Shown: positions 1 to 64,000 of the stretch, piece after piece
Layout of the letters: each line of letters opens with the position of its first letter
Position numbering within the stretch: position 1 is the first letter of the stretch
NCBI RefSeq assembly: GCF_023502235.1
Contig: NZ_JAMFLY010000002.1
Span: 558,001 to 622,000, forward strand
DNA length: 64,000 bases
From: Flagellimonas myxillae
Lineage (GTDB): Bacteria; Bacteroidota; Bacteroidia; Flavobacteriales; Flavobacteriaceae
Direction of reading: 5' to 3'
Notes under the pieces: model-generated
What the model was told of the DNA's origin: nothing
Databases searched by the model: none
Seen by the model: the letters and a program-made list of their open reading frames with translations, nothing else
Translations under genes and position numbers: made by a program

Positions 1-288
1 CCCCTTGGATACCATTTGTTGCATTTTGGTGGCCATGAGTTCGTTGTAGGTTTCCATGGATGGCTTTTCCGGAACCTCTACAATTTCCAAAGGAATCCCG
101 ATGGATTTGGTTTGTGCTTCCAGCACTTCCCTTCGAAGTCCGTGCATGGAGACTCTATTGTAGTGGGCATTGACCGTTGTCAATAAGGTATCGATTTGGA
201 ATTGCTTTCCTTGTTGCAAATGGTATAGCGCCAGGGCGGAGTCCTTTCCGGAACTCCAGTTAAAAAAGGTCTTAGCTTTTTGTGACAT
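1..288 (-). CDS. Partial Dph6/MJ0570-type ATP-pyrophosphatase (diphthine-ammonia-ligase-like)
   Basis: Only the first 96 codons are present; the gene runs off the left edge. It starts at ATG 288 (MSQKAKTFFNWSSGKDSAL). The SGKDSALALY stretch is the PP-loop that binds ATP in N-type ATP-pyrophosphatases, and the following HYNRVSMHGLRRE segment is typical of the COG2102 family related to eukaryotic diphthine-ammonia ligase. In bacteria there is no diphthamide, so the true substrate is unknown. It lies 21 bp downstream of mfd on the same strand and may be co-transcribed with it. The family call is good; the function is inference. Confidence 0.75.
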   Translation of the reverse strand, partial: MSQKAKTFFNWSSGKDSALALYHLQQGKQFQIDTLLTTVNAHYNRVSMHGLRREVLEAQTKSIGIPLEIVEVPEKPSMETYNELMATKMQQMVSKG

Positions 289-309
289 GTTAGACCAAAG
301 GTGGGAAAT

Positions 310-3300
310 CTAATTTAGAATTGCTTCGTTTTGAAAAGGCTGCAATGCCTCCAAGGCCTTTTCTACAGAATTAATCCCATCAAAAACCAGCAATAAACGA
401 AGTCCATTGCGGGTCTGCTTTTCTTTAAGCTGACAAGCCCTGGGATTGTTCTGCACATATTGGAGCACCTGGGTAAAAGCGGCACTTTGGTAAAAATCGG
501 ATTGTTGGTCGGACAGAAAATAGCCCAAGAACTTTGCTTTTTTCAAAACCACCTTTTCCAAACCGATTTTGTTGGCAATCCACTTAATACGAACAGAGTT
601 TAAAAGATCAACAGCTTGCGTGGGGAGTTCCCCAAACCGGTCAATTAATTCGGCCTCATATTTTTGCAGACCTTCCTCATCCTGAACTTCGTTCAGTTGG
701 GTGTACAAATTGAGACGTTCGGTTATATTGTTGATGTAATCGTCGGGGTAGAGCAATTCAAAATCGGTATCGAGTTGGGTTTCTTTTACGAAGGTTTTGG
801 GTTTGTCGCCCTCCACTTCCTCATAAAGCTCCTTAAACTCGTTTTCCTTGAGTTCCTCTATAGCCTCCGTTAGTATTTTTTGATAGGTTTCAAAACCAAT
901 TTCGTTGATGAACCCGCTTTGCTCTCCACCCAATAAGTCCCCGGCTCCCCGAATCTCCAAATCCTTCATGGCAATGTTAAAACCGCTTCCCAACTCGGTG
1001 AACTGTTCCAAAGCTTCAATCCGTTTTCTGGCATCGGGAGTCATCACTTCATAGGGTGGGGTAATGAAAAAGCAGAAGGCTTTTTTGTTGCTTCGTCCAA
1101 CACGCCCTCTCATTTGGTGTAGGTCGCTCAAACCAAAATTGTTGGCATTGTGGATAAAAATAGTGTTGGCGTTGGTCACATCCAGGCCACTTTCCACAAT
1201 GGTGGTGGAGACGAGCACATCGAACTCCCCGTTCATAAAGGCCATCATCAGTTGCTCCAGTTTTTTACCCTCCATTTGTCCGTGGCCAATACCAATCTTG
1301 GCGTCTGGGACCAAACGCTGGATCATCCCAGCTACCTCCTTGATGTTTTCAATTCGGTTATGGATAAAAAACACCTGTCCCCCACGTTGGATTTCATAGG
1401 AAACCGCATCACGGATAATCTCCTCATTGAATTGGATGACTCTACTCTCGATGGGGTAGCGATTGGGCGGAGGTGTGTTGATTACCGAAAGATCACGGGC
1501 AGCCATCAAACTGAACTGCAAGGTTCGGGGAATGGGCGTGGCCGTAAGGGTAAGGACGTCCACATTTTCCTTTATGGATTTAAGCTTGTCCTTTACGGCA
1601 ACCCCAAATTTTTGTTCTTCATCCACAATGAGCAATCCTAAATCCTTGAACTGTACATTTTTGTTCACCAGTTGATGGGTGCCAATGATGATGTCAATTT
1701 TGCCTTGTTCCAAACGTTCGAGGATTTCCCGTTTCTCCTTGGCCGTTCTAAAACGGTTGAGATAGTCCACGGTCACAGGTAATTCCCCAAGTCGTTTCTT
1801 AAAGGTATTGTTGTGCTGGAAAGCCAGAATTGTTGTCGGTACCAGTATCGCCACTTGCTTGCCGTTGTCCACCGCCTTAAAGGCCGCTCTTATGGCCACT
1901 TCCGTTTTCCCAAAACCAACATCCCCACAAATCAATCGGTCCATGGGGCGTTCGCTTTCCATATCCCTTTTTACATCTTGGGTGGATTTTTCTTGGTCTG
2001 GGGTGTCCTCGTAAATAAACGAAGCCTCCAGTTCATGCTGCAAATAACTGTCGGGGGCATATTGAAACCCTTTTTCCAGACGACGTTTTGCGTATACCTT
2101 GATTAGGTCGAAAGCGATTTTCTTGACCCTGCTTTTGGTCTTTTGTTTTAATTTTTTCCAGGCAGCCGAGCCCAGTTTATAGATTTTCGGTGGAGCGCCA
2201 TCCTTGCCATTGAACTTGGAGATTTTGTGCAGGGAATGGATACTTACGTATAGGATATCGCGATCACCGTAGACCAGTTTTATGGCTTCCTGTTTTTTGC
2301 CCTCAACATCAATTTTTTGCAACCCACCAAACTTGCCGATACCATGGTCTATATGGGTGACATAATCCCCAATTTCGAGTTTGTTGAGTTCCTTAAGGGT
2401 AATCGCCTGCTTTTTAGCATACCCATTTTTCAGCTGGAATTTGTGATAGCGCTCGAAAATCTGATGGTCGGTATAGCAGGCTAGTTTCAGGTCATGGTCT
2501 ATAAAACCTTGGTAAAGTGGAAAAACGATGGTCTTGTAATGAACCTCTTCCTCAATATCTTGAAAAATATCGTGAAACCGTTTTGCCTGCTGTTCCGTGG
2601 AACAAAATATATAATTGGTGTAGCCCGCTTGATGATTCTCGTTGAGGTTCTCAATAAGCAGGTCAAATTTTTTGTTGAATGTGGGTTGTGGTTTTGTATT
2701 GAATTGAATAAAGTCACTTCGACTTCGCTCAGTAACCGTGTTTTTGAAATTTTGGTTGCTGAGCGGAGTCGAAGCACTAAATTCCACCATTTTAAAATCT
2801 TCCAACTGGGAATTCAACAAAGTTGAGGTAACAAAGAGTTCTTCCGGTTTGGCATGTTTGATTTCTTCACTGAGTTCCTTAAAGCTCTCCTCGGCCTTTT
2901 CAAAAAAGGAATCCAATCGGGCATAGACCAAATCCAGGTTTTTGGAAAAGATGACAGTTTTGGGGGAGATGTATCTTAAAAAACTCTCCCTTGTCTCCTG
3001 CAAAAACTTGTTCTCCACATTGGGAATAATGGTGATGCGTTTCACCTTGTCCGTGGAAAGCTGGGTTTCTACATCAAAGGTTCGGATGCTATCCACTTCG
3101 TCCCCAAAAAACTCGATACGATAAGGTTCGTCGTTTGAAAAAGAGAACACATCCACAATCCCACCGCGTACTGAAAATTCACCGGGTTCTGTTACAAAAT
3201 CTACTCGTTGGAATTGATATTCAAACAATACCTCGTTCAAAAAGTCTAGGGACAGGGTGTCTTCCAGCTTTATTTTTAAGGTGTTTTTGTCCAGCTCTTT

Positions 3301-3726
3301 TCGGGTGACCACCTTTTCAAAAAGTGCATCGGGATAGGTGACAATCACCGCTGGTTTTTTGCGAGAATTGATGCGATTGAGTACTTCCGCGCGTAGCAAT
3401 ACGTTCGCATTATCCGTTTCCTCAATTTGGTATGGCCTTCGATAACTGCCCGGATAGAACAGCACATTTTTTTCGCCAATCAATTGCTCCAGGTCATTGA
3501 GATAGTATGCGGCCTCCTCCTTGTCGTTCAGCAATATGAGAAATGGAACCTCCGCTTCTTGGAAGGTAGAGGAAATTACGAAGGAAAGGGCGGAGCCTGT
3601 TAGGCCTTTTACACCAAGTTTTGTGTTGTCACCTTGAGCGGAATCGAGAGGTTGGGCAATAGTATCCCGCAGTTTCCCGAGCTGGGGAGACTGTTCAAAG
3701 AGTTGGGAAATGGACGATTTGGTCAA
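310..3726 (-). CDS. mfd: Transcription-repair coupling factor Mfd
   Basis: An ATP-dependent translocase that removes RNA polymerase stalled at DNA lesions and recruits UvrA for transcription-coupled excision repair. It is 1138 residues long, the usual Mfd length. The N-terminal third is UvrB-like. A CarD/RNAP-interaction domain follows near residues 440-510 (LEIGDYVTHIDHGIGKFGG). Then come superfamily-2 helicase motifs with Walker A GDVGFGKT near residue 601, a DEEQ box near 700, TATPIPRT, and a C-terminal TRCF domain. Two stretches, around residues 25-33 and 318-337, look like peptide encoded by REP-like palindromes (see findings) and do not resemble conserved Mfd sequence. A TTG-N20-TATATTTG promoter sits 17 bp upstream of the start. 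Confidence 0.97.
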   Translation of the reverse strand: MTKSSISQLFEQSPQLGKLRDTIAQPLDSAQGDNTKLGVKGLTGSALSFVISSTFQEAEVPFLILLNDKEEAAYYLNDLEQLIGEKNVLFYPGSYRRPYQIEETDNANVLLRAEVLNRINSRKKPAVIVTYPDALFEKVVTRKELDKNTLKIKLEDTLSLDFLNEVLFEYQFQRVDFVTEPGEFSVRGGIVDVFSFSNDEPYRIEFFGDEVDSIRTFDVETQLSTDKVKRITIIPNVENKFLQETRESFLRYISPKTVIFSKNLDLVYARLDSFFEKAEESFKELSEEIKHAKPEELFVTSTLLNSQLEDFKMVEFSASTPLSNQNFKNTVTERSRSDFIQFNTKPQPTFNKKFDLLIENLNENHQAGYTNYIFCSTEQQAKRFHDIFQDIEEEVHYKTIVFPLYQGFIDHDLKLACYTDHQIFERYHKFQLKNGYAKKQAITLKELNKLEIGDYVTHIDHGIGKFGGLQKIDVEGKKQEAIKLVYGDRDILYVSIHSLHKISKFNGKDGAPPKIYKLGSAAWKKLKQKTKSRVKKIAFDLIKVYAKRRLEKGFQYAPDSYLQHELEASFIYEDTPDQEKSTQDVKRDMESERPMDRLICGDVGFGKTEVAIRAAFKAVDNGKQVAILVPTTILAFQHNNTFKKRLGELPVTVDYLNRFRTAKEKREILERLEQGKIDIIIGTHQLVNKNVQFKDLGLLIVDEEQKFGVAVKDKLKSIKENVDVLTLTATPIPRTLQFSLMAARDLSVINTPPPNRYPIESRVIQFNEEIIRDAVSYEIQRGGQVFFIHNRIENIKEVAGMIQRLVPDAKIGIGHGQMEGKKLEQLMMAFMNGEFDVLVSTTIVESGLDVTNANTIFIHNANNFGLSDLHQMRGRVGRSNKKAFCFFITPPYEVMTPDARKRIEALEQFTELGSGFNIAMKDLEIRGAGDLLGGEQSGFINEIGFETYQKILTEAIEELKENEFKELYEEVEGDKPKTFVKETQLDTDFELLYPDDYINNITERLNLYTQLNEVQDEEGLQKYEAELIDRFGELPTQAVDLLNSVRIKWIANKIGLEKVVLKKAKFLGYFLSDQQSDFYQSAAFTQVLQYVQNNPRACQLKEKQTRNGLRLLLVFDGINSVEKALEALQPFQNEAILN
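2717..2774. repeat. REP-like inverted repeat inside mfd
   Basis: Two 21-bp arms (2717-2737 and 2754-2774) are inverted copies of a CTTCGACTCCGCTCAGCAACC-like core, with two mismatches, around a 16-bp loop. The palindrome lies inside mfd and is translated in frame, giving the low-complexity peptide TERSRS. Palindromes of this type are common between genes in Flavobacteriaceae; one within an essential-size domain protein is unusual. Confidence 0.75.
3630..3654. repeat. REP-like palindrome near the 5' end of mfd
   Basis: The core ACCTTGAGCGGAATCGAGAG resembles the central part of the flavobacterial REP palindrome, with ACCT/AGGT ends. It encodes PLDSAQGD around residues 25-33 of Mfd, in frame. 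It is a second copy of the same repeat class as at 2717-2774. Confidence 0.55.
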
Positions 3727-3742
3727 TCCAACAAATTTGCTG

Positions 3743-3773
3743 CAAATATATGGGGACGGAAGGTGGTGGACAA
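3743..3773 (-). promoter_or_regulatory. Bacteroidota-type promoter for mfd
   Basis: On the minus strand the -33 element TTG (3771-3773) is separated by 20 nt from a perfect -7 element TATATTTG (3743-3750), which lies 17 nt before the mfd ATG. This matches the TTG/TAnnTTTG consensus of the primary sigma factor of Bacteroidota and implies a very short leader. Confidence 0.65.
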
Positions 3774-3849
3774 CCGTTCCATCCGATTTCTCGTTTTTTA
3801 CCCGTTGGGATTAAAAAAACTGGTCATTTCGTGCCGAGTTGTAGAATTT

Positions 3850-4485
3850 CTAAATCTGCACTACCTCATCCTCCACAATAACGTAGATCTCATCCCCTTT
3901 TTTGGGTTTTAGGGTATAGGTACCAGTGAATTCGCCAAAAGCTGGAAAAATAAGTTGGTTCTTGGTTTTAAAAAAGCAAGCCAATCGCAGGGTCTGTCTT
4001 CCCTCTCCCCTTAACTTGATAGCTGGGTGGATATGACCACAAAGGTTGAAGTAGTTTTCACGCTGCTCCGGATGGTGTGTCAACAGAAAATTCTCCAGAA
4101 TCAGTTCTTGAAAAATAGGAACCCCAATGTCTTCAAATTTGTGTGGGGAAATGATATCATGGTTGCCGGACACTAAAACAATCTCAGCTGGGGTCTTGGC
4201 CACCCAGTTTTCAAAGAGATTCCATTCCTTGTTCAAGGTAGAATGGAATAGATCACCCAAAAAACAAATCTGGAAAGGACTAAATTCCGATACGATTTGG
4301 TCCAAAAGCACATAGTTTTTATGGATGGCCTTTCGGGGAACCGCGGCACCGAATTTTCTAAAATGGGCCACCTTTCCCAAGTGCACATCGCTGATCAACA
4401 GCATGGATTTTTCCTCCCAAAACATGCCACCCAAGGGATGAAGCATAAAGGTTTGATCTTGGATTTTTATGGAAATATTCTTCAC
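3850..4485 (-). CDS. pdeM: Ligase-associated DNA damage response endonuclease PdeM (metallophosphoesterase)
   Basis: A 211-residue calcineurin-like metallophosphoesterase. The metal-binding motifs are all present in order: SDVHLGK (D33, H35), GDLFHS (D78), GNHD (N108-H109), THHPEQ (H137) and GHIHP (H151, H153). This spacing and the GHIHPA ending are characteristic of PdeM, which usually sits beside a DEXH helicase, an ATP-dependent ligase and a metallo-beta-lactamase exonuclease in a DNA-repair operon. Here its helicase partner lies 1.4 kb upstream, and three unrelated genes stand between. It reads on the same strand as that helicase. No ligase or exonuclease is in the window. Confidence 0.88.
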   Translation of the reverse strand: MKNISIKIQDQTFMLHPLGGMFWEEKSMLLISDVHLGKVAHFRKFGAAVPRKAIHKNYVLLDQIVSEFSPFQICFLGDLFHSTLNKEWNLFENWVAKTPAEIVLVSGNHDIISPHKFEDIGVPIFQELILENFLLTHHPEQRENYFNLCGHIHPAIKLRGEGRQTLRLACFFKTKNQLIFPAFGEFTGTYTLKPKKGDEIYVIVEDEVVQI

Positions 4486-4509
4486 AATTATTAAAGATAC
4501 ATCCTTAAA

Positions 4510-4845
4510 TCAGTCGGCATGGTTTTCAACCACAAAATCGCCCCATTCCGCAATCGATCGTAACAAGGGGGTAAGCGTTGTGCCAAATTCGGTTAATGAA
4601 TAGACTACTTTTAGTGGGGGTTTGGTGGTGTGGACTTTTCGTTTGATCACTCCATCCTCTTCCAGACTTTTTAGCTGAAGGCTTAAGGTTCGTTCCGTGA
4701 CCCCATTGATTTTTTTCAGGAGTTCGTTATAGCGCAGAGAGCCTTCCAATAAATAAAATAGGATTACGGATTTCCATTTGCCCCCAATAATGCCCATGGT
4801 GACACTGGTACAGCACGGGTATGTTTTTCCTTTTACCGTATACAT
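4510..4845 (-). CDS. HxlR-family (DUF24) winged-helix repressor
   Basis: A 111-residue winged helix-turn-helix protein with the HxlR signature GGKWKSVILFYLLEGSLRYNEL and the wing region TKPPLKVVYSLTE, given here as separate short motifs: GGKWK, LRYNEL and VVYSLTEFG. Cys11-Cys12 just before the first helix match the redox-sensing N-terminal cysteine of YodB/HypR-type members, which respond to quinones, diamide or hypochlorite. It is divergent from the nitroreductase gene at 4946; the 100-bp spacer holds a palindrome with TACT/AGTA ends as in DUF24 operators. Local autorepression plus control of 4946-5854 is therefore the likely arrangement (inference). Confidence 0.88.
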   Translation of the reverse strand: MYTVKGKTYPCCTSVTMGIIGGKWKSVILFYLLEGSLRYNELLKKINGVTERTLSLQLKSLEEDGVIKRKVHTTKPPLKVVYSLTEFGTTLTPLLRSIAEWGDFVVENHAD

Positions 4846-4887
4846 GGATCTAAAATTTATATTTGATACTATCCTTTTTGACCGTTA

Positions 4888-4918
4888 TTGTTTGATTAAT
4901 CAACTATAGTTAGTTTTG
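4888..4918 (+). promoter_or_regulatory. Promoter of the nitroreductase operon
   Basis: TTG (4888-4890), a 20-nt spacer and TAGTTTTG (4911-4918) fit the Bacteroidota consensus exactly. The expected start of transcription is near 4925, inside the palindromic operator at 4920-4938. Confidence 0.6.
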
Positions 4919-4919
4919 T

Positions 4920-4938
4920 TACTATAATAAATATAGTA
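4920..4938. promoter_or_regulatory. Putative HxlR operator (19-bp palindrome)
   Basis: TACTATA-N5-TATAGTA is a perfect inverted repeat that overlaps the predicted transcription start of the nitroreductase gene. Its TACT...AGTA ends resemble the DUF24/HxlR consensus known from YodB-type regulators. Two further perfect palindromes lie just upstream: TTGATTAATCAA (4892-4903) and AACTATAGTT (4902-4911). Confidence 0.5.
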
Positions 4939-4945
4939 TAAAAAT

Positions 4946-5548
4946 ATGAGTTTTGTAACTGCAATGCAAGAGCGCTATACCACTAAAAAGTTTGACGCTA
5001 CGCGAACCATTGATCCTGAAATGATTGAGGAGCTGAAAGAGATTGTACGATTAAGCCCTTCTTCCATTAATAGTCAGCCTTGGAAGTTTACTTTTGTAAG
5101 GGATACGGCCACCAAGGCGAACTTGGCAAAGGCGTCTTTTTTTAATGAACAGAAAGTACTGGACTGCGACACTTTGGTAGTTTTTAGTAGAATCGACTCG
5201 GTTCCAATGTTTGAAAAACAGATTGAAGCCACCTTACCCGATCGGGCTTTGGCCTATTACGATCAATTTTTGAAGTCTTTTCCCGAAGAGCAACTCAAAG
5301 CATGGTTTGATAGCCAAACCTATTTAGCCCTTGGTGTATTTCTGGCAGCTTGTGCCAATATGGGAATTGATGCCACTCCGATGGAAGGTATAGAGCCGGA
5401 AAAATACAATCGCATATTGAATGCAGAGCACCACCATGCATTGGTTGGGGTGGCCATCGGATACCGGGACAAGGACGATTTTAACCAACCATCCAAAAAT
5501 CCAAAATCCAGAAGAGCATTAACGGATGTAGTAACAACCATAAACTAA
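4946..5548 (+). CDS. Nitroreductase family NAD(P)H-dependent oxidoreductase (NfsB-like)
   Basis: A 200-residue FMN-dependent nitroreductase-fold protein. The N-terminal YTTKKFD segment and LSPSSINSQPWKF (residues 35-48) form the FMN-phosphate contacts of the NfsB/oxygen-insensitive group. The C-terminal ALVGVAIGYRD...NPKSRR completes the fold. Such enzymes reduce nitroaromatics and quinones with NAD(P)H. It forms a two-gene operon with a quinol-monooxygenase-like gene 9 bp downstream and is divergent from an HxlR repressor with a conserved cysteine pair, so a quinone or electrophile detoxification role is likely (inference). Confidence 0.9.
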   Translation: MSFVTAMQERYTTKKFDATRTIDPEMIEELKEIVRLSPSSINSQPWKFTFVRDTATKANLAKASFFNEQKVLDCDTLVVFSRIDSVPMFEKQIEATLPDRALAYYDQFLKSFPEEQLKAWFDSQTYLALGVFLAACANMGIDATPMEGIEPEKYNRILNAEHHHALVGVAIGYRDKDDFNQPSKNPKSRRALTDVVTTIN

Positions 5549-5557
5549 ATTAAAAGC

Positions 5558-5854
5558 ATGGCAAATCAGCAATTAACCATCGTAGCGCGAATCTTGGCCA
5601 AACCGGAAAAGCGGGAATTGGTCAAATCAGAATTAATAAAACTCATTGCGCCAACCAGGGAAGAAGAAGGGTGTGTCAATTATGACCTGCACCAAGACAA
5701 TGAAAACGAAAACTTGTTTTTGTTCTTCGAAAATTGGACCACTAGGGAGCTATGGCAAAAGCACATGGAAAACCCACACATAGCAGCCTATATGGAGGCC
5801 ACGGAAGGCGCAGTTGCAGATTTCTCGCTGCACGAGATGACACGGATTGGGTAA
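5558..5854 (+). CDS. Putative quinol monooxygenase (ABM domain, YgiN-like)
   Basis: A 98-residue ferredoxin-like alpha/beta barrel protein of the antibiotic-biosynthesis-monooxygenase type. Features seen are LTIVARILAKPEKRELV at the N-terminus, EEGCVNYDLHQD in the middle, and FFENWTTRELWQKHMENPH with the conserved W/H positions. YgiN-type members act on quinols without cofactor. The 9-bp spacing behind the nitroreductase supports co-expression, and the pairing fits handling of quinone/quinol species. Confidence 0.85.
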   Translation: MANQQLTIVARILAKPEKRELVKSELIKLIAPTREEEGCVNYDLHQDNENENLFLFFENWTTRELWQKHMENPHIAAYMEATEGAVADFSLHEMTRIG

Positions 5855-5862
5855 GCATCGTA

Positions 5863-8325
5863 CTACCGGGTTAAAATTCTGGTCATCCGTTTAATACGGT
5901 CGGCCAGTTTTTCATTGGATAATTTTTCCCGTAGCCTATCCGTAATAATGGGGAATGAAAACGGGGTTGGATTTTCACATTGTTTCCAAACCATTTCCTG
6001 TTCGGCGATTCTTTCCAGAGCTAAGCGCAATCGACCTTCCTCCAATTGATGCTCGTAGGTTTCGGTGTAGGCTTGTTGATACAATAGGTTGTCGTCCTCA
6101 AAATCCTTGAAGACATCGAACAACAATTGGGAGCTGCTTTGCAGGTGTTTCATTTTTACGCCTTTCTCCGGGTAGCCGGTGAACACCATCCCACTGATTA
6201 CGGCTATATCCCTGAATTTACGTCTGGCCATCTCGTTGGAGTTTAAACTTTTTTGCAGATCGGATAGCATATATTCGGAAGTAAACAAGTTGTTGTCCAA
6301 TACGGCTTGGATGTCAATGGGTTTGTCCGAAAGCAATTCAAAACCATAATCGTTAAAAGCAAGGGAACAGGTAATCGGACTTAGCAAGCTTATCCTGTAG
6401 GCCAACAAACTACTCATACCTTCATGGATGGCCCTACCCTCAAACGGATAGAAGATATGGTGGTATCCATCGTTCGTCTTGAAGGTCTCAATTAAAAACT
6501 GATGGGGTTGTGGCACAATACTCTCTTCCCGTTGTTTGGCAAACATCTGGGCCAAAGATTGGATTTCTATCGCCTGATCTTTGAGCGGAAGCTCCGCAGT
6601 GTACAATTCTTGTCGGAGTAACTCGGACATCTTTGCCGAAAAACTCAGGCGACCCCCCATCCAGGATGGGATTTTGTTGCTCCGTTTGGAGGAGTTTCTC
6701 ACTTGGGCCGTCATTCCTTTAATTCGGATAAACTCCAGATTCCTTCCTGCAAAAGTGAAGACGTCCCCAGGACTCATTTTAGAAATAAAAGATTCCTCTA
6801 TGGTTCCTATATAACCACCCTTTTGGTAGCGAACAGAGAGACTGGCATCACCTACAATGGTCCCAATCTGGAATCGATGTCGCCGGGCAATTGCCAGATT
6901 GTTCACCTTGAACTTTCCATCAGTTTCCACCTCCACTTTTTTGTATTCGTCATAACTTTTTAGGCTCTGACTTCCCATCACCAAAAAATTCAATAGCCAT
7001 TGCCAAGTTTCTTCCGTGAGGGTTTGGTAGCAAAAGGTTTGCTTGACCTCTTGATAAATCTCATCAGGATAAAACCCTTCCGATACCGCCAAGGTAGTCA
7101 GGTATTGTATTAAAACATCATAACTGTTCAAATAAGGAATCCGGTCCTCAACTGCAGCGTTTAAAACAGCCTTTTGCATGGCAGAAGCTTCGATAAGTTC
7201 GATGGCATGGGTGGGTAAAAAGTAGATTACACTTTCCTTGCCCGGACGATGGCCACTGCGGCCCGCGCGTTGAAGGAATCGCGCAACACCTTTGGGACCT
7301 CCAATTTGCACTACAGTTTCCACAGGTGCAAAATCCACGCCCAAATCCAAGCTAGAGGTGCAGACGACGGCCTTCAGACTTTCATTTCGGATAGCCTGTT
7401 CCACCCAAAGTCGGGTGTCCTTGTTGATACTTCCGTGGTGCATGGCAATTTCCCCGGCATACTCCGGATGTTTTTCCAGGATTTTCTGAAACCAAATTTC
7501 ACATTGTCCCCGGGTGTTGGTGAACAACAGGGTAGTTTTGCTGCTGTTGATGATGGGAACTACATTTTCTAAAAGATGCAGTCCTAGGTGTCCCCGCCAA
7601 GGAAAAGTCTCCATCTTTTCCGGAATAATACTCTTTACTGTGATCTTTTTATTAAGGTTGGCCTTTATCAAAATCGAATTATCCAATTCCTTGGAGGTGG
7701 GCCCCAACAAAACTTCCCTAGCCTGTTCCAGATTTCCAATGGTGGCCGATATACCCCATATCCGCAGGTCTGAAGCGATGGTTTTTAACCTGGAAAGCCC
7801 CAATTCCATTTGAACCCCTCTTTTGGACCCCAGTAGCTCGTGCCATTCATCCACCACCACAGCAGAGCAGTTCTTAAAGACTTTATCATATCCTTTGGAA
7901 GACAGTAAAAGCTGGAGGCTTTCAGGGGTGGTGATCAGTAGGTCGGGCATACTTTTTTTCTGCCTCGCACGTTCGGCAGTGGTGGTGTCCCCAGTTCTAA
8001 TTCCTACGGTCATCTGGGTCTCCAAATCTTGGGTGATACGCTCCGCGGATTGTTTTATTTCTTGTGAAAGCGCTCGTAGCGGGGTTATCCAAATAGCTTT
8101 CAGTCCTTTTTTGTGTTTGGTTTTATAATCCTGGTTTTTTCGGATGTAATCCAAAACAATTGGAAACCAAAGTGCATAGGTTTTTCCACTTCCAGTTGGG
8201 GCATTCAACAGCCCGTGCTTTCCATTCAAAAAAGCCTCCCAAGACTGTTTTTGAAAGGCAAATGGCTTCCATCCTTGTTGTTGGAACCAATCTTGGGCTA
8301 TATGGAAAAGTTCGGAATTTTTCAG
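5863..8325 (-). CDS. Ligase-associated DEXH-box helicase (Lhr-like), probable CTG start
   Basis: A superfamily-2 DNA helicase of the ligase-associated type that partners with PdeM. Motifs, numbered from the proposed start, are APTGSGKT (residues 42-49), LITTPESLQ, DEWH (159-162), ISATIGN, SSLDLGVDF and QRAGRSGHRPGK, followed by an Lhr-type C-terminal region. There is no ATG. A TTG at 8229 would cut off the Q-motif region (IAQDWFQQQGWKPFAFQ) that family members keep. The frame stays open to a TAA at 8335-8337, and the best-placed codon is CTG 8325, giving 820 residues. A one-base indel in the A5 run nearby is the alternative explanation. Confidence 0.88.
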   Translation of the reverse strand: MKNSELFHIAQDWFQQQGWKPFAFQKQSWEAFLNGKHGLLNAPTGSGKTYALWFPIVLDYIRKNQDYKTKHKKGLKAIWITPLRALSQEIKQSAERITQDLETQMTVGIRTGDTTTAERARQKKSMPDLLITTPESLQLLLSSKGYDKVFKNCSAVVVDEWHELLGSKRGVQMELGLSRLKTIASDLRIWGISATIGNLEQAREVLLGPTSKELDNSILIKANLNKKITVKSIIPEKMETFPWRGHLGLHLLENVVPIINSSKTTLLFTNTRGQCEIWFQKILEKHPEYAGEIAMHHGSINKDTRLWVEQAIRNESLKAVVCTSSLDLGVDFAPVETVVQIGGPKGVARFLQRAGRSGHRPGKESVIYFLPTHAIELIEASAMQKAVLNAAVEDRIPYLNSYDVLIQYLTTLAVSEGFYPDEIYQEVKQTFCYQTLTEETWQWLLNFLVMGSQSLKSYDEYKKVEVETDGKFKVNNLAIARRHRFQIGTIVGDASLSVRYQKGGYIGTIEESFISKMSPGDVFTFAGRNLEFIRIKGMTAQVRNSSKRSNKIPSWMGGRLSFSAKMSELLRQELYTAELPLKDQAIEIQSLAQMFAKQREESIVPQPHQFLIETFKTNDGYHHIFYPFEGRAIHEGMSSLLAYRISLLSPITCSLAFNDYGFELLSDKPIDIQAVLDNNLFTSEYMLSDLQKSLNSNEMARRKFRDIAVISGMVFTGYPEKGVKMKHLQSSSQLLFDVFKDFEDDNLLYQQAYTETYEHQLEEGRLRLALERIAEQEMVWKQCENPTPFSFPIITDRLREKLSNEKLADRIKRMTRILTR

Positions 8326-8407
8326 CGGGTATTGTTATGAAATTCACTAGCAGAAAGAAAATTACAATTTCTTTTGGGGATAATTTTACCGTCCTTGGTT
8401 TAAGATT

Positions 8408-8415
8408 TATATTTG
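8408..8415 (+). promoter_or_regulatory. -7 element upstream of the TerB-like gene
   Basis: TATATTTG, followed by C, is a perfect TAnnTTTG match 18 bp before the ATG at 8434. No TTG lies at the usual 18-21 nt spacing, so the -33 part is weak. Confidence 0.45.
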
Positions 8416-8433
8416 CCGAACAAATTTTAGTTT

Positions 8434-8856
8434 ATGCCCATTTTAGACCTTTACGAACACGGAGAACAACGAAGAAATTTGGCCCATTTCGCCACCTTGG
8501 CCAGTTTGGCCGCCGTTGATGGTGAGATCAACGAACAGGAAAAGGCCGTTTTGGACAAATTTGCGTTCCGATTGAACATCACAGACGCCGAATACAAGGA
8601 AGTGATGAAAAAGGAGAACAGATATCCAATTGAAACTCCCCACAGTTCGGAAAGAAGGTTGAAGCGACTTTTCGACTTTTTTGAATTGGCCCTTGCCGAC
8701 CAAAAAATCGATGAAGCACAAAAGGCACTTATTGTAAAGTATGCCGTAGGTTTAGGGTATTCTCCTGAGAAGGCTGAGGCTTTGATAGACAAATCCGTTG
8801 CCATCTTTACTGGAAAGATAGGTTTTGAGGATTACATGTTTCTTATGGAGAAATAG
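8434..8856 (+). CDS. TerB-like (tellurite-resistance fold) protein
   Basis: A 140-residue all-helical soluble protein. The pattern LASLAAVDGEINEQEKAVL near residues 23-41, repeated as FELALADQKIDEAQKALI further on, matches the two-fold acidic helical repeat of TerB/DjlA-N domains (given here as short motifs AAVDGEINEQE and ALADQKIDEAQ). Its role is unknown; TerB domains are found in metal-stress and membrane-associated complexes. It stands alone between a helicase (divergent) and fbp (convergent, 1 bp gap). Confidence 0.65.
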   Translation: MPILDLYEHGEQRRNLAHFATLASLAAVDGEINEQEKAVLDKFAFRLNITDAEYKEVMKKENRYPIETPHSSERRLKRLFDFFELALADQKIDEAQKALIVKYAVGLGYSPEKAEALIDKSVAIFTGKIGFEDYMFLMEK

Positions 8857-8857
8857 G

Positions 8858-9862
8858 CTAGGAATCTGACATAAATTCTTCGGCCCTTTCCACCATCTTT
8901 TTACTTCCGCAGAAAAATGGAACCCTTTCGTGTAGTTCGGTGGGTTGTATTTCCATAATTCTTTTGAAGCCGTCACTCGCCTTTCCATTGGCCTGTTCGG
9001 CAAGGAATGCCATAGGGTTGCATTCATACAGCAGACGGAGTTTTCCTTTTTGTGCCTTGCTGCTTTTGGGATATAGGTAAATTCCCCCCTTGATCATATT
9101 TCGATGGAAATCGGACACCAACGAACCTATATATCGGCTGGTGTAGGGTCTGTCGCCCTCCTCTTTTTGGCAATATTTAATATAATCCTTGACTCCCTGC
9201 GGGAAATGGATATAGTTCCCTTCATTTACCGAGTAGATTTTTCCGGTTTCTGGGAACTGCATATTGGGGTGGGAAAGATAGAAAGTTCCAATTGCGGGGT
9301 TTAGGGTAAACCCATTAACCCCATGTCCTGTGGTATAGACCAACATGGTGGAGGTCCCATAAATAATATAACCTGCGGCCACCTGGTTTTTTCCTGGTTG
9401 CAGAAAATCTTCCAAGGTCACCGGAGTGCCAACTGGAGTAACCCTACGATAGACCGAAAATATGGTTCCTACGGAAACGTTCACGTCAATATTGGAAGAT
9501 CCATCCAGAGGGTCGATGAGCACCACATATTTATTCTGATGGTTTTCGTCTTGGCTGTTGATGCTGATGAAATCGTCTTCTTCCTCTGAGGCAATGCCGC
9601 ATACAATCTCCCTGTTCTTTAGGGTTTGGATGAATTTTTCATTGGCAAGCACGTCCAACTTCTGTTGGTTTTCCCCTTGAATGTTGGTATCGCCTGCGGT
9701 TCCCAAAATATCGACCAAACCGGCCTTGTTTACCTCGTGGTTCACTACTTTGGCGGCCAATCGTATGGCGTTGATCAATTTGGAGAGCTCCCCGGTGGAG
9801 TACCTGAATTCGGTCTGGTTTTCTATAATAAATTCACCAAGGGTTTTGTGCTTACTGAACAT
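8858..9862 (-). CDS. fbp: Class 1 fructose-1,6-bisphosphatase
   Basis: Hydrolyses fructose 1,6-bisphosphate to fructose 6-phosphate in gluconeogenesis. It has 334 residues, the normal class 1 length. Metal-binding motifs are SEEEDD (E93-E95) and the signature [11 protein letters not shown] (D117, D120). Substrate-binding segments YIGS and GGIYLYP follow, with [14 protein letters not shown] near the C-terminus. It is cytosolic and monocistronic as far as the sequence shows. A promoter with TTG-N18-GATATTTG lies 27 bp upstream, divergent from the GNAT gene. Confidence 0.97.
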
Positions 9863-9888
9863 AAATACAGGGCTGTTTTATTTGAGGG

Positions 9889-9917
9889 CAAATATCGTGC
9901 ATTTTGTGAAACTACAA
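9889..9917 (-). promoter_or_regulatory. Promoter of fbp
   Basis: On the minus strand, TTG (9915-9917), an 18-nt spacer and GATATTTG (9889-9896) form a near-consensus element with one mismatch at the first base of the -7 box, 27 nt before the ATG. Confidence 0.45.
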
Positions 9918-9949
9918 CGTTTTCGCTACCATAAAGATTTAGAAATTTA

Positions 9950-9957
9950 TAACTTTG
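9950..9957 (+). promoter_or_regulatory. -7 element for the GNAT/aspartate kinase operon
   Basis: TAACTTTG is a perfect TAnnTTTG match 18 bp before the ATG at 9976. It covers the TTG at 9955 that would otherwise be a possible start codon, which argues for the downstream ATG. Confidence 0.45.
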
Positions 9958-9975
9958 AGTTTTATTTATAACAAT

Positions 9976-10470
9976 ATGGAATTTTCAATTCGAGATGCCC
10001 GCCAAGAAGACATGGGTCAGGTCTTGCGACTTATCCAGGAGTTGGCATTGTTTGAAAAAGAACCTGAACAGGTAGAGGTGACCGAGGAAGATTTGGTAAG
10101 GGATGGTTTTGGGCCCAAAAAAATGTTCCATTGTTTCGTTGCAGAACAAGCGGACAAGGTTGTTGGCATTGCCCTTATTTATCCTAGATATTCAACGTGG
10201 AAGGGCCCCATTGTGCACTTGGAGGATTTGATCGTTTCCAAGGAAATGCGTGGTAGTGGACTGGGAACGGCCCTTTTGGACGAGGTGGTAAAATACGGAC
10301 ACCGCTTGGGCGTAAGAAGAATTTCATGGGAAGTTTTGGATTGGAACGATCCCGCCATCGATTTTTATGAGAAAAAAGGTGCTGATGTAAAAAGGGATTG
10401 GGATGTGGTCCATCTGAATGAAACTGGAATTAGAACATACATAGAAAACTTGGAAGAATCTTCCATATAA
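9976..10470 (+). CDS. GNAT family N-acetyltransferase
   Basis: A 164-residue acetyl-CoA-dependent acetyltransferase. It starts IRDARQEDMGQVLRLI and carries the acetyl-CoA-binding loop MRGSGLGTALL, followed by WEVLDWN and IDFYEKKGA, the usual motif order A-B. It resembles the diamine/spermidine acetyltransferase-like subgroup, but the substrate cannot be read from the sequence. The ATG at 9976 was chosen because the upstream in-frame TTG (9955) falls in the -7 promoter box. Aspartate kinase follows 17 bp later, so they are likely co-transcribed. Confidence 0.88.
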   Translation: MEFSIRDARQEDMGQVLRLIQELALFEKEPEQVEVTEEDLVRDGFGPKKMFHCFVAEQADKVVGIALIYPRYSTWKGPIVHLEDLIVSKEMRGSGLGTALLDEVVKYGHRLGVRRISWEVLDWNDPAIDFYEKKGADVKRDWDVVHLNETGIRTYIENLEESSI

Positions 10471-10487
10471 TCATAGTAACGAAATAA

Positions 10488-11735
10488 ATGAGAGTATTTA
10501 AGTTTGGTGGCGCATCCGTCAAAGATGCCGATGCGGTAAAAAACGTAGTCAAAGTTCTTAAAGAAGTAGGTCATGAAGATACCTTGGTGGTAATTTCGGC
10601 CATGGGCAAAACCACCAATGCCATGGAAAAAGTGGTTGCCGCGTATTTCAAGGACAAAAAACAAGTGACCCCCTATATCCAAGAAGTTTGGGAATACCAT
10701 GAGGCAATTCTTTCCGAATTATTCGAAAACACGAACCATCCTGTTTACGATAAGGTCAAAACCCTTTTTGAAGAGGTCAAGGGCTTTCTTGCTTGGAACA
10801 AATCCCCCAAAAATGCCTTTGTATATGATCAAGTGGTAGGCTATGGGGAATTGGTCTCCACCACCATAATCAGCGAGTATTTGAAGGAGGTGGGACTATC
10901 CAATGTGTGGCAGGATGTCCGCAACTTGATCAAAACGAATAACAATTACAGGGATGCTATAGTCAATTGGGAACGTACCCAAGAGCAGGTGGCCAAATTG
11001 GACACCTCCAAACTCTATATTACCCAAGGTTTTTTGGGGAGCGACGACAATAACTTTACCACCACCTTGGGAAGAGAGGGTTCCGATTATACGGCGGCCA
11101 TCTTGGCTTATTGCCTTAACGCGGATTCCGTTACCATATGGAAAGATGTGCCAGGCGTGCTGAATGCTGACCCGCGAAACTTTTCCGAGACGCAGTTATT
11201 GGATGAGATTTCATATCGTGAAGCCATTGAGTTGGCATTTTATGGGGCATCAGTGATCCACCCCAAAACACTTCAACCTTTACAGCGCAAGGAAATCCCC
11301 TTGCACGTCAAATCCTTTGTAAAACCAAAGGACAATGGGACCACAGTCGGAAAAGGTATTGGGATTTCCCCTAAAGTTCCTTGTTTTATAGTTAAGAAAA
11401 ACCAGGTGTTGATCAAACTTTCCTCCTTGGACTTCTCCTTCATTGTGGAGAACAACATCAGCGATATTTTCAAACTGTTGCACGACCATAGAATGAAGGT
11501 TGACTTGATCCAGAATTCCGCCATTAGTTTTTCGGTCTGTTTGGATAACAAGTTCAATGGGTTGCAAGCTATGTTGGATGAACTAAAAAGAAAGTTCAAT
11601 GTAGTCTGTCATGAAGATGTTTCCCTTTATACCATCCGTCATTTTGATGATAAAGCTGTGAAGTCCTTGGAAAACGGACGTTCAGTTCTGGTGGAACAGC
11701 GTGGAAAAGAGACAGTTCAGCTTGTGGTAAAATAA
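10488..11735 (+). CDS. Aspartate kinase (monofunctional)
   Basis: Phosphorylates L-aspartate to open the pathway to lysine, threonine and methionine. It has 415 residues. The N-terminal KFGGASVKDADAV is the kinase signature, LGREGSDYTAA and WKDVPGVLNADPR are nucleotide and substrate contacts, and the C-terminal region from about residue 300 has the ACT-type fold (LIKLSSLDFSFIVENNISDI), the usual site of feedback inhibition. It is not fused to homoserine dehydrogenase. It sits 17 bp behind the GNAT gene. Confidence 0.93.
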   Translation: MRVFKFGGASVKDADAVKNVVKVLKEVGHEDTLVVISAMGKTTNAMEKVVAAYFKDKKQVTPYIQEVWEYHEAILSELFENTNHPVYDKVKTLFEEVKGFLAWNKSPKNAFVYDQVVGYGELVSTTIISEYLKEVGLSNVWQDVRNLIKTNNNYRDAIVNWERTQEQVAKLDTSKLYITQGFLGSDDNNFTTTLGREGSDYTAAILAYCLNADSVTIWKDVPGVLNADPRNFSETQLLDEISYREAIELAFYGASVIHPKTLQPLQRKEIPLHVKSFVKPKDNGTTVGKGIGISPKVPCFIVKKNQVLIKLSSLDFSFIVENNISDIFKLLHDHRMKVDLIQNSAISFSVCLDNKFNGLQAMLDELKRKFNVVCHEDVSLYTIRHFDDKAVKSLENGRSVLVEQRGKETVQLVVK

Positions 11736-11811
11736 TACCACTTCGTATTCAGGGTAGGCCCAATCCGATAACGGTATTTTTCTATCTTTACGATTACCTA
11801 ATATTTAATTT

Positions 11812-13611
11812 ATGGGGCTCGTTTCTGCGAAAGAGGTTGCCAAGGTCATAAATCTTGAAAAGTATGGCTTTTTAGGAACCTTTGTGGGATGGTTACTTAT
11901 GGTAGCCACCAAGATAACCACCATAAACCGTTTCTATAATAGGAACAAATCCCTGCCGGGACCTGAGTTTTTGGATGCCATCCTAGATCACTACGAAATA
12001 GATTTTGAGATTCCGGAAGAGGACCTTAAACGCTTGCCCAAAACAGGTCCTTATATCACCATAAGCAATCACCCCCTTGGGGGAATCGATGGTGTGCTCC
12101 TGTTGAAATTGATGTTACAACAGCGGGAGGATTTTAAGATTATTGCCAATTTTTTATTGCACCGGATAGAGCCGTTAAAGCCCTTTATCATGCCCGTGAA
12201 TCCTTTTGAAAATCACAAGGATGCCAAAAGTAGTATCATGGGTTTTAAAAATGCACTTTTACATCTTAAGGAAGGTCACCCCTTGGGCATCTTTCCGGCA
12301 GGGGAGGTATCTACCTACAAGGACGGAAAATTGGTTGTGGACAAACCTTGGGAGGAGGCTGCGCTCAAATTGATCCGAAAGGCCGAGGTGCCAGTGGTCC
12401 CCATTTATTTTCATGCGCGAAACAGCCGACTGTTTTACAAGCTCTCCAAGATCAATGATGTCTTCCGGACGGCTAAGTTACCTTCCGAGCTTACCTCCCA
12501 GAGTAGGCGCCCGATCAAGGTGAGAATTGGCCAACCCATTTCGGTCAAAGCACAGAATGAGGAATCTACCTTGGAATCCTTTACCGAACTGCTTCGGAAA
12601 AAGACCTACCTCCTGGCCAACGTATTTGAAAAGGAACGTCTAATTGATAAAGTCCCCACAACTCTTAAAATTCCCAAACCTCCAAAGAAAATTGCCACCC
12701 CGGTGGGTACGGAGGTCCTGCAGGGCGAGATTGACAAGCTAAGGGAGAAAGACTGTCGAATGCTGCAGAGCAAGAATTACGAGGTTTATCTGGCGCAACA
12801 GCAGGATATGCCCTTTATTCTGAATGAGATTGGCAGACAGCGCGAAATCACTTTCCGGGAAGTGGGCGAGGGGACCAACAATGCCATAGATCTGGACGGC
12901 TTTGATTCGTATTACCATCACCTTTTTCTGTGGGACGATGATGAGAAATGTATCGTTGGGGCCTACCGCATGGGATTGGGCAAAGAAATCTTCAAAAAAT
13001 ATGGGATTGATGGGTTTTACCTTCAGGATCTGTTCCGATTTGAGCCTGAGCTATATGGAATGATGGAAAAATCCATCGAAATGGGAAGAGCCTATATTGT
13101 AAAGGAATATCAGCAAAAACCTATGCCCCTGTTTTTACTTTGGAAAGGGATTGTACATACCACGCTTAGACATCCAGATCATAAATATTTGATAGGTGGG
13201 GTGAGTATAAGCAACCAATTCTCCAACTTTTCCAAATCCTTGATGATCGAATTTATGAAATCCAACTATTGGGATCCTTATGTGGCACAGTATGTTCGAC
13301 CTAAAAAGGAATTTAAGGTGCAGTTGAAGGATGCCGATAAGGAGTTCGTTTTTGATGAAACCCAAGCCGATCTTAATAAGTTTGATAAATTGATCAGCGA
13401 AGTGGAGACAGGTAGCCTTAGACTTCCCGTTTTGATCAAGAAATACATCAAACAAAATGCGAAAGTGGTGGCCTTTAATGTGGATCCCCTCTTCAATAAC
13501 TCCGTGGACGGCCTTATGTACATTAAAATTGCCGACCTACCGGAAAGTACGGTGAAACCGGTCATGGAAGAGTTTCAAGAGGAGTTGGAAAGAAAACTGG
13601 GTAATGGGTAG
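11812..13611 (+). CDS. Bifunctional OlsF-type acyltransferase (aminolipid synthesis)
   Basis: A 599-residue fusion. Residues about 1-280 form a PlsC-like O-acyltransferase with SNHPLGGID (H87 and D93, an HX5D version of the catalytic motif) and FPAGEVS (161-167). Residues about 310-599 form a GNAT/OlsB-type N-acyltransferase (YRMGLGKEIF, EMGRAYIVKEYQ, LIGGVSISNQF). This order matches OlsF, which makes acyl-oxyacyl ornithine lipids in Serratia and Flavobacterium; related Bacteroides proteins make glycine lipids. Which amino acid is acylated here is not visible. The gene overlaps the next by 8 bp. Confidence 0.85.
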   Translation: MGLVSAKEVAKVINLEKYGFLGTFVGWLLMVATKITTINRFYNRNKSLPGPEFLDAILDHYEIDFEIPEEDLKRLPKTGPYITISNHPLGGIDGVLLLKLMLQQREDFKIIANFLLHRIEPLKPFIMPVNPFENHKDAKSSIMGFKNALLHLKEGHPLGIFPAGEVSTYKDGKLVVDKPWEEAALKLIRKAEVPVVPIYFHARNSRLFYKLSKINDVFRTAKLPSELTSQSRRPIKVRIGQPISVKAQNEESTLESFTELLRKKTYLLANVFEKERLIDKVPTTLKIPKPPKKIATPVGTEVLQGEIDKLREKDCRMLQSKNYEVYLAQQQDMPFILNEIGRQREITFREVGEGTNNAIDLDGFDSYYHHLFLWDDDEKCIVGAYRMGLGKEIFKKYGIDGFYLQDLFRFEPELYGMMEKSIEMGRAYIVKEYQQKPMPLFLLWKGIVHTTLRHPDHKYLIGGVSISNQFSNFSKSLMIEFMKSNYWDPYVAQYVRPKKEFKVQLKDADKEFVFDETQADLNKFDKLISEVETGSLRLPVLIKKYIKQNAKVVAFNVDPLFNNSVDGLMYIKIADLPESTVKPVMEEFQEELERKLGNG

Positions 13612-14623
13612 TCCTAAATCCGTTTTATTTGTTGTTCTCGGTTTATGGTTCTGCCATATCCATTCCCAAGAAATTTCAGGGTTTGTTTCGGATTCCAAAA
13701 CCAAGGAACCCATTATGGGTGCGTCGGTATATTACGATGGTAGCTCCGTGGGCACCATAACCGATGCCGATGGGTTGTTTAAAATTACACAACTTGCCGG
13801 AAGCAGTGCAACGCTTGTTATACGGCACTTGGGTTACCAAACCAGGAGGTTGGATCAACCTTGGGAAACTGGGGTTCTACAGATTTCTTTGAAGGAGGAG
13901 GCCGAAAATTTGGATGAGATTATCGTTACCGCGGACCCGTTTACCCGCAAGCAGAAAATGAGGGTATTTCGGGTGGAATTTTTGGGGGATACTCCTGGGG
14001 GCAAAAATAGCAAGATCATCAACGAGCATGATATACGCTTGTTTTTTAATACCTACAACAATACGCTCTCCGCTTATAGCGACAAGCCCATAGTGATACA
14101 AAATGACTATTTGGGGTATCGCGTTTCATTCGATATCCAAGAATTTAAAATATACTTTAGGAGTACCAGTTTGGAGCGTATCAACAATATAATAAATACC
14201 CTCTACAACGGATCTACCCTGTTTTTTGATGTATCCCGGGGAAATCAGAAAATCCTAAGGCGGAGACATCGCGCTTATGAAGGTTCAAGAATGCACTTTA
14301 TGAGGTCTTGCTGGCAGGGGAATTTAAAAAGTCAAAAATTCAAAATTGCAAAGAGATTTAGGGACATTTCGGCCTCTGAATTTTTTAGTGTGGAAGCTGA
14401 TTCCCAAAAGGACTTAAAAAACATAAAGTTTTTGGGGGAGAGGTTTGTGATTTATCATAAACGGAAGGGATACTACCGATCTACCTTGCTAATTCAAAAG
14501 TCAGAGACCATTTTTTCCATAGATCGATATGGTCATTGTTCCCCATTTAAGGAATTGGTTTTTGGGGGTTATATGGCCGATTTTAGGATAGGGGATATGC
14601 TTCCTATAGACTATGGTTTATAG
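13604..14623 (+). CDS. Exported CarboxypepD_reg-like domain protein
   Basis: A 339-residue protein with an N-terminal signal peptide (LFVVLGLWFCHIHSQ, cleavage expected near residue 22). A carboxypeptidase-regulatory-like beta-sandwich follows at about 25-110 (ISGFVSDSKTKEPIMGASV, LVIRHLGYQTRR), the domain found at the start of many SusC proteins. The rest, about 115-339, is a beta-rich region of unknown function. It lacks any TonB plug or barrel. It overlaps the acyltransferase by 8 bp, so translation is probably coupled, which suggests an envelope role next to aminolipid synthesis. Confidence 0.8.
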   Translation: MGSPKSVLFVVLGLWFCHIHSQEISGFVSDSKTKEPIMGASVYYDGSSVGTITDADGLFKITQLAGSSATLVIRHLGYQTRRLDQPWETGVLQISLKEEAENLDEIIVTADPFTRKQKMRVFRVEFLGDTPGGKNSKIINEHDIRLFFNTYNNTLSAYSDKPIVIQNDYLGYRVSFDIQEFKIYFRSTSLERINNIINTLYNGSTLFFDVSRGNQKILRRRHRAYEGSRMHFMRSCWQGNLKSQKFKIAKRFRDISASEFFSVEADSQKDLKNIKFLGERFVIYHKRKGYYRSTLLIQKSETIFSIDRYGHCSPFKELVFGGYMADFRIGDMLPIDYGL

Positions 14624-14659
14624 CCATAATGGGCCGTAAGCACTTTCCAGAAATTCGAT

Positions 14660-15082
14660 TTAGTTCAGGAGTTCTTCTTTCACAAAATTGCTGCAAAACT
14701 CCTTGATTTCTTCCCGAGCTTTTAGGAATGCGGCATGTTTTACATCTTCTGTTCCCTGGACCTTTGAGGGATCAAAGAAATTATGATGGATGCGCTCAGC
14801 ATTGGGAGCTGGGATAAAGGGACAGTTTTCCTTGGCGTGATCACAGACCGTGATGATATAGTCCCAGGCGATCTCCTCGTATTCATCTACGTGGTTGGAG
14901 GTATGATGGGTGATATCAATGCCATCTTCATTCATGATGGAAACAGCTCCTGGATTTAAACCGTGTGTTTCAATCCCCGCGCTATATACATTGGCAAGCG
15001 AGTCTTGAAAATAGTTAAGGTAACCATGAGCCATTTGGCTACGGCAAGAATTTCCGGTACAAAGGACCAATATGTTTTTCAT
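14660..15082 (-). CDS. arsC: Thioredoxin-type arsenate reductase ArsC (LMW-PTPase fold)
   Basis: Reduces arsenate to arsenite in the cytosol. It has 140 residues from ATG 15082. The P-loop CTGNSCR (Cys8 to Arg14, CX5R) and the redox pair Cys80 and Cys87, spaced seven residues as in the plasmid pI258 enzyme, are all present, with a DPSKVQGT loop near residue 107. That three-cysteine arrangement separates it from plain low-molecular-weight phosphatases. An in-frame start 14 codons upstream would read through a REP-like repeat and was rejected. It is the last gene of the ars operon. Confidence 0.9.
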   Translation of the reverse strand: MKNILVLCTGNSCRSQMAHGYLNYFQDSLANVYSAGIETHGLNPGAVSIMNEDGIDITHHTSNHVDEYEEIAWDYIITVCDHAKENCPFIPAPNAERIHHNFFDPSKVQGTEDVKHAAFLKAREEIKEFCSNFVKEELLN

Positions 15083-15096
15083 TTTCTTGTTTTGTT

Positions 15097-15170
15097 CCCT
15101 CGAGCGCAGTCGAGAGATGGACAAATTTACGCTTGTTTTGCCAATGGCATTTCGACCGCGCTCGATATGG
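15097..15170. repeat. Inverted pair of REP-like sequences between ars genes
   Basis: CTCGAGCGCAGTCGAGAG near 15099-15116 and TTCGACCGCGCTCGAT at 15151-15166 are inverted, imperfect copies of the flavobacterial REP core, about 35 nt apart. They fill most of the 100-bp gap between arsC and the acetyltransferase gene and could form a hairpin in the operon transcript. Confidence 0.5.
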
Positions 15171-15182
15171 CATTGGCTTCAG

Positions 15183-15674
15183 TCAATCTTTTCCGATAGT
15201 TTTACTTCTTTTTTCGAACAGGAGATTGTCTTTCCAAACTCCGTTGCTCTTCCCTATTCGTTCCCGTTTACCAATATACCGAAACCCAACCTTTCGATGC
15301 AATTGGATACTGGGCTCGTTTTCCGGAAAAACCCCGGATTGGATAGTCCAAAAGCCGGCAGCTTCACTCTCGGCAATAAGTTTCTCTAGGAGTAGGCGGC
15401 CTACACCAGTACCTCTACTGTTCGAACCCACATATACGCTGACCTCGCCCACGCCACCATAAACACATCTGCTGGAAACAGGAGACAGCGCCGCCCATCC
15501 ATGGATCTGCCCATCTTGCTCCGCAACCAGTCTGCATGCTTCCACGTGGGCATTATCCCAAGACTCGTAGCTTGGGATTTGCTGTTCAAATGTGGCCAAA
15601 CCGGTAGCTATTCCTTCAAGATAAATCTGGGAAACTTGCTTCCAATCATTGGGTGTCATTTTGCGAATACGCAT
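15183..15674 (-). CDS. ArsN1/phosphinothricin-acetyltransferase-like GNAT
   Basis: A 163-residue GNAT protein. The C-terminal block GVFPENEPSIQLHRKVGF, then RERIG and GVWKDNLLFEKRS, is the signature of the phosphinothricin N-acetyltransferase (PAT/YncA) group, with the acetyl-CoA loop SRGTGVGRLLLE before it. Members encoded in ars operons (ArsN1) acetylate arsinothricin, an arsenical glutamate analogue. Its place between arsC and DUF6428 behind arsR makes that the likely function; PAT or methionine-sulfoximine acetylation is the alternative. Confidence 0.8.
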   Translation of the reverse strand: MRIRKMTPNDWKQVSQIYLEGIATGLATFEQQIPSYESWDNAHVEACRLVAEQDGQIHGWAALSPVSSRCVYGGVGEVSVYVGSNSRGTGVGRLLLEKLIAESEAAGFWTIQSGVFPENEPSIQLHRKVGFRYIGKRERIGKSNGVWKDNLLFEKRSKTIGKD

Positions 15675-15686
15675 AGGAAAGACAAA

Positions 15687-16184
15687 TTAACAGCAACCAC
15701 TACCTGGGTCACAACCTGTAGATGTTTCAAGCACGGCGTTTTCTGTTTTTGCTTCGACACCACAGGTTTCCTTGGCCTTGCAATCGGTTTTTTCAACCGA
15801 TAATTTTAGGGTCAATGTTCTTTGGTCCAGGGTGTAATCATCTATAAAGAGTTGGGCCGTATGGAACTCCTCATTGCTATATTCGATTTTGATTTCAGCA
15901 TCTTGGACCATGGGTTTGATTCGGTCTACTTTGTTCAAGATGGACAATGCTTTGTAAACGGTCATGTATTCCCTTTTGTCCTTTTCCGCGGGACTTTCCC
16001 AGAGTTGCACAATAGTTTCCTTCCAGAAATCGGTACCTGCACCGCAATCCACGGAGTCCACAATAATGTTCTTGACTTCGGTGATGTGATAATTGGCACC
16101 GACCAATTTCCCAGGGGTATACTCAAACAACAAGCTTTTATCTTGATGTTGTTTTAACAATGAAATAAATTCTGATGTATTCAT
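15687..16184 (-). CDS. DUF6428-like ars-operon protein
   Basis: A 165-residue protein without known function. It starts at ATG 16184, overlapping the arsR stop by 4 bp (ATGA), so the two are translationally coupled. The body is alpha/beta (YHITEVKNIIVDSVDCG, WKETIVQLWE) and the C-terminal tail is cysteine-rich with Cys in KTDCKAKETCG and CDPGSGCC, suited to binding thiol-reactive arsenite. It resembles the DUF6428 family often seen behind arsR in Bacteroidota. An arsenite-binding or sensing accessory role is inference. Confidence 0.7.
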   Translation of the reverse strand: MNTSEFISLLKQHQDKSLLFEYTPGKLVGANYHITEVKNIIVDSVDCGAGTDFWKETIVQLWESPAEKDKREYMTVYKALSILNKVDRIKPMVQDAEIKIEYSNEEFHTAQLFIDDYTLDQRTLTLKLSVEKTDCKAKETCGVEAKTENAVLETSTGCDPGSGCC

Positions 16185-16510
16185 ATCTGACAACAGTTTT
16201 GGTTAATATTTGAAAAAAACGCGTTGAAGGACTGTTGCAGTTCCTCCCAGCGTTCCTGATTTATACAATAACAAAGGTTTTTGCCCTCAAAGGTGCCCTT
16301 GAGGAGTCCAATTTTCTTGATTTCGTTAAGGTGTTGCGAAATGGTAGGTTGGGAGAGACCGATTACGTCCACCAAATCGTTGCAGATACAATTTTCCTGT
16401 CTGCTGATATATTCCAAAATGGCGATACGCGCAGGATGTGCCAAAACTTTGGCCGCTTGGGCCATTGAGTTTTGGCCAAGTGAAAAGATATGTGTTTTGG
16501 AAGCTCCCAT
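16181..16510 (-). CDS. arsR: ArsR-family arsenite-responsive repressor
   Basis: A 109-residue winged-helix repressor. LAHPARIAILEYI and the recognition helix GLSQPTISQHLNEIKKIGL are typical. The metal site of classical ArsR is present as Cys41 and Cys43 (ENCICNDL, the ELCVCDL motif), and there are further cysteines at 80, 82 and 106-107. It heads the ars operon, followed by DUF6428, the ArsN1-like gene and arsC. A 12-bp perfect palindrome 30 bp upstream is the likely operator, implying autorepression released by arsenite. Confidence 0.9.
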   Translation of the reverse strand: MGASKTHIFSLGQNSMAQAAKVLAHPARIAILEYISRQENCICNDLVDVIGLSQPTISQHLNEIKKIGLLKGTFEGKNLCYCINQERWEELQQSFNAFFSNINQNCCQI

Positions 16511-16539
16511 CTATAAATTTGATTAGAGTTTAATATTTT

Positions 16540-16551
16540 ATATTGCAATAT
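16540..16551. promoter_or_regulatory. Putative ArsR operator
   Basis: ATATTGCAATAT is a perfect 12-bp palindrome in an AT-rich leader 30 bp upstream of the arsR start. On the minus strand it overlaps TAATATTG, a near match to the -7 consensus, so binding would block the promoter. Confidence 0.45.
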
Positions 16552-16570
16552 TACGATAAAGATAATAAAC

Positions 16571-16603
16571 AAAAAAGCTAGAGAACATTTTTCTAGCTTT
16601 TTC
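16571..16603 (-). terminator. Intrinsic terminator of the DUF4870-like gene
   Basis: AAAAAGCTAGA and its complement (stem 16572-16582 with 16592-16602) enclose a 9-nt loop. On the minus strand the stem is followed by a T-rich stretch. It lies 10 bp after the stop at 16613. Confidence 0.7.
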
Positions 16604-16612
16604 TTAACCTTT

Positions 16613-17053
16613 TTATAACCCTTTAAACCAGTTTTGGAACAACTCGCCAACGAGAAACACAGGTTTTTGTTTACCGTTAATTGCCCCTACAATACTAACT
16701 ATCCAAAGAATTAATGGGAAAATCCAGCCAATAAGGTTCACAATTGGAATAAAGGCCAGTACCAACCCGACCAAGAATATTCCAAGAACTTGTCTTACAT
16801 AAAAAGAACCAAGTTCCGTTTTATTGCTGCTATTCATGATAATGGCAATAATCCATCCGATTACTGTTAAGTGGGCAACGATTGCCACCGTCTTACCGCT
16901 TTCAGGGTTATTCGCATCAAAGGCCTCTTTTACATCTTCCTTAAAATCCTGGGCGGCTTCCTTAACATCTTCAGCCGCATCTTTGGCAGCTTCTTTAGCG
17001 TTGTCAAAAGCTTCTTCAGCTTTATCTCCTAAGTCTTTGTTTTCTTCAGACAT
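16613..17053 (-). CDS. Membrane protein with an amphipathic helix and DUF4870/Tic20-like domain
   Basis: A 146-residue protein. Residues 1-50 form a highly charged Lys/Glu/Ala repeat helix (AKEAAKDAAEDVKEAAQDF), like LEA or apolipoprotein-type helices. After that there are about three membrane helices (IVAHLTVIGWIIAII, FLVGLVLAFIPIVNLIGWI, LILWIVSIVGAI), as in DUF4870 proteins. A role in membrane or desiccation stress is suggested by the helix composition but is not proven. It is monocistronic, with its own terminator 10 bp downstream. Confidence 0.7.
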   Translation of the reverse strand: MSEENKDLGDKAEEAFDNAKEAAKDAAEDVKEAAQDFKEDVKEAFDANNPESGKTVAIVAHLTVIGWIIAIIMNSSNKTELGSFYVRQVLGIFLVGLVLAFIPIVNLIGWIFPLILWIVSIVGAINGKQKPVFLVGELFQNWFKGL

Positions 17054-17105
17054 TGTTTTAATGTGTTGGTTAATTGTCTTTTAAATGTAACAAATAAATC
17101 AATAT

Positions 17106-17492
17106 CTATAGAAATGCTTTATCAACAGGCTCCCAAAGTTCAATTTTGTTGCCCTCTGGATCCATGACCCATCCAAATTTGCCATAGTCGTATTCCTCCA
17201 TTTCGCCAACCACGGTAACTCCTTCTTTTTTAAGCGTTTCCAACAGTTCCTTTAAATTTTCAACCCTGAAGTTCATCATAAACTGCTTTTCACTGGGCTG
17301 AAAATATGTAGTGTCCTCCTTAAAAGGAGACCATTGCGAAGAGCAGTCTTTTCCTTCCTTGTCCTTCCACCAAAAAGTACAGCCGTATTGATCCGTATTT
17401 AACCCCAAATGGTTTTTGTACCAATCCTTGATTTGTTGGGGGTCTTTGGTTTTGAAGAAAAAGCCTCCAATTCCAGTAACTCTATTTTTCAT
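17106..17492 (-). CDS. VOC family protein (glyoxalase/bleomycin-resistance fold)
   Basis: A 128-residue beta-alpha-beta-beta-beta protein of the vicinal oxygen chelate superfamily. GGFFFKTKDPQQIKDWYKNH at the start and FGWVMDPEGNKIELWEP at the end are typical, the latter holding the C-terminal metal-ligand glutamate. The substrate is unknown. ATG 17492 was chosen because it lies 2 bp after the stop of the DUF1801 gene; a longer reading would overlap that gene by about 37 bp. It forms an operon with 17495-17950. Confidence 0.87.
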   Translation of the reverse strand: MKNRVTGIGGFFFKTKDPQQIKDWYKNHLGLNTDQYGCTFWWKDKEGKDCSSQWSPFKEDTTYFQPSEKQFMMNFRVENLKELLETLKKEGVTVVGEMEEYDYGKFGWVMDPEGNKIELWEPVDKAFL

Positions 17493-17494
17493 AA

Positions 17495-17950
17495 TTATCG
17501 CTTTATGTTTTTCTCGTACAATTGGATCCAAGCCTCTGGGCTCATTTTTTGACAGAGCTCTGCGATCAACTCGTAGGGAATGGCATCCATTTTTTTAAAT
17601 CGGATACAGCTCTTTCCCATATCCAATTTGGTTTTGACGTACTTTGGGTATTCGCCCACAAACCAATCCAGCAACCCCTTGTCCGCATAAATTCCGGAAT
17701 GGTAAAGCGCTACAAAATTCTTTTGGGAGGCAATATTCACAAAGGGCAATGGCAGTTTGGGGTCACAATGATACCCTCCTGGATACAAGGAGTGTGGAAC
17801 CACATATCCAATCATTTTATAACTGATACATTCCTCAAAACCTTGCGGCAGATTGTTCTTTACCGTTTCCCTTAATTTGGAAACAGCCGCCTTACGATCT
17901 TCTGGAAGTTTGCTGATATACTCGTCTGGGGTCTTCGCATCAATGGTCAT
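17495..17950 (-). CDS. DUF1801 (YdhG/YjbR-like) protein
   Basis: A 151-residue protein with the DUF1801 pattern: an N-terminal helix YISKLPEDRKAAVSKLRETV, then ISYKMIGYVVP, FVNIASQKNFVALYHSG and a C-terminal KSCIRFKKMDAIP. This fold is related to the frataxin-like iron chaperone Fra of Bacillus, but most members are uncharacterised. It is the first gene of a two-gene operon with the VOC protein. A stress role is inference only. Confidence 0.8.
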   Translation of the reverse strand: MTIDAKTPDEYISKLPEDRKAAVSKLRETVKNNLPQGFEECISYKMIGYVVPHSLYPGGYHCDPKLPLPFVNIASQKNFVALYHSGIYADKGLLDWFVGEYPKYVKTKLDMGKSCIRFKKMDAIPYELIAELCQKMSPEAWIQLYEKNIKR

Positions 17951-17990
17951 AGTTTTTCAATTTAACAGTTAACAATTCTTTGGATTCGGC

Positions 17991-18074
17991 AAGCACCAAG
18001 CACCAAGCACCAAGCACCAAGCACCAAGCTCCAAATCCCAAATTCCAATCTCCAATCTCCAATCTCCAAATTTC
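17991..18074. repeat. Degenerate heptanucleotide tandem array
   Basis: Twelve consecutive 7-bp units. Five are exact AAGCACC (17991-18025), followed by AAGCTCC, AAATCCC, AAATTCC, three AATCTCC and AAATTTC. The period of 7 is kept throughout while the sequence drifts. It lies in the 224-bp gap between the DUF1801 and DUF4199 genes. The rest of that gap holds no gene or clear terminator. Confidence 0.85.
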
Positions 18075-18174
18075 AAGTGCCGTGCGCCAATTTCGTATGG
18101 ACTATTAGTAACTTTCAATTTTTCATTTTCAACTTTCCATTGCTAGCCGAGCACCACGTACCAGATTCTCCACG

Positions 18175-18684
18175 CTATTTTCGCTGCAGGATCAAAGCTG
18201 AGATCAACGAAATAATAAAACCAATTACAAATACGGTCATGGACATTAAGGCAAACGAAAAAAGCGGATTTGAAAACATGGCTTTTTGAGATTCGATTTC
18301 AGCAAGTTTCAATTCAAACTCATCTGGAGGTAGAGAGTTTCGCATATCTTTTACCGTTGCTTGATAATATTCCTCCATAAATTCAGGATTCAGGACTTCT
18401 GTAAAAAACACATCCAGTAGGCCAAAGGCCACCGCTGTGATCAAACTGATCAAAACGCCTATGGTAAGCGCTTTTTTAAAGGCAATCTTGCCGTGGTTCT
18501 CCTTGTCCCTAAAATGTTTGATCCCAAAATACACAAAGCCCAAGGAAACCACCATGGAAGCATATCCAAGTACCTCTTGGGTGGAAAAGGACAGATCGTT
18601 CAATAAATACCAACTCGCTAGGAACAACAAACAAATCGTAAGTGCCCCATAAAGTCCGTATCGGATTATTGTTTTTTTCATCAC
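18175..18684 (-). CDS. DUF4199 membrane protein
   Basis: A 169-residue integral membrane protein with four predicted helices: residues about 9-30, 38-58, 70-92 and 143-167. The family motif is seen in YFGIKHFRDKENHGKIAFKKAL, here split as YFGIKHFRD and GKIAFKKAL. A soluble loop of about 45 residues follows the third helix. DUF4199 proteins are common in Bacteroidota and have no known function. It lies 98 bp downstream of a membrane-anchored LuxR-type regulator on the same strand, a pairing that suggests a common pathway. Confidence 0.82.
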   Translation of the reverse strand: MMKKTIIRYGLYGALTICLLFLASWYLLNDLSFSTQEVLGYASMVVSLGFVYFGIKHFRDKENHGKIAFKKALTIGVLISLITAVAFGLLDVFFTEVLNPEFMEEYYQATVKDMRNSLPPDEFELKLAEIESQKAMFSNPLFSFALMSMTVFVIGFIISLISALILQRK

Positions 18685-18782
18685 ATTTGTTTTAAAAGGG
18701 TTGGGTTAAAAGTAGCTAGGGTGGGGAACTATGCACTCATACTAAAGTACCAAAATCCCATTTAATGGTATGGAAAGCCTAT

Positions 18783-19199
18783 TTATGCCGCCAAAATTTG
18801 TAGACTTCGGGCATTCTGGATGGCTTGGGTTCTTCGTTTGGCATCTAGCTTTACCAACAAATTGGAAACATGGGTCTTGATGGTACTTTCCGACACAAAA
18901 AGCCGGTTCGCGATTTCCTTGTTGGACAGTCCTTTGGAAATGTGGACCAACACCTCATATTCCCTTTCACTTATTCCCAACTGTTCAATCTTTTCGTGAT
19001 TGATGGTAGTGCGATTTTCTGGTTTTTGGCGCAAGGTTTTTCTATTGATAAAGACACCAATCACAAAAAACACTATGGCAATTGCCGCTATGGCGATTTC
19101 AATGGAAAGATTCCCAGAAACGTACGAATACTTGCCAAGCTGAAATAACACAAGCAAGGCAATAATCAATGCGGAAAAAACAAAGATGGTTTTCTTCAC
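18783..19199 (-). CDS. Membrane-anchored LuxR-type transcriptional regulator
   Basis: A 138-residue one-component protein. Two N-terminal membrane helices (about 4-22 and 32-51) are joined to a C-terminal LuxR/GerE helix-turn-helix (about 72-135): ISEREYEVLVHISKGLSNKEIA, then VSESTIKTHVSNLL. It has no receiver domain. The regulator would thus work while bound to the inner membrane. Its next gene downstream is DUF4199; the gene upstream, at 9 bp distance, is the 2-hydroxyacid dehydrogenase. Confidence 0.83.
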   Translation of the reverse strand: MKKTIFVFSALIIALLVLFQLGKYSYVSGNLSIEIAIAAIAIVFFVIGVFINRKTLRQKPENRTTINHEKIEQLGISEREYEVLVHISKGLSNKEIANRLFVSESTIKTHVSNLLVKLDAKRRTQAIQNARSLQILAA

Positions 19200-19208
19200 C
19201 CCCTAAAA

Positions 19209-20141
19209 TTAACAAAATCTGTCTTTGACTTTGTCAACTATGGTCTGTGCCAATTTGATTTTACTTTCTTCAGTCCAGCCCGCCACATGGGGAGTAAGCA
19301 AAACGTTTTTGGCCTTTCTTAGATACTTGAAAGCCTTTGGTTTTTGCGCAAACATGTTCTCGAAAGACTTTTTTTCGTATTCCAAAACATCCAGTCCGGC
19401 ACCAAGTACTTTCCCCGATTTAAGGGCTTTCACCAAATCCTTGGTGACCACACATTTGCCACGAGCTGTATTGATGAGCCAAAAAGGTTTATGAAAAGCT
19501 TCGATAAATTCGGTGTTGACCATACCTTCGGTAAGTTCGGTTTGCGGAACGTGAAGGCTCACCACATCTGATTTTTGATGGAATTCCATGATGCCCACCT
19601 GCCGGGCATGTTCGTCCCCGACACCACCTATGATGTCGTAACAGATCACCTCGGTTTCAAAACCCCAGAGTTTTTTGGCAAAGGCCTTGCCCATATTCCC
19701 ATATCCAATAATGCCCACGGTTTTCCCGTCCAATTCCAGACCTCTGTTGCCTTCCCGGTCCCATTTTCCTTTTTTTACCTCCCTATTGGCTTTGGTCATT
19801 TTGTTCATTAAGGAGAGCAGCATGCCCAAGGCGTGCTCACCGACGGCATTTCGGTTTCCCTCAGGAGCTGAGGCTAAAAAAATTCCTTTTTCCTTGGCGT
19901 ATGGGGTATCTATATTTTCCAGTCCTGCGCCCACCCGGCCTATAAATTTTAGGTTGGTGGCCTTATCCAAAAATTGTTGGTCTATGGTAAATCTGCTTCG
20001 AATGATGATTCCATCATAAATATGGATTTTAGCTTCGATTTCTTCCTTGGAAGAATTGTAATCCTCATCGTTATGAAAACCCAATTGGGCAAATTGCTCC
20101 AATAAGGTTGGGTGGTTGGTATCTAGGTGGAGAACTTTCAT
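19209..20141 (-). CDS. D-2-hydroxyacid dehydrogenase (SerA-like)
   Basis: A 310-residue NAD(P)-dependent dehydrogenase. The Rossmann motif is GYGNMG (146-151). The catalytic triad is Arg228 (NTARG), Glu254 (DVLE) and His285 (TPHVAGW). It lacks an ACT or intervening regulatory domain, so it is shorter than classical SerA, and it may act as 3-phosphoglycerate dehydrogenase or on a related 2-hydroxyacid. It lies in a minus-strand run behind mgtE and the cupin gene, 19 bp after the latter. Confidence 0.88.
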   Translation of the reverse strand: MKVLHLDTNHPTLLEQFAQLGFHNDEDYNSSKEEIEAKIHIYDGIIIRSRFTIDQQFLDKATNLKFIGRVGAGLENIDTPYAKEKGIFLASAPEGNRNAVGEHALGMLLSLMNKMTKANREVKKGKWDREGNRGLELDGKTVGIIGYGNMGKAFAKKLWGFETEVICYDIIGGVGDEHARQVGIMEFHQKSDVVSLHVPQTELTEGMVNTEFIEAFHKPFWLINTARGKCVVTKDLVKALKSGKVLGAGLDVLEYEKKSFENMFAQKPKAFKYLRKAKNVLLTPHVAGWTEESKIKLAQTIVDKVKDRFC

Positions 20142-20160
20142 TGGCTAAATATACGACTCC

Positions 20161-20526
20161 CTAGATTTTCGGATAAACGGTCTGGGTTTTTTCGTGTTGG
20201 ACTGTTCCGGTGTGTGCTGTGGTAAGTTTTTCAAACAATAGCACCTCTACCACTTCGTTGTCCTTGGTCATGGGATTGTGCTCCACACCTTTGGGCACAA
20301 CAATGACCTCTCCTTCCCTCACGATCTCGGTATGATCCCGAAACTGCATATAGAGGGTACCCTTGATCACTTGGAACAATTCGTCCTCATGCTTATGCGC
20401 GTGCCAGACAAACTCGCCTTGCAACTTCGCCAAGAGGACTTGCATTTCGTCCACTATGGCTATTTGATGCGGATGCCATTTCTTGTCGAACTCTGCGTGT
20501 TTTTTTTGAAGGTTGATTGCTTTCAC
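20161..20526 (-). CDS. Cupin-domain protein (GTG start)
   Basis: A 121-residue single-domain cupin. The first metal motif FVWHAHKHEDELFQVIKG and the second VPKGVEHNPM are present (His, His, Glu and His ligands). Family members begin with KAINLQ, which fixes the start at GTG 20526; no ATG is available, and the longer frame would run into mgtE. The start lies 10 bp after the mgtE stop. The function is unknown; small cupins of this type are sugar- or mannose-isomerase-like. Confidence 0.82.
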   Translation of the reverse strand: MKAINLQKKHAEFDKKWHPHQIAIVDEMQVLLAKLQGEFVWHAHKHEDELFQVIKGTLYMQFRDHTEIVREGEVIVVPKGVEHNPMTKDNEVVEVLLFEKLTTAHTGTVQHEKTQTVYPKI

Positions 20527-20536
20527 GTAATAGAAA

Positions 20537-21889
20537 TTAGATGCCAAGGATAAGTTTGGCAATCCAGAAATAAATAAGGATTCCAAAAATATCGTTGCTC
20601 GTGGTGATAAATGGTCCAGTGGCAATGGCAGGGTCAATGCCTCTGCGATTTAAGAACAGGGGTGTAAAGGTGCCGATAAAACCAGCCACCATTATGACAA
20701 CGATCAGTGAAATGGAGATGGCCAGTGCTGTGGCGAAGTCCCCTTTCCAGATCCAGGTGAAAACCATAAGCAATGCCGCCAGTATTAGCCCATTGAGCAA
20801 TGCCAGAAGCATTTCCTTGACCAAACGATCGCTGATACTGCCTTTTAGATCATTATTTGCAAGTCCTTGAACAATTATGGCGCTGGATTGCACCCCAACA
20901 TTACCTGCCATCGCGGCAATTAAAGGGGTAAAATAAAACAGAATGGCATGTTTTGCGATCATTGCCTCAAAACCACCCATGATTCCTGCGGCGCCAAGTC
21001 CACCAAGCAGTCCTAAGATCAACCAGGGCAAACGCGCCCGTGTCAATTCCCAGATGCTGTCATCAGCCTCCACATCTTGGGAAATACCGGCTGCCAATTG
21101 GTAGTCCTTATCAGCTTCTTCCTTGATTACGTCCACGATATCATCAATGGTGATACGTCCCACCAATCTACCAATTTCATCCACCACAGGGATGGCCTCC
21201 AAATCGTATTTGGACATAATTTTAGCAACTTCCTCAGATTTTTCGCCGACCGTAACGGAATCCACTTTTGGAATATAGACATCCTTGATATGTGTTTTGG
21301 TGGAGGTGGTCAAAAGATCCTTTAACGAGAGTCGACCTTTAAGTTTTTCCTCATCATCAACTACATAAATGGAATGGACTCGGGTTACATTTTCGGCTTG
21401 CGCCCGCATCTCCTTCACACAGGTGAGCACGTTCCAATTTTCATTGACTTTTACCAGCTCCTTGGCCATTAGACCCCCTGCCGAATCCTCGTCGTAACGG
21501 AGAAGATCAACAATATCCGCGGCATGCTCCTTGTCCTCAATCTCTGAGATTACCTCTTGGATGATTTCCTTGGGGAGTTCCCCAACGATATCGGCAGCAT
21601 CATCCGTGTCCAATTCTTCCAGCTCTCCCGCAATTTCCTTGGCAGACAGATTGTTCAGGACGGATTCACGGATATCCTCGTCCATTTCAGCAAGAATGTC
21701 CGAAGTCTTCTCGCTATCCAGAAGTTTGATCAGATAGGTGGCCTCATCCACTTTGAGCTCCTCTGCTATTTCAGCAATATCCGCATAGTGGAATTCCTTC
21801 ATCATTGCCCTAAGCGCGGAATTCTTCTTTTCCGCAATCAGCTGCTTGATGTCGTGAATTAGCTCGTCTGTGAGTTTAAACGGAGTCAT
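20537..21889 (-). CDS. mgtE: Magnesium transporter MgtE
   Basis: A homodimeric Mg2+ channel of the inner membrane, 450 residues. It has an N-terminal MgtE_N helical domain with repeated [17 protein letters not shown]-type motifs (acidic Mg2+-sensing surface), two CBS domains at about 135-255, and five membrane helices at about 285-450 ([17 protein letters not shown] is the pore signature). Length and order are those of the Thermus protein. It overlaps the end of rsmA by 14 bp, so no leader riboswitch is possible directly before it. Confidence 0.95.
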
Positions 21890-22748
21890 TGGCTATCTTC
21901 TGGGTTAACCCAATAAAATCAGCTACACCAAGCTGTTCCGGGCGCTGGTCAAAGATAGTATCTTCTTTGAGATTATCGGAGAGGTTAAATGTTTTAAGGC
22001 TGTTCCGAAGGGTCTTGCGCCTTTGGTTGAAGGCTGCTTTTACGACTTTAAAAAACAAATGTTCGTCGCAAGGCAGTTGAAGTTCTTTTTTCCGGGTCAG
22101 TCGTAGTACCCCTGAATGCACTTTCGGAGGTGGGTCAAAAACTTGTGGAGGTACGCTGAACAAATATTCCGCTGCATAAAAAGCTTGGACCAAGACGGAT
22201 AAAATGCCATAGGTTTTGGACCCAGGTTGTTCACAAATACGACGTGCCACCTCTTTTTGGAACATACCGGAGAACTCGGGAATCTGTTGACGCCATTCCA
22301 ACATTTTAAAGACGATTTGGCTAGAGATATTATATGGGAAATTTCCAGTGATCGCAAATTGTTCATTACCGTACAATTTGCTTAGGTCGAATTTGAGGAA
22401 ATCGGCTTCAACAATGGTGAAACTGCTGTTTTTCTGGAAAACCTCGGAGTGCTCAAATCGAAAACTGTGATTCAGATATATAACGGACTCCTCATCTAGG
22501 TCCATGGCCACCAGTTCTAGATCCCGTTGCAACAGATATTTGGTGAGGACGCCCATACCAGGGCCTATTTCAAGTACGTTAGTATACGAATCGAGGGAGA
22601 GGGTGTCGGCAATTTTTTGCGCAATGCCCTCGTCTTTAAGAAAGTGTTGCCCCAAATGTTTTTTGGCCTTTACGGCATTGTCAATGTGCCCCTTTGGTTT
22701 TTGTTTGGACTTGCCATGGGCAAGCTTTATTTTGTTCTTTTTGGGCAC
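21876..22748 (-). CDS. rsmA: 16S rRNA adenine dimethyltransferase RsmA (KsgA)
   Basis: Dimethylates two adjacent adenines in the 3' hairpin of 16S rRNA during small-subunit assembly. It has 290 residues. [12 protein letters not shown] (about 28-39), the SAM motif [15 protein letters not shown] (about 59-73) and the target-base motif NFPYNISS, a variant of NLPY, are present. A basic extension of about 26 residues precedes the usual start. It overlaps mgtE by 14 bp, an arrangement common in Flavobacteriaceae. Confidence 0.95.
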
Positions 22749-22765
22749 GGGACTTTTTTTGCAAG

Positions 22766-23074
22766 TTAGTTGGAATTTTTGACATATAACCAGGCTTCAA
22801 CACCGGATACCAGTGTGAATTTTTCCCTTTTATAGGCACTTGTTTCGTAGATGTCCGCCTTGGTCAAATCATCGGTCGTTACTTTATAGGCAATGCCTTG
22901 CACTTTGTCCTTTGGGTTATCAGTGCGTAGCACTAGGGGATAGCGACCATAGATGGCATTTTCCTTTATTTTGAATCCAGGTAGAAAATCAGGATTCCCT
23001 TTAAGGGTGCGTCCAAAAATGTACTGTTGCACCTGTTCGTCCTGAAGGGTTCCGTAGGTAAAAAGGAATTCCAA
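22766..23074 (-). CDS. Gamma-glutamylcyclotransferase/AIG2-like protein
   Basis: A 102-residue protein with the GGCT-fold signature [13 protein letters not shown] at the N-terminus and [21 protein letters not shown] later. Members cleave gamma-glutamyl amides to 5-oxoproline or act on gamma-glutamylamines. The catalytic Glu would be in the [12 protein letters not shown] segment. It follows DUF4286 by 4 bp and precedes rsmA by 17 bp, so it belongs to the minus-strand operon. Confidence 0.82.
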
Positions 23075-23078
23075 AAGC

Positions 23079-23396
23079 TTATGGGATTTGTTGACTGATA
23101 ACCTCTAGCTCTGTCCTAAAGGCAACAAACTTATTGGGGAAAAGTTTTTGTCCATCGGCTCTTAGACGCTCGGCATCATCACTGTAATAAGACTCCAAGG
23201 TTTGTCGGTCCTTTGTGGTGTATTGTACCGAGTAGGTGACTCCACCCATATCTTCCTCCACCAAAACCTTGGCCATTTTAGCGTGGGAAAACTTTCCGGT
23301 TGCCAACATATCTGGAATGTGTTTGTCCCGCATCCAGGACAACCATTCATCGTGTACACTTTCGTCGATATTGATGGTTACATTGTAAACAAGCAT
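23079..23396 (-). CDS. DUF4286 family protein
   Basis: A 105-residue ferredoxin-like-fold protein of a family largely restricted to Bacteroidota, starting MLVYNVTINIDESV, with HDEWLSWMRDKHIPDMLATG following. ATG 23396 was preferred to an in-frame codon seven residues upstream because family members begin with MLVYNVT. No function is known. It is the second gene of the run TPR protein - DUF4286 - GGCT - rsmA - mgtE. Confidence 0.82.
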   Translation of the reverse strand: MLVYNVTINIDESVHDEWLSWMRDKHIPDMLATGKFSHAKMAKVLVEEDMGGVTYSVQYTTKDRQTLESYYSDDAERLRADGQKLFPNKFVAFRTELEVISQQIP

Positions 23397-23429
23397 CACT
23401 GTGGTTTGGATGCCCAAAAGTAGGAAGAA

Positions 23430-25217
23430 TCAATTAATGACATCGCCCCGGAGCCGCCTAAAATGCTTTCTGGCCTTGGGAAAATAATAGCTATCCTGAT
23501 AGTTATAGATAATTTTCTCGTAGTGCATTTTTGCCTTTTCGGGCTCATTGAGAAGATTCCTGTACAATTCTCCCAGGGCAAAATGGGCATCGTCCGCCAA
23601 AATACCTTGGGCATAGAACTCTACAATTTTTTGATAATTGAACTCGGCGTCCTCATAGCGTTTTTGCCCTTCCAAAAGTTGCGCCTGCTTTAGCAGGGCC
23701 TCATCTTCTATTTTTTCGCCCTTGTGGTTTTGCAAAATGTCCTCCAAGACTTCAATGGCTTCCTCGTTCTTGTTCTGATAGGCCAATAAGTCGGCCCTGG
23801 CATATTTTTTTAGCGCGGTTTGGGTAGAATCTTCAAGGGAATTATCCGAAATCTGCAGGCTCAATTGCATGGCATCGTTGGCAATGAGTTGGGAGGTGGA
23901 GCCGCGCAATACTTTCAATTGGGTCAGGGCCCAATCAAAATCCCCTTTATAAAAACTGGTTTGGGCCACCTTAAATCGGGCATCCTGTCCTAGAACATCA
24001 TTTTTTAATCGCTTTTGCACTTGGGTAAAGTAGATCAGTGCTTGGTTGAACTTCTGGTCAAATACCAAAATATCCCCTAGGGCCAATTTCACGTACGCCA
24101 TGGCCCTGTTGCCCAAGGGAAGCTCCAAACTTTGTTTGAGCATGGCAATAGCCGGAGCTGGGGTTTCCTTTCGGAAGGTGAGAAAATTGGCGTAAGCTAT
24201 CTGCAGCTGTAGGGTTCTGCTTTCGTATCCATATTCTTCCACCAATTCCTGAAACTTTTTTTCAACAGCAGTTAGGGTTTGCTTGTTTGGGTGCTCCAAG
24301 TCAATATCGATAAGGTGGAGCTCCGCATTGAGTTTGGAAATGGGATTTTCACTATGGTCCACGATATACTCGAAGATTTTGGTAGCGTTTTCAAAATCCT
24401 TATCGTCCAAGGCAATTTGACCCAGATTTTCCAGTCGATCCAGGGAGACTTCATCGGTTCTTTTGTAAATGGCCTTTTCTTGGCTGAAGGCACTGTTATA
24501 TTGTTTTTGTTGCACAAAAAGCCAGCTCAACAGTTCGTTCCACAGAATATCCGGGTTTTTTTGGGCATTTTTCAGGAGTACTTTTCGAAGAAGGATGTTA
24601 TTCTGGTCGACCGGGTCTTCCGAAATAAAATCATCAATATTGCGAAGAATATTTGATCGCGAAGTGCGGCCTTCGTGTATAAGATTAAGGTAGGACTGAT
24701 ACATTTTCTCCAACTGCCCTTGCTCGCCATAAATACGGGCCAATTGAAAATCATAGTTAAGTTCCGGTTTCAGCTGCATGGCTTTGGTGTAGGCTTGAAT
24801 GGCTTGTTCCAAGAGGGCATACTTTTGAAAACGGTAGCCAACACTATATCCAAAATTCGGATTTTCATCGATTTTCTGAATGGCTTTTTGGTAATACTCA
24901 GTGGCCTTGTCCGGTTGGTTCTGAAGGGTATAGTTGTATCCTAGCTCAATAAAATAGGTGGGAAACGCGTAAATGTCCGCTACTTTTTTAAGTAGAAATT
25001 GTTCTGCGTCGGAATATCTTTCCAGTTGTTGATAACAAGCGACCAACCCTTCGGAATAATCGGTGCGACGGGGGTTCTTTTGCACCAACTTTTCATAGAA
25101 TACCACTGCTTTTTCGTAATCCCCGTCATTAAAATACTGCTTGGCCAAGAAATCCTCTTGTCCATGGGAAAAATTGAGAAGCGCGAAGTACGATATTAGA
25201 AATAAAAGGTATCGCAA
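23430..25217 (-). CDS. Exported tetratricopeptide-repeat protein
   Basis: A 595-residue protein with a signal peptide (LLFLISYFALLNFSHGQ, residues 4-20) and TPR repeats across its length, for example YFNDGDYEKAVVFYEKLVQ near the start and FALGELYRNLLNEPEKAKMHYEKI near the C-terminus. It is predicted periplasmic or surface-exposed. TPR proteins of this size in Flavobacteriaceae act as scaffolds for envelope assembly; the specific partner is not visible. A perfect -7 box TATATTTG lies 16 bp before the start. It heads the run that continues to mgtE. Confidence 0.85.
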   Translation of the reverse strand: MRYLLFLISYFALLNFSHGQEDFLAKQYFNDGDYEKAVVFYEKLVQKNPRRTDYSEGLVACYQQLERYSDAEQFLLKKVADIYAFPTYFIELGYNYTLQNQPDKATEYYQKAIQKIDENPNFGYSVGYRFQKYALLEQAIQAYTKAMQLKPELNYDFQLARIYGEQGQLEKMYQSYLNLIHEGRTSRSNILRNIDDFISEDPVDQNNILLRKVLLKNAQKNPDILWNELLSWLFVQQKQYNSAFSQEKAIYKRTDEVSLDRLENLGQIALDDKDFENATKIFEYIVDHSENPISKLNAELHLIDIDLEHPNKQTLTAVEKKFQELVEEYGYESRTLQLQIAYANFLTFRKETPAPAIAMLKQSLELPLGNRAMAYVKLALGDILVFDQKFNQALIYFTQVQKRLKNDVLGQDARFKVAQTSFYKGDFDWALTQLKVLRGSTSQLIANDAMQLSLQISDNSLEDSTQTALKKYARADLLAYQNKNEEAIEVLEDILQNHKGEKIEDEALLKQAQLLEGQKRYEDAEFNYQKIVEFYAQGILADDAHFALGELYRNLLNEPEKAKMHYEKIIYNYQDSYYFPKARKHFRRLRGDVIN

Positions 25218-25232
25218 TAGCTTGTTTTATTT

Positions 25233-25240
25233 CAAATATA
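25233..25240 (-). promoter_or_regulatory. -7 element for the TPR-mgtE operon
   Basis: On the minus strand TATATTTG, a perfect TAnnTTTG match, lies 16 nt before the ATG at 25217. No TTG is at the expected spacing. Confidence 0.45.
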
Positions 25241-25296
25241 ACGTAGAAAACCCCGGAAATCTGTTAAGTCAATCTAAATATATGGGACTCCTCCGC

Positions 25297-26568
25297 TTAT
25301 TCAATGCGGTCAAATCCGCAATAGGGAACCAATACCTCAGGAATTTTGATGCCGTCTTTGGTCTGGTAGTTCTCCAAGATTCCGGCCAACACTCGGGGTA
25401 AGGCTAATGCACTTCCATTTAGGGTGTGGACCAGCTGGCGTTTTCCATTTTCATCCTTAAAGCGAAGTTTTAACCTATTGGCTTGGAAGGTTTCGAAGTT
25501 GGACACCGAACTGATTTCCAACCAACGGTCCTGTGCTGTAGAGAACACCTCAAAATCGTAGGTAAGGGCAGAAGTGAAGCCCAAATCCCCACCACAAAGG
25601 CGAAGTATTCGATAGGGCAATTTTAGTTCTTTTAAAATGCTTTTTACGTGCTCGACCATCTCGTCCAAAGCTTTGTACGAAGCCTCGGGATGCTCTACCC
25701 GAACCACTTCTACTTTGTCAAATTGATGCAGACGGTTCAGGCCCCTAACGTGGGCTCCATAACTACCGGCCTCCCTTCTAAAGCAAGGAGTGTACCCCGT
25801 GTACTTAATGGGTAATTCCGCTGTGGAAAGCATATCGTCCCGATGCAAATTGGTAATGGGAACCTCAGCTGTGGGAATCAGGTATAGGTCATCCGCCTGA
25901 ACGTGGTACATCTGTCCTTCCTTATCCGGCAACTGTCCAGTGCCATAGCCTGAAGCTTCATTGACCAAATGAGGCAACTGTACCTCGGTATAACCCGCAG
26001 CCGTATTCTTATCCAAAAAATAGGAGATCAAGGCACGTTGCAAACGGGCACCCTTCCCTTTGTATACTGGAAAACCTGCCCCTGTGATCTTTACTCCCAA
26101 TTCAAAATCGATAATGTCGTATTTTTTGGCGAGCTCCCAATGTGGTAGGGCACCATCGGCCAATTCGGGAATGTCACCTTCCCTGTAAACCTCTTCATTA
26201 TCCTCGTCGGTATTGCCCGCAGGAACAGAATCATGCGGAATATTGGGTACCAAATAAAGTTGCTCTTGTAGCGCTTCAGCTGCCTTGTTCAGGTCTTCCC
26301 CCAATTGTTTGGAAGTTTCTTTTAATCCAGCAGTCTGTTCTTTAAGGGCATTGGCCTCTTGCGCTTTACCGGATTTAAATAGCATGCCAATTTCCTTGGA
26401 AAGTTTGTTGGATTCGGCCAAGGTCGCATCCAGCTCGGTTTGGAGGGAACGTCTTTTCTCATCCAAATCAAGTACGGCCGAAAGTATGGGCTCGGCATCC
26501 ATATTCCGTTTTTTCAACGCCTTGATTATGCGCTCTTTGTTTTCCCTAATGGTATGTAATTGAAGCAT
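25297..26568 (-). CDS. serS: Seryl-tRNA synthetase
   Basis: Charges tRNA-Ser. It has 423 residues: an N-terminal two-helix coiled-coil arm (about 30-105) that reads the long variable arm of tRNA-Ser, then a class II catalytic core with motif 2 TPCFRREAGSYG and motif 3 GSALALPRVLAGILEN, including the invariant arginine. It is cytosolic. A TTG-N21-TAAATTTG promoter lies 18 bp upstream and overlaps the end of the neighbouring HTTM gene. Confidence 0.97.
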   Translation of the reverse strand: MLQLHTIRENKERIIKALKKRNMDAEPILSAVLDLDEKRRSLQTELDATLAESNKLSKEIGMLFKSGKAQEANALKEQTAGLKETSKQLGEDLNKAAEALQEQLYLVPNIPHDSVPAGNTDEDNEEVYREGDIPELADGALPHWELAKKYDIIDFELGVKITGAGFPVYKGKGARLQRALISYFLDKNTAAGYTEVQLPHLVNEASGYGTGQLPDKEGQMYHVQADDLYLIPTAEVPITNLHRDDMLSTAELPIKYTGYTPCFRREAGSYGAHVRGLNRLHQFDKVEVVRVEHPEASYKALDEMVEHVKSILKELKLPYRILRLCGGDLGFTSALTYDFEVFSTAQDRWLEISSVSNFETFQANRLKLRFKDENGKRQLVHTLNGSALALPRVLAGILENYQTKDGIKIPEVLVPYCGFDRIE

Positions 26569-26585
26569 GGCCTTATTTTGAGCCG

Positions 26586-26617
26586 CAAATTTAATTCAAT
26601 CTGGGCAAGATGCGCAA
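26586..26617 (-). promoter_or_regulatory. Promoter of serS
   Basis: On the minus strand, TTG (26615-26617), a 21-nt spacer and TAAATTTG (26586-26593) precede the serS ATG by 17 nt. The element starts directly after the stop of the upstream HTTM gene. Confidence 0.6.
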
Positions 26618-27934
26618 CTATTCTTGGGATTGGGAGGGTAAAATCCATTCATTGTGGCTAAAATGTTTCCAAGGAACACCGGCCAAGTCCACTTCAGGGT
26701 CTATAAACTTTTGATATGTACCCTTGTTGACCTTCACCTTATTTTCCACAAAAACCTGCACATCCTCACCTTTTTCTGCGTAGTCCTTTTTTAAATATTG
26801 GGCAAATTGCCATGTAAAATCTGGATAACACGCCACCTTTCTTCGCTGTTTTTTGGTGAGATGTTCTCCTAGTTTTACGTTGTCCACCTTTCCACTTTCT
26901 TTATGTACCACCTTAAATCGAATGGATCCCGAGCGGCTGCGCAACATCATCCGCCAACTTAAACGGTGCCCCTCCTCGGTCCATAGCACATCGTCAGGAA
27001 AGGCATGGTGCCTTAGGGGGAGTAACAGCTGTACAGTAAAATAAAGACTTAGGACCGACAAGATCAAACGGCTATTTTTTGGAACTTGGGGAGTGCTGTC
27101 CACTTCCACGTTTTTCTTTTTTAAGAAAATGTCCCTTATGGTCTCGGGAGGGAAAAAGAAAACAATAAATGCCAATGAGAGATATGGAAATATCCCGATT
27201 TGAAATACAATACTATTGAACAAATGGAAGAATATGGACAATGCCAGGGCAATTTTTCGGGTTGGTCTCCAAAGTAGGGCAGGAACCACCAACAAGTCAT
27301 AAAAGATACCGAAGAAGGCAACAATTTTGTGCACCCATTTTTCCTGTAAAATATCCCCGATCACATAATAATCCGCTTTGGATCTCATCAAGATCTCAAT
27401 GATGCTAAAATCCAACCAATCGCCATACAGCTTGGCGACCGAGGCGTAAGTGTACACAATAAAGAGCTGCAGGATTATTGTCCACCTTATCCAATTGTGC
27501 ATGGTCGTGGAACGGATTGTAGGATTGCGCTTTGCATCCAATGAAAAATCGCGGTTTGCCGGAAAAAAGGCCATGATGTACGACAGCAACATCAATAAGT
27601 AATAATGGTTGTTGTACGATGTTTTTTGCATGAGGTAAACCCCGGTCCAAAGGATGGCAAATGCAAAAGCACTCATTCGGTACCGATATCCCAAGGTGAT
27701 CAATATCCCCAAAGTGCCCATAAGGGCAAAATAGATGTACATCCCATTTCCGGGCAAAGGTTGTAACCATTCAAAACCAATAAAGGTAAAGGTGAACTTC
27801 GGGTCCACCAGCGTTTTTCGTACCCACCCGGTTGCTATGGCGCCGTAGCATTCGGCGCTGACCAATAAGCCATAGAATACCCTAAAGACTACAAGCTGGG
27901 CATTATCTATTTTTTTGAAGAGAAATTGATTCAC
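26618..27934 (-). CDS. HTTM-domain (vitamin-K-dependent gamma-carboxylase-like) membrane protein
   Basis: A 438-residue membrane protein with at least six helices in the first 300 residues. The pattern AQLVVFRVFYGLLVSAECYGA at the start, WTGVYLMQKTSYNNHYYLLMLLSY and an aromatic-rich loop match the HTTM domain shared with eukaryotic gamma-glutamyl carboxylase (here quoted as LVVFRVFYGLL and KTSYNNHYYLLMLLSY). The C-terminal soluble part has WTEEGHRLSWRMMLRSR. Bacterial members have no agreed activity. It lies 1 bp from ribF and is likely co-transcribed with it. Confidence 0.85.
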   Translation of the reverse strand: MNQFLFKKIDNAQLVVFRVFYGLLVSAECYGAIATGWVRKTLVDPKFTFTFIGFEWLQPLPGNGMYIYFALMGTLGILITLGYRYRMSAFAFAILWTGVYLMQKTSYNNHYYLLMLLSYIMAFFPANRDFSLDAKRNPTIRSTTMHNWIRWTIILQLFIVYTYASVAKLYGDWLDFSIIEILMRSKADYYVIGDILQEKWVHKIVAFFGIFYDLLVVPALLWRPTRKIALALSIFFHLFNSIVFQIGIFPYLSLAFIVFFFPPETIRDIFLKKKNVEVDSTPQVPKNSRLILSVLSLYFTVQLLLPLRHHAFPDDVLWTEEGHRLSWRMMLRSRSGSIRFKVVHKESGKVDNVKLGEHLTKKQRRKVACYPDFTWQFAQYLKKDYAEKGEDVQVFVENKVKVNKGTYQKFIDPEVDLAGVPWKHFSHNEWILPSQSQE

Positions 27935-27935
27935 C

Positions 27936-28865
27936 TTATCTCGAAATTAATGTCAATGAGGTCTGTTTGTCCTTCTTTAATTGTTCTTGAAGCTCTTGTA
28001 CCGAGTCAAATTTGTGTTCATCCCGGATGCGGTGCAAGAGGTCCACTTGGATTTTTTTGCTGTATAGGTCACCTTCAAATTCGAAGAAGTTTACCTCAAT
28101 GCTTTTTTCGTTTCCCGATACTGTGGGATTGTATCCAATATTCATCATCCCGTAATGGTCTTTATTGTCCAAGCGACTTTTTACCACATATACCCCATTT
28201 TTTGGGATGAGCTTGTATGGTTCCGCGATATCCAGATTAGCCGTTGGAAAACCAAATTGCCTTCCCAATCCTTTACCTTTTTTGATGGTACCGGTAAGCA
28301 TATAGGCGTAGTTTAGGTAATTGTTTGCCGTACTGATATCACCCTCCAAAAGTGCCTTTCTAATTTTGGTAGAACTAACCGAGACATCATCAACCTCTTG
28401 GGCGGGAATCTCCTCTACCTCAAAATCCAGCGTGTTCCCAAAGGAAATCAAGTCTTGGATATTGGCGTTGCGGTTACGTCCAAATCTATGGTCATATCCA
28501 ATTATTATTTTCTTGGTTTTAAGGCTGTTGACTAAAATGTCCCGCACAAATTCGGTGGCCGAAAGTCTGGAAAAATCTTTGGTAAACGGATGAATGATTA
28601 AATAATCCAGACCAATGGCATCCAAGATTTTTATTTTTTCTTCCAGGGTATTGAGCAATTTAATGTCTGTATCCTTTTGAAGGACCATACGCGGATGTGG
28701 GAAAAAAGTGAGAACAGCGGACTTAAGATCGGCCGTTTTGGCATTATTTATGAGGCGTTCCAGTATTTTGCTGTGGCCAAGGTGCACACCATCAAAGGTT
28801 CCGATGGTTACCGCGGTGTTGAAAGATGTATCTGTAAACTGAGAAATGCCTTGGACTGTTTCCAC
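27936..28865 (-). CDS. ribF: Bifunctional riboflavin kinase/FAD synthetase RibF
   Basis: Converts riboflavin to FMN and then FAD. It has 309 residues: an N-terminal FAD synthetase with GTFDGVHLGHSKIL (about 22-35) and GYDHRFGRNR, and a C-terminal flavokinase with GRQFGFPTANL and the catalytic Asn/Glu region GVYVVKSRL...MNIGYNPT. It diverges from the metallopeptidase gene across a 54-bp gap. The length is typical. Confidence 0.96.
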   Translation of the reverse strand: METVQGISQFTDTSFNTAVTIGTFDGVHLGHSKILERLINNAKTADLKSAVLTFFPHPRMVLQKDTDIKLLNTLEEKIKILDAIGLDYLIIHPFTKDFSRLSATEFVRDILVNSLKTKKIIIGYDHRFGRNRNANIQDLISFGNTLDFEVEEIPAQEVDDVSVSSTKIRKALLEGDISTANNYLNYAYMLTGTIKKGKGLGRQFGFPTANLDIAEPYKLIPKNGVYVVKSRLDNKDHYGMMNIGYNPTVSGNEKSIEVNFFEFEGDLYSKKIQVDLLHRIRDEHKFDSVQELQEQLKKDKQTSLTLISR

Positions 28866-28888
28866 CTAAACAAGAAATAAAAAAGGCT

Positions 28889-28896
28889 TATTTTTG
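28889..28896 (+). promoter_or_regulatory. -7 element of the metallopeptidase/lipoprotein operon
   Basis: TATTTTTG fits TAnnTTTG and lies 23 bp before the ATG at 28920, in the 54-bp divergent gap with ribF. No well-spaced TTG was found. Confidence 0.4.
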
Positions 28897-28919
28897 AATT
28901 TGACCGTCGCCCCTTTAGT

Positions 28920-31900
28920 ATGAAAGCTAAGTTACGCCTTGTTTTTTCAATTGCAATATTTTTTGCCTGCTTTTCCATCAATGGTCAACAAGGATATTGG
29001 AAATCCGTTCCAGGGAACAGTACTTTCAAAAGTGCTTCCCTAAAAAGTATGGACAAAGCCAATGGGGTCTATACTTTGGACAAAACCAGAATTTTGCAGG
29101 ATTTGGTTCCAGCAACCAAAATCAATAGAGAAAAACGAACGATCTATCTGCCCAACGAAAAGGGTGAGGTTATCGCCTTTGATGTAAAGGAAACTTCGGT
29201 TTTGCATCCTGAGTTGGCCAAAAAGTACCCTGAACTAAAATCGTTTACTGGGATTAGCAGAAATGGGAAATACAAAGTAAAACTCAGCAAGTCCCATAAA
29301 GGTATGGACGGGATGTTGGTCAACTTAAAGAATCAAAAAACCACCTTTATTGAGCAAGTGACCGGCCAAGAAGATACCTATGTGGTATACGAAAAAGGTG
29401 CGGAGGCTGTGGGCATGGGGAGTTTTGTCTGCAAAACCACGGATATCCAAAAATTAGTGGGCAAGACCATCACTCCATTGGTGGACGACCAGTTATTGCG
29501 CAAATACAGAATAGCCGTTTCCGTTTCGGGAGAGTATACCGAACATCACGGGGGAGCGGTAGCGGATGCCTTGGCCGCGATCAATACTACCTTAACAAGA
29601 GTCAATGAAGTTTTTGAAACGGATCTGGGCGTGACCCTGGAACTGATTCCCAACAACGATTTGATTATTTTTACGGACCCAGATACAGACCCATATAATG
29701 GAAACTTGAATTCTGAGGTGCAGACCACCTTGACCTCCACTATTGGGGAGGAGAACTACGATGTGGGGCATTTGTTCCACAAGGTGGGAGAGGGACAAGA
29801 CAATGGAAATGCAGGGTTTATTGGAGCCGTTTGCACGGATAATTCCAAGGGAAGCGCTTTTTCGGCCGCCTTTAACCCCCAAGGGGATATTTTTGATTTG
29901 GATTTCGTGGCCCATGAATTGGGACACCAGTTTGGAGCCAACCACACCTGGTCTTTTGAAAGCGAAGGGACCGGTGTACAGGCAGAACCTGCTAGTGGAA
30001 CCACCATTATGGGATATGCTGGAATTGTTCCTGGAAACAATGTGGCACCCAACGGGAGTGACTATTTCCATTTTTATAGCATTCAGCAAATCTCCACTTA
30101 TTTGCAGTCGGCTGCCTGTGCTGAAGAGACCGGTATAGTGAACAATCCGCCTGTATTGACCCCAGTAGGGGATTACGTTATCCCCAAGGGAACTGCATTT
30201 GTTTTGGAAGGAATAGCCACTGATCCTGATGTTGGGGATGTGCTGACCTATGCATGGGAACAAATAGATGATGGGGTTGTTACCACCTCTACTTTTGGTC
30301 CCGACAATCCAAGCGGTGCCAATTTTAGATCCTTGCCCCCCACTACAGATCCAGCTAGATATTTTCCCAATTTGTCCAGGGTAGTGCAAGGGGAGCTTAC
30401 CCAAACAGAACCCGCAACCAATGAAGCTTGGGAAACTGTTTCAAACGTGGCGAGAAACTTTGGCTTCGCGTTTACGGTACGGGACAATGCTCCAGGGGGT
30501 GGACAGGTGGTTTCCGATGTTTTGGATGTGCAAGTAGTGAGTGCTGCAGGCCCCTTTGTAGTTACTTCACAAAGCTCCAATGAAATTTATGAAGGTGGCT
30601 CTACCCAGGAAGTAACCTGGGATGTGGCCAATACCAATATTCTTCCCGTAAATGCCCAAAACGTGGATATCCTGCTTTCAATAGATGGCGGTGTAACCTT
30701 TCCCATCATCTTGGCGGAAGATACCCTTAATGATGGGAGCGAGGAAATACTTATACCCGGAGATGCGACCACCCAGGCAAGAATTATGGTAAAGGCAAGT
30801 GACAATGTGTTTTTTGCCGTGAACGCCTCGGATTTTACCATTCAAGAGTCCGAAGTGGTTTTGGATTTTCAAGATTTGGTCCATGAAGTTTGTCAACCCG
30901 ATGACGTAATTATTCCATTTACTTATCAAACCTTTGGTGGCTTTGCCGAGGCCTCCACTTTTTCTGTGGACCTTCCTGCAGGCCTAAATGGGGTTTTTGC
31001 CCCCCTTAATGCCAGCGCCGATGACACTTCGGTCCAATTGACCCTTTCAAACACCAATGGCGTGTCCCCTGGGGAATATGACATAACCGTAACCTCTACA
31101 GCGGCATCGGTGACCAAGAATGTACCGCTCACCCTTATCATTAAAGACAACAATTTTACAGATGTTGTGCTTCAATCCCCTTTGGATGCGGCAGCTAATA
31201 TTTCAATAAATACCCAGTTGGAATGGGAGGCCAATGTGCTTTATTCCAGTTATGATGTTGAAGTGGCAACAGATGTAGGCTTTACCAATATTGTGGAGTC
31301 GACGAGTGTACCGTTCAATTTTTACCAGACAACCAGTCTTGTTGCACAAACTGAATATTTTTGGAGGGTTCGGCCCAACAATGCTTGTGGTACCGGAACT
31401 TTTGGAGCGCCCTTTAGTTTTACCACCATTCAGGTGGATTGCAAGACTTTGGAACCCTTGGGGTTGCCTTTGGAAATATCTGCAGTTGGGACCTCTACAC
31501 TCACAAGTAGTGTACAACTTTTTGAAGATCTGTCTGTTTCGGATGTTAACTTAAATCTCGAGTTAAATCATACTTTTCTAGAAGATTTGATTATCAGTCT
31601 AACCTCCCCTGCTGGAACCAAGGTTACCTTAATTTCCAATACTTGCGGGGATGCCAATAATATCAATGCTACATTTGATGATGAGGGTATAGAACTAGTT
31701 TGCGGCAACAATCCAGCCATTGAGGGAACTGTGAGGCCATTGGGTTCCCTAAGTTCGTTTATTGGGGAGTCAACCTTGGGGGAATGGACATTGGAGGTAT
31801 TGGATACGGCTACAGGTGATGGCGGTTCAATAATCGCTTTTTCCTTGGAGGTTTGTGCGGAAGGTGCCTTTAGACCCGATGAGGATGAGGATGGGGTTTT

Positions 31901-32690
31901 CGATGATGGGGACGACCTTTGTCTGGGTACGCCCAAAGGTACGGAAGTGGATACTTCAGGTTGCCCCATTAACCGTTTTCCTGTTGATAATTTCACCGTG
32001 GAAATCCAAAGTGAGAGTTGCCGAAGTAGCAATGATGGATCAATAGGAATCACAGCTGTGGACACTTCCATTACCTATACGGCTGTTTTGGATGGTGGAA
32101 ATGGCCCCTCAAATTTTGATTTTACGAGTACACATACCTTTCAAAATCTACAGGCTGGAAGTTATTCTTTATGTATTACCGGAACCGATGGAATGATAAC
32201 TTATCGGGAAACCTGTTTCAATTTGGTCTTGACCCAACCGGAATTGCTGTCGGTTTTTGCTGAGTCTGTGGGTGAGGCCTTAAATCTCACCATGGAGGGT
32301 GGAAGTCTGTACAATGTGGAATTGAATGGATTGGTGACACAAACCCAAGAAAAAGAGATTCAACTACAACTAAAAGAAGGTCGGAATACCCTTCGGGTAT
32401 TTACTGGGTTACCATGCCAAGGGGTTTACGAGGAGTCTTTCTTTATTTCTTCCCGACCTATATTATATCCAAATGCCGTGCAGCAGACTGCCAGGGTATT
32501 CTTAAATGGATATAGCGGCAGCGTAAAACTCGAGGTTTTTTCATCCATTGGGCAATTGGTTTTGACCCGGGATGAGATTCTGACTGGAAACGATTTGGAC
32601 GTGGATATGTCCCTCCTTCCCCAAGGAACGTATTATATACGAGTTGTGACCGGGGATAAGCAAGAAGTAATTAAAATGATCAAGGAATGA
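28920..32690 (+). CDS. Secreted reprolysin-like metallopeptidase with P-domain and T9SS sorting domain
   Basis: A 1256-residue exoprotein. It has a signal peptide (FSIAIFFACFSINGQ, residues 9-23), a propeptide, and an M12B/reprolysin catalytic domain with HELGHQFGANH (zinc ligands His332, His336, His342; Glu333 catalytic) and a Met-turn TIMGYAG near 364. After it come Ig/PKD-like domains, an Fn3-like domain at about 750-840, a proprotein-convertase P-domain at about 850-980, a TSP3-like calcium motif (DEDEDGVFDDGDDLC, about 988), two beta domains and a C-terminal type A T9SS sorting domain. It is expected at the cell surface or secreted. Its TGA overlaps the ATG of a lipoprotein gene. Confidence 0.9.
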   Translation: MKAKLRLVFSIAIFFACFSINGQQGYWKSVPGNSTFKSASLKSMDKANGVYTLDKTRILQDLVPATKINREKRTIYLPNEKGEVIAFDVKETSVLHPELAKKYPELKSFTGISRNGKYKVKLSKSHKGMDGMLVNLKNQKTTFIEQVTGQEDTYVVYEKGAEAVGMGSFVCKTTDIQKLVGKTITPLVDDQLLRKYRIAVSVSGEYTEHHGGAVADALAAINTTLTRVNEVFETDLGVTLELIPNNDLIIFTDPDTDPYNGNLNSEVQTTLTSTIGEENYDVGHLFHKVGEGQDNGNAGFIGAVCTDNSKGSAFSAAFNPQGDIFDLDFVAHELGHQFGANHTWSFESEGTGVQAEPASGTTIMGYAGIVPGNNVAPNGSDYFHFYSIQQISTYLQSAACAEETGIVNNPPVLTPVGDYVIPKGTAFVLEGIATDPDVGDVLTYAWEQIDDGVVTTSTFGPDNPSGANFRSLPPTTDPARYFPNLSRVVQGELTQTEPATNEAWETVSNVARNFGFAFTVRDNAPGGGQVVSDVLDVQVVSAAGPFVVTSQSSNEIYEGGSTQEVTWDVANTNILPVNAQNVDILLSIDGGVTFPIILAEDTLNDGSEEILIPGDATTQARIMVKASDNVFFAVNASDFTIQESEVVLDFQDLVHEVCQPDDVIIPFTYQTFGGFAEASTFSVDLPAGLNGVFAPLNASADDTSVQLTLSNTNGVSPGEYDITVTSTAASVTKNVPLTLIIKDNNFTDVVLQSPLDAAANISINTQLEWEANVLYSSYDVEVATDVGFTNIVESTSVPFNFYQTTSLVAQTEYFWRVRPNNACGTGTFGAPFSFTTIQVDCKTLEPLGLPLEISAVGTSTLTSSVQLFEDLSVSDVNLNLELNHTFLEDLIISLTSPAGTKVTLISNTCGDANNINATFDDEGIELVCGNNPAIEGTVRPLGSLSSFIGESTLGEWTLEVLDTATGDGGSIIAFSLEVCAEGAFRPDEDEDGVFDDGDDLCLGTPKGTEVDTSGCPINRFPVDNFTVEIQSESCRSSNDGSIGITAVDTSITYTAVLDGGNGPSNFDFTSTHTFQNLQAGSYSLCITGTDGMITYRETCFNLVLTQPELLSVFAESVGEALNLTMEGGSLYNVELNGLVTQTQEKEIQLQLKEGRNTLRVFTGLPCQGVYEESFFISSRPILYPNAVQQTARVFLNGYSGSVKLEVFSSIGQLVLTRDEILTGNDLDVDMSLLPQGTYYIRVVTGDKQEVIKMIKE

Positions 32691-33373
32691 AGAAGGTATT
32701 GCTATTTTCGGCCATTTTTGTTTTGCTGTCTTCCTGTGGTAAAAATGATGATTCACCACCCATTCCAGACGGAGCTAATTTGCTATTTCCCTTGGAGAAC
32801 TCTGAATGTACAACTGGGGTTAGTATCAATGACAATTTGAGCCAGATCACCTTTGAATGGGAAGCCTCTTCGAATACAGACAGCTATACTTTGAATGTGG
32901 TAAACTTGGAGACCAATATTCCACAAACCATATCGACAGCTGCAACCTCGGCAAGTTTGTCCATAGAGAAGGGTACCCCATTCTCCTGGTCGGTAACTTC
33001 CCAAAATTCGGATACGGACCAAATTGCCACAAGCAACACTTGGTTGTTCTACAATGCAGGGGCACAGGTGAATTATGCGCCATTTCCTGCCCAACTTATT
33101 GGCCCGGTTTCAGGGTCAACGGTTCAAAAAAGTATATCCAATGAAGTGACGCTACAGTGGTCCGGTGCAGATGTGGAGGATGATATAGCGTCCTTTGAGG
33201 TATTTTTCTCCGATCAAAGCCCACCTACCTCTTCCTTGGGCACCTTGGATTCCGAAACTGCGGAAATGGATGTTACTGTACAATCTGATACTATCTACTA
33301 CTGGAAAATTATCACCACCGATGCAGCGGGTAACACTTCCGATTCTGGAATTTTTGACTTTAAAGTGTTTTAA
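32687..33373 (+). CDS. Fn3-like lipoprotein coupled to the metallopeptidase
   Basis: A 228-residue lipoprotein. The signal peptide ends in the lipobox LSSC (Cys17), followed by acidic residues (GKNDDSP), a common export signal to the surface in Bacteroidota. Two Fn3/Ig-like domains follow (ITFEWEASSNTDSYTL, and VTLQWSGADVEDDIASFEVFF), joined by a conserved NYAPFPAQLIGP linker. The gene starts inside the stop of the metallopeptidase gene (ATGA, 4-bp overlap). It is a paralogue of 56735-57433, which is coupled in the same way to a BspA-like protein. The function is unknown; a cargo-specific anchor or chaperone is proposed. Confidence 0.85.
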   Translation: MKKVLLFSAIFVLLSSCGKNDDSPPIPDGANLLFPLENSECTTGVSINDNLSQITFEWEASSNTDSYTLNVVNLETNIPQTISTAATSASLSIEKGTPFSWSVTSQNSDTDQIATSNTWLFYNAGAQVNYAPFPAQLIGPVSGSTVQKSISNEVTLQWSGADVEDDIASFEVFFSDQSPPTSSLGTLDSETAEMDVTVQSDTIYYWKIITTDAAGNTSDSGIFDFKVF

Positions 33374-33379
33374 TAAGGC

Positions 33380-34012
33380 CTAAGTCCCGTTGAATTGGTT
33401 CATGGTGTTTTTGGTTCCTGCAAATACATAAGAACGCACAAGATCGGCCGATTTGGCAAGTCTTTCCGGAAGTGCTTTGGTTTCCTCCTCGTTCCATTTT
33501 CCTAACACGTAATCCACTTGTCTTCCTTTGCTGAATTCGGCACCAACACCAAATCGAAATCTTGGATACTGGGATGTTTGTAAGGTATTTTGGATATGTT
33601 TTAGGCCATTGTGGCCACCATCACTTCCTTTGGTTTTGAGTCGGATGGTGCCAAACGGAAGATTGATATCATCAGTAATGACCAGGACATTCTCCAAAGG
33701 AATTTTTTCCTTTTCTATCCAGTATTTGACGGCTTTACCGCTTAAATTCATATAGGTGGATGGCTTTAAGCACAAAATGCTCCGTCCCTTAAATTTGAAG
33801 CTTCCCGTGGCTCCCAATTTGGCATTTTCAAAAGTGAATCCTTCCTGTTCGGCTAAAAAATCCAATATTTTGAAACCTACATTATGCCTTGTCTCGTCAT
33901 AGGCTGAACCAATGTTTCCAAGTCCGACAATAAGAAATTTTTTCATGGGATCGCTTTCTTCAATCAACGGTTTCGGAACACCAAATAGGGATTTCAAAAA
34001 CTGTAGCATCAA
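33380..34012 (-). CDS. pth: Peptidyl-tRNA hydrolase
   Basis: Cleaves peptidyl-tRNA released from stalled ribosomes. It has 210 residues. The core starts at KKFLIVGLGNIGSAYDETRHN, given here as VGLGNIG and TRHNVGF (catalytic His), followed by KPSTYMNLSGKAV and GGHNGLKHI. It has an N-terminal extension of about 22 residues (MMLQFLKSLFG...) before the usual start, which is common in flavobacterial Pth. It is convergent with the lipoprotein gene (6-bp gap) and downstream of rplY. Confidence 0.93.
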   Translation of the reverse strand: MMLQFLKSLFGVPKPLIEESDPMKKFLIVGLGNIGSAYDETRHNVGFKILDFLAEQEGFTFENAKLGATGSFKFKGRSILCLKPSTYMNLSGKAVKYWIEKEKIPLENVLVITDDINLPFGTIRLKTKGSDGGHNGLKHIQNTLQTSQYPRFRFGVGAEFSKGRQVDYVLGKWNEEETKALPERLAKSADLVRSYVFAGTKNTMNQFNGT

Positions 34013-34031
34013 AAGGTTGGGTTTTGCTCAA

Positions 34032-34080
34032 AAATAAGAAAGCATCCCCAATTCTGTTAAAGAATATCGGGGATGCTTTT
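34032..34080 (-). terminator. Intrinsic terminator after rplY
   Basis: AAAGCATCCCC (34039-34049) pairs perfectly with GGGGATGCTTT (34069-34079). On the minus strand the stem is followed by a T-rich run. It lies just downstream of the rplY stop (34099) and 20 bp before the pth start. Confidence 0.8.
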
Positions 34081-34098
34081 ATCGGTTTTGGTGAAGAG

Positions 34099-34755
34099 TT
34101 ACTCCGTAGCCTCGGCAGCTGGGGCTTCAGCAGCTCCTTCAGCAGCAGCTTCAGTACCTTCTGCTCCTTCAACTCCTTCTTCTTCCTCTTCCTCCTCATC
34201 ATCAACAGATGTTCTAGAGGCTTTTACCTGTACAACCGCAGTACTATCTGGGTGTAAGATAGTGAAATCATCATTTAAGAGTGTTTCCACAGGAATAGTC
34301 CCTCCAATTCTTAATTTGGAGATATCTACTGTGATAAAATCAGGAAGTAGATTTGGCAATGCCTTAATGGAAAGCTTTCTTTTTCTAAACAATAAACGGC
34401 CACCGTTTCGAACACCGGGAGAATTTCCTTCCAAACGAACAGGGATGTTCATGGTTACCGGCTTGTCCTCGAACAACTGATAGAAATCGATGTGCAAAAT
34501 TTTGTCGGTTACAGGATGAAACTGGATATCCTGTAATACTGCATCAAACTTTTGTCCGTCTTCCAACTCAATCACAGCCGTGTGTGCATTTGGGGTGTAG
34601 ACCAGGTGTCTGAATGCTAGTTCATCAGCTGAAAAGTGCAATGGTTTATCCCCTCCGTACAACACGCAAGGGACCTTTCCAGCATTACGTAAGGCTTTGG
34701 TAGATACCTTGCCCACGCTTTCTCTTTGGGATCCTTTGATAGTAATTGACTTCAT
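34099..34755 (-). CDS. rplY: 50S ribosomal protein L25/general stress protein Ctc
   Basis: A 218-residue 5S-rRNA-binding protein. It has an L25 domain ([29 protein letters not shown]) and the C-terminal beta domain of the longer CTC form ([18 protein letters not shown]). The tail is a Glu/Ala-rich low-complexity region ([10 protein letters not shown] then alternating Ala/Glu), typical for Bacteroidota. It follows prs by 16 bp, the normal order. Confidence 0.95.
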
Positions 34756-34771
34756 TATATATTAAATTGAT

Positions 34772-35713
34772 TTACATTAAAAACTTTGAAGATATTGAGG
34801 TGTTGTGGTGAACTCTGTGCATAACATCTGCAAATAAGTCTGCACAACTCAATACCTTAATTTTTTCTTTATCCTGTTTTACAGGAATTGAATCGGTAAC
34901 GATCAACTCCGTTAACCGTGATTCTTCTATTTTTTCGTAAGCACTGCCAGAAAGTAGCCCATGTGTGGTGATCGCACGGACGCTAATCGCACCGCGTTCC
35001 ATCATCAAGTCTGCTGCCTTGGTCAAAGTACCAGCAGTATCTACCATATCATCCACCAAAACCACATTTTTACCATTTACATCCCCGATCAATTCCATAT
35101 GGGAAATAACATTGGCCTTGGCCCTTTGCTTGTAACAGATGACCACATCACTCTCCAAAGCCTTGGAATAGGCATATGCCCTTTTAGATCCACCCATGTC
35201 AGGTGAGGCAATGCACAAATTGTCGAGTTTGAGACTTTTTAGGTAGGGCAAAAACAGGGTTGAGGCAAAAAGGTGGTCCACCGGTTTTTCAAAGAAACCT
35301 TGGATTTGGTCGGCATGTAAATCCATGGTAATGATTCTGGTGGCACCGGCCGTTTCCAACATTTTTGCAATTAGCTTGGCTGCTATGGGTACCCTAGGTT
35401 TGTCCTTTCGGTCTTGCCTTGCCCATCCAAAGTAGGGCATAACGGCCGTAATATGCCTTGCTGAAGCTCTTTTGGCTGCGTCCAACATCAACAACATTTC
35501 CATAAGGTTCTCCGAACTCGGGTTGGTTGAGCCGATGATAAAGATTCGCGCCCCCCTAATGGATTCTTCAAATGAAGGTTGAAATTCACCATCGCTATAT
35601 CTTGAGAAAAGCACATTCCCCAAGTTGGCCCCGTATGATGCGGCTATCTTTTCACCCAAGGCTGTACTCTGGGTACAGGCAAAAATTTTAGGTTCTGGAA
35701 CTTGGTATGGCAT
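34772..35713 (-). CDS. prs: Ribose-phosphate pyrophosphokinase
   Basis: Makes PRPP from ribose 5-phosphate and ATP for nucleotide, histidine and tryptophan synthesis. It has 313 residues. FGWARQDRKDKPR (flexible loop and ATP site) and the PRPP-binding loop VLVDDMVDTAGT near residue 220 are present, as is DLHADQIQGFF. A -7 box TAAATTTG lies 52 bp upstream. It is followed by rplY and pth on the same strand. Confidence 0.96.
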   Translation of the reverse strand: MPYQVPEPKIFACTQSTALGEKIAASYGANLGNVLFSRYSDGEFQPSFEESIRGARIFIIGSTNPSSENLMEMLLMLDAAKRASARHITAVMPYFGWARQDRKDKPRVPIAAKLIAKMLETAGATRIITMDLHADQIQGFFEKPVDHLFASTLFLPYLKSLKLDNLCIASPDMGGSKRAYAYSKALESDVVICYKQRAKANVISHMELIGDVNGKNVVLVDDMVDTAGTLTKAADLMMERGAISVRAITTHGLLSGSAYEKIEESRLTELIVTDSIPVKQDKEKIKVLSCADLFADVMHRVHHNTSISSKFLM

Positions 35714-35764
35714 GGTAAACTCTTGTCGACTAGCTTATTATGGTTCTTTTCTTCAAAAGAGGTG

Positions 35765-35772
35765 CAAATTTA
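35765..35772 (-). promoter_or_regulatory. -7 element of prs
   Basis: On the minus strand TAAATTTG, followed by C, matches TAnnTTTG 52 nt before the prs ATG. The -33 element is not clear. Confidence 0.4.
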
Positions 35773-35812
35773 AAAATTAATTCGGGTTGCTAAAGGATAT
35801 TTCAAGGTATTT

Positions 35813-35844
35813 TTGGTGGTAAATGAAATTATTTTTTAGCTTTG
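35813..35844 (+). promoter_or_regulatory. Promoter of tRNA-Leu
   Basis: TTG (35813-35815), a 21-nt spacer and a perfect TAGCTTTG followed by C (35837-35844) precede the tRNA by 31 nt. Confidence 0.6.
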
Positions 35845-35875
35845 CAATCCCATTTCAAAAAGGGACTACAAAAAT

Positions 35876-35957
35876 GCCTTGGTGGCGGAATTGGTAGACG
35901 CGCTGGATTCAAAATCCAGTTCTTTCGGGAGTGTGGGTTCGATTCCCACCCAAGGTA
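35876..35957 (+). tRNA. tRNA-Leu (anticodon CAA)
   Basis: An 82-nt class II tRNA. The acceptor stem GCCTTGG pairs with CCAAGGT (one G-U) with discriminator A. The anticodon stem CTGGA/TCCAG encloses the loop TTCAAAA, giving anticodon CAA for UUG codons. A long variable arm TTCTTTCGGGAG and the T-loop GGTTCGATTCC follow. CCA is not encoded. It has its own promoter and terminator. Confidence 0.95.
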
Positions 35958-35961
35958 CATC

Positions 35962-35993
35962 AAAAGCCGAGATTTATTTCTCGGCTTTTTTTA
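35962..35993 (+). terminator. Intrinsic terminator after tRNA-Leu
   Basis: AAAAGCCGAGA pairs with TCTCGGCTTTT around a 7-nt loop and is followed by more T. It lies 5 nt after the tRNA. Confidence 0.85.
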
Positions 35994-36104
35994 TTCCCAT
36001 ACATAACTTCGAGTTCTTGCCCACATGCGTCCCATATCATGTTTTCCGTGGGTTATAAAAACGTTTTAACATTTCAAACAAGCTAGAATTTTCAAATCGT
36101 TGGG

Positions 36105-36112
36105 TACATTTG
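36105..36112 (+). promoter_or_regulatory. -7 element of the PhoX-like gene
   Basis: TACATTTG matches TAnnTTTG, 65 bp before the ATG at 36177. There is no clear TTG at the right spacing. The 180 bp between the tRNA terminator and the gene show nothing else. Confidence 0.4.
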
Positions 36113-36176
36113 TAGGAAGAGGTCCATGATAGGTTTCCTAGAACACTACAAAACTGAACATCAAGAAAAATAGACC

Positions 36177-37595
36177 ATGAAAGTTAGCCACAAAGACTAT
36201 ACACGAAGACATTTTATAAAACAATCAACCCTTACCTCCATAGCGCTTATTTCGTTGGTCAATTGCACTAACAGGAAGAGGAAAAGCGAAGCAGTGCCTA
36301 ATAATGGGATGGCAAAGTTGGAGTTGAAACCTGATCCCAAAGGATACCTTGATCTTCCAGAAGGATTTTCGTATAAAGTTATCTCCAAATCCGGAGAGAA
36401 AATGTCGGATGGTCTATTGGTACCTGGAAGACCGGACGGGATGGGCGCCTTTCTGGCTGCAGATGGAAAAATCGTAATCATCCGAAACCACGAAAACAGT
36501 GCCACGGATTTGGAACACAGTCCCTTTGGCCCTGCTAATGAAATGCTGCCCGATATAGATTTGGATAGATTGTACGACTCTGGCAGCGGAACCAATCCCG
36601 GATTGGGAGGCACAACAACCCTAATTTATGACGAGGATACCGGAGTGGTTGTTGACGAATTTTTGAGCCTTGGGGGCACTTACAGGAATTGTGCCGGGGG
36701 GGTGTCACCATGGGGTACTTGGATTACTTGTGAGGAAGATGTCACCAAAGCAGATGGAAAACAGATTCTGGAAGACCATGGATATGTATTTGAAGTATCC
36801 ATGAATGCCAAGGAAATGGTAGAGCCAAAACCCGTCAAAGCCATGGGACGATTTAACCATGAGGCAGTGGCCGTTGACCCGGATTCTGGGTGTGTATATC
36901 TTACCGAAGATAGGCATGATGGACTCATTTACAGGTTTATTCCAAAGGAGAAAGAAAATCTTTTGGCAGGGGGAGAATTACAGGCGTTAGCCGTACGCGA
37001 CAATCAAAGTCTGGATACAAGAAATTGGGAATCACCCACAGTTCCCAAAAATAATCCCATGGAAGTTTTCTGGATTGATTTGGATGATGTGGAATCCCCG
37101 GAAGACGATTTGCGATATCGCGGCTTTGATCTTGGAGCTGCCCGGTTTGCTCGGGGCGAGGGTATATGGATGGGAGATGGTGAACTTTTCTTTGCGTGCA
37201 CCAATGGAGGGCCGGATAATTTTGGGCAAGTTTTTAAATATAGTTTGTCCCCTAAGGAAGGTCTGGAAGGAGAAAATGAGGCCCCAGCTTCCCTTGAACT
37301 TTATGCAGAATCCAACGACAAAACGGTATTGCACATGTGCGACAACCTTTTTATCGCTCCTTGGGGAGATGTGCTGCTCTGCGAGGACAACGGCGAGCTA
37401 AACCATATTAGAGGTATTGACAAAGACGGGAAAATTTATACCTTGGCCCGAAACCAAAGTTCTAAGTCAGAACTTACCGGCTTGGTCTTTTCCCCTTCAG
37501 GAAAGACACTTTTTGTGAATGTGCAGGAGAATGGAGACACTGTCGCCATTACTGGACCATGGGAGAGATTTGGCAAATCTGAGGTAAGAATTTGA
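36177..37595 (+). CDS. PhoX family (DUF839) secreted phosphatase-like protein
   Basis: A 472-residue protein. A twin-arginine motif TRRHFIKQS (about 9-17) followed by a hydrophobic stretch ending in VNC suggests Tat export and possibly lipidation. The PhoX beta-propeller signature NCAGGVSPWGTWITCEE contains Cys172, the residue expected to bridge the iron pair, and NHEAVAVDP, TEDRHDGLIYRF and ACTNGGPDNFGQV supply further ligands. PhoX uses Fe and Ca to hydrolyse phosphate monoesters in the periplasm. The Cys codon is followed by a run of seven G. It starts the locus that ends with SusC/SusD. Confidence 0.85.
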   Translation: MKVSHKDYTRRHFIKQSTLTSIALISLVNCTNRKRKSEAVPNNGMAKLELKPDPKGYLDLPEGFSYKVISKSGEKMSDGLLVPGRPDGMGAFLAADGKIVIIRNHENSATDLEHSPFGPANEMLPDIDLDRLYDSGSGTNPGLGGTTTLIYDEDTGVVVDEFLSLGGTYRNCAGGVSPWGTWITCEEDVTKADGKQILEDHGYVFEVSMNAKEMVEPKPVKAMGRFNHEAVAVDPDSGCVYLTEDRHDGLIYRFIPKEKENLLAGGELQALAVRDNQSLDTRNWESPTVPKNNPMEVFWIDLDDVESPEDDLRYRGFDLGAARFARGEGIWMGDGELFFACTNGGPDNFGQVFKYSLSPKEGLEGENEAPASLELYAESNDKTVLHMCDNLFIAPWGDVLLCEDNGELNHIRGIDKDGKIYTLARNQSSKSELTGLVFSPSGKTLFVNVQENGDTVAITGPWERFGKSEVRI

Positions 37596-37788
37596 TTGCT
37601 CCAATTACGCCCTTTATTTGAAGTTTAAAGAGAAATTTCGTGTACCCTCTTCGCTTTGAACTAAATCCAAAATCTGCTACACCAATGGTAAAAGAGTGTC
37701 CTAAAGTTTCTTGATATCAACTTTCCAAATTTTTACATATTAAACAAGTTTATCCTATATTTAATATGAAGCTCTACTGCAAATTTGA

Positions 37789-38634
37789 ATGAAACGAATC
37801 GCCAACGTTTTAAAGCTAGAATTCCCTTATCTGGATACAGTCCAGAACAAACTCTTGCTTGTTGGATTTTTGGCGGTGTTTTGTCTGGTTTTCTTAAATG
37901 TCTATGTCCCCTTTAATATTGAAGTATGGGGAGGTACCATTACAGGATACATAATTGTTGGAACAGTAGTTATCTTGATCAGTCAATTTGTATTGAGGCC
38001 GCTTTTCAGGCTAAATAAGTTTAAGACCTACAGTTTTTTGCTCTGGGTTGCCCTTGAAGTGCTTTTGATTGCATGGGGGATGTATTTGGCCTTTGGCCCC
38101 GAATTGGACACCTTTTTGGAGAAGTGGAACGAGTACTGGCTAACCGTAAGATATACCACTTTGATTCTGGTTGGTCCCTATTTGGCCTTTGTTTGGTATT
38201 TGAGTTTTCGATATAAATTGGCCAAGATCAAGGCCATTCAAAACCATAGCTTGGAATTCAATTCAGAATTGGGGGATAAACTCCTGACCATCATTGGTGA
38301 AAATGAAAAAGTGATATTGGCCATCAAGTACCAAAAACTGCTTTGTGTAAAATCTGCAGGAAACTATTTGGAACTGTATTATCTAAAAGGGGAAGATCAG
38401 GTAAAGGAATTGGTTCGGGGTAGTTTAAAGGAGCTTGAAAAAAAAATCGAGGAGAGTAATATTGTAAAAGTGCACCGTTCGTACCTGGTCAATGTAGATC
38501 ACATTTCTTCCCTAAAGAAAACCAAGAAGAGCTACCAGTTGAATGTGCAGCATATGCCCAATACCTCCATTCCCGTTTCCGCTGGATTCAAGAACTCATT
38601 TGAAGAAGCGCTGAAACAAAAAGTATCCCATTAG
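37789..38634 (+). CDS. Membrane-anchored LytTR transcriptional regulator
   Basis: A 281-residue one-component regulator. Four membrane helices (about 23-41, 46-68, 80-100 and 122-143) are followed by a linker and a C-terminal LytTR DNA-binding domain (about 180-278) with IKYQKLLCVKSAGNYLELYY and IVKVHRSYLVNVDHI (quoted as KSAGNYLELYY and VHRSYLVN). There is no receiver domain. It stands 193 bp after phoX and 130 bp before the cytochrome c peroxidase gene, so it may control this locus. The 193-bp spacer holds no gene; a near-consensus TATATTTA lies about 35 bp before the start. Confidence 0.87.
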   Translation: MKRIANVLKLEFPYLDTVQNKLLLVGFLAVFCLVFLNVYVPFNIEVWGGTITGYIIVGTVVILISQFVLRPLFRLNKFKTYSFLLWVALEVLLIAWGMYLAFGPELDTFLEKWNEYWLTVRYTTLILVGPYLAFVWYLSFRYKLAKIKAIQNHSLEFNSELGDKLLTIIGENEKVILAIKYQKLLCVKSAGNYLELYYLKGEDQVKELVRGSLKELEKKIEESNIVKVHRSYLVNVDHISSLKKTKKSYQLNVQHMPNTSIPVSAGFKNSFEEALKQKVSH

Positions 38635-38764
38635 TAACATTATAGGTATCATTCATCACAAAACCCTCTGTTTATAGTTGTTGGGGGACTCATCTTTATT
38701 TATTTGTGGCACTGCCAAATCCAATTAGAAACAATTAAGGACCAAATTCGGCCCCCAGTTTTGA

Positions 38765-39976
38765 TTGGAAAAACAGATAATTAAGTTGAGTAAAAGGAAT
38801 ACGATAAAATCGGGTTTGTACGCTGCATGTTTAGGTGTTATGGTATTCATCCTATATGCCTCCAATGTGTCGTCTTCACCCTACGTCGATGTACCCTTGC
38901 TCAATTGCAATTGCCCTCCAGGATTTAAACTGACCGAAGACAATACATGTATCGCCCGAAATCTATATGATCAATATGCCGTGCGTAACCTAGCCGGTGT
39001 TGGGGGTTTAAAATCAGCTTTGCCAAAAATCAGGGACGGTTTTTCCCCACAGGAAATTGACTTGGGCAGATATTTGTTTTTTGACCCGGTACTTTCTGGC
39101 GATGGAACCATTTCTTGCGCTTCCTGTCACGACCCTAAAAAAGGATTTAGCGACGGTTTGGCCACCAGCATTGGGATAGATGGGCACAAGGCAAAACGCG
39201 CTGCGCCCACTTTATGGAATGTGGGTTACCTGAAAAAGTTGTTTTGGGATGGGCGTTCCACAAACTTGGAAGACCAGATGGAAGGGCCGTTGTTCTCGGA
39301 GGAAGAGATGGGGAACACACCCGAGAACCTGTTAAGTTCCCTAAACGGCATAGAAAACTATAGAAAACTTTTTGCCGAGGCCTTTCCGGATAGAAATTCA
39401 AATGCAAAGATTTCATTGGATGAGATCTATACAGCAATCGCTGCATTTGAGGCCTCCCTTATTTCCTTGAACAGCAAGTATGATCAATATGCACATGGCT
39501 ACCATGATGCGCTCAACCAAAAGGAAATTGAAGGACTCAACATTTTTAGGTCTTTCGTTGCCCGATGTGCTGAGTGCCATACACCGCCATTGTTTACAAA
39601 CCAACAGTTTGCCGTTATTGGAACCCCCGAACCTGACGGTTTGCCGTTGGACCCCGGTGCAGAAGTGCCGTTCAAGGACAAGTCCCTTAGAGGGGCATTT
39701 AAAGTGCCCAGTCTTCGAAATATTGAAAAGACAGCACCCTACATGCACTCTGGACGTTTCAAAACGCTTCGTGAAACCGTACAGTTTTATACCAATGGTC
39801 GTGGGCATGCAGTACCTGAGGGTGAAGACCTTTTGATACACTGGCACATTTGGGAGCCCAATTTAACCGATTATGAGTTGGATAGGTTGGTGGATTTTCT
39901 CAAAACCCTGACCGATGAAACCTTTACCCCACAAGTTCCTGACAAAGTGCCTTCTGGCTTAGAAATATCATTCTGA
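38765..39976 (+). CDS. Di-heme cytochrome c peroxidase (MauG/CcpA family), TTG start
   Basis: A 403-residue periplasmic di-heme protein. Heme sites are CASCH (Cys118, Cys121, His122) and CAECH (Cys268, Cys271, His272). LRGAFKVPSLRNIEKTAPYMHSG contains the distal methionine region of the second heme. It begins with a membrane anchor or signal (about 20-38) and a short Cys-containing CNCPPGF segment. The frame opens at TTG 38765, with an in-frame TGA directly before it; the next candidate is TTG 38786 and no ATG precedes the hydrophobic segment. Members reduce H2O2 or make protein-derived cofactors. It lies 22 bp before the beta-helix/cytochrome gene. Confidence 0.9.
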   Translation: MEKQIIKLSKRNTIKSGLYAACLGVMVFILYASNVSSSPYVDVPLLNCNCPPGFKLTEDNTCIARNLYDQYAVRNLAGVGGLKSALPKIRDGFSPQEIDLGRYLFFDPVLSGDGTISCASCHDPKKGFSDGLATSIGIDGHKAKRAAPTLWNVGYLKKLFWDGRSTNLEDQMEGPLFSEEEMGNTPENLLSSLNGIENYRKLFAEAFPDRNSNAKISLDEIYTAIAAFEASLISLNSKYDQYAHGYHDALNQKEIEGLNIFRSFVARCAECHTPPLFTNQQFAVIGTPEPDGLPLDPGAEVPFKDKSLRGAFKVPSLRNIEKTAPYMHSGRFKTLRETVQFYTNGRGHAVPEGEDLLIHWHIWEPNLTDYELDRLVDFLKTLTDETFTPQVPDKVPSGLEISF

Positions 39977-39998
39977 ATTAACTATCAAATAAACAAAC

Positions 39999-41501
39999 AT
40001 GAAAAAAACCTTTCTAAAAATCCTTGGTGTTGTGTTCTTTCTGGCCGTGGGTATGTTCTTGGGAAAACACTTTTTTGGGGTAAAGAGTGTTGAAACTGTT
40101 CCTATGCCTTCCACGATAAAATATAGGAATGTGGGTATATCCAGCGACACTACACAAGTTGCCCAATCCCAAGAGTTCAATGGGCAAATAATTGAAGTAA
40201 AAAACGGATCCTCCATTCAAGATGCGGTAAAGAAGGCCAACCCTGGAGACTTGATCCGGGTATTTCCCGGAACCTATTCGGAAAATGTGTACATCGACAA
40301 GGACGATATTAGCCTTCAAGGGGTGGTAATCAATGGCGAGTGGCCAACCTTGGATGGAAATAAGGAAATAAATGATGCCTTTCTGTATTCCGGGAACGGG
40401 ATTCTAATAGAGAATTTTAAGATTATCAACTACAAGGGGAATGGCGTGATGGGACAGGCGGGGAACAACTTTGTCATCCGCAACAACTGGATCATTGATA
40501 CAGGGGTCTATGGCATCTTTCCGCAGTATGGAAAAAACGGACTTATAGAGCACAACGTACTCAGTGAAATTGAGGATGCGGCCATCTATGTAGGGATGTG
40601 TGACAATGTTGATGTACTGCACAATGAGGTTTTTGACAATGTTGCTGGTATCGAAATTGAAAACTCCAGACATTGTTTGGTCGAAAACAACTATGCCCAT
40701 ATGAATACGGGTGGGATTCTGGCTTTTGTTACTCCTGGGCTGCCCATTAAAACCACTTTTGATGTGATAATCCGAAACAATTTTGTGGTAAACAACAATC
40801 ACGCAAATTTTGGGGCGCCTGGATCCACTGTGGCGGGTATTCCGGCCGGTACAGGAATTTTGATAATGGCTGCGGACGATGTGATCGTGGAAAACAACAT
40901 CATAACCGGAAACAACAATACAGGAATCACCATCGTAGATCTTGCCAATGGTATGCCCCGTGCCAACGACCCAAATTCAGAGGGGAATCCAGACCGCGTT
41001 GTGATCCTGGATAACATTATGTACGACAATGGCAACGAGCCTACTGGGGAGATCAAGGCCATAATGCTGACCAAATTGGAAAACAAAGGCCCCGATATTT
41101 TCGCTTTTGGAGGCGGTACCGGAAGTACCATTAGGGACAAAAACAAGTACAGGACTTTTGGTATAGATGATTATGGCATTGCCCAAATCACGGATACCAA
41201 AGATATTCCGACCATGATGACCCCAGGTCCTGTGCCTCCGCGTTCGGTTTCTGAACAGGAATTAGGGGAGATGACCTATTATGGAGTGTGTGCGGGTTGC
41301 CACGCTTTTGGAACCCGTTTGATTGGGCCTCCTACCGAAATTCTACAGGCCATTCACAACAATAATCCACAAGGCATCGTGGATTACATCAACAATCCAA
41401 AAAACTTAAGGGAGGATTATCCAGAAATGCCCCCTCAGGATTATCTATCCGACGAGGCTAAGATGGCGGTAGCAGAATACATACTGGCTTTGAAAGAATA
41501 A
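39999..41501 (+). CDS. Parallel beta-helix protein fused to a cytochrome c domain
   Basis: A 500-residue exported protein. An N-terminal hydrophobic segment (about 5-20) is followed by right-handed beta-helix rungs at about 65-400 (LIENFKIINYKGNGV, YVGMCDNVDVLHNEV, IVENNIITGNNNTGI), as in NosD and TIGR03805-type proteins. The C-terminal domain is cytochrome c with CAGCH (Cys431, Cys434, His435) and a likely axial Met in PEMPPQDYLSD. Beta-helices of this class bind or cut polysaccharide or carry copper; fused heme c suggests electron transfer. It is co-oriented with the peroxidase upstream and with susC 40 bp downstream. Confidence 0.87.
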   Translation: MKKTFLKILGVVFFLAVGMFLGKHFFGVKSVETVPMPSTIKYRNVGISSDTTQVAQSQEFNGQIIEVKNGSSIQDAVKKANPGDLIRVFPGTYSENVYIDKDDISLQGVVINGEWPTLDGNKEINDAFLYSGNGILIENFKIINYKGNGVMGQAGNNFVIRNNWIIDTGVYGIFPQYGKNGLIEHNVLSEIEDAAIYVGMCDNVDVLHNEVFDNVAGIEIENSRHCLVENNYAHMNTGGILAFVTPGLPIKTTFDVIIRNNFVVNNNHANFGAPGSTVAGIPAGTGILIMAADDVIVENNIITGNNNTGITIVDLANGMPRANDPNSEGNPDRVVILDNIMYDNGNEPTGEIKAIMLTKLENKGPDIFAFGGGTGSTIRDKNKYRTFGIDDYGIAQITDTKDIPTMMTPGPVPPRSVSEQELGEMTYYGVCAGCHAFGTRLIGPPTEILQAIHNNNPQGIVDYINNPKNLREDYPEMPPQDYLSDEAKMAVAEYILALKE

Positions 41502-41541
41502 GAAGAACCAACCTTCTTCAAAATAACCTAACTAAATCTAT

Positions 41542-44500
41542 ATGAAACAACTGATCTTTTTTGTGGCTGTGATTGGATTTTCAATTTCGGCCATTGGACA
41601 AAAAACGGTGTCAGGTACCGTAATGGAACAGGGCACCAGCTTACCGCTATTGGGGGTAAGTATTTTGGAAAAGGGAACCACAAATGGAGCTTCCACCGAT
41701 TTTGATGGCAACTATACCATCAATGTTGCGGGAGACGAGGCTACGCTGGTGTTCTCTTTTTTGGGCTATAAGACCCAGGAGGTAACTGTGGGTGGCCAAT
41801 CCGTTGTAAATGTGTCCCTTGAGGTGGACGCACAAAAGATGGATGAGGTAGTGCTCACGGCCCTGAACATCCAAAGGGACAAAGAGTCTTTGGGATATTC
41901 CATTTCACAGGTAACCTCGGAACAAGTAAATGTGGCCCGGGAGAACAATGTAATGAACTCTTTATCCGGAAAGGTATCTGGACTTCAGATTACACAATCC
42001 AATACAGGGGTTGATGGTTCTAGCCGGGTATTATTGCGGGGAATAACCACGATAAGCGGTAGCAATAGACCTTTGGTGGTCATAGATGGAATCCCGATCA
42101 ATAATGGTTCCGGTGGGGCCGGTGGAGGCGGAGGCGTGGACCGAGGTGATGCCTTGTCCGACATCAATCCAGACGATGTGGAGTCCATAAGCGTCTTGAA
42201 GGGTGCAGGCGCCGCAGCAGCCTATGGTTCGTTGGGAATGAATGGGGTTATTTTGATCACCACCAAATCCGGGGGGAAAAAAGATGGGGTTGGAATTTCC
42301 CTCAACTCGTCCTTTACCTTAACAGATATTTTATTGACCCCGGATTTTCAGAATGAGTACGGAACCGGAGCTTTTGGAGATTTTGCACCACTAAATCTAG
42401 ATGGGCGTCCCGTACTGGATTACCCATTTTCCTGGAGTTGGGGACCTAGAATGGAAGGCCAGACCTACACGAATTGGTTGGGCAGGCAAGACACCTATAA
42501 CCCAAATCCCAGCAGAAACCCTTATAAGGAATTCTACCAAACCGGATTTGCCCTGTCCAACACCGTGGCTTTTGAAGGGCGCGGGGACAAAGGTTCGTTT
42601 CGTCTCTCCATTACCGATGAGGAAGGTCAAGGTATCGTGGGAAACAATACCCTCAACAAACAGACTTTTAGTTTGAGGGGTTCCACCAATTTGACCAATA
42701 AACTCTCCATAGATGGAAAAATGACTTATATCACTTCCAAGGTTCGGAACAGACCACAATTGGCCGAAGGAAGTGGCAATACAGCCTTGCAACTTTCCTT
42801 GATGCCCAGGGATATCCGATTGGAAGATGTGGCTAACAACACCATAAATGCCAGCGGGGAGGAGATCAAGTGGAATTTGGACAATACCTTCAACAACCCT
42901 TATTGGGCCTTGGAGAACGCTGGAAATTTTGATGAAAAAGACAGATATCAAGGTTTTCTTTCCGCAAATTGGATGATAAGCGACAAGTTCAATGTAACCG
43001 CCAAAACAGGGATGGACAATATTGTGTTTGACTATACCACTTTTGGAGCACGTGGTGCTAGGGCCATAGGCAACGGGCTTGGTTCCTACAGACACGACAG
43101 TGGTAAAAGCCGAATCTGGAATTCGGATATTTTGGCCACCTATAATACCGATATTTCCAATGTGAATGTTTCCTTTAGTTTGGGTTCCAACTATAGGGAT
43201 GAGTTCAGCAGCTACAGGAATATTTGGGGGAACGATAGCAAGGCTCCGAACTTTTACAGAATCAGCAATTACAAAAATACCTTTAGCGATGAAGGGGTTA
43301 CAAAAAAAGCGATTTACTCCTTTTATGCCTTAAGTCAGTTCAATGTTGGGGGATACCTCTATTTTGATGCCACAGTTCGAAACGACAACTCTTCGGCACT
43401 GCCCAAAGAGAACAATTCGTACTGGTACCATTCCGAAAATGTGAGTGTGTTGCTTTCCAAGATTCTTGGGGTGAGCCCCAATATTCTTAGTAGGGGCAAA
43501 TTAAGGGGGTCCTTTGCCAAGGTTGGTAACGATACCAGCCCTTATAGAACGCAAGCCGTATACAATATTGATCAAACCGTGACCCTGCCTTATACTGTAG
43601 CTTCGATACCAGGAAGTCTTCCTTCCTTCGACTTGCGTCCGGAAACTTCCGAGTCTTGGGAAGTGGGTGCAGATTTAGGGTTTTTGAACAACCGCATTAC
43701 TTTGGACTTTACTTATTACCAGACCAATACTACGGACCAGATTATGGCGGTTCCGGTTTCGGGAACAACGGCATTTTCATCCAAAGTGGTCAATGCTGGA
43801 AAAATTCAGAACAAGGGATACGAAGCGCAGTTGAACCTTATTCCTTTTGACTCTGACAATTTCACTTGGACCCTCGGCTTCAATTTTACAAAGAGCAACT
43901 CAAAGGTCATTTCCTTGAACGAAGGTTTGGAACGAATAACCTTGGGGTCGCTTTGGACGGCATCTGTAGAGGCTAGGCCCGGCGAGGAGTTCGGAACCAT
44001 TTACGGGAACGACTTTTTAAGGGACAATTTTGGAAGAAAGATCATTGGGGACGACGGCCTGGCCAAACGTGGGGAACGTGTTGCACTTGGTAACATCAAC
44101 CCAGATTGGTACGGTGGAATTACGAGTAGTATCCGCTATAAAAACCTCACATTGAATTCTTTGATCACTATTCAACAAGGTGGGGAATACTACTCCTACG
44201 GCCGTGGGTACCGTTTGTTTTTTGGAACGGACGCACGAACCTTGGAAGGACGTGAAAACGGAATTATCGAAGAAGGAATCAATGAGTTCACAGGATTCGA
44301 TAACGACATTACCACCTCGGCAATGTTGAAACACTTTACCGATATATTTTCAAACGAGGTCGCCACCGACCTGATTTTGGATGCAAGCAATGTAAAGTTA
44401 CGGGAAGTGGCCCTAACGTATGATTTTCCAAAGACCGTTTTAAAAAATACGTTCATACAGTCCGCATCCTTATCCGCGGTGGGAAGAAACTTGCTTTTCC

Positions 44501-44628
44501 TCTATAACGCAGCGGGCGATATCGACCCAGAGGCCACCTATAGCAGTGGACCCACTAGCACGGCTTTTGAGCATTCTTCCCTGCCTTCCACAAGAAGCTA
44601 TGGGCTTAATCTAAAACTCAACTTTTAA
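41542..44628 (+). CDS. SusC/RagA-type TonB-dependent outer-membrane transporter
   Basis: A 1028-residue outer-membrane protein. It has a signal peptide ([17 protein letters not shown]), a CarboxypepD_reg domain ([27 protein letters not shown]), a plug domain with [20 protein letters not shown] and the SusC signature [20 protein letters not shown] (cited as [13 protein letters not shown]), and a 22-strand barrel ending in LNLKLNF. It pairs with SusD 11 bp downstream. The ligand is not evident: no glycoside hydrolase, peptidase or transporter gene for a known glycan follows. Confidence 0.95.
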
Positions 44629-44639
44629 AATTGATGACT

Positions 44640-46112
44640 ATGAAAAATATACAGCAAATCATGAGAAGTACAGTAGTTATCATAACATTAGGGTTGGTTT
44701 TCCTTTCCTGTGAAAAACGCCTGGATGATCTAAGGGAAAATCCCAATGCCTTGACAACCATAGATGATGCCGCCCTGTTTACGAAGGCCGTTAGGTCTGT
44801 ATTTCAGGGGACCACGGATAATGCATCATCCCATTTTGCCGGGATGCATGCACATTATTATGTAGCCGGAAGTACCTGGAGAGCTCCTGACCAATACGGT
44901 GATGGACACGATGGTGATTACAACAGCATTTTGAATGGCCTTTACGGCGGAACCATTCGACATATAGAAGACGTGCTGGAAATTACCACAGCTGAAGGAA
45001 CTAAAAACCCTGTGCGCAACGCCATGGCGGACGTAATTGCCGTGTTGGGGTTTGCCAAGATTACCGATGCTTATGGAGAAGTGCCCTATACCGAAGGCGG
45101 TAAAGGGAAAACAGAGGATATTGTACAGCCCAGATATGATACTCAGGAAAGTATCTATCGAGACATGATTGAACGCCTTTCAAACAGTATAGCGGTACTG
45201 AAGAATGCGGACCCGGCCGAAGGATATCCGGACTCGGACCCCATTTTTAACAATGACATGGATAAATGGGTGCGCTTTGCCAATAGTGTCCGTTTAAGGT
45301 TGGCCATGCGAGTTCGCTTTGCGGATAGCGCTTTGTCCAGTGCCACGGTAGCTCTGTGCTTGGACGAACCACTTATGGAATCTGTGGACCATGATGCGTT
45401 CATGATTGAAACAGAAGGAACCGGAAATGCCTGGTTCAACCGAAGAACAGGATTTCCATCGATTAAAATGTCGACCATGTTAATCGATCAGTTGCAAAGT
45501 ACTGCAGATCCTAGGTTGCCTGTTTTTGTGAGCCAGGATGGCAATGGAGAATATTCTGGGATGATCAATGGCTTGACCGATGTCGCATTTGGGGGCTCGG
45601 ATTTTGCCAACAAATCGGATATGGGATTACAACTTTCGTCTCCAGAAAGCAAATTATATGTCATTACAGCTTCAGAGGTTTGGTTGCTCCGAGCGGAAGC
45701 GGCCTTGGTTTTTGATAATGATCCAACAGCTGCAAATACATTGTTTAGAATGGGTATAGAAACATCCTTACACCAATGGGAAATCGACCCAACGGACATA
45801 GCGACCTTTATGGGGTCTCCCTCGGCAACCTTGGCGGGAATCAATGATGAAGAACAAATCGGGGTACAGATGTGGTTGGCCTTGGTGCCGAATTACTTCG
45901 AGGGTTGGATCCATATCAGAAGAACGGGATACCCGATAATTCCTGTAAGGGAGGATGCGGATTTGCACCCAGGGGTGACTAACGGAATTATGCCGACCAG
46001 ATTTAAGTACTCCTCTTTTGAATTGGGCTCCAATACGAACAATGTTACGGAGGCCATCAACAGACAAGGACCCAACGCCATAGATACTCCTGTTTGGTGG
46101 GATAAGAATTAA
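44640..46112 (+). CDS. SusD/RagB-type outer-membrane lipoprotein
   Basis: A 490-residue lipoprotein that caps the SusC channel and binds the ligand at the cell surface. The signal peptide ends at FLSC (Cys24), followed by [14 protein letters not shown], the hallmark of SusD N-termini. TPR-like helices follow ([36 protein letters not shown]). The start may be ATG 44640 or 44634; TTG 44631 is less likely. It directly follows susC and precedes a PKD lipoprotein by 1 bp. Confidence 0.93.
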
Positions 46113-46113
46113 A

Positions 46114-47043
46114 ATGAACAAACTAAGAACAAAACAAATGAGACATAGTAAGATATTGGGAATTTTATTGCTCGCCTTGGCCTTGGTCAATTGTAGCGAG
46201 GATGACGCCCCGCTGGAGCCTTTGGCTGATTTTCAATTTTTGGTGGAGGGATCCGTGGTGACATTTAATGGAACTGTGGCAAATGCTACTTCGATCTCTT
46301 GGGATTTTGGTGATGGATCCAGTAGTTCCGACGAAGATCCGGTATATGCTTATGCAAGTCCAGGAACCTACGAAGTTGTATTGACGGTATCTGGAGCAAA
46401 TGGCTCCTTCACGGAGACCAAGGAAGTGACCATTTTGCCTTCATTGGAAATTTTGTTGACCGGTGGGCCAGCAAGACCAGAAGGAAAGACCTGGAGGTTG
46501 CGAAGGGCCTATACCGCTGGGAAGGAAGGTGCAGGTCTGATAACAAGCGATTTGAGCCTTTTGATAGCTTCCTTCGACAATTTGTTGGATGCGGTTGGTC
46601 TGGGCGCTTCGTACGATGATGCGTTCACGTTTGTACACGATGGTACCTACAAAGTGGATAATGTGGATGGACAAAGTTTAATGGGCCTTGTTCATGCCAG
46701 CGCGTTTTTCCCAGCTGAAATTACAGGAGTTTCATTGGATGTGAACAATGTACCCTTGGCACACGCGCTATACACCCCAAAAACGGATGCCACTTGGATG
46801 GTCAGCGAAGAAGATTTTTCCGTGGGTACCCTGCATCCCCTTGAGGGTCCAATTTCCGTTCCTTTTACGGGACAACAACGTTTGATTTTGGATGAGTACC
46901 TGGGATATAAGGAAACCACCAATATTATCATTATTAAAGAATTGACGGAAACAACAATGAATGTGGCCATGGGAATCCATACGGAACCTGCTGCTTTTGA
47001 TACCCCAACATTGTTTTTCCATTTGACATTTGAGTCGCTCTAA
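46114..47043 (+). CDS. PKD-domain lipoprotein of the SusCD locus
   Basis: A 309-residue lipoprotein. The signal peptide ends at LVNC, followed by acidic SEDD, a typical surface-export signal. A PKD domain at about 38-110 (ISWDFGDGSSSSDEDP, YAYASPGTYEVVLTVSG) is followed by a beta-rich domain of unknown function (KTWRLRRAYTAGKEG). An alternative start is ATG 46138. It is located where PULs carry a surface glycan-binding protein (SusE/F-like), so ligand binding is likely (inference). A strong terminator lies 46 bp after the stop. Confidence 0.85.
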   Translation: MNKLRTKQMRHSKILGILLLALALVNCSEDDAPLEPLADFQFLVEGSVVTFNGTVANATSISWDFGDGSSSSDEDPVYAYASPGTYEVVLTVSGANGSFTETKEVTILPSLEILLTGGPARPEGKTWRLRRAYTAGKEGAGLITSDLSLLIASFDNLLDAVGLGASYDDAFTFVHDGTYKVDNVDGQSLMGLVHASAFFPAEITGVSLDVNNVPLAHALYTPKTDATWMVSEEDFSVGTLHPLEGPISVPFTGQQRLILDEYLGYKETTNIIIIKELTETTMNVAMGIHTEPAAFDTPTLFFHLTFESL

Positions 47044-47053
47044 CGAAGAAAGG

Positions 47054-47082
47054 TTGGAATCATTTTGATTAGATTAGTTTTG
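47054..47082 (+). promoter_or_regulatory. Candidate promoter upstream of the aldehyde dehydrogenase
   Basis: TTG (47054-47056), an 18-nt spacer and TAGTTTTG (47075-47082) match the consensus. Its start site would fall at about 47089, directly before the terminator hairpin at 47090-47127. Confidence 0.45.
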
Positions 47083-47089
47083 TGATTGG

Positions 47090-47127
47090 GAATTCCCGGA
47101 TGGAAACATTCGGGATATTCTTTTTAT
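47090..47127 (+). terminator. Strong intrinsic terminator (GAAA tetraloop)
   Basis: A 13-bp stem with one bulge (47090-47102 with 47107-47120) is closed by a GAAA tetraloop and followed by TTTTT. It ends the SusCD operon and lies 30 bp before the aldehyde dehydrogenase start. It may also act as an attenuator for the promoter directly upstream. Confidence 0.8.
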
Positions 47128-47155
47128 TTCAGAATACGTATTACCAAACAAAGCC

Positions 47156-48520
47156 ATGGAAGTACCGAAGAAACAACGGGATTTTTTTGCCTCACAGAAA
47201 ACAAAGGATGTAGCGTATAGAAAAAAGGCATTAAAGCGCTTGCAAAAAGAAATTTTGGCAAGGGAGGATGATGTCTGTAAAGCACTCTACGCCGATTTTA
47301 AGAAACCAGAGTTTGAAACCTTGGTGGCGGAAACCCAATTTGTTTTGGCAGAGTTAAAGGTCATGTTGAAAAACATGGAATTTTGGGCCCGTCCCGAACG
47401 TGTTTCTTCCATCCTTGCCAATTGGCCTTCGTCCGATTATCTCTATCGGGAACCGTACGGTACGGTTTTGCTTATTGCCCCTTGGAATTATCCTTTCCAA
47501 TTGGTATTTGCTCCTTTGGTTGGGGCAGTGGCAGCCGGAAATACGGTCGTGGTGAAGCCATCAGAACTAACCCCAAATACATCCCAAATAATCACAGAAA
47601 TAGTTGCTAAGGTTTTTGAACCCGGGCATGTGTCCGTGGTGGAGGGTGGTGTGGAAGTTTCCCAACAACTGCTGGTCCAAAAATGGGATTATATTTTCTT
47701 TACCGGCAGTACCAAGGTGGGGCAAATCGTTTACGAAAGCGCAGCAAAACACCTCACCCCCGTGACTTTGGAACTGGGAGGTAAAAACCCTTGTATTGTA
47801 GACGATTCAGCTTCCATAAAACTGACGGCCAAACGCATTGTTTGGGGAAAATTCCTGAATGCCGGACAAACGTGCATAGCCTCCGATTACATCTTGGTGC
47901 ACCGCAAAGTGAAAGCGGCCCTTATCGAGGCGCTGAAAAAGAGTATTCAAGATGGTTTTGGGGATATAAGCCAGGCCTCCGATGATTATGCCCGAATCGT
48001 TAACGAAAAACACCATGCCCGACTAAAGACCATGCTTGAAGGTCAGGATATTCTTTTTGGAGGGATTTCTGATGATACCGACAATTATTTGTCCCCAACC
48101 TTGGTGGACGAACCCCAAATGGACAGTCCTTTAATGGAAGGTGAGATTTTCGGACCCATCCTTCCCATCATTGCATACGAAACGGAAGAAGATATTGACA
48201 ATCACATATCCCATTACGGCAAGCCATTGGCCACCTACATTTTTTCGAACCGGAAATCGTTCCAAAAGAAAATGTTGGACAAATACAGCTTTGGCGGAGG
48301 TTGCATCAACGATACGGTCATCCAGATATCCAATAAAAAGCTTCCCTTTGGCGGCGTTGGTGCAAGTGGTTTGGGAGGGTATCATGGGAAAGCCTCTTTC
48401 GAGATATTTTCCAATCAAAAGGGGATCATTAAAAAGGCCAATTGGTTTGACGCCCCACTCCGGTATCCCCCGTACAAGCTCCCGAACAAGATTGTTAAAA
48501 TGATCAAGCACTTGTTTTAA
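47156..48520 (+). CDS. Aldehyde dehydrogenase (class 3-like)
   Basis: A 454-residue NAD(P)+-dependent enzyme. The nucleotide-binding region has WNYPFQLVFAPLVGAVAAGN and FFTGSTKVGQ; ELGGKNP supplies the general-base glutamate and GQTCIASDY the catalytic Cys240. The length and the missing N-terminal extension match the class 3/fatty aldehyde group, which often has a C-terminal hydrophobic tail; here the C-terminus is NKIVKMIKHLF. It is monocistronic. Confidence 0.93.
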   Translation: MEVPKKQRDFFASQKTKDVAYRKKALKRLQKEILAREDDVCKALYADFKKPEFETLVAETQFVLAELKVMLKNMEFWARPERVSSILANWPSSDYLYREPYGTVLLIAPWNYPFQLVFAPLVGAVAAGNTVVVKPSELTPNTSQIITEIVAKVFEPGHVSVVEGGVEVSQQLLVQKWDYIFFTGSTKVGQIVYESAAKHLTPVTLELGGKNPCIVDDSASIKLTAKRIVWGKFLNAGQTCIASDYILVHRKVKAALIEALKKSIQDGFGDISQASDDYARIVNEKHHARLKTMLEGQDILFGGISDDTDNYLSPTLVDEPQMDSPLMEGEIFGPILPIIAYETEEDIDNHISHYGKPLATYIFSNRKSFQKKMLDKYSFGGGCINDTVIQISNKKLPFGGVGASGLGGYHGKASFEIFSNQKGIIKKANWFDAPLRYPPYKLPNKIVKMIKHLF

Positions 48521-48642
48521 GTGAACGTTTCGCAATAAATTGCTAGAACCCCATCACTTGATTTTCCGTCTAGTAAAATCAAATTGGGACTGACTTTACA
48601 AAGGTGGCTCAGCCATTAATTTGACTATTTATCGAATAGGGG

Positions 48643-48672
48643 TTTGTTGGCTTGGATTAATTGCTATTTTAG
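48643..48672 (+). promoter_or_regulatory. Candidate promoter of the BspA-like operon
   Basis: TTTG (48643-48646), an 18-nt spacer and TATTTTAG (48665-48672), with one mismatch to TAnnTTTG, lie 21 bp before the ATG at 48693. Confidence 0.4.
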
Positions 48673-48692
48673 GCGCCTAATCTGCTCCACCT

Positions 48693-51600
48693 ATGCTAAA
48701 AGGCTACATTGCTACAATTCTTTTTCTTTATTCTTTTGTTGTTTTTCCCCAAGATTTTGTAACCACCTGGAAAACAGATAATATAGGTGCTACTGGGAAC
48801 AATCAGATCAGTATTCCGACCCACACAAGTTCAACCTATGACTATACGGTGGACTGGGGAGATGGTAGTTCGGATACGAACGTGACCGGCGATATTACCC
48901 ATACCTATGCGATTCCCGGCACCTATACGGTTACCATTTCCGGTCTATTCCCTAGAATATATTTTGAAGATCTTTTGAATACCAAAGATCCAATGAAGCT
49001 ATTGACGGTGGAACAATGGGGAAGCAACCCATGGCAATCCATGTTCGGTGCGTTTTCAGGGTGTGGAAATATGGATGTTGTAGCTACAGACGTCCCGGAC
49101 CTATCTCTGGTTACGGATTTAGCCAGGATGTTCCAGGGGTGTACCCTCTTGGTGGGGAATAATTCTTTTACCACCTGGGATATGACCACCGTATTGTACA
49201 TGGGGGAAATGTTCGAGGATGCTACTATGTTCAACCAACCCATAGGATCTTGGGACGTTAGCGGGGTGGAGACCATGAATAGCTTGTTTAGAGGTGCCTT
49301 GGCCTTTGACCAGGACATTAGTGGATGGGATACCGGAAACATCATGTGGATGAGTCAAATGTTTATGGGTACCTCCTTTAATCCTGATATAAGCGGTTGG
49401 GACACTTCAAGTTTGACCGATATGTCCTTTATGTTTGAGATGAATGATACATTCAATCGGGATATTTCATCGTGGGACACAAGCAACGTTAGATGGATGA
49501 GTAGGGCCTTTTTGGGTGCAACAGCATTTAACCAAGATATTAGCTCCTGGGATGTGGGTAGTGCAGAATTCATGAGCGAAGTTTTTTCCGGAGCCTCCTC
49601 CTTCAATCAAGATTTAAGTACCTGGAATATTGCAAAGGCTAGCAATATGACATCCATATTTGACGATTCCGGACTATCGGACGAAAATTATAACAATATC
49701 CTAATTGGATGGAGCAATCTGCCCACATTACAGGAAGACGTCAAGTTTGGGGCAAGCGGAAACCAGTTTTGTGAAGGGGGTCCTGCGCGACAAAACCTTA
49801 TTGTCACGTATAATTGGGAGATAAATGATGGTGGAATCTCTGCAGGGTGCACTGTGGACCAACAAAGAGCTTTTGTTACCACATGGCAGATCAGCGATGC
49901 AAGCAATCCGGCTGTAATTCCCACCCATCCTAGCGAAAGTTATTCGTATACAGTGGATTGGGGTGACGGAAATGTGGATTCAGACGTTACGGGAAATGCT
50001 TCACATACTTATAGTCAAACGGGTACCTACGATATTGCCATAACCGGGACCTTTCCCAGAATACATTTTAACTCTGGGACTGTAAATGCTGCTTTAATTG
50101 AAAATGTGATACAATGGGGGGATATGGAATGGACGTCGATGGAAGGAGCGTTTTCCAATTGTGTAAACTTGGATGTCACCGCCAAGGACACACCCAACTT
50201 ATCGCTGGCAACTTCGGCCAACAGCATGTTCAGTAATTGTTCATCCTTGGTTGGAAATACAAGCTTAAATAAATGGGATGTTTCTGGATTGGTGGATGTG
50301 GGTGAAATGTTTTCGGGAGCAACCCAATTCAATCAAATTCTTTCAAATTGGAACACATCAAGCGTTACCAATATGTTCAGAATGTTCTACCAGAGTGGAT
50401 TTCAGAACAGTTTGGGTACTTGGGATGTTTCCAATGTCGGCAATCTTACCGAAGTGTTGACGGGCAGTCAACTCACTACTGTAAATTTTGATAACACCCT
50501 TGTCGCATGGAGTCAGTTGGGGAGCCTTCAAAACAATCTGCAATTTGATACAGGATCTAGTGAATATTGTTTGGGCGCAACTGCCAGACAATCTATAATA
50601 GATAGTTACGGATGGACCATTAACGACAATGGGGAAAATTGCCCAACACAAAATGCCTTTGTCACTACTTGGAAAACCGACAACGAAGGCATGTCGGAAG
50701 ACAATGCCCTTTCCATCCCAATTGTAGGCGGGCCATACACGATTGATTGGGGGGATGGAACCGTGGAAATAGATTTGTTTGGTACAGCTACCCATACGTA
50801 CACCACAGTTGGGACATATACGGTTTCCATTGTTGCAGATGCCGTCTCCATACAACATAACAGCTATCCTGGCAATGAGGCGTTCAGCGATGCCACCAAG
50901 CTATTGGAAATAAATCAATGGGGAGATATACAATGGAACTCCATGTTGGCGGCTTTTGCCGGATGCTCAAATATGGATGTTGTGGCCTATGATGTTCCTG
51001 ATTTTTCAGGACTAACCTCCCTTTTTGGAATGTTTTCCTATTGTGGTTCTTTAAAAGGAAATGCCACGTTCAACGCTTGGGATATTTCCAACATTGACAA
51101 TTTAACCCAGGTTTTTTACGTATGCTCCCAATTCAATGCAGATATTTCCAATTGGGATGTAAGTAATGTAACAGCCATAAGCAATCTTTTTGTCAACTGC
51201 TCCATTTTTAACCAGGACATTTCCAATTGGGATGTTTCCAGCGTTACAGATATGGGCGGAATGTTCAGTGGAGCTATTCAGTTTAATCAGGACATATCCG
51301 GTTGGAATGTATCCAATGTCACCAGTATGAGGAGTATGTTTCAACACTCAGAATTTAACCAAGACATTTCTGGGTGGGATGTATCCAATGTTACCGATAT
51401 GACCGCCATGTTTAACCAAACTCCGAATTTTAATCAGGACATTTCTGGATGGGATGTTTCCAGTGTAACGGATATGAGCAGTATGTTTGGCGGAACTGGG
51501 GCATTTAACCAAGATATATCCGGATGGGATGTATCCAATGTCACCCGCATGTGGGCGACCTTTTCAAATTCAACAGTGTTTAACCAAGACATATCGGGAT

Positions 51601-54600
51601 GGGATGTATCCAATGTTACCAACATGTTTTGGTTGTTTGCCCGTGCTACTGCGTTCAATCAGGATTTGGGCAATTGGGATGTTTCCAAGGTTACCGATAT
51701 GACCGACATATTTGAAAGTGGTAATATGTCCAACTATAATTATGATAGAACCTTGATAGGCTGGGCAGGCCTTCCGTCCTTGCAGTTCGGGGTTACATTT
51801 GATGCCCCACAAAACCAATATTGTGCGTCAGAGGAAGCTAGACAGAACATAATTGACACCTATAATTGGATAATCAATGATGGTGGGGAACTTAGCAATT
51901 GTGGAAGTCCATTTGTCACTACTTGGAAAACGGATAATCCTGGTCTTTCAGAGGATAATCAGATAACTATTCCAACTTTTCCAGGAGAAACATACGACTA
52001 TACAGTGGATTGGGGTGATGGCTCTACGGATTCCAATGTAACCGGTGATATTACCCATACCTATGCCACTCCAGGAACCTATACGGTTTCCATAACCGGC
52101 GTATTCCCAAGGATTTACTTTAACGACTTTACCCTTAATTTTTCTGATTTCACCGGAGATGAGTTAAAGCTTTTGACCATAGAACAATGGGGCAACATAC
52201 ATTGGACCTCCATGGAAGCGGCCTTTGCCGGATGCTGGAACCTCCAGTTCAATGCAACGGACATTCCTGACTTGACTAGCGTAAGCAGCACCCGCAACAT
52301 GTTTTACAATTGTTTGTTCTTCGCGGGCAATGAAAGTTTTGCCGATTGGGACGTGAGCGTGGTAACCGATATGGCCTACATGTTCGACAAAACTACTTTT
52401 GATCAAGACATCTCCGCATGGGATGTTTCCAATGTTGAGTATATGTCCTATATGTTTTATAGCAGTCGGTTCAATCATGATATAAATGGTTGGGACGTAA
52501 GCAATGTTCGATGGATGGAGGGGATGTTCTCAAGTGGGCAATTCAACCAAGACCTTTCCAATTGGGACGTTAGCAAGGTTATGAGCATGGAGCACATGTT
52601 CAGCAGCACTTATTTCAATCAGGATATCTCTTCTTGGGATGTTTCAAGTGTTACCAATATGACCTATATGTTCACCCAGGGACATTTTGACCAGGATATT
52701 AGCGGTTGGGACGTTTCCAATGTTTCGGCCATGGATTTTATGTTCGATGCCTCTGATCTGTCCGATGAAAATTACGATAACATACTCTTGGGATGGAGCC
52801 AGCTTGCTTCGCTACAAAACGGAGTGAATTTAGGGGCTAATGAGGCCTATTATTGTGATTCTGAAGCAGCCAGGGCACTTCTTATAAACACCTACGGATG
52901 GACCATAAATGATTTGGGAATAAACTGTGAGGCACCAATTCCCTTTATCACTACTTGGAAAACAGATAATCCCGGACCATCTGAAGATAATCAGATCACC
53001 ATTCCTACACATCCATTGGAGAATTATGATTACACTGTGGATTGGGGGGATGGCTCAACCGATGAAGGGGTCACTGGAGATTTTACCCACACCTATGCCT
53101 CACCCGGAACCTATCAGGTGACCATCTCGGGAAAGTTCCCAGGAGTGTTTTTTAATGGCTCTCCAAATGGCCACAGTATAGCACCCACAGATTCTGATGA
53201 TCAAAAGATACTTTCTGTTGATCAATGGGGCAATAATAGATGGTTTACCACAACCTACGCCTTTGCTGGATGTTCCAATTTGGATGTTTTGGCCACAGAC
53301 GAACCGGATTTTTCCAGGTCGGGACTTAATACTTCCGGAATGTTCAGGGATTGTGCATCCCTTGTCGGAAACGACTCTTTCAATGCTTGGGAAGTGGCGA
53401 ATGTAACGGTAATGGGCTATATGTTTAGTGAAGCAAGCCTATTTGACCAAGATTTGGGAAGTTGGGATGTATCCAATGTACTGGACATGGCCTCCATGTT
53501 TGATGGAAGCGGATTGTCTACCGCAAATTATGATAAAACATTAAAGGGATGGAGTGCATTACCGTCCTTGGCGAATGGCATTTGGTTAGGCGCCAACAAC
53601 ACTCAATATTGTACTTCCGAAACCGAAAGACAACTTATAATCGATACCTATGGATGGAACATCAACGATGGGGGCAAGGCTCCAGATGGTTGTGAATTGG
53701 TAGGAGCTTTTGTAACCACATGGAAAACGGACAATCCTGGAGTATCCAACAATAACCAAATTACCATTCCCACTACCGGTGGAGGTTACAACTACGATGT
53801 TGATTGGGGAGATGGAAACGTAGACCTTGGAGTTACTGGGGATATCACCCACACCTACGATGTTCCTGGAACTTACGATGTTGCCATTAAAGGGGACTTC
53901 CCTCAAATATATTTTGTAAACCAGGGAGATAGGGAAAAGATATTATCGGTAAAGCAATGGGGCCATATATCCTGGAGATCCATGCTCAATGCCTTTCACG
54001 GTTGCTCAAACTTGGATGTGGAAGCCACAGATATTCCGGATTTGAGCAATGTAACTACCACCCAATACATGTTTAGGTTATGTGGGTCTCTTGTGGGGAA
54101 TGGCACTTTTAATGGCTGGGACACAAGTACGGTCACCAGCATGGATTTTATGTTCCGGGAAGCCACCCAATTTAATCAAGATATTTCTGGATGGGACACC
54201 GGGCAGGTGAATTCCATGATTGGCATGTTTCTAGATGCGAAGGCGTTTGATCAAAACATTGGTTCTTGGGATGTTCAGAATGTGAGCAGTTTGGACCGAA
54301 CATTCAGTGGAGCGGAGGTGTTCAATCAGGATCTGGCCAATTGGAATGTTTCCAATGTTTCCAATATGTGGTCGATGTTTGCCAACGCCCTTGCCTTTAA
54401 TCAGAATTTAGGAGATTGGGATGTATCCAATGTGTCCAATATGACTTCCATCTTTGATGGCGCGGGAATGTCAACTTCAAATTATGACCAAACCTTAATG
54501 GGTTGGAGTGCATTACCATCATTAACCAATGGTGTTGTGCTAGGTGCGAACAATGCACAATATTGCGCATCCGAATCTGAAAGACAACAGATTATCGATA

Positions 54601-56738
54601 CCTATGGATGGACAATAAATGATGGTGGAAAGGCCGTTATCGGGTGCCAAGTGGAAGATGCGTTTATCACGACATGGAAAACGGACAATCCTGGATTTTC
54701 AGACGACAACCAAGTTTCGATTTCTACCTCGGCGCCAGCAGGTGGAACGTATAACTACAATGTGGATTGGGGTGACGGAACTGCGGATAGTGGTGTGACC
54801 GGGAATATTGTGCACACCTATAGCACACCGGGAGTTTATCAAATTGTTATTTCGGGGGAGTTTCCCAGGATAAACTTCAATGGCAATAATGCAGATAATG
54901 AAAAGATTTTGCAGATTAATCAATGGGGGTCTATACAGTGGACTTCGATGGCTGCTGCCTTTGCAGGGTGCAGCAATCTTGATGTGGTGGCTGACGATGT
55001 TCCAGACCTTTCCAATGTTTCATCAACTGCACGAATGTTTTCGGGATGTACTTCCTTGGTCGGGAATGGAGCTTTCCAAAATTGGCCAATGGGAACTATC
55101 ACGATTACCGATAGCATGTTTGCCCTAGCGGAACAATTCAATGCGGATATTTCCAATTGGGATGTTTCAAACGTCACTAGCATGTTTGCCATGTTCAACG
55201 GGGCAACTTCCTTTAATCAAAATATTGGTTCTTGGAATGTTGCGAATGTTACCAATTTGGGTGGCATGTTTGCCAATTCCGGATTCAACCAGGATATATC
55301 AGCTTGGGATGTTGGGAACGTAACGGATTTGGGAGGAATGTTTAGCAGTAATACTGTTTTCAACCAAGATATTTCTACCTGGGATGTGGGCACCGTAACC
55401 GATATGTCGTCCATGTTCCATAATGCCGAAAGTTTCAATCAGGATGTATCGGCTTGGGATGTTTCCAATGTTACGGATATGACGAACATGTTTAATACAG
55501 CCATATCCTTTAATGCAAATATTGGAAACTGGGATGTGGGCAATGTTCAAGTCATGGTAGGAATGTTTCAAAGTGCTACCGCTTTTGATCAAGACTTGGG
55601 TTTATGGGATGTTGGCAACCTAAGCAGTACCATGTGGATGTTTGCCGGAGCCACTTCCTTTGATCAAAGTCTCGCCGGTTGGAACGTCCAGAATGTGTCG
55701 AATATGGGCCTCATGTTTGATATGACTGGATTGTCTTCAGAAAACTACGATTCCACACTTAAAGCCTGGGCACAACTACCTTCTTTGCAAATTGGGGTGT
55801 CGTTCGATGCAGGTAGTAGTCTATATTGCACTGGGGAAGACGCAAGACAAGCGTTGATAGACAATTTTGGTTGGACCATTTCCGATGGGGGCAAAATTCC
55901 CTTGTGCAATGAAGATAATGATGGGGACGGGATTTTGGATCAAGTGGATTCCTGTCTGGACACTAGACCTGGGGCAAATGTAGGTCCCGACGGATGTGAG
56001 ATGATTCCAAATAATGCAATTAAGGTTTATGCCCTTACACCGAGCTGTATAGGGAGTCAGGATGGGGCCATTGAGATTGCTGTGGAAACAACAGGCCTTG
56101 AGATGGATATTGTTTTGGAAGGTTCCGGGGCTCCTGCCCAATACAACGATGTGTCAACCTCTGCCCCGTTTAACATTACCGACCTTGCTGCAGGGAATTA
56201 CACCCTGACCATTTCCATTCCGGAAATAGTATTTGAACAGCAATACGGTATTACAATCAACGAAGTTGACAACATTACCGGAAAGCGAACTTCCTTGGAA
56301 AACAAAACCAATGCGGTTGTGTATGAAGTATCCGGAAGTACAGCATATGAGGTGGTGGTAAATGGCAAAGCCCGTTTCTTTAACTTCATTGATACCTATA
56401 GTCAAACCATCCGATTGGATAATTTGGATACCTACAACGAGATTACCATAAAAGGCTCAAGTGATTGCCAAGGAAAGGTAGCCGATACCTTTTTTATGGG
56501 CGAAACAATCTTGGTCTACCCCACAATTACATCAGATAAAATAAACCTTATTGGGGATTATGATCACCTTACTGTCGGAGTATTTAGTATGGCGGGGCAA
56601 CTTGTAAAGCACGACGAAGTAAATGGGGCAACCGGGTTTACCAAAACGATGGATGTGAGTGCCTTGGAATCTGGAATGTACATGGTCCGAATTGTGGCGG
56701 ACAATAAAGAGAAAACTGTGAAAATTGTAAAGAAATGA
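48693..56738 (+). CDS. BspA/DUF285 surface protein with seven PKD cassettes and T9SS sorting domain
   Basis: A 2681-residue exoprotein. It has a signal peptide (residues 1-20) and seven cassettes starting near residues 23, 395, 657, 1075, 1419, 1674 and 1992. Each cassette opens with a PKD-like domain (TTWKTDNPG, VDWGDGS, GTYTVSI), continues with DUF285 repeats of about 24 residues (FNQDISGWDVSNVT) and closes with QYC...RQ.IIDTYGWTINDGG. A TSP3-like calcium motif (DNDGDGILDQVDSC) begins near 2408, then two beta domains and a sorting domain (about 2600-2681). DUF285 proteins are leucine-rich-repeat-like adhesins. The cassettes differ in repeat number. Its stop overlaps a lipoprotein start by 4 bp. 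Confidence 0.92.
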   Translation: MLKGYIATILFLYSFVVFPQDFVTTWKTDNIGATGNNQISIPTHTSSTYDYTVDWGDGSSDTNVTGDITHTYAIPGTYTVTISGLFPRIYFEDLLNTKDPMKLLTVEQWGSNPWQSMFGAFSGCGNMDVVATDVPDLSLVTDLARMFQGCTLLVGNNSFTTWDMTTVLYMGEMFEDATMFNQPIGSWDVSGVETMNSLFRGALAFDQDISGWDTGNIMWMSQMFMGTSFNPDISGWDTSSLTDMSFMFEMNDTFNRDISSWDTSNVRWMSRAFLGATAFNQDISSWDVGSAEFMSEVFSGASSFNQDLSTWNIAKASNMTSIFDDSGLSDENYNNILIGWSNLPTLQEDVKFGASGNQFCEGGPARQNLIVTYNWEINDGGISAGCTVDQQRAFVTTWQISDASNPAVIPTHPSESYSYTVDWGDGNVDSDVTGNASHTYSQTGTYDIAITGTFPRIHFNSGTVNAALIENVIQWGDMEWTSMEGAFSNCVNLDVTAKDTPNLSLATSANSMFSNCSSLVGNTSLNKWDVSGLVDVGEMFSGATQFNQILSNWNTSSVTNMFRMFYQSGFQNSLGTWDVSNVGNLTEVLTGSQLTTVNFDNTLVAWSQLGSLQNNLQFDTGSSEYCLGATARQSIIDSYGWTINDNGENCPTQNAFVTTWKTDNEGMSEDNALSIPIVGGPYTIDWGDGTVEIDLFGTATHTYTTVGTYTVSIVADAVSIQHNSYPGNEAFSDATKLLEINQWGDIQWNSMLAAFAGCSNMDVVAYDVPDFSGLTSLFGMFSYCGSLKGNATFNAWDISNIDNLTQVFYVCSQFNADISNWDVSNVTAISNLFVNCSIFNQDISNWDVSSVTDMGGMFSGAIQFNQDISGWNVSNVTSMRSMFQHSEFNQDISGWDVSNVTDMTAMFNQTPNFNQDISGWDVSSVTDMSSMFGGTGAFNQDISGWDVSNVTRMWATFSNSTVFNQDISGWDVSNVTNMFWLFARATAFNQDLGNWDVSKVTDMTDIFESGNMSNYNYDRTLIGWAGLPSLQFGVTFDAPQNQYCASEEARQNIIDTYNWIINDGGELSNCGSPFVTTWKTDNPGLSEDNQITIPTFPGETYDYTVDWGDGSTDSNVTGDITHTYATPGTYTVSITGVFPRIYFNDFTLNFSDFTGDELKLLTIEQWGNIHWTSMEAAFAGCWNLQFNATDIPDLTSVSSTRNMFYNCLFFAGNESFADWDVSVVTDMAYMFDKTTFDQDISAWDVSNVEYMSYMFYSSRFNHDINGWDVSNVRWMEGMFSSGQFNQDLSNWDVSKVMSMEHMFSSTYFNQDISSWDVSSVTNMTYMFTQGHFDQDISGWDVSNVSAMDFMFDASDLSDENYDNILLGWSQLASLQNGVNLGANEAYYCDSEAARALLINTYGWTINDLGINCEAPIPFITTWKTDNPGPSEDNQITIPTHPLENYDYTVDWGDGSTDEGVTGDFTHTYASPGTYQVTISGKFPGVFFNGSPNGHSIAPTDSDDQKILSVDQWGNNRWFTTTYAFAGCSNLDVLATDEPDFSRSGLNTSGMFRDCASLVGNDSFNAWEVANVTVMGYMFSEASLFDQDLGSWDVSNVLDMASMFDGSGLSTANYDKTLKGWSALPSLANGIWLGANNTQYCTSETERQLIIDTYGWNINDGGKAPDGCELVGAFVTTWKTDNPGVSNNNQITIPTTGGGYNYDVDWGDGNVDLGVTGDITHTYDVPGTYDVAIKGDFPQIYFVNQGDREKILSVKQWGHISWRSMLNAFHGCSNLDVEATDIPDLSNVTTTQYMFRLCGSLVGNGTFNGWDTSTVTSMDFMFREATQFNQDISGWDTGQVNSMIGMFLDAKAFDQNIGSWDVQNVSSLDRTFSGAEVFNQDLANWNVSNVSNMWSMFANALAFNQNLGDWDVSNVSNMTSIFDGAGMSTSNYDQTLMGWSALPSLTNGVVLGANNAQYCASESERQQIIDTYGWTINDGGKAVIGCQVEDAFITTWKTDNPGFSDDNQVSISTSAPAGGTYNYNVDWGDGTADSGVTGNIVHTYSTPGVYQIVISGEFPRINFNGNNADNEKILQINQWGSIQWTSMAAAFAGCSNLDVVADDVPDLSNVSSTARMFSGCTSLVGNGAFQNWPMGTITITDSMFALAEQFNADISNWDVSNVTSMFAMFNGATSFNQNIGSWNVANVTNLGGMFANSGFNQDISAWDVGNVTDLGGMFSSNTVFNQDISTWDVGTVTDMSSMFHNAESFNQDVSAWDVSNVTDMTNMFNTAISFNANIGNWDVGNVQVMVGMFQSATAFDQDLGLWDVGNLSSTMWMFAGATSFDQSLAGWNVQNVSNMGLMFDMTGLSSENYDSTLKAWAQLPSLQIGVSFDAGSSLYCTGEDARQALIDNFGWTISDGGKIPLCNEDNDGDGILDQVDSCLDTRPGANVGPDGCEMIPNNAIKVYALTPSCIGSQDGAIEIAVETTGLEMDIVLEGSGAPAQYNDVSTSAPFNITDLAAGNYTLTISIPEIVFEQQYGITINEVDNITGKRTSLENKTNAVVYEVSGSTAYEVVVNGKARFFNFIDTYSQTIRLDNLDTYNEITIKGSSDCQGKVADTFFMGETILVYPTITSDKINLIGDYDHLTVGVFSMAGQLVKHDEVNGATGFTKTMDVSALESGMYMVRIVADNKEKTVKIVKK
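51130..51720 (+). repeat. Tandem DUF285 repeats, cassette 3 of the BspA-like gene
   Basis: About eight consecutive repeats of roughly 72-75 bp, each carrying a close variant of AACCAAGACATTTCTGGATG followed by GGATGTTTCCAATGTTACC. They encode FNQDISGWDVSNVT and its variants. Similar but shorter runs occur in the other six cassettes. DNA similarity is high enough for recombination-driven change in copy number. Confidence 0.8.
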
Positions 56739-57433
56739 AGATAGGGAATCAACTTTTTTGGTATTTGGCAATTGCATTAGTAGTGCAGGCTTGCTCAAGT
56801 GGAGGAAACGATGATCGCGAAACGCCCCCTGTGGAAACGAAAAATCCGCCAGCCAAGGTAGTGGGAACACTACCGGAAAATGGGGAGCCCTGTTCTGATT
56901 ATGAAACGGTATCGGGCAATGATACCAAAGTTTTGGTCCAGTTTAAATGGAATTCCGCACAATTTGCACAAAGCTATGAGCTGACCGTCCGCGATAATGA
57001 CTCCGAAGTTTTTAATGCATCATTTTCTGCCTTGGAGACCAAAGTGGAATTAGATCGTGGAAAAACATATACATGGAATTTAATGTCCATAAATGATGAT
57101 GGCTCCACAAATGGCGATACATATTCCTTTACCACTCCGGGCGTTCAGGTTGGAAATTATGCTCCATATGCAGCAGAGATTGAGGTTGAGTTTGTAGAGG
57201 CAGATACTGAGATGACCATATCTTGGATTGGAAGCGATGAAGACGGGGATTCCTTGACCTATGATGTGTTTGTTTTGATTGATGATGAAACTATATCGGA
57301 AACCTTGGAAACAGAAACCACACAACTCGCCCCAATTGTTTACATTTCTGGGACAGTATATTCCATACGGGTGATATCCAAGGACGGAAACGGAAACTCT
57401 TCCATTTCTGAATTGCAGGTTCAGGCACCGTAA
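56735..57433 (+). CDS. Fn3-like lipoprotein coupled to the BspA-like protein
   Basis: A 232-residue lipoprotein with lipobox VQAC (Cys20) and an acidic/proline stretch (SSGGNDDRETPP). Two Fn3-like domains follow (VLVQFKWNSAQFAQSYELTV, and MTISWIGSDEDGDSLTYDVFV), joined by NYAPYAAEI, where the paralogue at 32687-33373 has NYAPFPAQL. Its ATG overlaps the stop of the BspA-like gene (ATGA). Same place, same coupling and same domain plan as the metallopeptidase-linked lipoprotein, so the two form one family of cargo-partner lipoproteins (inference). Confidence 0.85.
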   Translation: MKIGNQLFWYLAIALVVQACSSGGNDDRETPPVETKNPPAKVVGTLPENGEPCSDYETVSGNDTKVLVQFKWNSAQFAQSYELTVRDNDSEVFNASFSALETKVELDRGKTYTWNLMSINDDGSTNGDTYSFTTPGVQVGNYAPYAAEIEVEFVEADTEMTISWIGSDEDGDSLTYDVFVLIDDETISETLETETTQLAPIVYISGTVYSIRVISKDGNGNSSISELQVQAP

Positions 57434-57597
57434 TTTTGATTTAGGACATTATATACCCTTTCATCTGCCGAAATTCCCATTATTTTTTTGTAGGAAAAAA
57501 TCTCCTCTTTCGTAAGAGGCGTGTGTACTTGTGTTTTCCCAATATGCTTCAGCGAGGACTTGGATTTGGAACGTGGAATCCCTTTGGATTTTAGCGT
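57421..57597 (-). pseudogene. Possible short remnant ORF
   Basis: An open minus-strand frame of 59 codons ending in TGA (57421-57423) and bounded upstream by TAG (57598-57600). It reads KHIGKTQVHTPLTKEEIF, then SYKKIMGISADERVYNVLN, which looks like real helical protein but has no ATG, GTG or TTG at a plausible place. It overlaps the lipoprotein end by 13 bp. It could be a degraded gene or chance. Confidence 0.25.
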
Positions 57598-57823
57598 CTA
57601 ATAATCTGTATATCAACTAATTTTCCTAGTGCTTTAGCGCATATCCACTTCAAATTGTTCAAGGATTCCCCTTTACTTCCCTGGAAATCCTTCAAAACAC
57701 CCATCGATTATCCGATGTTTCACAACAAATGATCGATGAAATACAACATATTTTCTATTTAACCGATGCTAGTAGATATGTTTGAATATTCTTACATGTA
57801 AGATCAACCTCATTTTTTAAACT
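57434..57823. other. 390-bp intergenic stretch before the giant repeat gene
   Basis: It contains a perfect 6-bp stem (57504-57519, CCTCTT/AAGAGG), a minus-strand open frame of 59 codons without a usual start codon (57421-57597), and a -7 box TATGTTTG at 57777-57784. No other gene or terminator is visible. Confidence 0.5.
57777..57784 (+). promoter_or_regulatory. -7 element of the giant repeat gene
   Basis: TATGTTTG matches TAnnTTTG and lies 39 bp before the ATG at 57824. No TTG stands at the usual distance. Confidence 0.4.
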
Positions 57824-60800
57824 ATGTACAGACCTCTAACCCGCCAAAAAAAAGAAGCCTTTTTCTTATTTTTTTTGTTGTTTGCAGCAATTCAATGGGG
57901 TAACGCCCAGAACTGTTCCGTAAACGCTGGGATACCGGAGACGATATGCGAAAATATAGCGACATACACCCTGTTCGGTTCAACTTCTGGTCTAGTTCAA
58001 AGTGGCCCGACTTGGTCACAGGTAGGTGGCCCATCCGTAATAATTGTTGATCCCTTAAATATAAATACCCAAGTAAATGGACTGGTCGGGGGAAACACAT
58101 ATACCTTCCGTCTAAGTGCGGTTTGTACCGATGGAACCCCACAGTTTCAAGATGTTGATATTACTGTACAACCCATAACGGTTTCAGATGCAGGAAACGA
58201 CATAGCATCCTGTCCGGATAATACCGGTGCGGTCAGCACCAATGCAAATACCCCATTGAACGGTGGGGAAACAGGGGCTTGGAGTATCGTAGGAGCCAAC
58301 AATGCCGGGGTTACCATCAACACCCCAAATTCTCCAACAACCACCCTTACCTTGGCCGAATCCAGTGCTGGAACAACGACTTTGGAATGGACCATTACCG
58401 GCCCGGAGTATGCTCCTGGCTTATCCTGCGAATCGAGTTCTACCATTACGGTTACCAATTATGGAGGTGTTTCTGTAGTTGATGCAGGACCGGATCAAAA
58501 TTTGGATAATTGCTATACACTTACCCAGTCCACCAATTTGGCCGGTAGCTTTGGTGGGAACAATATCAATGGACAAGTAGGAACTTGGTCCTTTGTTAGT
58601 GGGCCAAATACGCCTGTAATCGCTAATGCAAATACTAACAATACCAACGTATCCAATCTTATTGAGGGAACCTATACCTTCAGATGGTCTGTAAGTGGCC
58701 CTTGTGCCAGTGGCGAGGACACCATGTCCATAACCGTTGCGGAAGCAACACAAGATATTACTACCGCTTCCCTTCAAGATGATAACATTCGCTTTTGTGA
58801 TGCCAGTATAACAACGGTTACCCTTATTGGATCCGTTCCTCTTTTTACTGATGAAACGGTAACTTGGACACAGACCTCTGGTCCCGTTGCTGGAGTAAAT
58901 ATTTTAAGCCCCAATTCCAGTACCACCCAAATTACAGGTCTGGACGGTAGTAGCACCTACCAGTTCACCTATACCATAGAAAATGGAACGACTTTGTGTA
59001 GTGATAGTGCAACCGCCACGGTGCAATATTCTACAGCACCTGTATCCATAACAGCGAACGGCGGAAGTGATATTGTAGCTGCTTGTGGGATCACGAGTGT
59101 GGATATTCCCTTTGTGACTACAGGAAATGGAACCAATACCTATAGCATAGTAAGTGGCCCAAGTGGTTCCACATTGGTGGACCCTGGAACCTTTAGCAAT
59201 ACGGGAGGAACTCCGCTAAACATCAATTTTGATGTGGAAGGGACCTACACGGTTCTTTTGAGAAGGTCACTGAACGGCTCTATCCAGACCGGTTGCGATG
59301 TGGCGACAGATGCAATCAATGTAACGGTGGCCATGACACCCACAGCTGCTAACGCTGGAACAGACCAGACCTTGGCCTGTAACGTGGTGGATACTGATAT
59401 CACTGGAAATATTGTCACGGTGGGAAGTTCCCTATGGTCTCAAATAAGTGGGCCTAACCAGGCCACCATTGCAAGTCCCTACGCAAGAACTACCAACGTT
59501 GCCAATCTGATTCCTGGAACTTATGTGTTCCAATATGCTATTTCGGGAGGAAATGCCTGTGCGCCTTCCCAGGAAGATACCGTGGAGATCATAGTTTCTT
59601 CGGATGCACCTGTTGCAACGGACGCAGGTCTGGACCAAACGATATGTTTCGGAGCCCCAACAATTTTGGCCGCAAATGCCGTTCCATCATCCAATTTAGA
59701 AGGTGTTTGGACGGTTGATACTGCACCAGTAGGAGCTACCATAGTTTTTGCCGATGCCAATGATCCCAACACCTTGGTTTCCGGATTGGATGACCCCAAT
59801 GAAATCTATATTTTCCGTTGGACAATCTCCAATCCAGATGACCCTGCTTGTCCAAATCCTGGAACAGATACAGTTACTATAAGTACGAATGCCACCCAAG
59901 GACCGACTTTGGCCGATGCCGGGGCGGACCAATGTGTGGGTACTGGGGTTACAACGGTGACTTTGGTAGGAAATCAACCTGCAGGGGACGAGATAGGAAC
60001 ATGGTCTGCTGTTCCTGCTGTGGGAATTGCCTTTGATGACCCCAATCAATTTGATACAGATGCCACCATTACGGTGGAGCAAAGCTATATACTAACTTGG
60101 ACCATCTCCAAAATTGCACCCGGATGTCAAGATACTTCAGATGAGGTTGAAATAACCATTGGACCCGATGCCATTGCGGATGCAGGACCTGATCAAACCG
60201 AATGTCAATCCACATTCACTATGGATGCCTCAGGCTCGGTAGGAAGTGGGGGATTTTGGACGCAGATTTCCGGACCTGGCGGTTTTTCTTTTGATGACGA
60301 TACCAGTCCTACGGCCCAGGTAACATTTACCTATTCTGGTCAATATGTATTTGAATGGACAGCAAACAATGGAAGTTGCTCCTCAGATACCGACCAAGTT
60401 ACCTTGAATGTCGGAATTCCGCCTACAACGGCGGTGGTTACCAGTCCATCCGAAACCATTTGTTCCGCTACCACGGTAATCCTTGATGGAAATGCCTTCA
60501 ATAGTGATATTGAAAACGGGTATTGGACCCTACTCTCTGGGGCTCCAAATACACCAACCTTTTCCGATATCAACGACCCTAATGCCACAGTTACCGGCAT
60601 GGTATCGGGTAGCTATACCTTTAGATGGACCATTGCGGGAGATAGCAACTGCCCTACAAGTTTTGCGGATAAAACAGTGGATGTATACGTGCCAGCAAAT
60701 GCCGGTCCGGATATGGAATTGTGTAATGTCCAAAACTTTTTGTTGGAAGCCACTTTTGGTTCAACGGGAACTTGGGTTCAGACTTTTGGACCCGGGGTGG

Positions 60801-63800
60801 GAGGTGCTCCCGGAACCCCGGCGACGATAACCCAAAATCCCGTGGGAAGCAATGTGGCCGAGGTCAGCGATATTGTCTTGGGAAGCTTTTACATTTTTGA
60901 ATTTACAACCAACTATCCCGGAGCAACGGGATGCGGAAATACTTCGGACCAGGTTCAAGTGGAATCCAGTGGACTTCCTTCTGTATTGCCTGATGCAGGT
61001 CCGGACCAACTCCTTTGTATTGGAGACTTGGTAGTTCCCAATCAGACCACTTTGGCAGGTAACATGCCACCGGATGATGTGGATGAGGCTACTTGGAGTT
61101 TTACAGAACAGCCGGCTGGAAGCACAGCGGTAATCACAAACGTAAATGACCCAACCTCCACAATCACAGGATTGACCGTACCGGGAACTTATATTCTGGA
61201 ATGGAATTTTGAGGCTGGATTTTGCTTTAATACTTCGGACGTTGTTCGGATTGAGGTATATGAAGCTCCCTCGGCGGCCGATGCCGGCCCAGACCAACTT
61301 AACGCCTGTCAGTTGGAGGCGCAATTGAATGCTGTACCACCTACAGTGGGCACGGGAACTTGGACTTTGACTACCGATCCTTCAGGGGGTGCAGCGGTCA
61401 TCGATAATCCAAACTCGCCCACATCCACCTTATCAAATATTACAGTGAATGGAACCTACATACTTACGTGGACCGTTGCACATAATAGTGTAAGTTTTGT
61501 GGATAGCCCATCAGCTTGTGATCCAACTACCGACACGGTGAGCATTACTTTCCCAGATGATGCCCCTTCTTTGGCGGACGCAGGCCCTGATCAAGAACTT
61601 TGTGCAGCTACCCAGACCAATATGGCAGCCACAGCATTGGTTATTGGAACCGGAACATGGACGCAAACTGCTGGCCCTGGGGTCGGTGGAACTCCGGGTA
61701 CTCCGGCCAACATCGTGACCCCAAACAGCGAAACAACTTTGATTGACACCCTTGAGTCCGGAACCTATGAATTTACATGGACTGTGTTAAATGGAGGATG
61801 TACGTTCGAAGATACCCTTGAGGTAGTCATTTATGAAGACCCTGTAAGCACCGATGCCGGACCTGATCAAAATTTGGACCAGTTTTCATCTGTGATAATG
61901 GCGGCTGATGCGCCCATCGCCGGAACGGGTACATGGACTCAGGTTTCAGGGCCTACAACCGTAGGATTTGTAAATGAAAATGACCCCAATACGGAAGTAT
62001 TCGGAGCGACTTCCGGTACCTATGTGTTTGAATGGACCGTGACCAATGGTATTTGTGCGCCCGTTTCGGACACGGTAGAAGTTGCCTTATTGGGAATCGA
62101 TTTAGAGCTTTCAAAATCAGTATCTCCGACCATCGCAAATCCTGGCGATACGGTTACGTTTACCTTGGATGTTTTCAACAACGATGCCTCCAGTGCCACC
62201 GATGCAATAGGAGTAACAGTTCGGGATGTGATTCCTTCGGGCTATACACTTGTGCCTGGAACCGTGAGTAATGGTGGGGTATATAATATTGGGGATTTCT
62301 CAATTACATGGTCCAATCTATCCATTAACAACGGTGCTACTTTGAATCTAACATTTGATGCTACCGTCAACGTTTCGGGGAACTATGAAAATACAGCGGA
62401 AATTACGGGCAATGGCATTTTTGATATCGACTCTACCGTGGATAATGGTGTTCAAGGTGAGGACGATCAAGATTCGGCCCAAGTAACCATTGTGGAATCA
62501 GACTTAAGTCTGACCAAAGATATTAGTGCAGCTTCCAGTGCCACGCCAAATGTGGGAGATACGGTGGTGTATGAGATAACCATTACCAATGATGGCCCGG
62601 ATACAGCTACCAATATTGCCGTGCAAGATGTAGTTCCCTCCGGACTCACAATTGGAACCATTAATAACGGGGGGGTCAACTCATCAGGAACCATAAGTTG
62701 GACCATAGCCAACCTTCCTGTTGGATCCACAACCTTAAGTTATGAATCAACGGTCAACACCCCTACAGGAACTACTGGGGAGTATACCAATGTTACCGAG
62801 ATAACGGCATCCGATCAATGGGATGCGGATAGTACCCCCAATAACGATGATGGGGACCAAAGTGAAGATGACGAAGACAATTTTACCCTATCGGTTTCCG
62901 AAGAAGCAGATTTGAGTATCGCTAAAAGCGTAATAGTGGGATCATTGACCCCTAACGTGGGGGAGACCTTAACCTTTGAACTTATAGTTTCCAATGCTGG
63001 ACCCAATGATGCAACTGGGGTTTCCGTAGAGGATGTATTGCCAGCCGGATTCACACTTTCTGCGGTTAATGGAGGTGGTTCCCAAGCGGGGAACACAGCT
63101 AGTTGGTCAGGATTGTTCATTCCAAATGGAGGAAACATAGCCCTTTCCTACCAGGCCTCGGTCAATACCCCAACGGGTGCACCGGGTGAATATACCAATG
63201 CTGCCCAAATTACAGGGAGTGGTCAGGTAGATACGGATAGTGACCCAACTTCTGGCTTTGGCGTAGATGATTTAGGGGATACCCTTGCCGATGACGATGA
63301 AACTAGTCTGACCCTTGTCCCACAAGAAGCTAATCTATCGGTGGACAAATCAGTGAGTGACGCTACCCCTAATGTAGGAGAGGTAGTCACTTTCACTGTT
63401 CAGGTGGATAATGCTGGACCTGATGTTGCTACCAATGTATCCATAACCGATGCGGTTCCTGATGGCTATACCATTGTGGGAGGAAGTGTTTCCAATGGCG
63501 GAATTTTTAACCTGGGAGGGTCCGAAGTGCTTTGGAATCTGGCTAACGTACCATTGGCAGGAGTAACTTTGAGTTATGAAGCGACCGTAAATGCGCCGAC
63601 CGGGGCAGTTGGGGAATACCAAAACATTGTGGAAATCACAGCTTCAGATCAATACGATTCCAATAGTACACCCAATAACGATGACGGCGACCAAAGTGAA
63701 GATGATGAGGATAGCGAAACTATAATACCAGAGGCTTCAGACCTTAGTTTAGTAAAAGATATCAGCGCGGCTTCAAGCGCAACACCCAATGTGGGAGATA

Positions 63801-64000
63801 CCGTTGTTTTTGAGTTAACCGTTACCAATGCAGGTCCAAGTGCAGCCACCAATGTGGTAGTGGAAGATATTGTTCCGATAGGCTACACCCTACAAACGGT
63901 AAATAATGGGGGGACCGATATTGCCGGTACATTCTTGACTTGGAATATTGCCAATATTCCTGTAGGTTCCACCACTGTTTCCTATGAAGTAACAGTAAAT
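57824..64000 (+). CDS. Giant secreted repeat protein (PKD/Ig-like and DUF11 repeats), 3' partial
   Basis: An open frame of 2059 codons from ATG 57824 to the window edge with no stop. It has a signal peptide (LFFLLFAAIQWGNAQ, about 15-30). About eleven Ig/PKD-like repeats of roughly 90-100 residues follow, each headed by DAGPDQ or a variant (for example near 58483, 59623, 60178, 60994, 61282, 61579, 61852) and containing GTWTQ..GP and GTYTFEWTV. From 62099 there are five DUF11 repeats of about 135 residues (ATPNVGDTVV, SYEATVN, with acidic NNDDGDQSEDDED linkers). No catalytic motif was seen. A T9SS or gliding-type C-terminus is expected beyond the edge (inference). Surface adhesin or fibre is the likely role. 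Confidence 0.9.
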   Translation, partial: MYRPLTRQKKEAFFLFFLLFAAIQWGNAQNCSVNAGIPETICENIATYTLFGSTSGLVQSGPTWSQVGGPSVIIVDPLNINTQVNGLVGGNTYTFRLSAVCTDGTPQFQDVDITVQPITVSDAGNDIASCPDNTGAVSTNANTPLNGGETGAWSIVGANNAGVTINTPNSPTTTLTLAESSAGTTTLEWTITGPEYAPGLSCESSSTITVTNYGGVSVVDAGPDQNLDNCYTLTQSTNLAGSFGGNNINGQVGTWSFVSGPNTPVIANANTNNTNVSNLIEGTYTFRWSVSGPCASGEDTMSITVAEATQDITTASLQDDNIRFCDASITTVTLIGSVPLFTDETVTWTQTSGPVAGVNILSPNSSTTQITGLDGSSTYQFTYTIENGTTLCSDSATATVQYSTAPVSITANGGSDIVAACGITSVDIPFVTTGNGTNTYSIVSGPSGSTLVDPGTFSNTGGTPLNINFDVEGTYTVLLRRSLNGSIQTGCDVATDAINVTVAMTPTAANAGTDQTLACNVVDTDITGNIVTVGSSLWSQISGPNQATIASPYARTTNVANLIPGTYVFQYAISGGNACAPSQEDTVEIIVSSDAPVATDAGLDQTICFGAPTILAANAVPSSNLEGVWTVDTAPVGATIVFADANDPNTLVSGLDDPNEIYIFRWTISNPDDPACPNPGTDTVTISTNATQGPTLADAGADQCVGTGVTTVTLVGNQPAGDEIGTWSAVPAVGIAFDDPNQFDTDATITVEQSYILTWTISKIAPGCQDTSDEVEITIGPDAIADAGPDQTECQSTFTMDASGSVGSGGFWTQISGPGGFSFDDDTSPTAQVTFTYSGQYVFEWTANNGSCSSDTDQVTLNVGIPPTTAVVTSPSETICSATTVILDGNAFNSDIENGYWTLLSGAPNTPTFSDINDPNATVTGMVSGSYTFRWTIAGDSNCPTSFADKTVDVYVPANAGPDMELCNVQNFLLEATFGSTGTWVQTFGPGVGGAPGTPATITQNPVGSNVAEVSDIVLGSFYIFEFTTNYPGATGCGNTSDQVQVESSGLPSVLPDAGPDQLLCIGDLVVPNQTTLAGNMPPDDVDEATWSFTEQPAGSTAVITNVNDPTSTITGLTVPGTYILEWNFEAGFCFNTSDVVRIEVYEAPSAADAGPDQLNACQLEAQLNAVPPTVGTGTWTLTTDPSGGAAVIDNPNSPTSTLSNITVNGTYILTWTVAHNSVSFVDSPSACDPTTDTVSITFPDDAPSLADAGPDQELCAATQTNMAATALVIGTGTWTQTAGPGVGGTPGTPANIVTPNSETTLIDTLESGTYEFTWTVLNGGCTFEDTLEVVIYEDPVSTDAGPDQNLDQFSSVIMAADAPIAGTGTWTQVSGPTTVGFVNENDPNTEVFGATSGTYVFEWTVTNGICAPVSDTVEVALLGIDLELSKSVSPTIANPGDTVTFTLDVFNNDASSATDAIGVTVRDVIPSGYTLVPGTVSNGGVYNIGDFSITWSNLSINNGATLNLTFDATVNVSGNYENTAEITGNGIFDIDSTVDNGVQGEDDQDSAQVTIVESDLSLTKDISAASSATPNVGDTVVYEITITNDGPDTATNIAVQDVVPSGLTIGTINNGGVNSSGTISWTIANLPVGSTTLSYESTVNTPTGTTGEYTNVTEITASDQWDADSTPNNDDGDQSEDDEDNFTLSVSEEADLSIAKSVIVGSLTPNVGETLTFELIVSNAGPNDATGVSVEDVLPAGFTLSAVNGGGSQAGNTASWSGLFIPNGGNIALSYQASVNTPTGAPGEYTNAAQITGSGQVDTDSDPTSGFGVDDLGDTLADDDETSLTLVPQEANLSVDKSVSDATPNVGEVVTFTVQVDNAGPDVATNVSITDAVPDGYTIVGGSVSNGGIFNLGGSEVLWNLANVPLAGVTLSYEATVNAPTGAVGEYQNIVEITASDQYDSNSTPNNDDGDQSEDDEDSETIIPEASDLSLVKDISAASSATPNVGDTVVFELTVTNAGPSAATNVVVEDIVPIGYTLQTVNNGGTDIAGTFLTWNIANIPVGSTTVSYEVTVN
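62099..64000 (+). repeat. Five DUF11 repeats in the giant ORF
   Basis: Repeat units begin at 62099, 62501, 62909, 63332 and 63740, spaced 402, 408, 423 and 408 bp; the last is cut by the window edge. Units two and five share the peptide ISAASSATPNVGDTVV, although 11 of its 16 codons differ synonymously. Confidence 0.85.

Follow-up and report, generated by a model that had tools for sequence, protein, structure and literature searches.

Two cargo-lipoprotein gene pairs in the window

The window analysed here, a 64,000-nucleotide stretch of the Flagellimonas myxillae genome, carries two pairs of genes, each consisting of a gene for a T9SS cargo and a gene for a small lipoprotein. The four open reading frames and the two 4-bp ATGA overlaps named in the original prediction are all present in the sequence, with the following layout (positions in the window):

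28920..32690, + strand: cargo 1, 1256 aa; M12B reprolysin-like metallopeptidase, P-domain, C-terminal module and type A T9SS sorting domain
31986..32456, + strand: C-terminal module of cargo 1, 157 aa; cysteines at module positions 12, 63, 77 and 144
32463..32687, + strand: type A sorting domain of cargo 1 (TIGR04183 / PF18962)
32687..32690, + strand: 4-bp ATGA overlap of the cargo 1 stop and the lipoprotein 1 start
32687..33373, + strand: lipoprotein 1, 228 aa; lipobox Cys17, conserved Cys41, two Fn3-like domains
48693..56738, + strand: cargo 2, a BspA-like protein of 2681 aa; DUF285/PARCEL repeats, PKD, C-terminal module and type A sorting domain
56013..56507, + strand: C-terminal module of cargo 2, 165 aa
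56517..56735, + strand: type A sorting domain of cargo 2 (TIGR04183 / PF18962)
56735..56738, + strand: 4-bp ATGA overlap of the cargo 2 stop and the lipoprotein 2 start
56735..57433, + strand: lipoprotein 2, 232 aa; lipobox Cys20, conserved Cys53, two Fn3-like domains

As had been claimed, the N-terminal parts of the two cargos are unrelated (M12B peptidase and P-domain in one, DUF285/PARCEL repeats and PKD in the other), and both proteins end in a region of the same type: their last 290 residues align from end to end, at 27% identity and 98 bits by one-to-one BLAST. About 160 of the 290 aligned residues precede the sorting domain, so that the likeness between the cargos exceeds this domain; the alternative that the C-termini share nothing beyond it thus gives way to a specific shared module upstream of the sorting domain. 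The sorting domains of both cargos exceed the TIGR04183 and PF18962 cut-offs. The module of cargo 2 retains the first and last conserved cysteines (positions 12 and 152) and lacks the middle pair.

Pairwise alignment of the two lipoproteins confirms the common lipobox, acidic start and linker NYAP, and reveals one further common cysteine besides that of the lipobox; the identity is 31% in this alignment and 23% within the 49-row alignment of the family. The linker motif is not strict in the family, where the proline alone is invariant. As to the two Fn3-like domains proposed for each protein, the second is recognized by Pfam Fn3, and the first is Fn3/Ig-like by alignment only.

A C-terminal module reused among type A cargos

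A type A sorting domain was detected in the C-termini of all 60 cargos of the family (TIGR04183 and PF18962, E <= 0.01), and TIGR04131, the type B CTD, is absent among the 13 NCBIfam families that these cargos match; CHU_C is matched at E <= 0.01 by five of them. The N-termini of the 60 cargos fall into 21 sequence clusters, with domains that include M12B peptidase, DUF285, LRR, GH123, porphyranase, alpha-amylase and GH5 with CBM6; Ig-repeat proteins are also represented, and several cargos are glycan-degrading enzymes. The module and the lipoprotein are therefore a unit that is reused with differing cargos. The first half of the module weakly resembles the SprB repeat in some family members (PF13573, matched at E <= 0.01 in 8 of the 60, with the best value of 2e-4). 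When the cargo profile was compared with solved structures, the top matches were to the sorting domain, and the few matches to the module were weak, with E values of 0.018 or worse.

Near-obligate pairing of the module and the lipoprotein

The genome to which the window belongs encodes five modules and five lipoproteins in a one-to-one arrangement, with all five lipoproteins located next to the five full-length modules. A profile derived from the two window lipoproteins alone retrieved the three further copies; all three adjoin module genes although no module was used in the search, so the pairing is above chance. No lipoprotein gene follows any of the 11 other sorting-domain genes checked in this genome. 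A 4-bp overlap of the ATGA type is possible at 26 of the 49 cargo-lipoprotein pairs of the family (counted after removal of a duplicate locus and a fused remnant, with start codons set by rule; the pairs are not independent, several being close orthologues of cargo 1). The corresponding figure for same-strand neighbours in about 244 kb of the genome, window included, is 7 of 141 pairs.

Across 159 sampled genera of Flavobacteriaceae, the lipoprotein is present in 81, often in multiple copies, and at the 107 informative loci, a module gene lies directly upstream in 105 cases, downstream in one and on neither side in one. Contrary to the concern that the lipoprotein family might occur mostly away from T9SS cargo genes, a module gene is thus adjacent at 106 of the 107 loci; the lipoprotein L267/L299 has no module nearby. 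In a sample of 31 genomes, where lipoprotein matches were taken at 130 bits or more (n = 42), the lipoprotein and the module were found in the same 15 genomes. The module is encoded directly upstream of 40 of the 42 matches, one of these being a fused remnant; of the other two, one has a module gene just downstream and one is at a contig end. For 12 of the 52 modules in the same sample, the next gene downstream is not the lipoprotein gene; all 12 belong to lipoprotein-bearing genomes. A scan of the phylum returned 19 of 19 strong loci paired, 16 of them new, and in a scan of the class, all 9 modules were paired, 5 of these being the window genome's own. Hence a T9SS cargo with the C-terminal module and a lipoprotein with Fn3-like domains form a widespread, near-obligate gene pair. 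The description of the lipoprotein as dedicated is qualified by the 12 modules that lack a directly downstream partner. The fused gene L105, considered as evidence of interaction, was rejected as such: it reads as a remnant in which a deletion joined both genes at a shared Ser-Glu-Cys.

The lipoprotein had been proposed to be an anchor, chaperone or receptor of its T9SS cargo, and what the pairing and the divergence in step described below support in this proposal is the partnership. We consider it fairly probable that the lipoprotein is the cognate outer-membrane partner of the cargo, presumably a surface dock that binds the module. The main rival explanation, which appears unlikely, is an export helper facing the periplasm: as a chaperone or loading factor, the lipoprotein would grip the module, maintain the cargo in a competent state and pass it on to the translocon, in analogy to the SprF-like proteins that secretion of type B cargo requires. 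The lipoprotein would then have no need to stay bound outside. Near-obligate pairing, adjacency of the genes and divergence in step would fit such a helper as well, and SprF-like partners are required for the export of their own type B cargo, according to excerpts from PMC12618676. The same excerpts assign the shuttling of type A cargo to PorV, which makes a cargo-specific helper unexpected; the 12 modules without a directly downstream lipoprotein gene also argue against a helper, with a possible exception for one supplied in trans.

Features of the lipoprotein family

The lipobox cysteine is invariant in all 49 aligned lipoproteins, as judged by eye and from the alignment. The family has no model of its own in the domain libraries searched. 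No barrel family is found among the 21 Pfam families that its members match; SusE is matched at E <= 0.01 by 16 of the 49 lipoproteins, with no Pfam match to SusE in either window lipoprotein, and the matches of the family profile to solved structures are mainly general Fn3 chains. Inspection by eye reveals a carbohydrate-binding-like extension on one lipoprotein and about 390 extra residues on a few.

The surface lipoprotein export signal (LES) is characterized, in excerpts from PMC5080379, by a polar or charged residue and acidic residues near positions +2 to +6. At least one acidic residue occurs between positions +2 and +9 in 49 of the 49 lipoproteins and at least two in 34; as background, lipoproteins were called crudely in the same genome, false positives included, and at least two acidic residues are present in 7 of these 14. 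Because 34 of 49 is not clearly different from this small background, the acidic start was dropped as proof of surface exposure. The acidic start, not being clearly enriched, does not establish a surface orientation, which speaks for the export helper; the additional regions seen by eye in a few lipoproteins fit a surface role better.

The Fn3/Ig-like folds and the SusE matches, together with the several glycan-degrading cargos, also accommodate a scheme in which the lipoprotein and the cargo act side by side on one substrate, without binding each other, as products of a co-inherited operon; an example would be a glycan-binding lipoprotein of the SusE/F type beside an enzyme. We regard this scheme as improbable, given that the same lipoprotein family also accompanies peptidase, LRR, BspA-like and Ig-repeat cargos that share the module and the sorting domain, and that it was not found behind the 11 sorting-domain genes without a module.

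Divergence of the lipoprotein in step with the module

Three samples of non-redundant pairs (43, 16 and 93) gave correlations of r = 0.86, 0.89 and 0.79 between lipoprotein and module divergence; for the same pairs, the correlations with the sorting domain, which is encoded between the lipoprotein and the module, are 0.56, 0.77 and 0.55, respectively. After correction for noise, the coefficients for the module and the sorting domain are 0.98 versus 0.77 in the first 59 pairs and 0.97 versus 0.85 in the 16 pairs alone, and when module columns were matched in length to the sorting domain, the module still gave 0.72-0.85 versus 0.56 (first 43 pairs). The two halves of the module correlate with each other at 0.58 versus 0.83 for the second half and the lipoprotein (59 pairs), and at 0.51 versus 0.76 in the 93 further pairs. 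When cognate labels were shuffled within genomes, the observed value was reached in 0 of 2000 trials.

The pattern is less uniform within genomes. Pooled within six genomes, the correlation of the lipoprotein with the sorting domain (0.87) is nearly equal to that with the module (0.92). The respective values are 0.85 versus 0.73 in genome G002, 0.99 versus 0.98 in G019, -0.27 versus 0.85 in the window's genome and -0.39 versus 1.00 in G001, the latter with 3 pairs only. Thus, lipoprotein divergence tracks the module above the sorting domain over all pairs and does not do so within G002 or G019. The trend over all pairs, in which the intervening sorting domain is bypassed, is a further argument against lipoprotein and cargo acting side by side without contact.

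Linkage alone could produce such a trend if recombination swapped the module and the lipoprotein together, and the sorting domain, being short and saturated, were less correlated for that reason. The three regions are contiguous, the split-half reliability of the sorting domain is lower (0.57-0.60 in the larger sets), its correlation in G002 and G019 is as good as that of the module, and in the 16-pair replicate, the noise-corrected values for the module halves and for the lipoprotein and second half are identical (0.97), all as this explanation would have it. Yet the difference between the module and the sorting domain survives reliability correction in the 59 pairs and length matching in the 43, and in both larger sets, the second half of the module correlates better with the lipoprotein than with the first half. 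Moreover, linkage leaves unexplained why the lipoprotein hardly ever occurs without the module, and we consider it most improbable as the sole cause.

Coupling analysis of 159 pairs (Meff about 145) revealed no defined interface between the lipoprotein and the module, with couplings spread over all domain combinations; those above z 4 number 16.0 per 10000 between the lipoprotein and the module versus 8.8 between the lipoprotein and the sorting domain, a difference of about twofold only. Module positions 63 and 77 rank third among the intraprotein couplings, which fits a disulfide between these residues.

Conserved cysteines and a putative surface dock

The lipoproteins conserve one cysteine besides the lipidated one, and complete modules conserve two. 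The number of cysteines in the module and sorting domain is even in 56 of the 60 cargos, which gives no indication of a module cysteine available to the lipoprotein. Seven lipoproteins have extra cysteines (L091, L103, L111, L120, L125 twice, L131) with no matching extra in the listed adjoining modules, and without such matches, the extra cysteines were rejected as a guide to a bond. L103 has no module in reach.

Proteins of the type A cargo class are exported by T9SS via the sorting domain. Under the preferred explanation, a surface dock, the first gene would encode a cargo, whether a peptidase, an adhesin-like repeat protein or a glycan-degrading enzyme, that ends in the module and a type A sorting domain, and the second, closely linked gene would encode its cognate outer-membrane lipoprotein. 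T9SS would export the cargo via the sorting domain as it does other type A cargo, and PorU would then cut this domain off, making the module the new C-terminus. The lipid and an acidic linker rich in proline would tether the lipoprotein to the outer membrane, where it would bind the module and keep the cargo on the cell. In the most speculative step, the conserved lipoprotein cysteine would form a covalent link by thiol exchange with the module. The complete scheme, cognate surface display of type A cargos in which diverse proteins are docked through their modules on their own lipoproteins, covalently by exchange of the conserved lipoprotein cysteine with a conserved module disulfide, is, in our estimate from the sequences, unlikely; the conserved cysteines make this covalent version directly testable.

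Many flavobacteria seem to pair certain secreted enzymes or adhesins with a small lipoprotein from the next gene. The gene pair, whose cargos include polysaccharide-degrading enzymes, may bear on the choice of PorU between attached and released T9SS cargo; how PorU selects effectors for release or attachment is said, in excerpts from PMC10202324, to remain to be found. If the lipoprotein is a dock, its presence would tell which secreted proteins remain on the cell, would provide an annotation rule for a family that the searched libraries do not cover, and would offer a natural module-plus-partner tag for surface display.

Comparison with known systems

SusE and SusF are surface glycan-binding lipoproteins. 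The proteins described here would likewise be outer-membrane lipoproteins with Ig/Fn3-like domains, 16 of the 49 matching SusE, but they are encoded beside T9SS cargos that carry the specific module, some of which lack a recognised glycan-active domain. The gene pair itself was not found described in open-access PMC text, a scope outside which most subscription papers and preprints fall; the parts of PMC6414381 (a lipoprotein elastase) and PMC9950754 (two polysaccharide-related genes) that were retrieved are not relevant to it.

Intermolecular SprF-GldK and PorG-GldK disulfides, with a Cys-X-Cys pair as the proposed donor, are described in excerpts from PMC12635249, indicating that flavobacterial outer-membrane proteins can be disulfide-joined; the proteins in question are different and the bonds are on the periplasmic side, whereas here conserved cysteines alone are seen. 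The known attachment of type A cargo to A-LPS by PorU/PorV/PorQ/PorZ (excerpts from PMC10202324) involves the same sorting-domain family and presumably the same export route as the present cargos; it employs, however, a general complex and an LPS-linked C-terminus instead of a cargo-linked lipoprotein gene.

The closest known kind is the type B CTD cargo with a PorP/SprF-like partner. Excerpts from PMC12618676 and PMC9143113 describe pairs of type B cargo and PorP-SprF-like shuttles, namely, SprB-SprF and PG1035-PorP, and thus provide a precedent for cognate outer-membrane partners of T9SS cargo. In these excerpts, as here, the partner gene is commonly located directly downstream of the cargo gene (105 of the 107 informative loci in the present case), several pairs occur per genome, some cargos are orphans, and the partner has been proposed as an anchor. 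The present pair differs in that all 60 cargos carry a type A sorting domain, that a lipoprotein with Fn3-like domains takes the place of the FadL-family barrel, and that what the cargos share is an extra module ahead of the sorting domain.

Two cargo-lipoprotein pairs in the window

The four genes and both ATGA overlaps that the original prediction described are present in the sequence:

28920..32690 (+), cargo 1, an M12B reprolysin-like metallopeptidase with a P-domain and a 157-residue module
32687..33373 (+), lipoprotein 1, Fn3-like
48693..56738 (+), cargo 2, with DUF285/PARCEL repeats, PKD and a 165-residue module
56735..57433 (+), lipoprotein 2, Fn3-like

Both cargos terminate in a type A T9SS sorting domain that scores above the cut-off, preceded by a shared C-terminal region, here called the module. 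The nearest lipoproteins of named source come from Allomuricauda/Flagellimonas species. The next gene after the second pair (57824-64000, +) runs beyond the window end and encodes a very long repeat protein that, judged by eye, resembles PKD and DUF11 (2059 aa within the window; a 3374-aa frame at the same place). Upstream of cargo 2, a gene group (36177-46112, +) encodes a PhoX-like phosphatase, a di-haem cytochrome peroxidase, a NosD-like beta-helix protein with cytochrome c and a SusC/SusD pair. The gene at 26618-27931 (-), which lies between those of seryl-tRNA synthetase and riboflavin kinase/FAD synthetase, encodes an HTTM protein carrying a vitamin K-dependent gamma-carboxylase lumenal domain.

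Pairs in the same genome

A profile built from the two window lipoproteins identifies five copies in this 3.94 Mb genome, and each of the three outside the window lies directly behind a gene ending in the module and sorting domain; a genome-wide search with a 12-row lipoprotein profile returned the same five plus two partial matches of at most 13 bits. The module profile (12 rows, the genome's own five modules among them) likewise finds five full-length modules (E no worse than 4e-46); a further 15 matches are partial and score at most 27.4 bits, nine of them within two very long proteins. The genes overlap by 4 bp in three of the five pairs and lie within a few bases of each other in the remaining two. 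Five of the 17 sorting-domain matches in the genome (16 above the cut-off) are the module cargos. Inspection of the gene downstream of the other 12, one of which gave no clear cargo ORF, found the lipoprotein behind none of the remaining 11; 93 bp beyond one of these is a short gene that we read as another lipoprotein and that the script pattern did not call. Elsewhere in the genome (G000:C9:131000-138000), a very long protein (4592-aa frame) that weakly matches the first half of the module is followed by a gene that is PorP/SprF-like by eye, perhaps the known type B arrangement.

Distribution of the pair

Among 31 genomes of the family, including that of the window, the lipoprotein (E<=1e-8) is present in 15, and the module (E<=1e-12) in the same 15. 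The module lies directly upstream of 40 of the 42 lipoprotein matches of at least 130 bits, one of these being a fused remnant; L091 instead has its cargo gene just downstream, and L103 is at a contig end. The fused remnant (L105:4703-5485) is a 260-aa protein in which a signal peptide and part of the module run into a large part of the lipoprotein at a Ser-Glu-Cys common to both. The 14 matches below 130 bits include another piece of this remnant; the other 13 are unpaired, and those inspected comprise Fn3 stretches from roughly 630-residue proteins, a short fragment and a 233-aa protein that scores 58 bits. Conversely, 40 of the 52 modules are paired; the other 12 are the L091 module, which follows its lipoprotein gene, the first of two cargos ahead of one lipoprotein (L092), one after a complete pair (L101), one truncated (L102) and eight solo modules.

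In a phylum scan of 296 genomes, with a limited number of candidates scored per genome, 24 match the lipoprotein at E<=1e-20. Matches above 110 bits occur in 14 genomes, 13 from the same family and one from another family of the class; among the matches listed, all 19 such loci, 16 of them new, carry the module, and none of ten weaker loci does. A class scan of 296 genomes, similarly limited, yielded nine modules (E<=1e-15) in four genomes, two of them from other families; all nine, five being those of the window's genome, are accompanied by the lipoprotein.

When each genus of the family was represented by a single genome, 81 of 159 had the lipoprotein (E<=1e-40). Most matches from genomes already sampled were left out, and 108 loci among the matches listed were examined, of which five had been encountered earlier. 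For L266 the upstream DNA is too short, leaving 107 informative loci. Among the matches listed, the module is directly upstream of the lipoprotein in 105 of these, including L292/L297, where some 650 bp separate the two genes; it is directly downstream in one (L256/L298) and absent nearby in one (L267/L299; lipoprotein at L299:6182-6889), where the upstream neighbour is, by eye, a CotH-like lipoprotein.

Reuse with different cargos

The N-terminal parts of 60 module-bearing cargos, solo ones included, fall into 21 clusters (BLAST, E<=1e-3 across half the length of the shorter sequence), among them M12B peptidase, BspA-like, LRR (two clusters), FG-GAP, GH123, porphyranase, alpha-amylase, GH5 with CBM6, BNR and Ig arrays; Pfam gives no match at E<=1e-5 for six of the 19 cluster representatives scanned. 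All 60 cargos end in a type A sorting domain. In 49 pairs, the genes overlap by 4 bp in 26, are spaced by -1 to 53 bp in 22 and by 183 bp in one. No model for the module or the lipoprotein as such was found in Pfam (60 cargo C-termini and 49 lipoproteins) or NCBIfam (the same C-termini and the window's two lipoproteins); the matches obtained were general fn3/Ig/SusE and weak SprB ones, and lipoprotein 1 scored 20.6 bits against Riean_0653 (cut-off 57). Two partner lipoproteins have C-terminal extensions, carbohydrate-binding-like by eye in one (L120:9463-10734, 424 aa overall) and beta-helix-like by eye in the other (L302:2335-4191, 618 aa overall).

Divergence in step

We compared pairwise distances between lipoproteins, modules and sorting domains. 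For 43 non-redundant pairs, the correlation is 0.86 for lipoprotein and module, 0.56 for lipoprotein and sorting domain and 0.51 for module and sorting domain; the respective values are 0.89, 0.77 and 0.80 for 16 new pairs, and 0.79, 0.55 and 0.50 for 93 further pairs. Distances for the short sorting domain are noisier than those for the other regions; corrected for split-half reliability, the lipoprotein correlates at 0.98 with the module versus 0.77 with the sorting domain in 59 pairs (0.97 versus 0.85 in the 16 alone). Under a bootstrap over operons, the uncorrected difference between module and sorting domain stays above zero (0.18 to 0.39). The second module half correlates more strongly with the lipoprotein (0.83) than with the first half (0.58) in the 59 pairs; in the 16, the values are 0.88 and 0.78 (0.97 each when corrected). 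When cognates were shuffled inside six multi-pair genomes, the observed lipoprotein-module correlation (0.92 pooled) was reached in none of 2000 trials. The pooled value for the sorting domain is 0.87: it tracks the lipoprotein as well as the module does in two of these genomes (G002 and G019) and shows no correlation in the window's genome or in G001. Because the operons share descent, none of these comparisons amounts to a set of independent trials.

The near-obligate pairing, the reuse across different cargos and the parallel divergence of lipoprotein and module lead us to argue, from sequence comparison, that the lipoprotein recognises the module. Most simply, a lipid-anchored partner of a surface-exported cargo would be a dock; the main rival is that it is an export helper, given that its surface orientation is itself putative.

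Conserved cysteines

In the first set, each of the 51 lipoproteins (54 minus a duplicate, a fragment and the remnant) has a non-lipidated cysteine at a conserved place, and by our count 44 have no further cysteine in the mature protein; it recurs in 16 of 16 and, by a position rule, 101 of 101 lipoproteins of the later sets. Module cysteines 12 and 144 are kept in all 60 first-set modules. Cysteines 63 and 77 are both present in 55 and both absent in five of these, in 12 and four of 16 modules, and in 98 and two of 101, one being cut by the fetched stretch; single loss was not seen in any of the three sets. As 63-77 is also among the strongest couplings in the coupling analysis, these two probably form a disulfide. 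Cysteines 12 and 144 may bond to each other, or one of them may bond to the lipoprotein. In 56 of 60 cargos the cysteines of module and sorting domain taken together are even in number, which favours an internal bond, unless exchange occurs.

Comparison with known systems

SprF-GldK and PorG-GldK are reported to be joined by intermolecular disulfides (PMC12635249), which makes a covalent dock plausible by analogy. The nearest described parallel (PMC12618676, PMC9143113) is the type B cargo with a PorP/SprF partner, from which the present pairs differ in both sorting-domain type and partner family. No earlier description of the pair was found in the open-access papers searched. A T9SS cargo with a cognate partner is a known theme; the apparent novelty here is that the protein families are others and the sorting domain belongs to another class.
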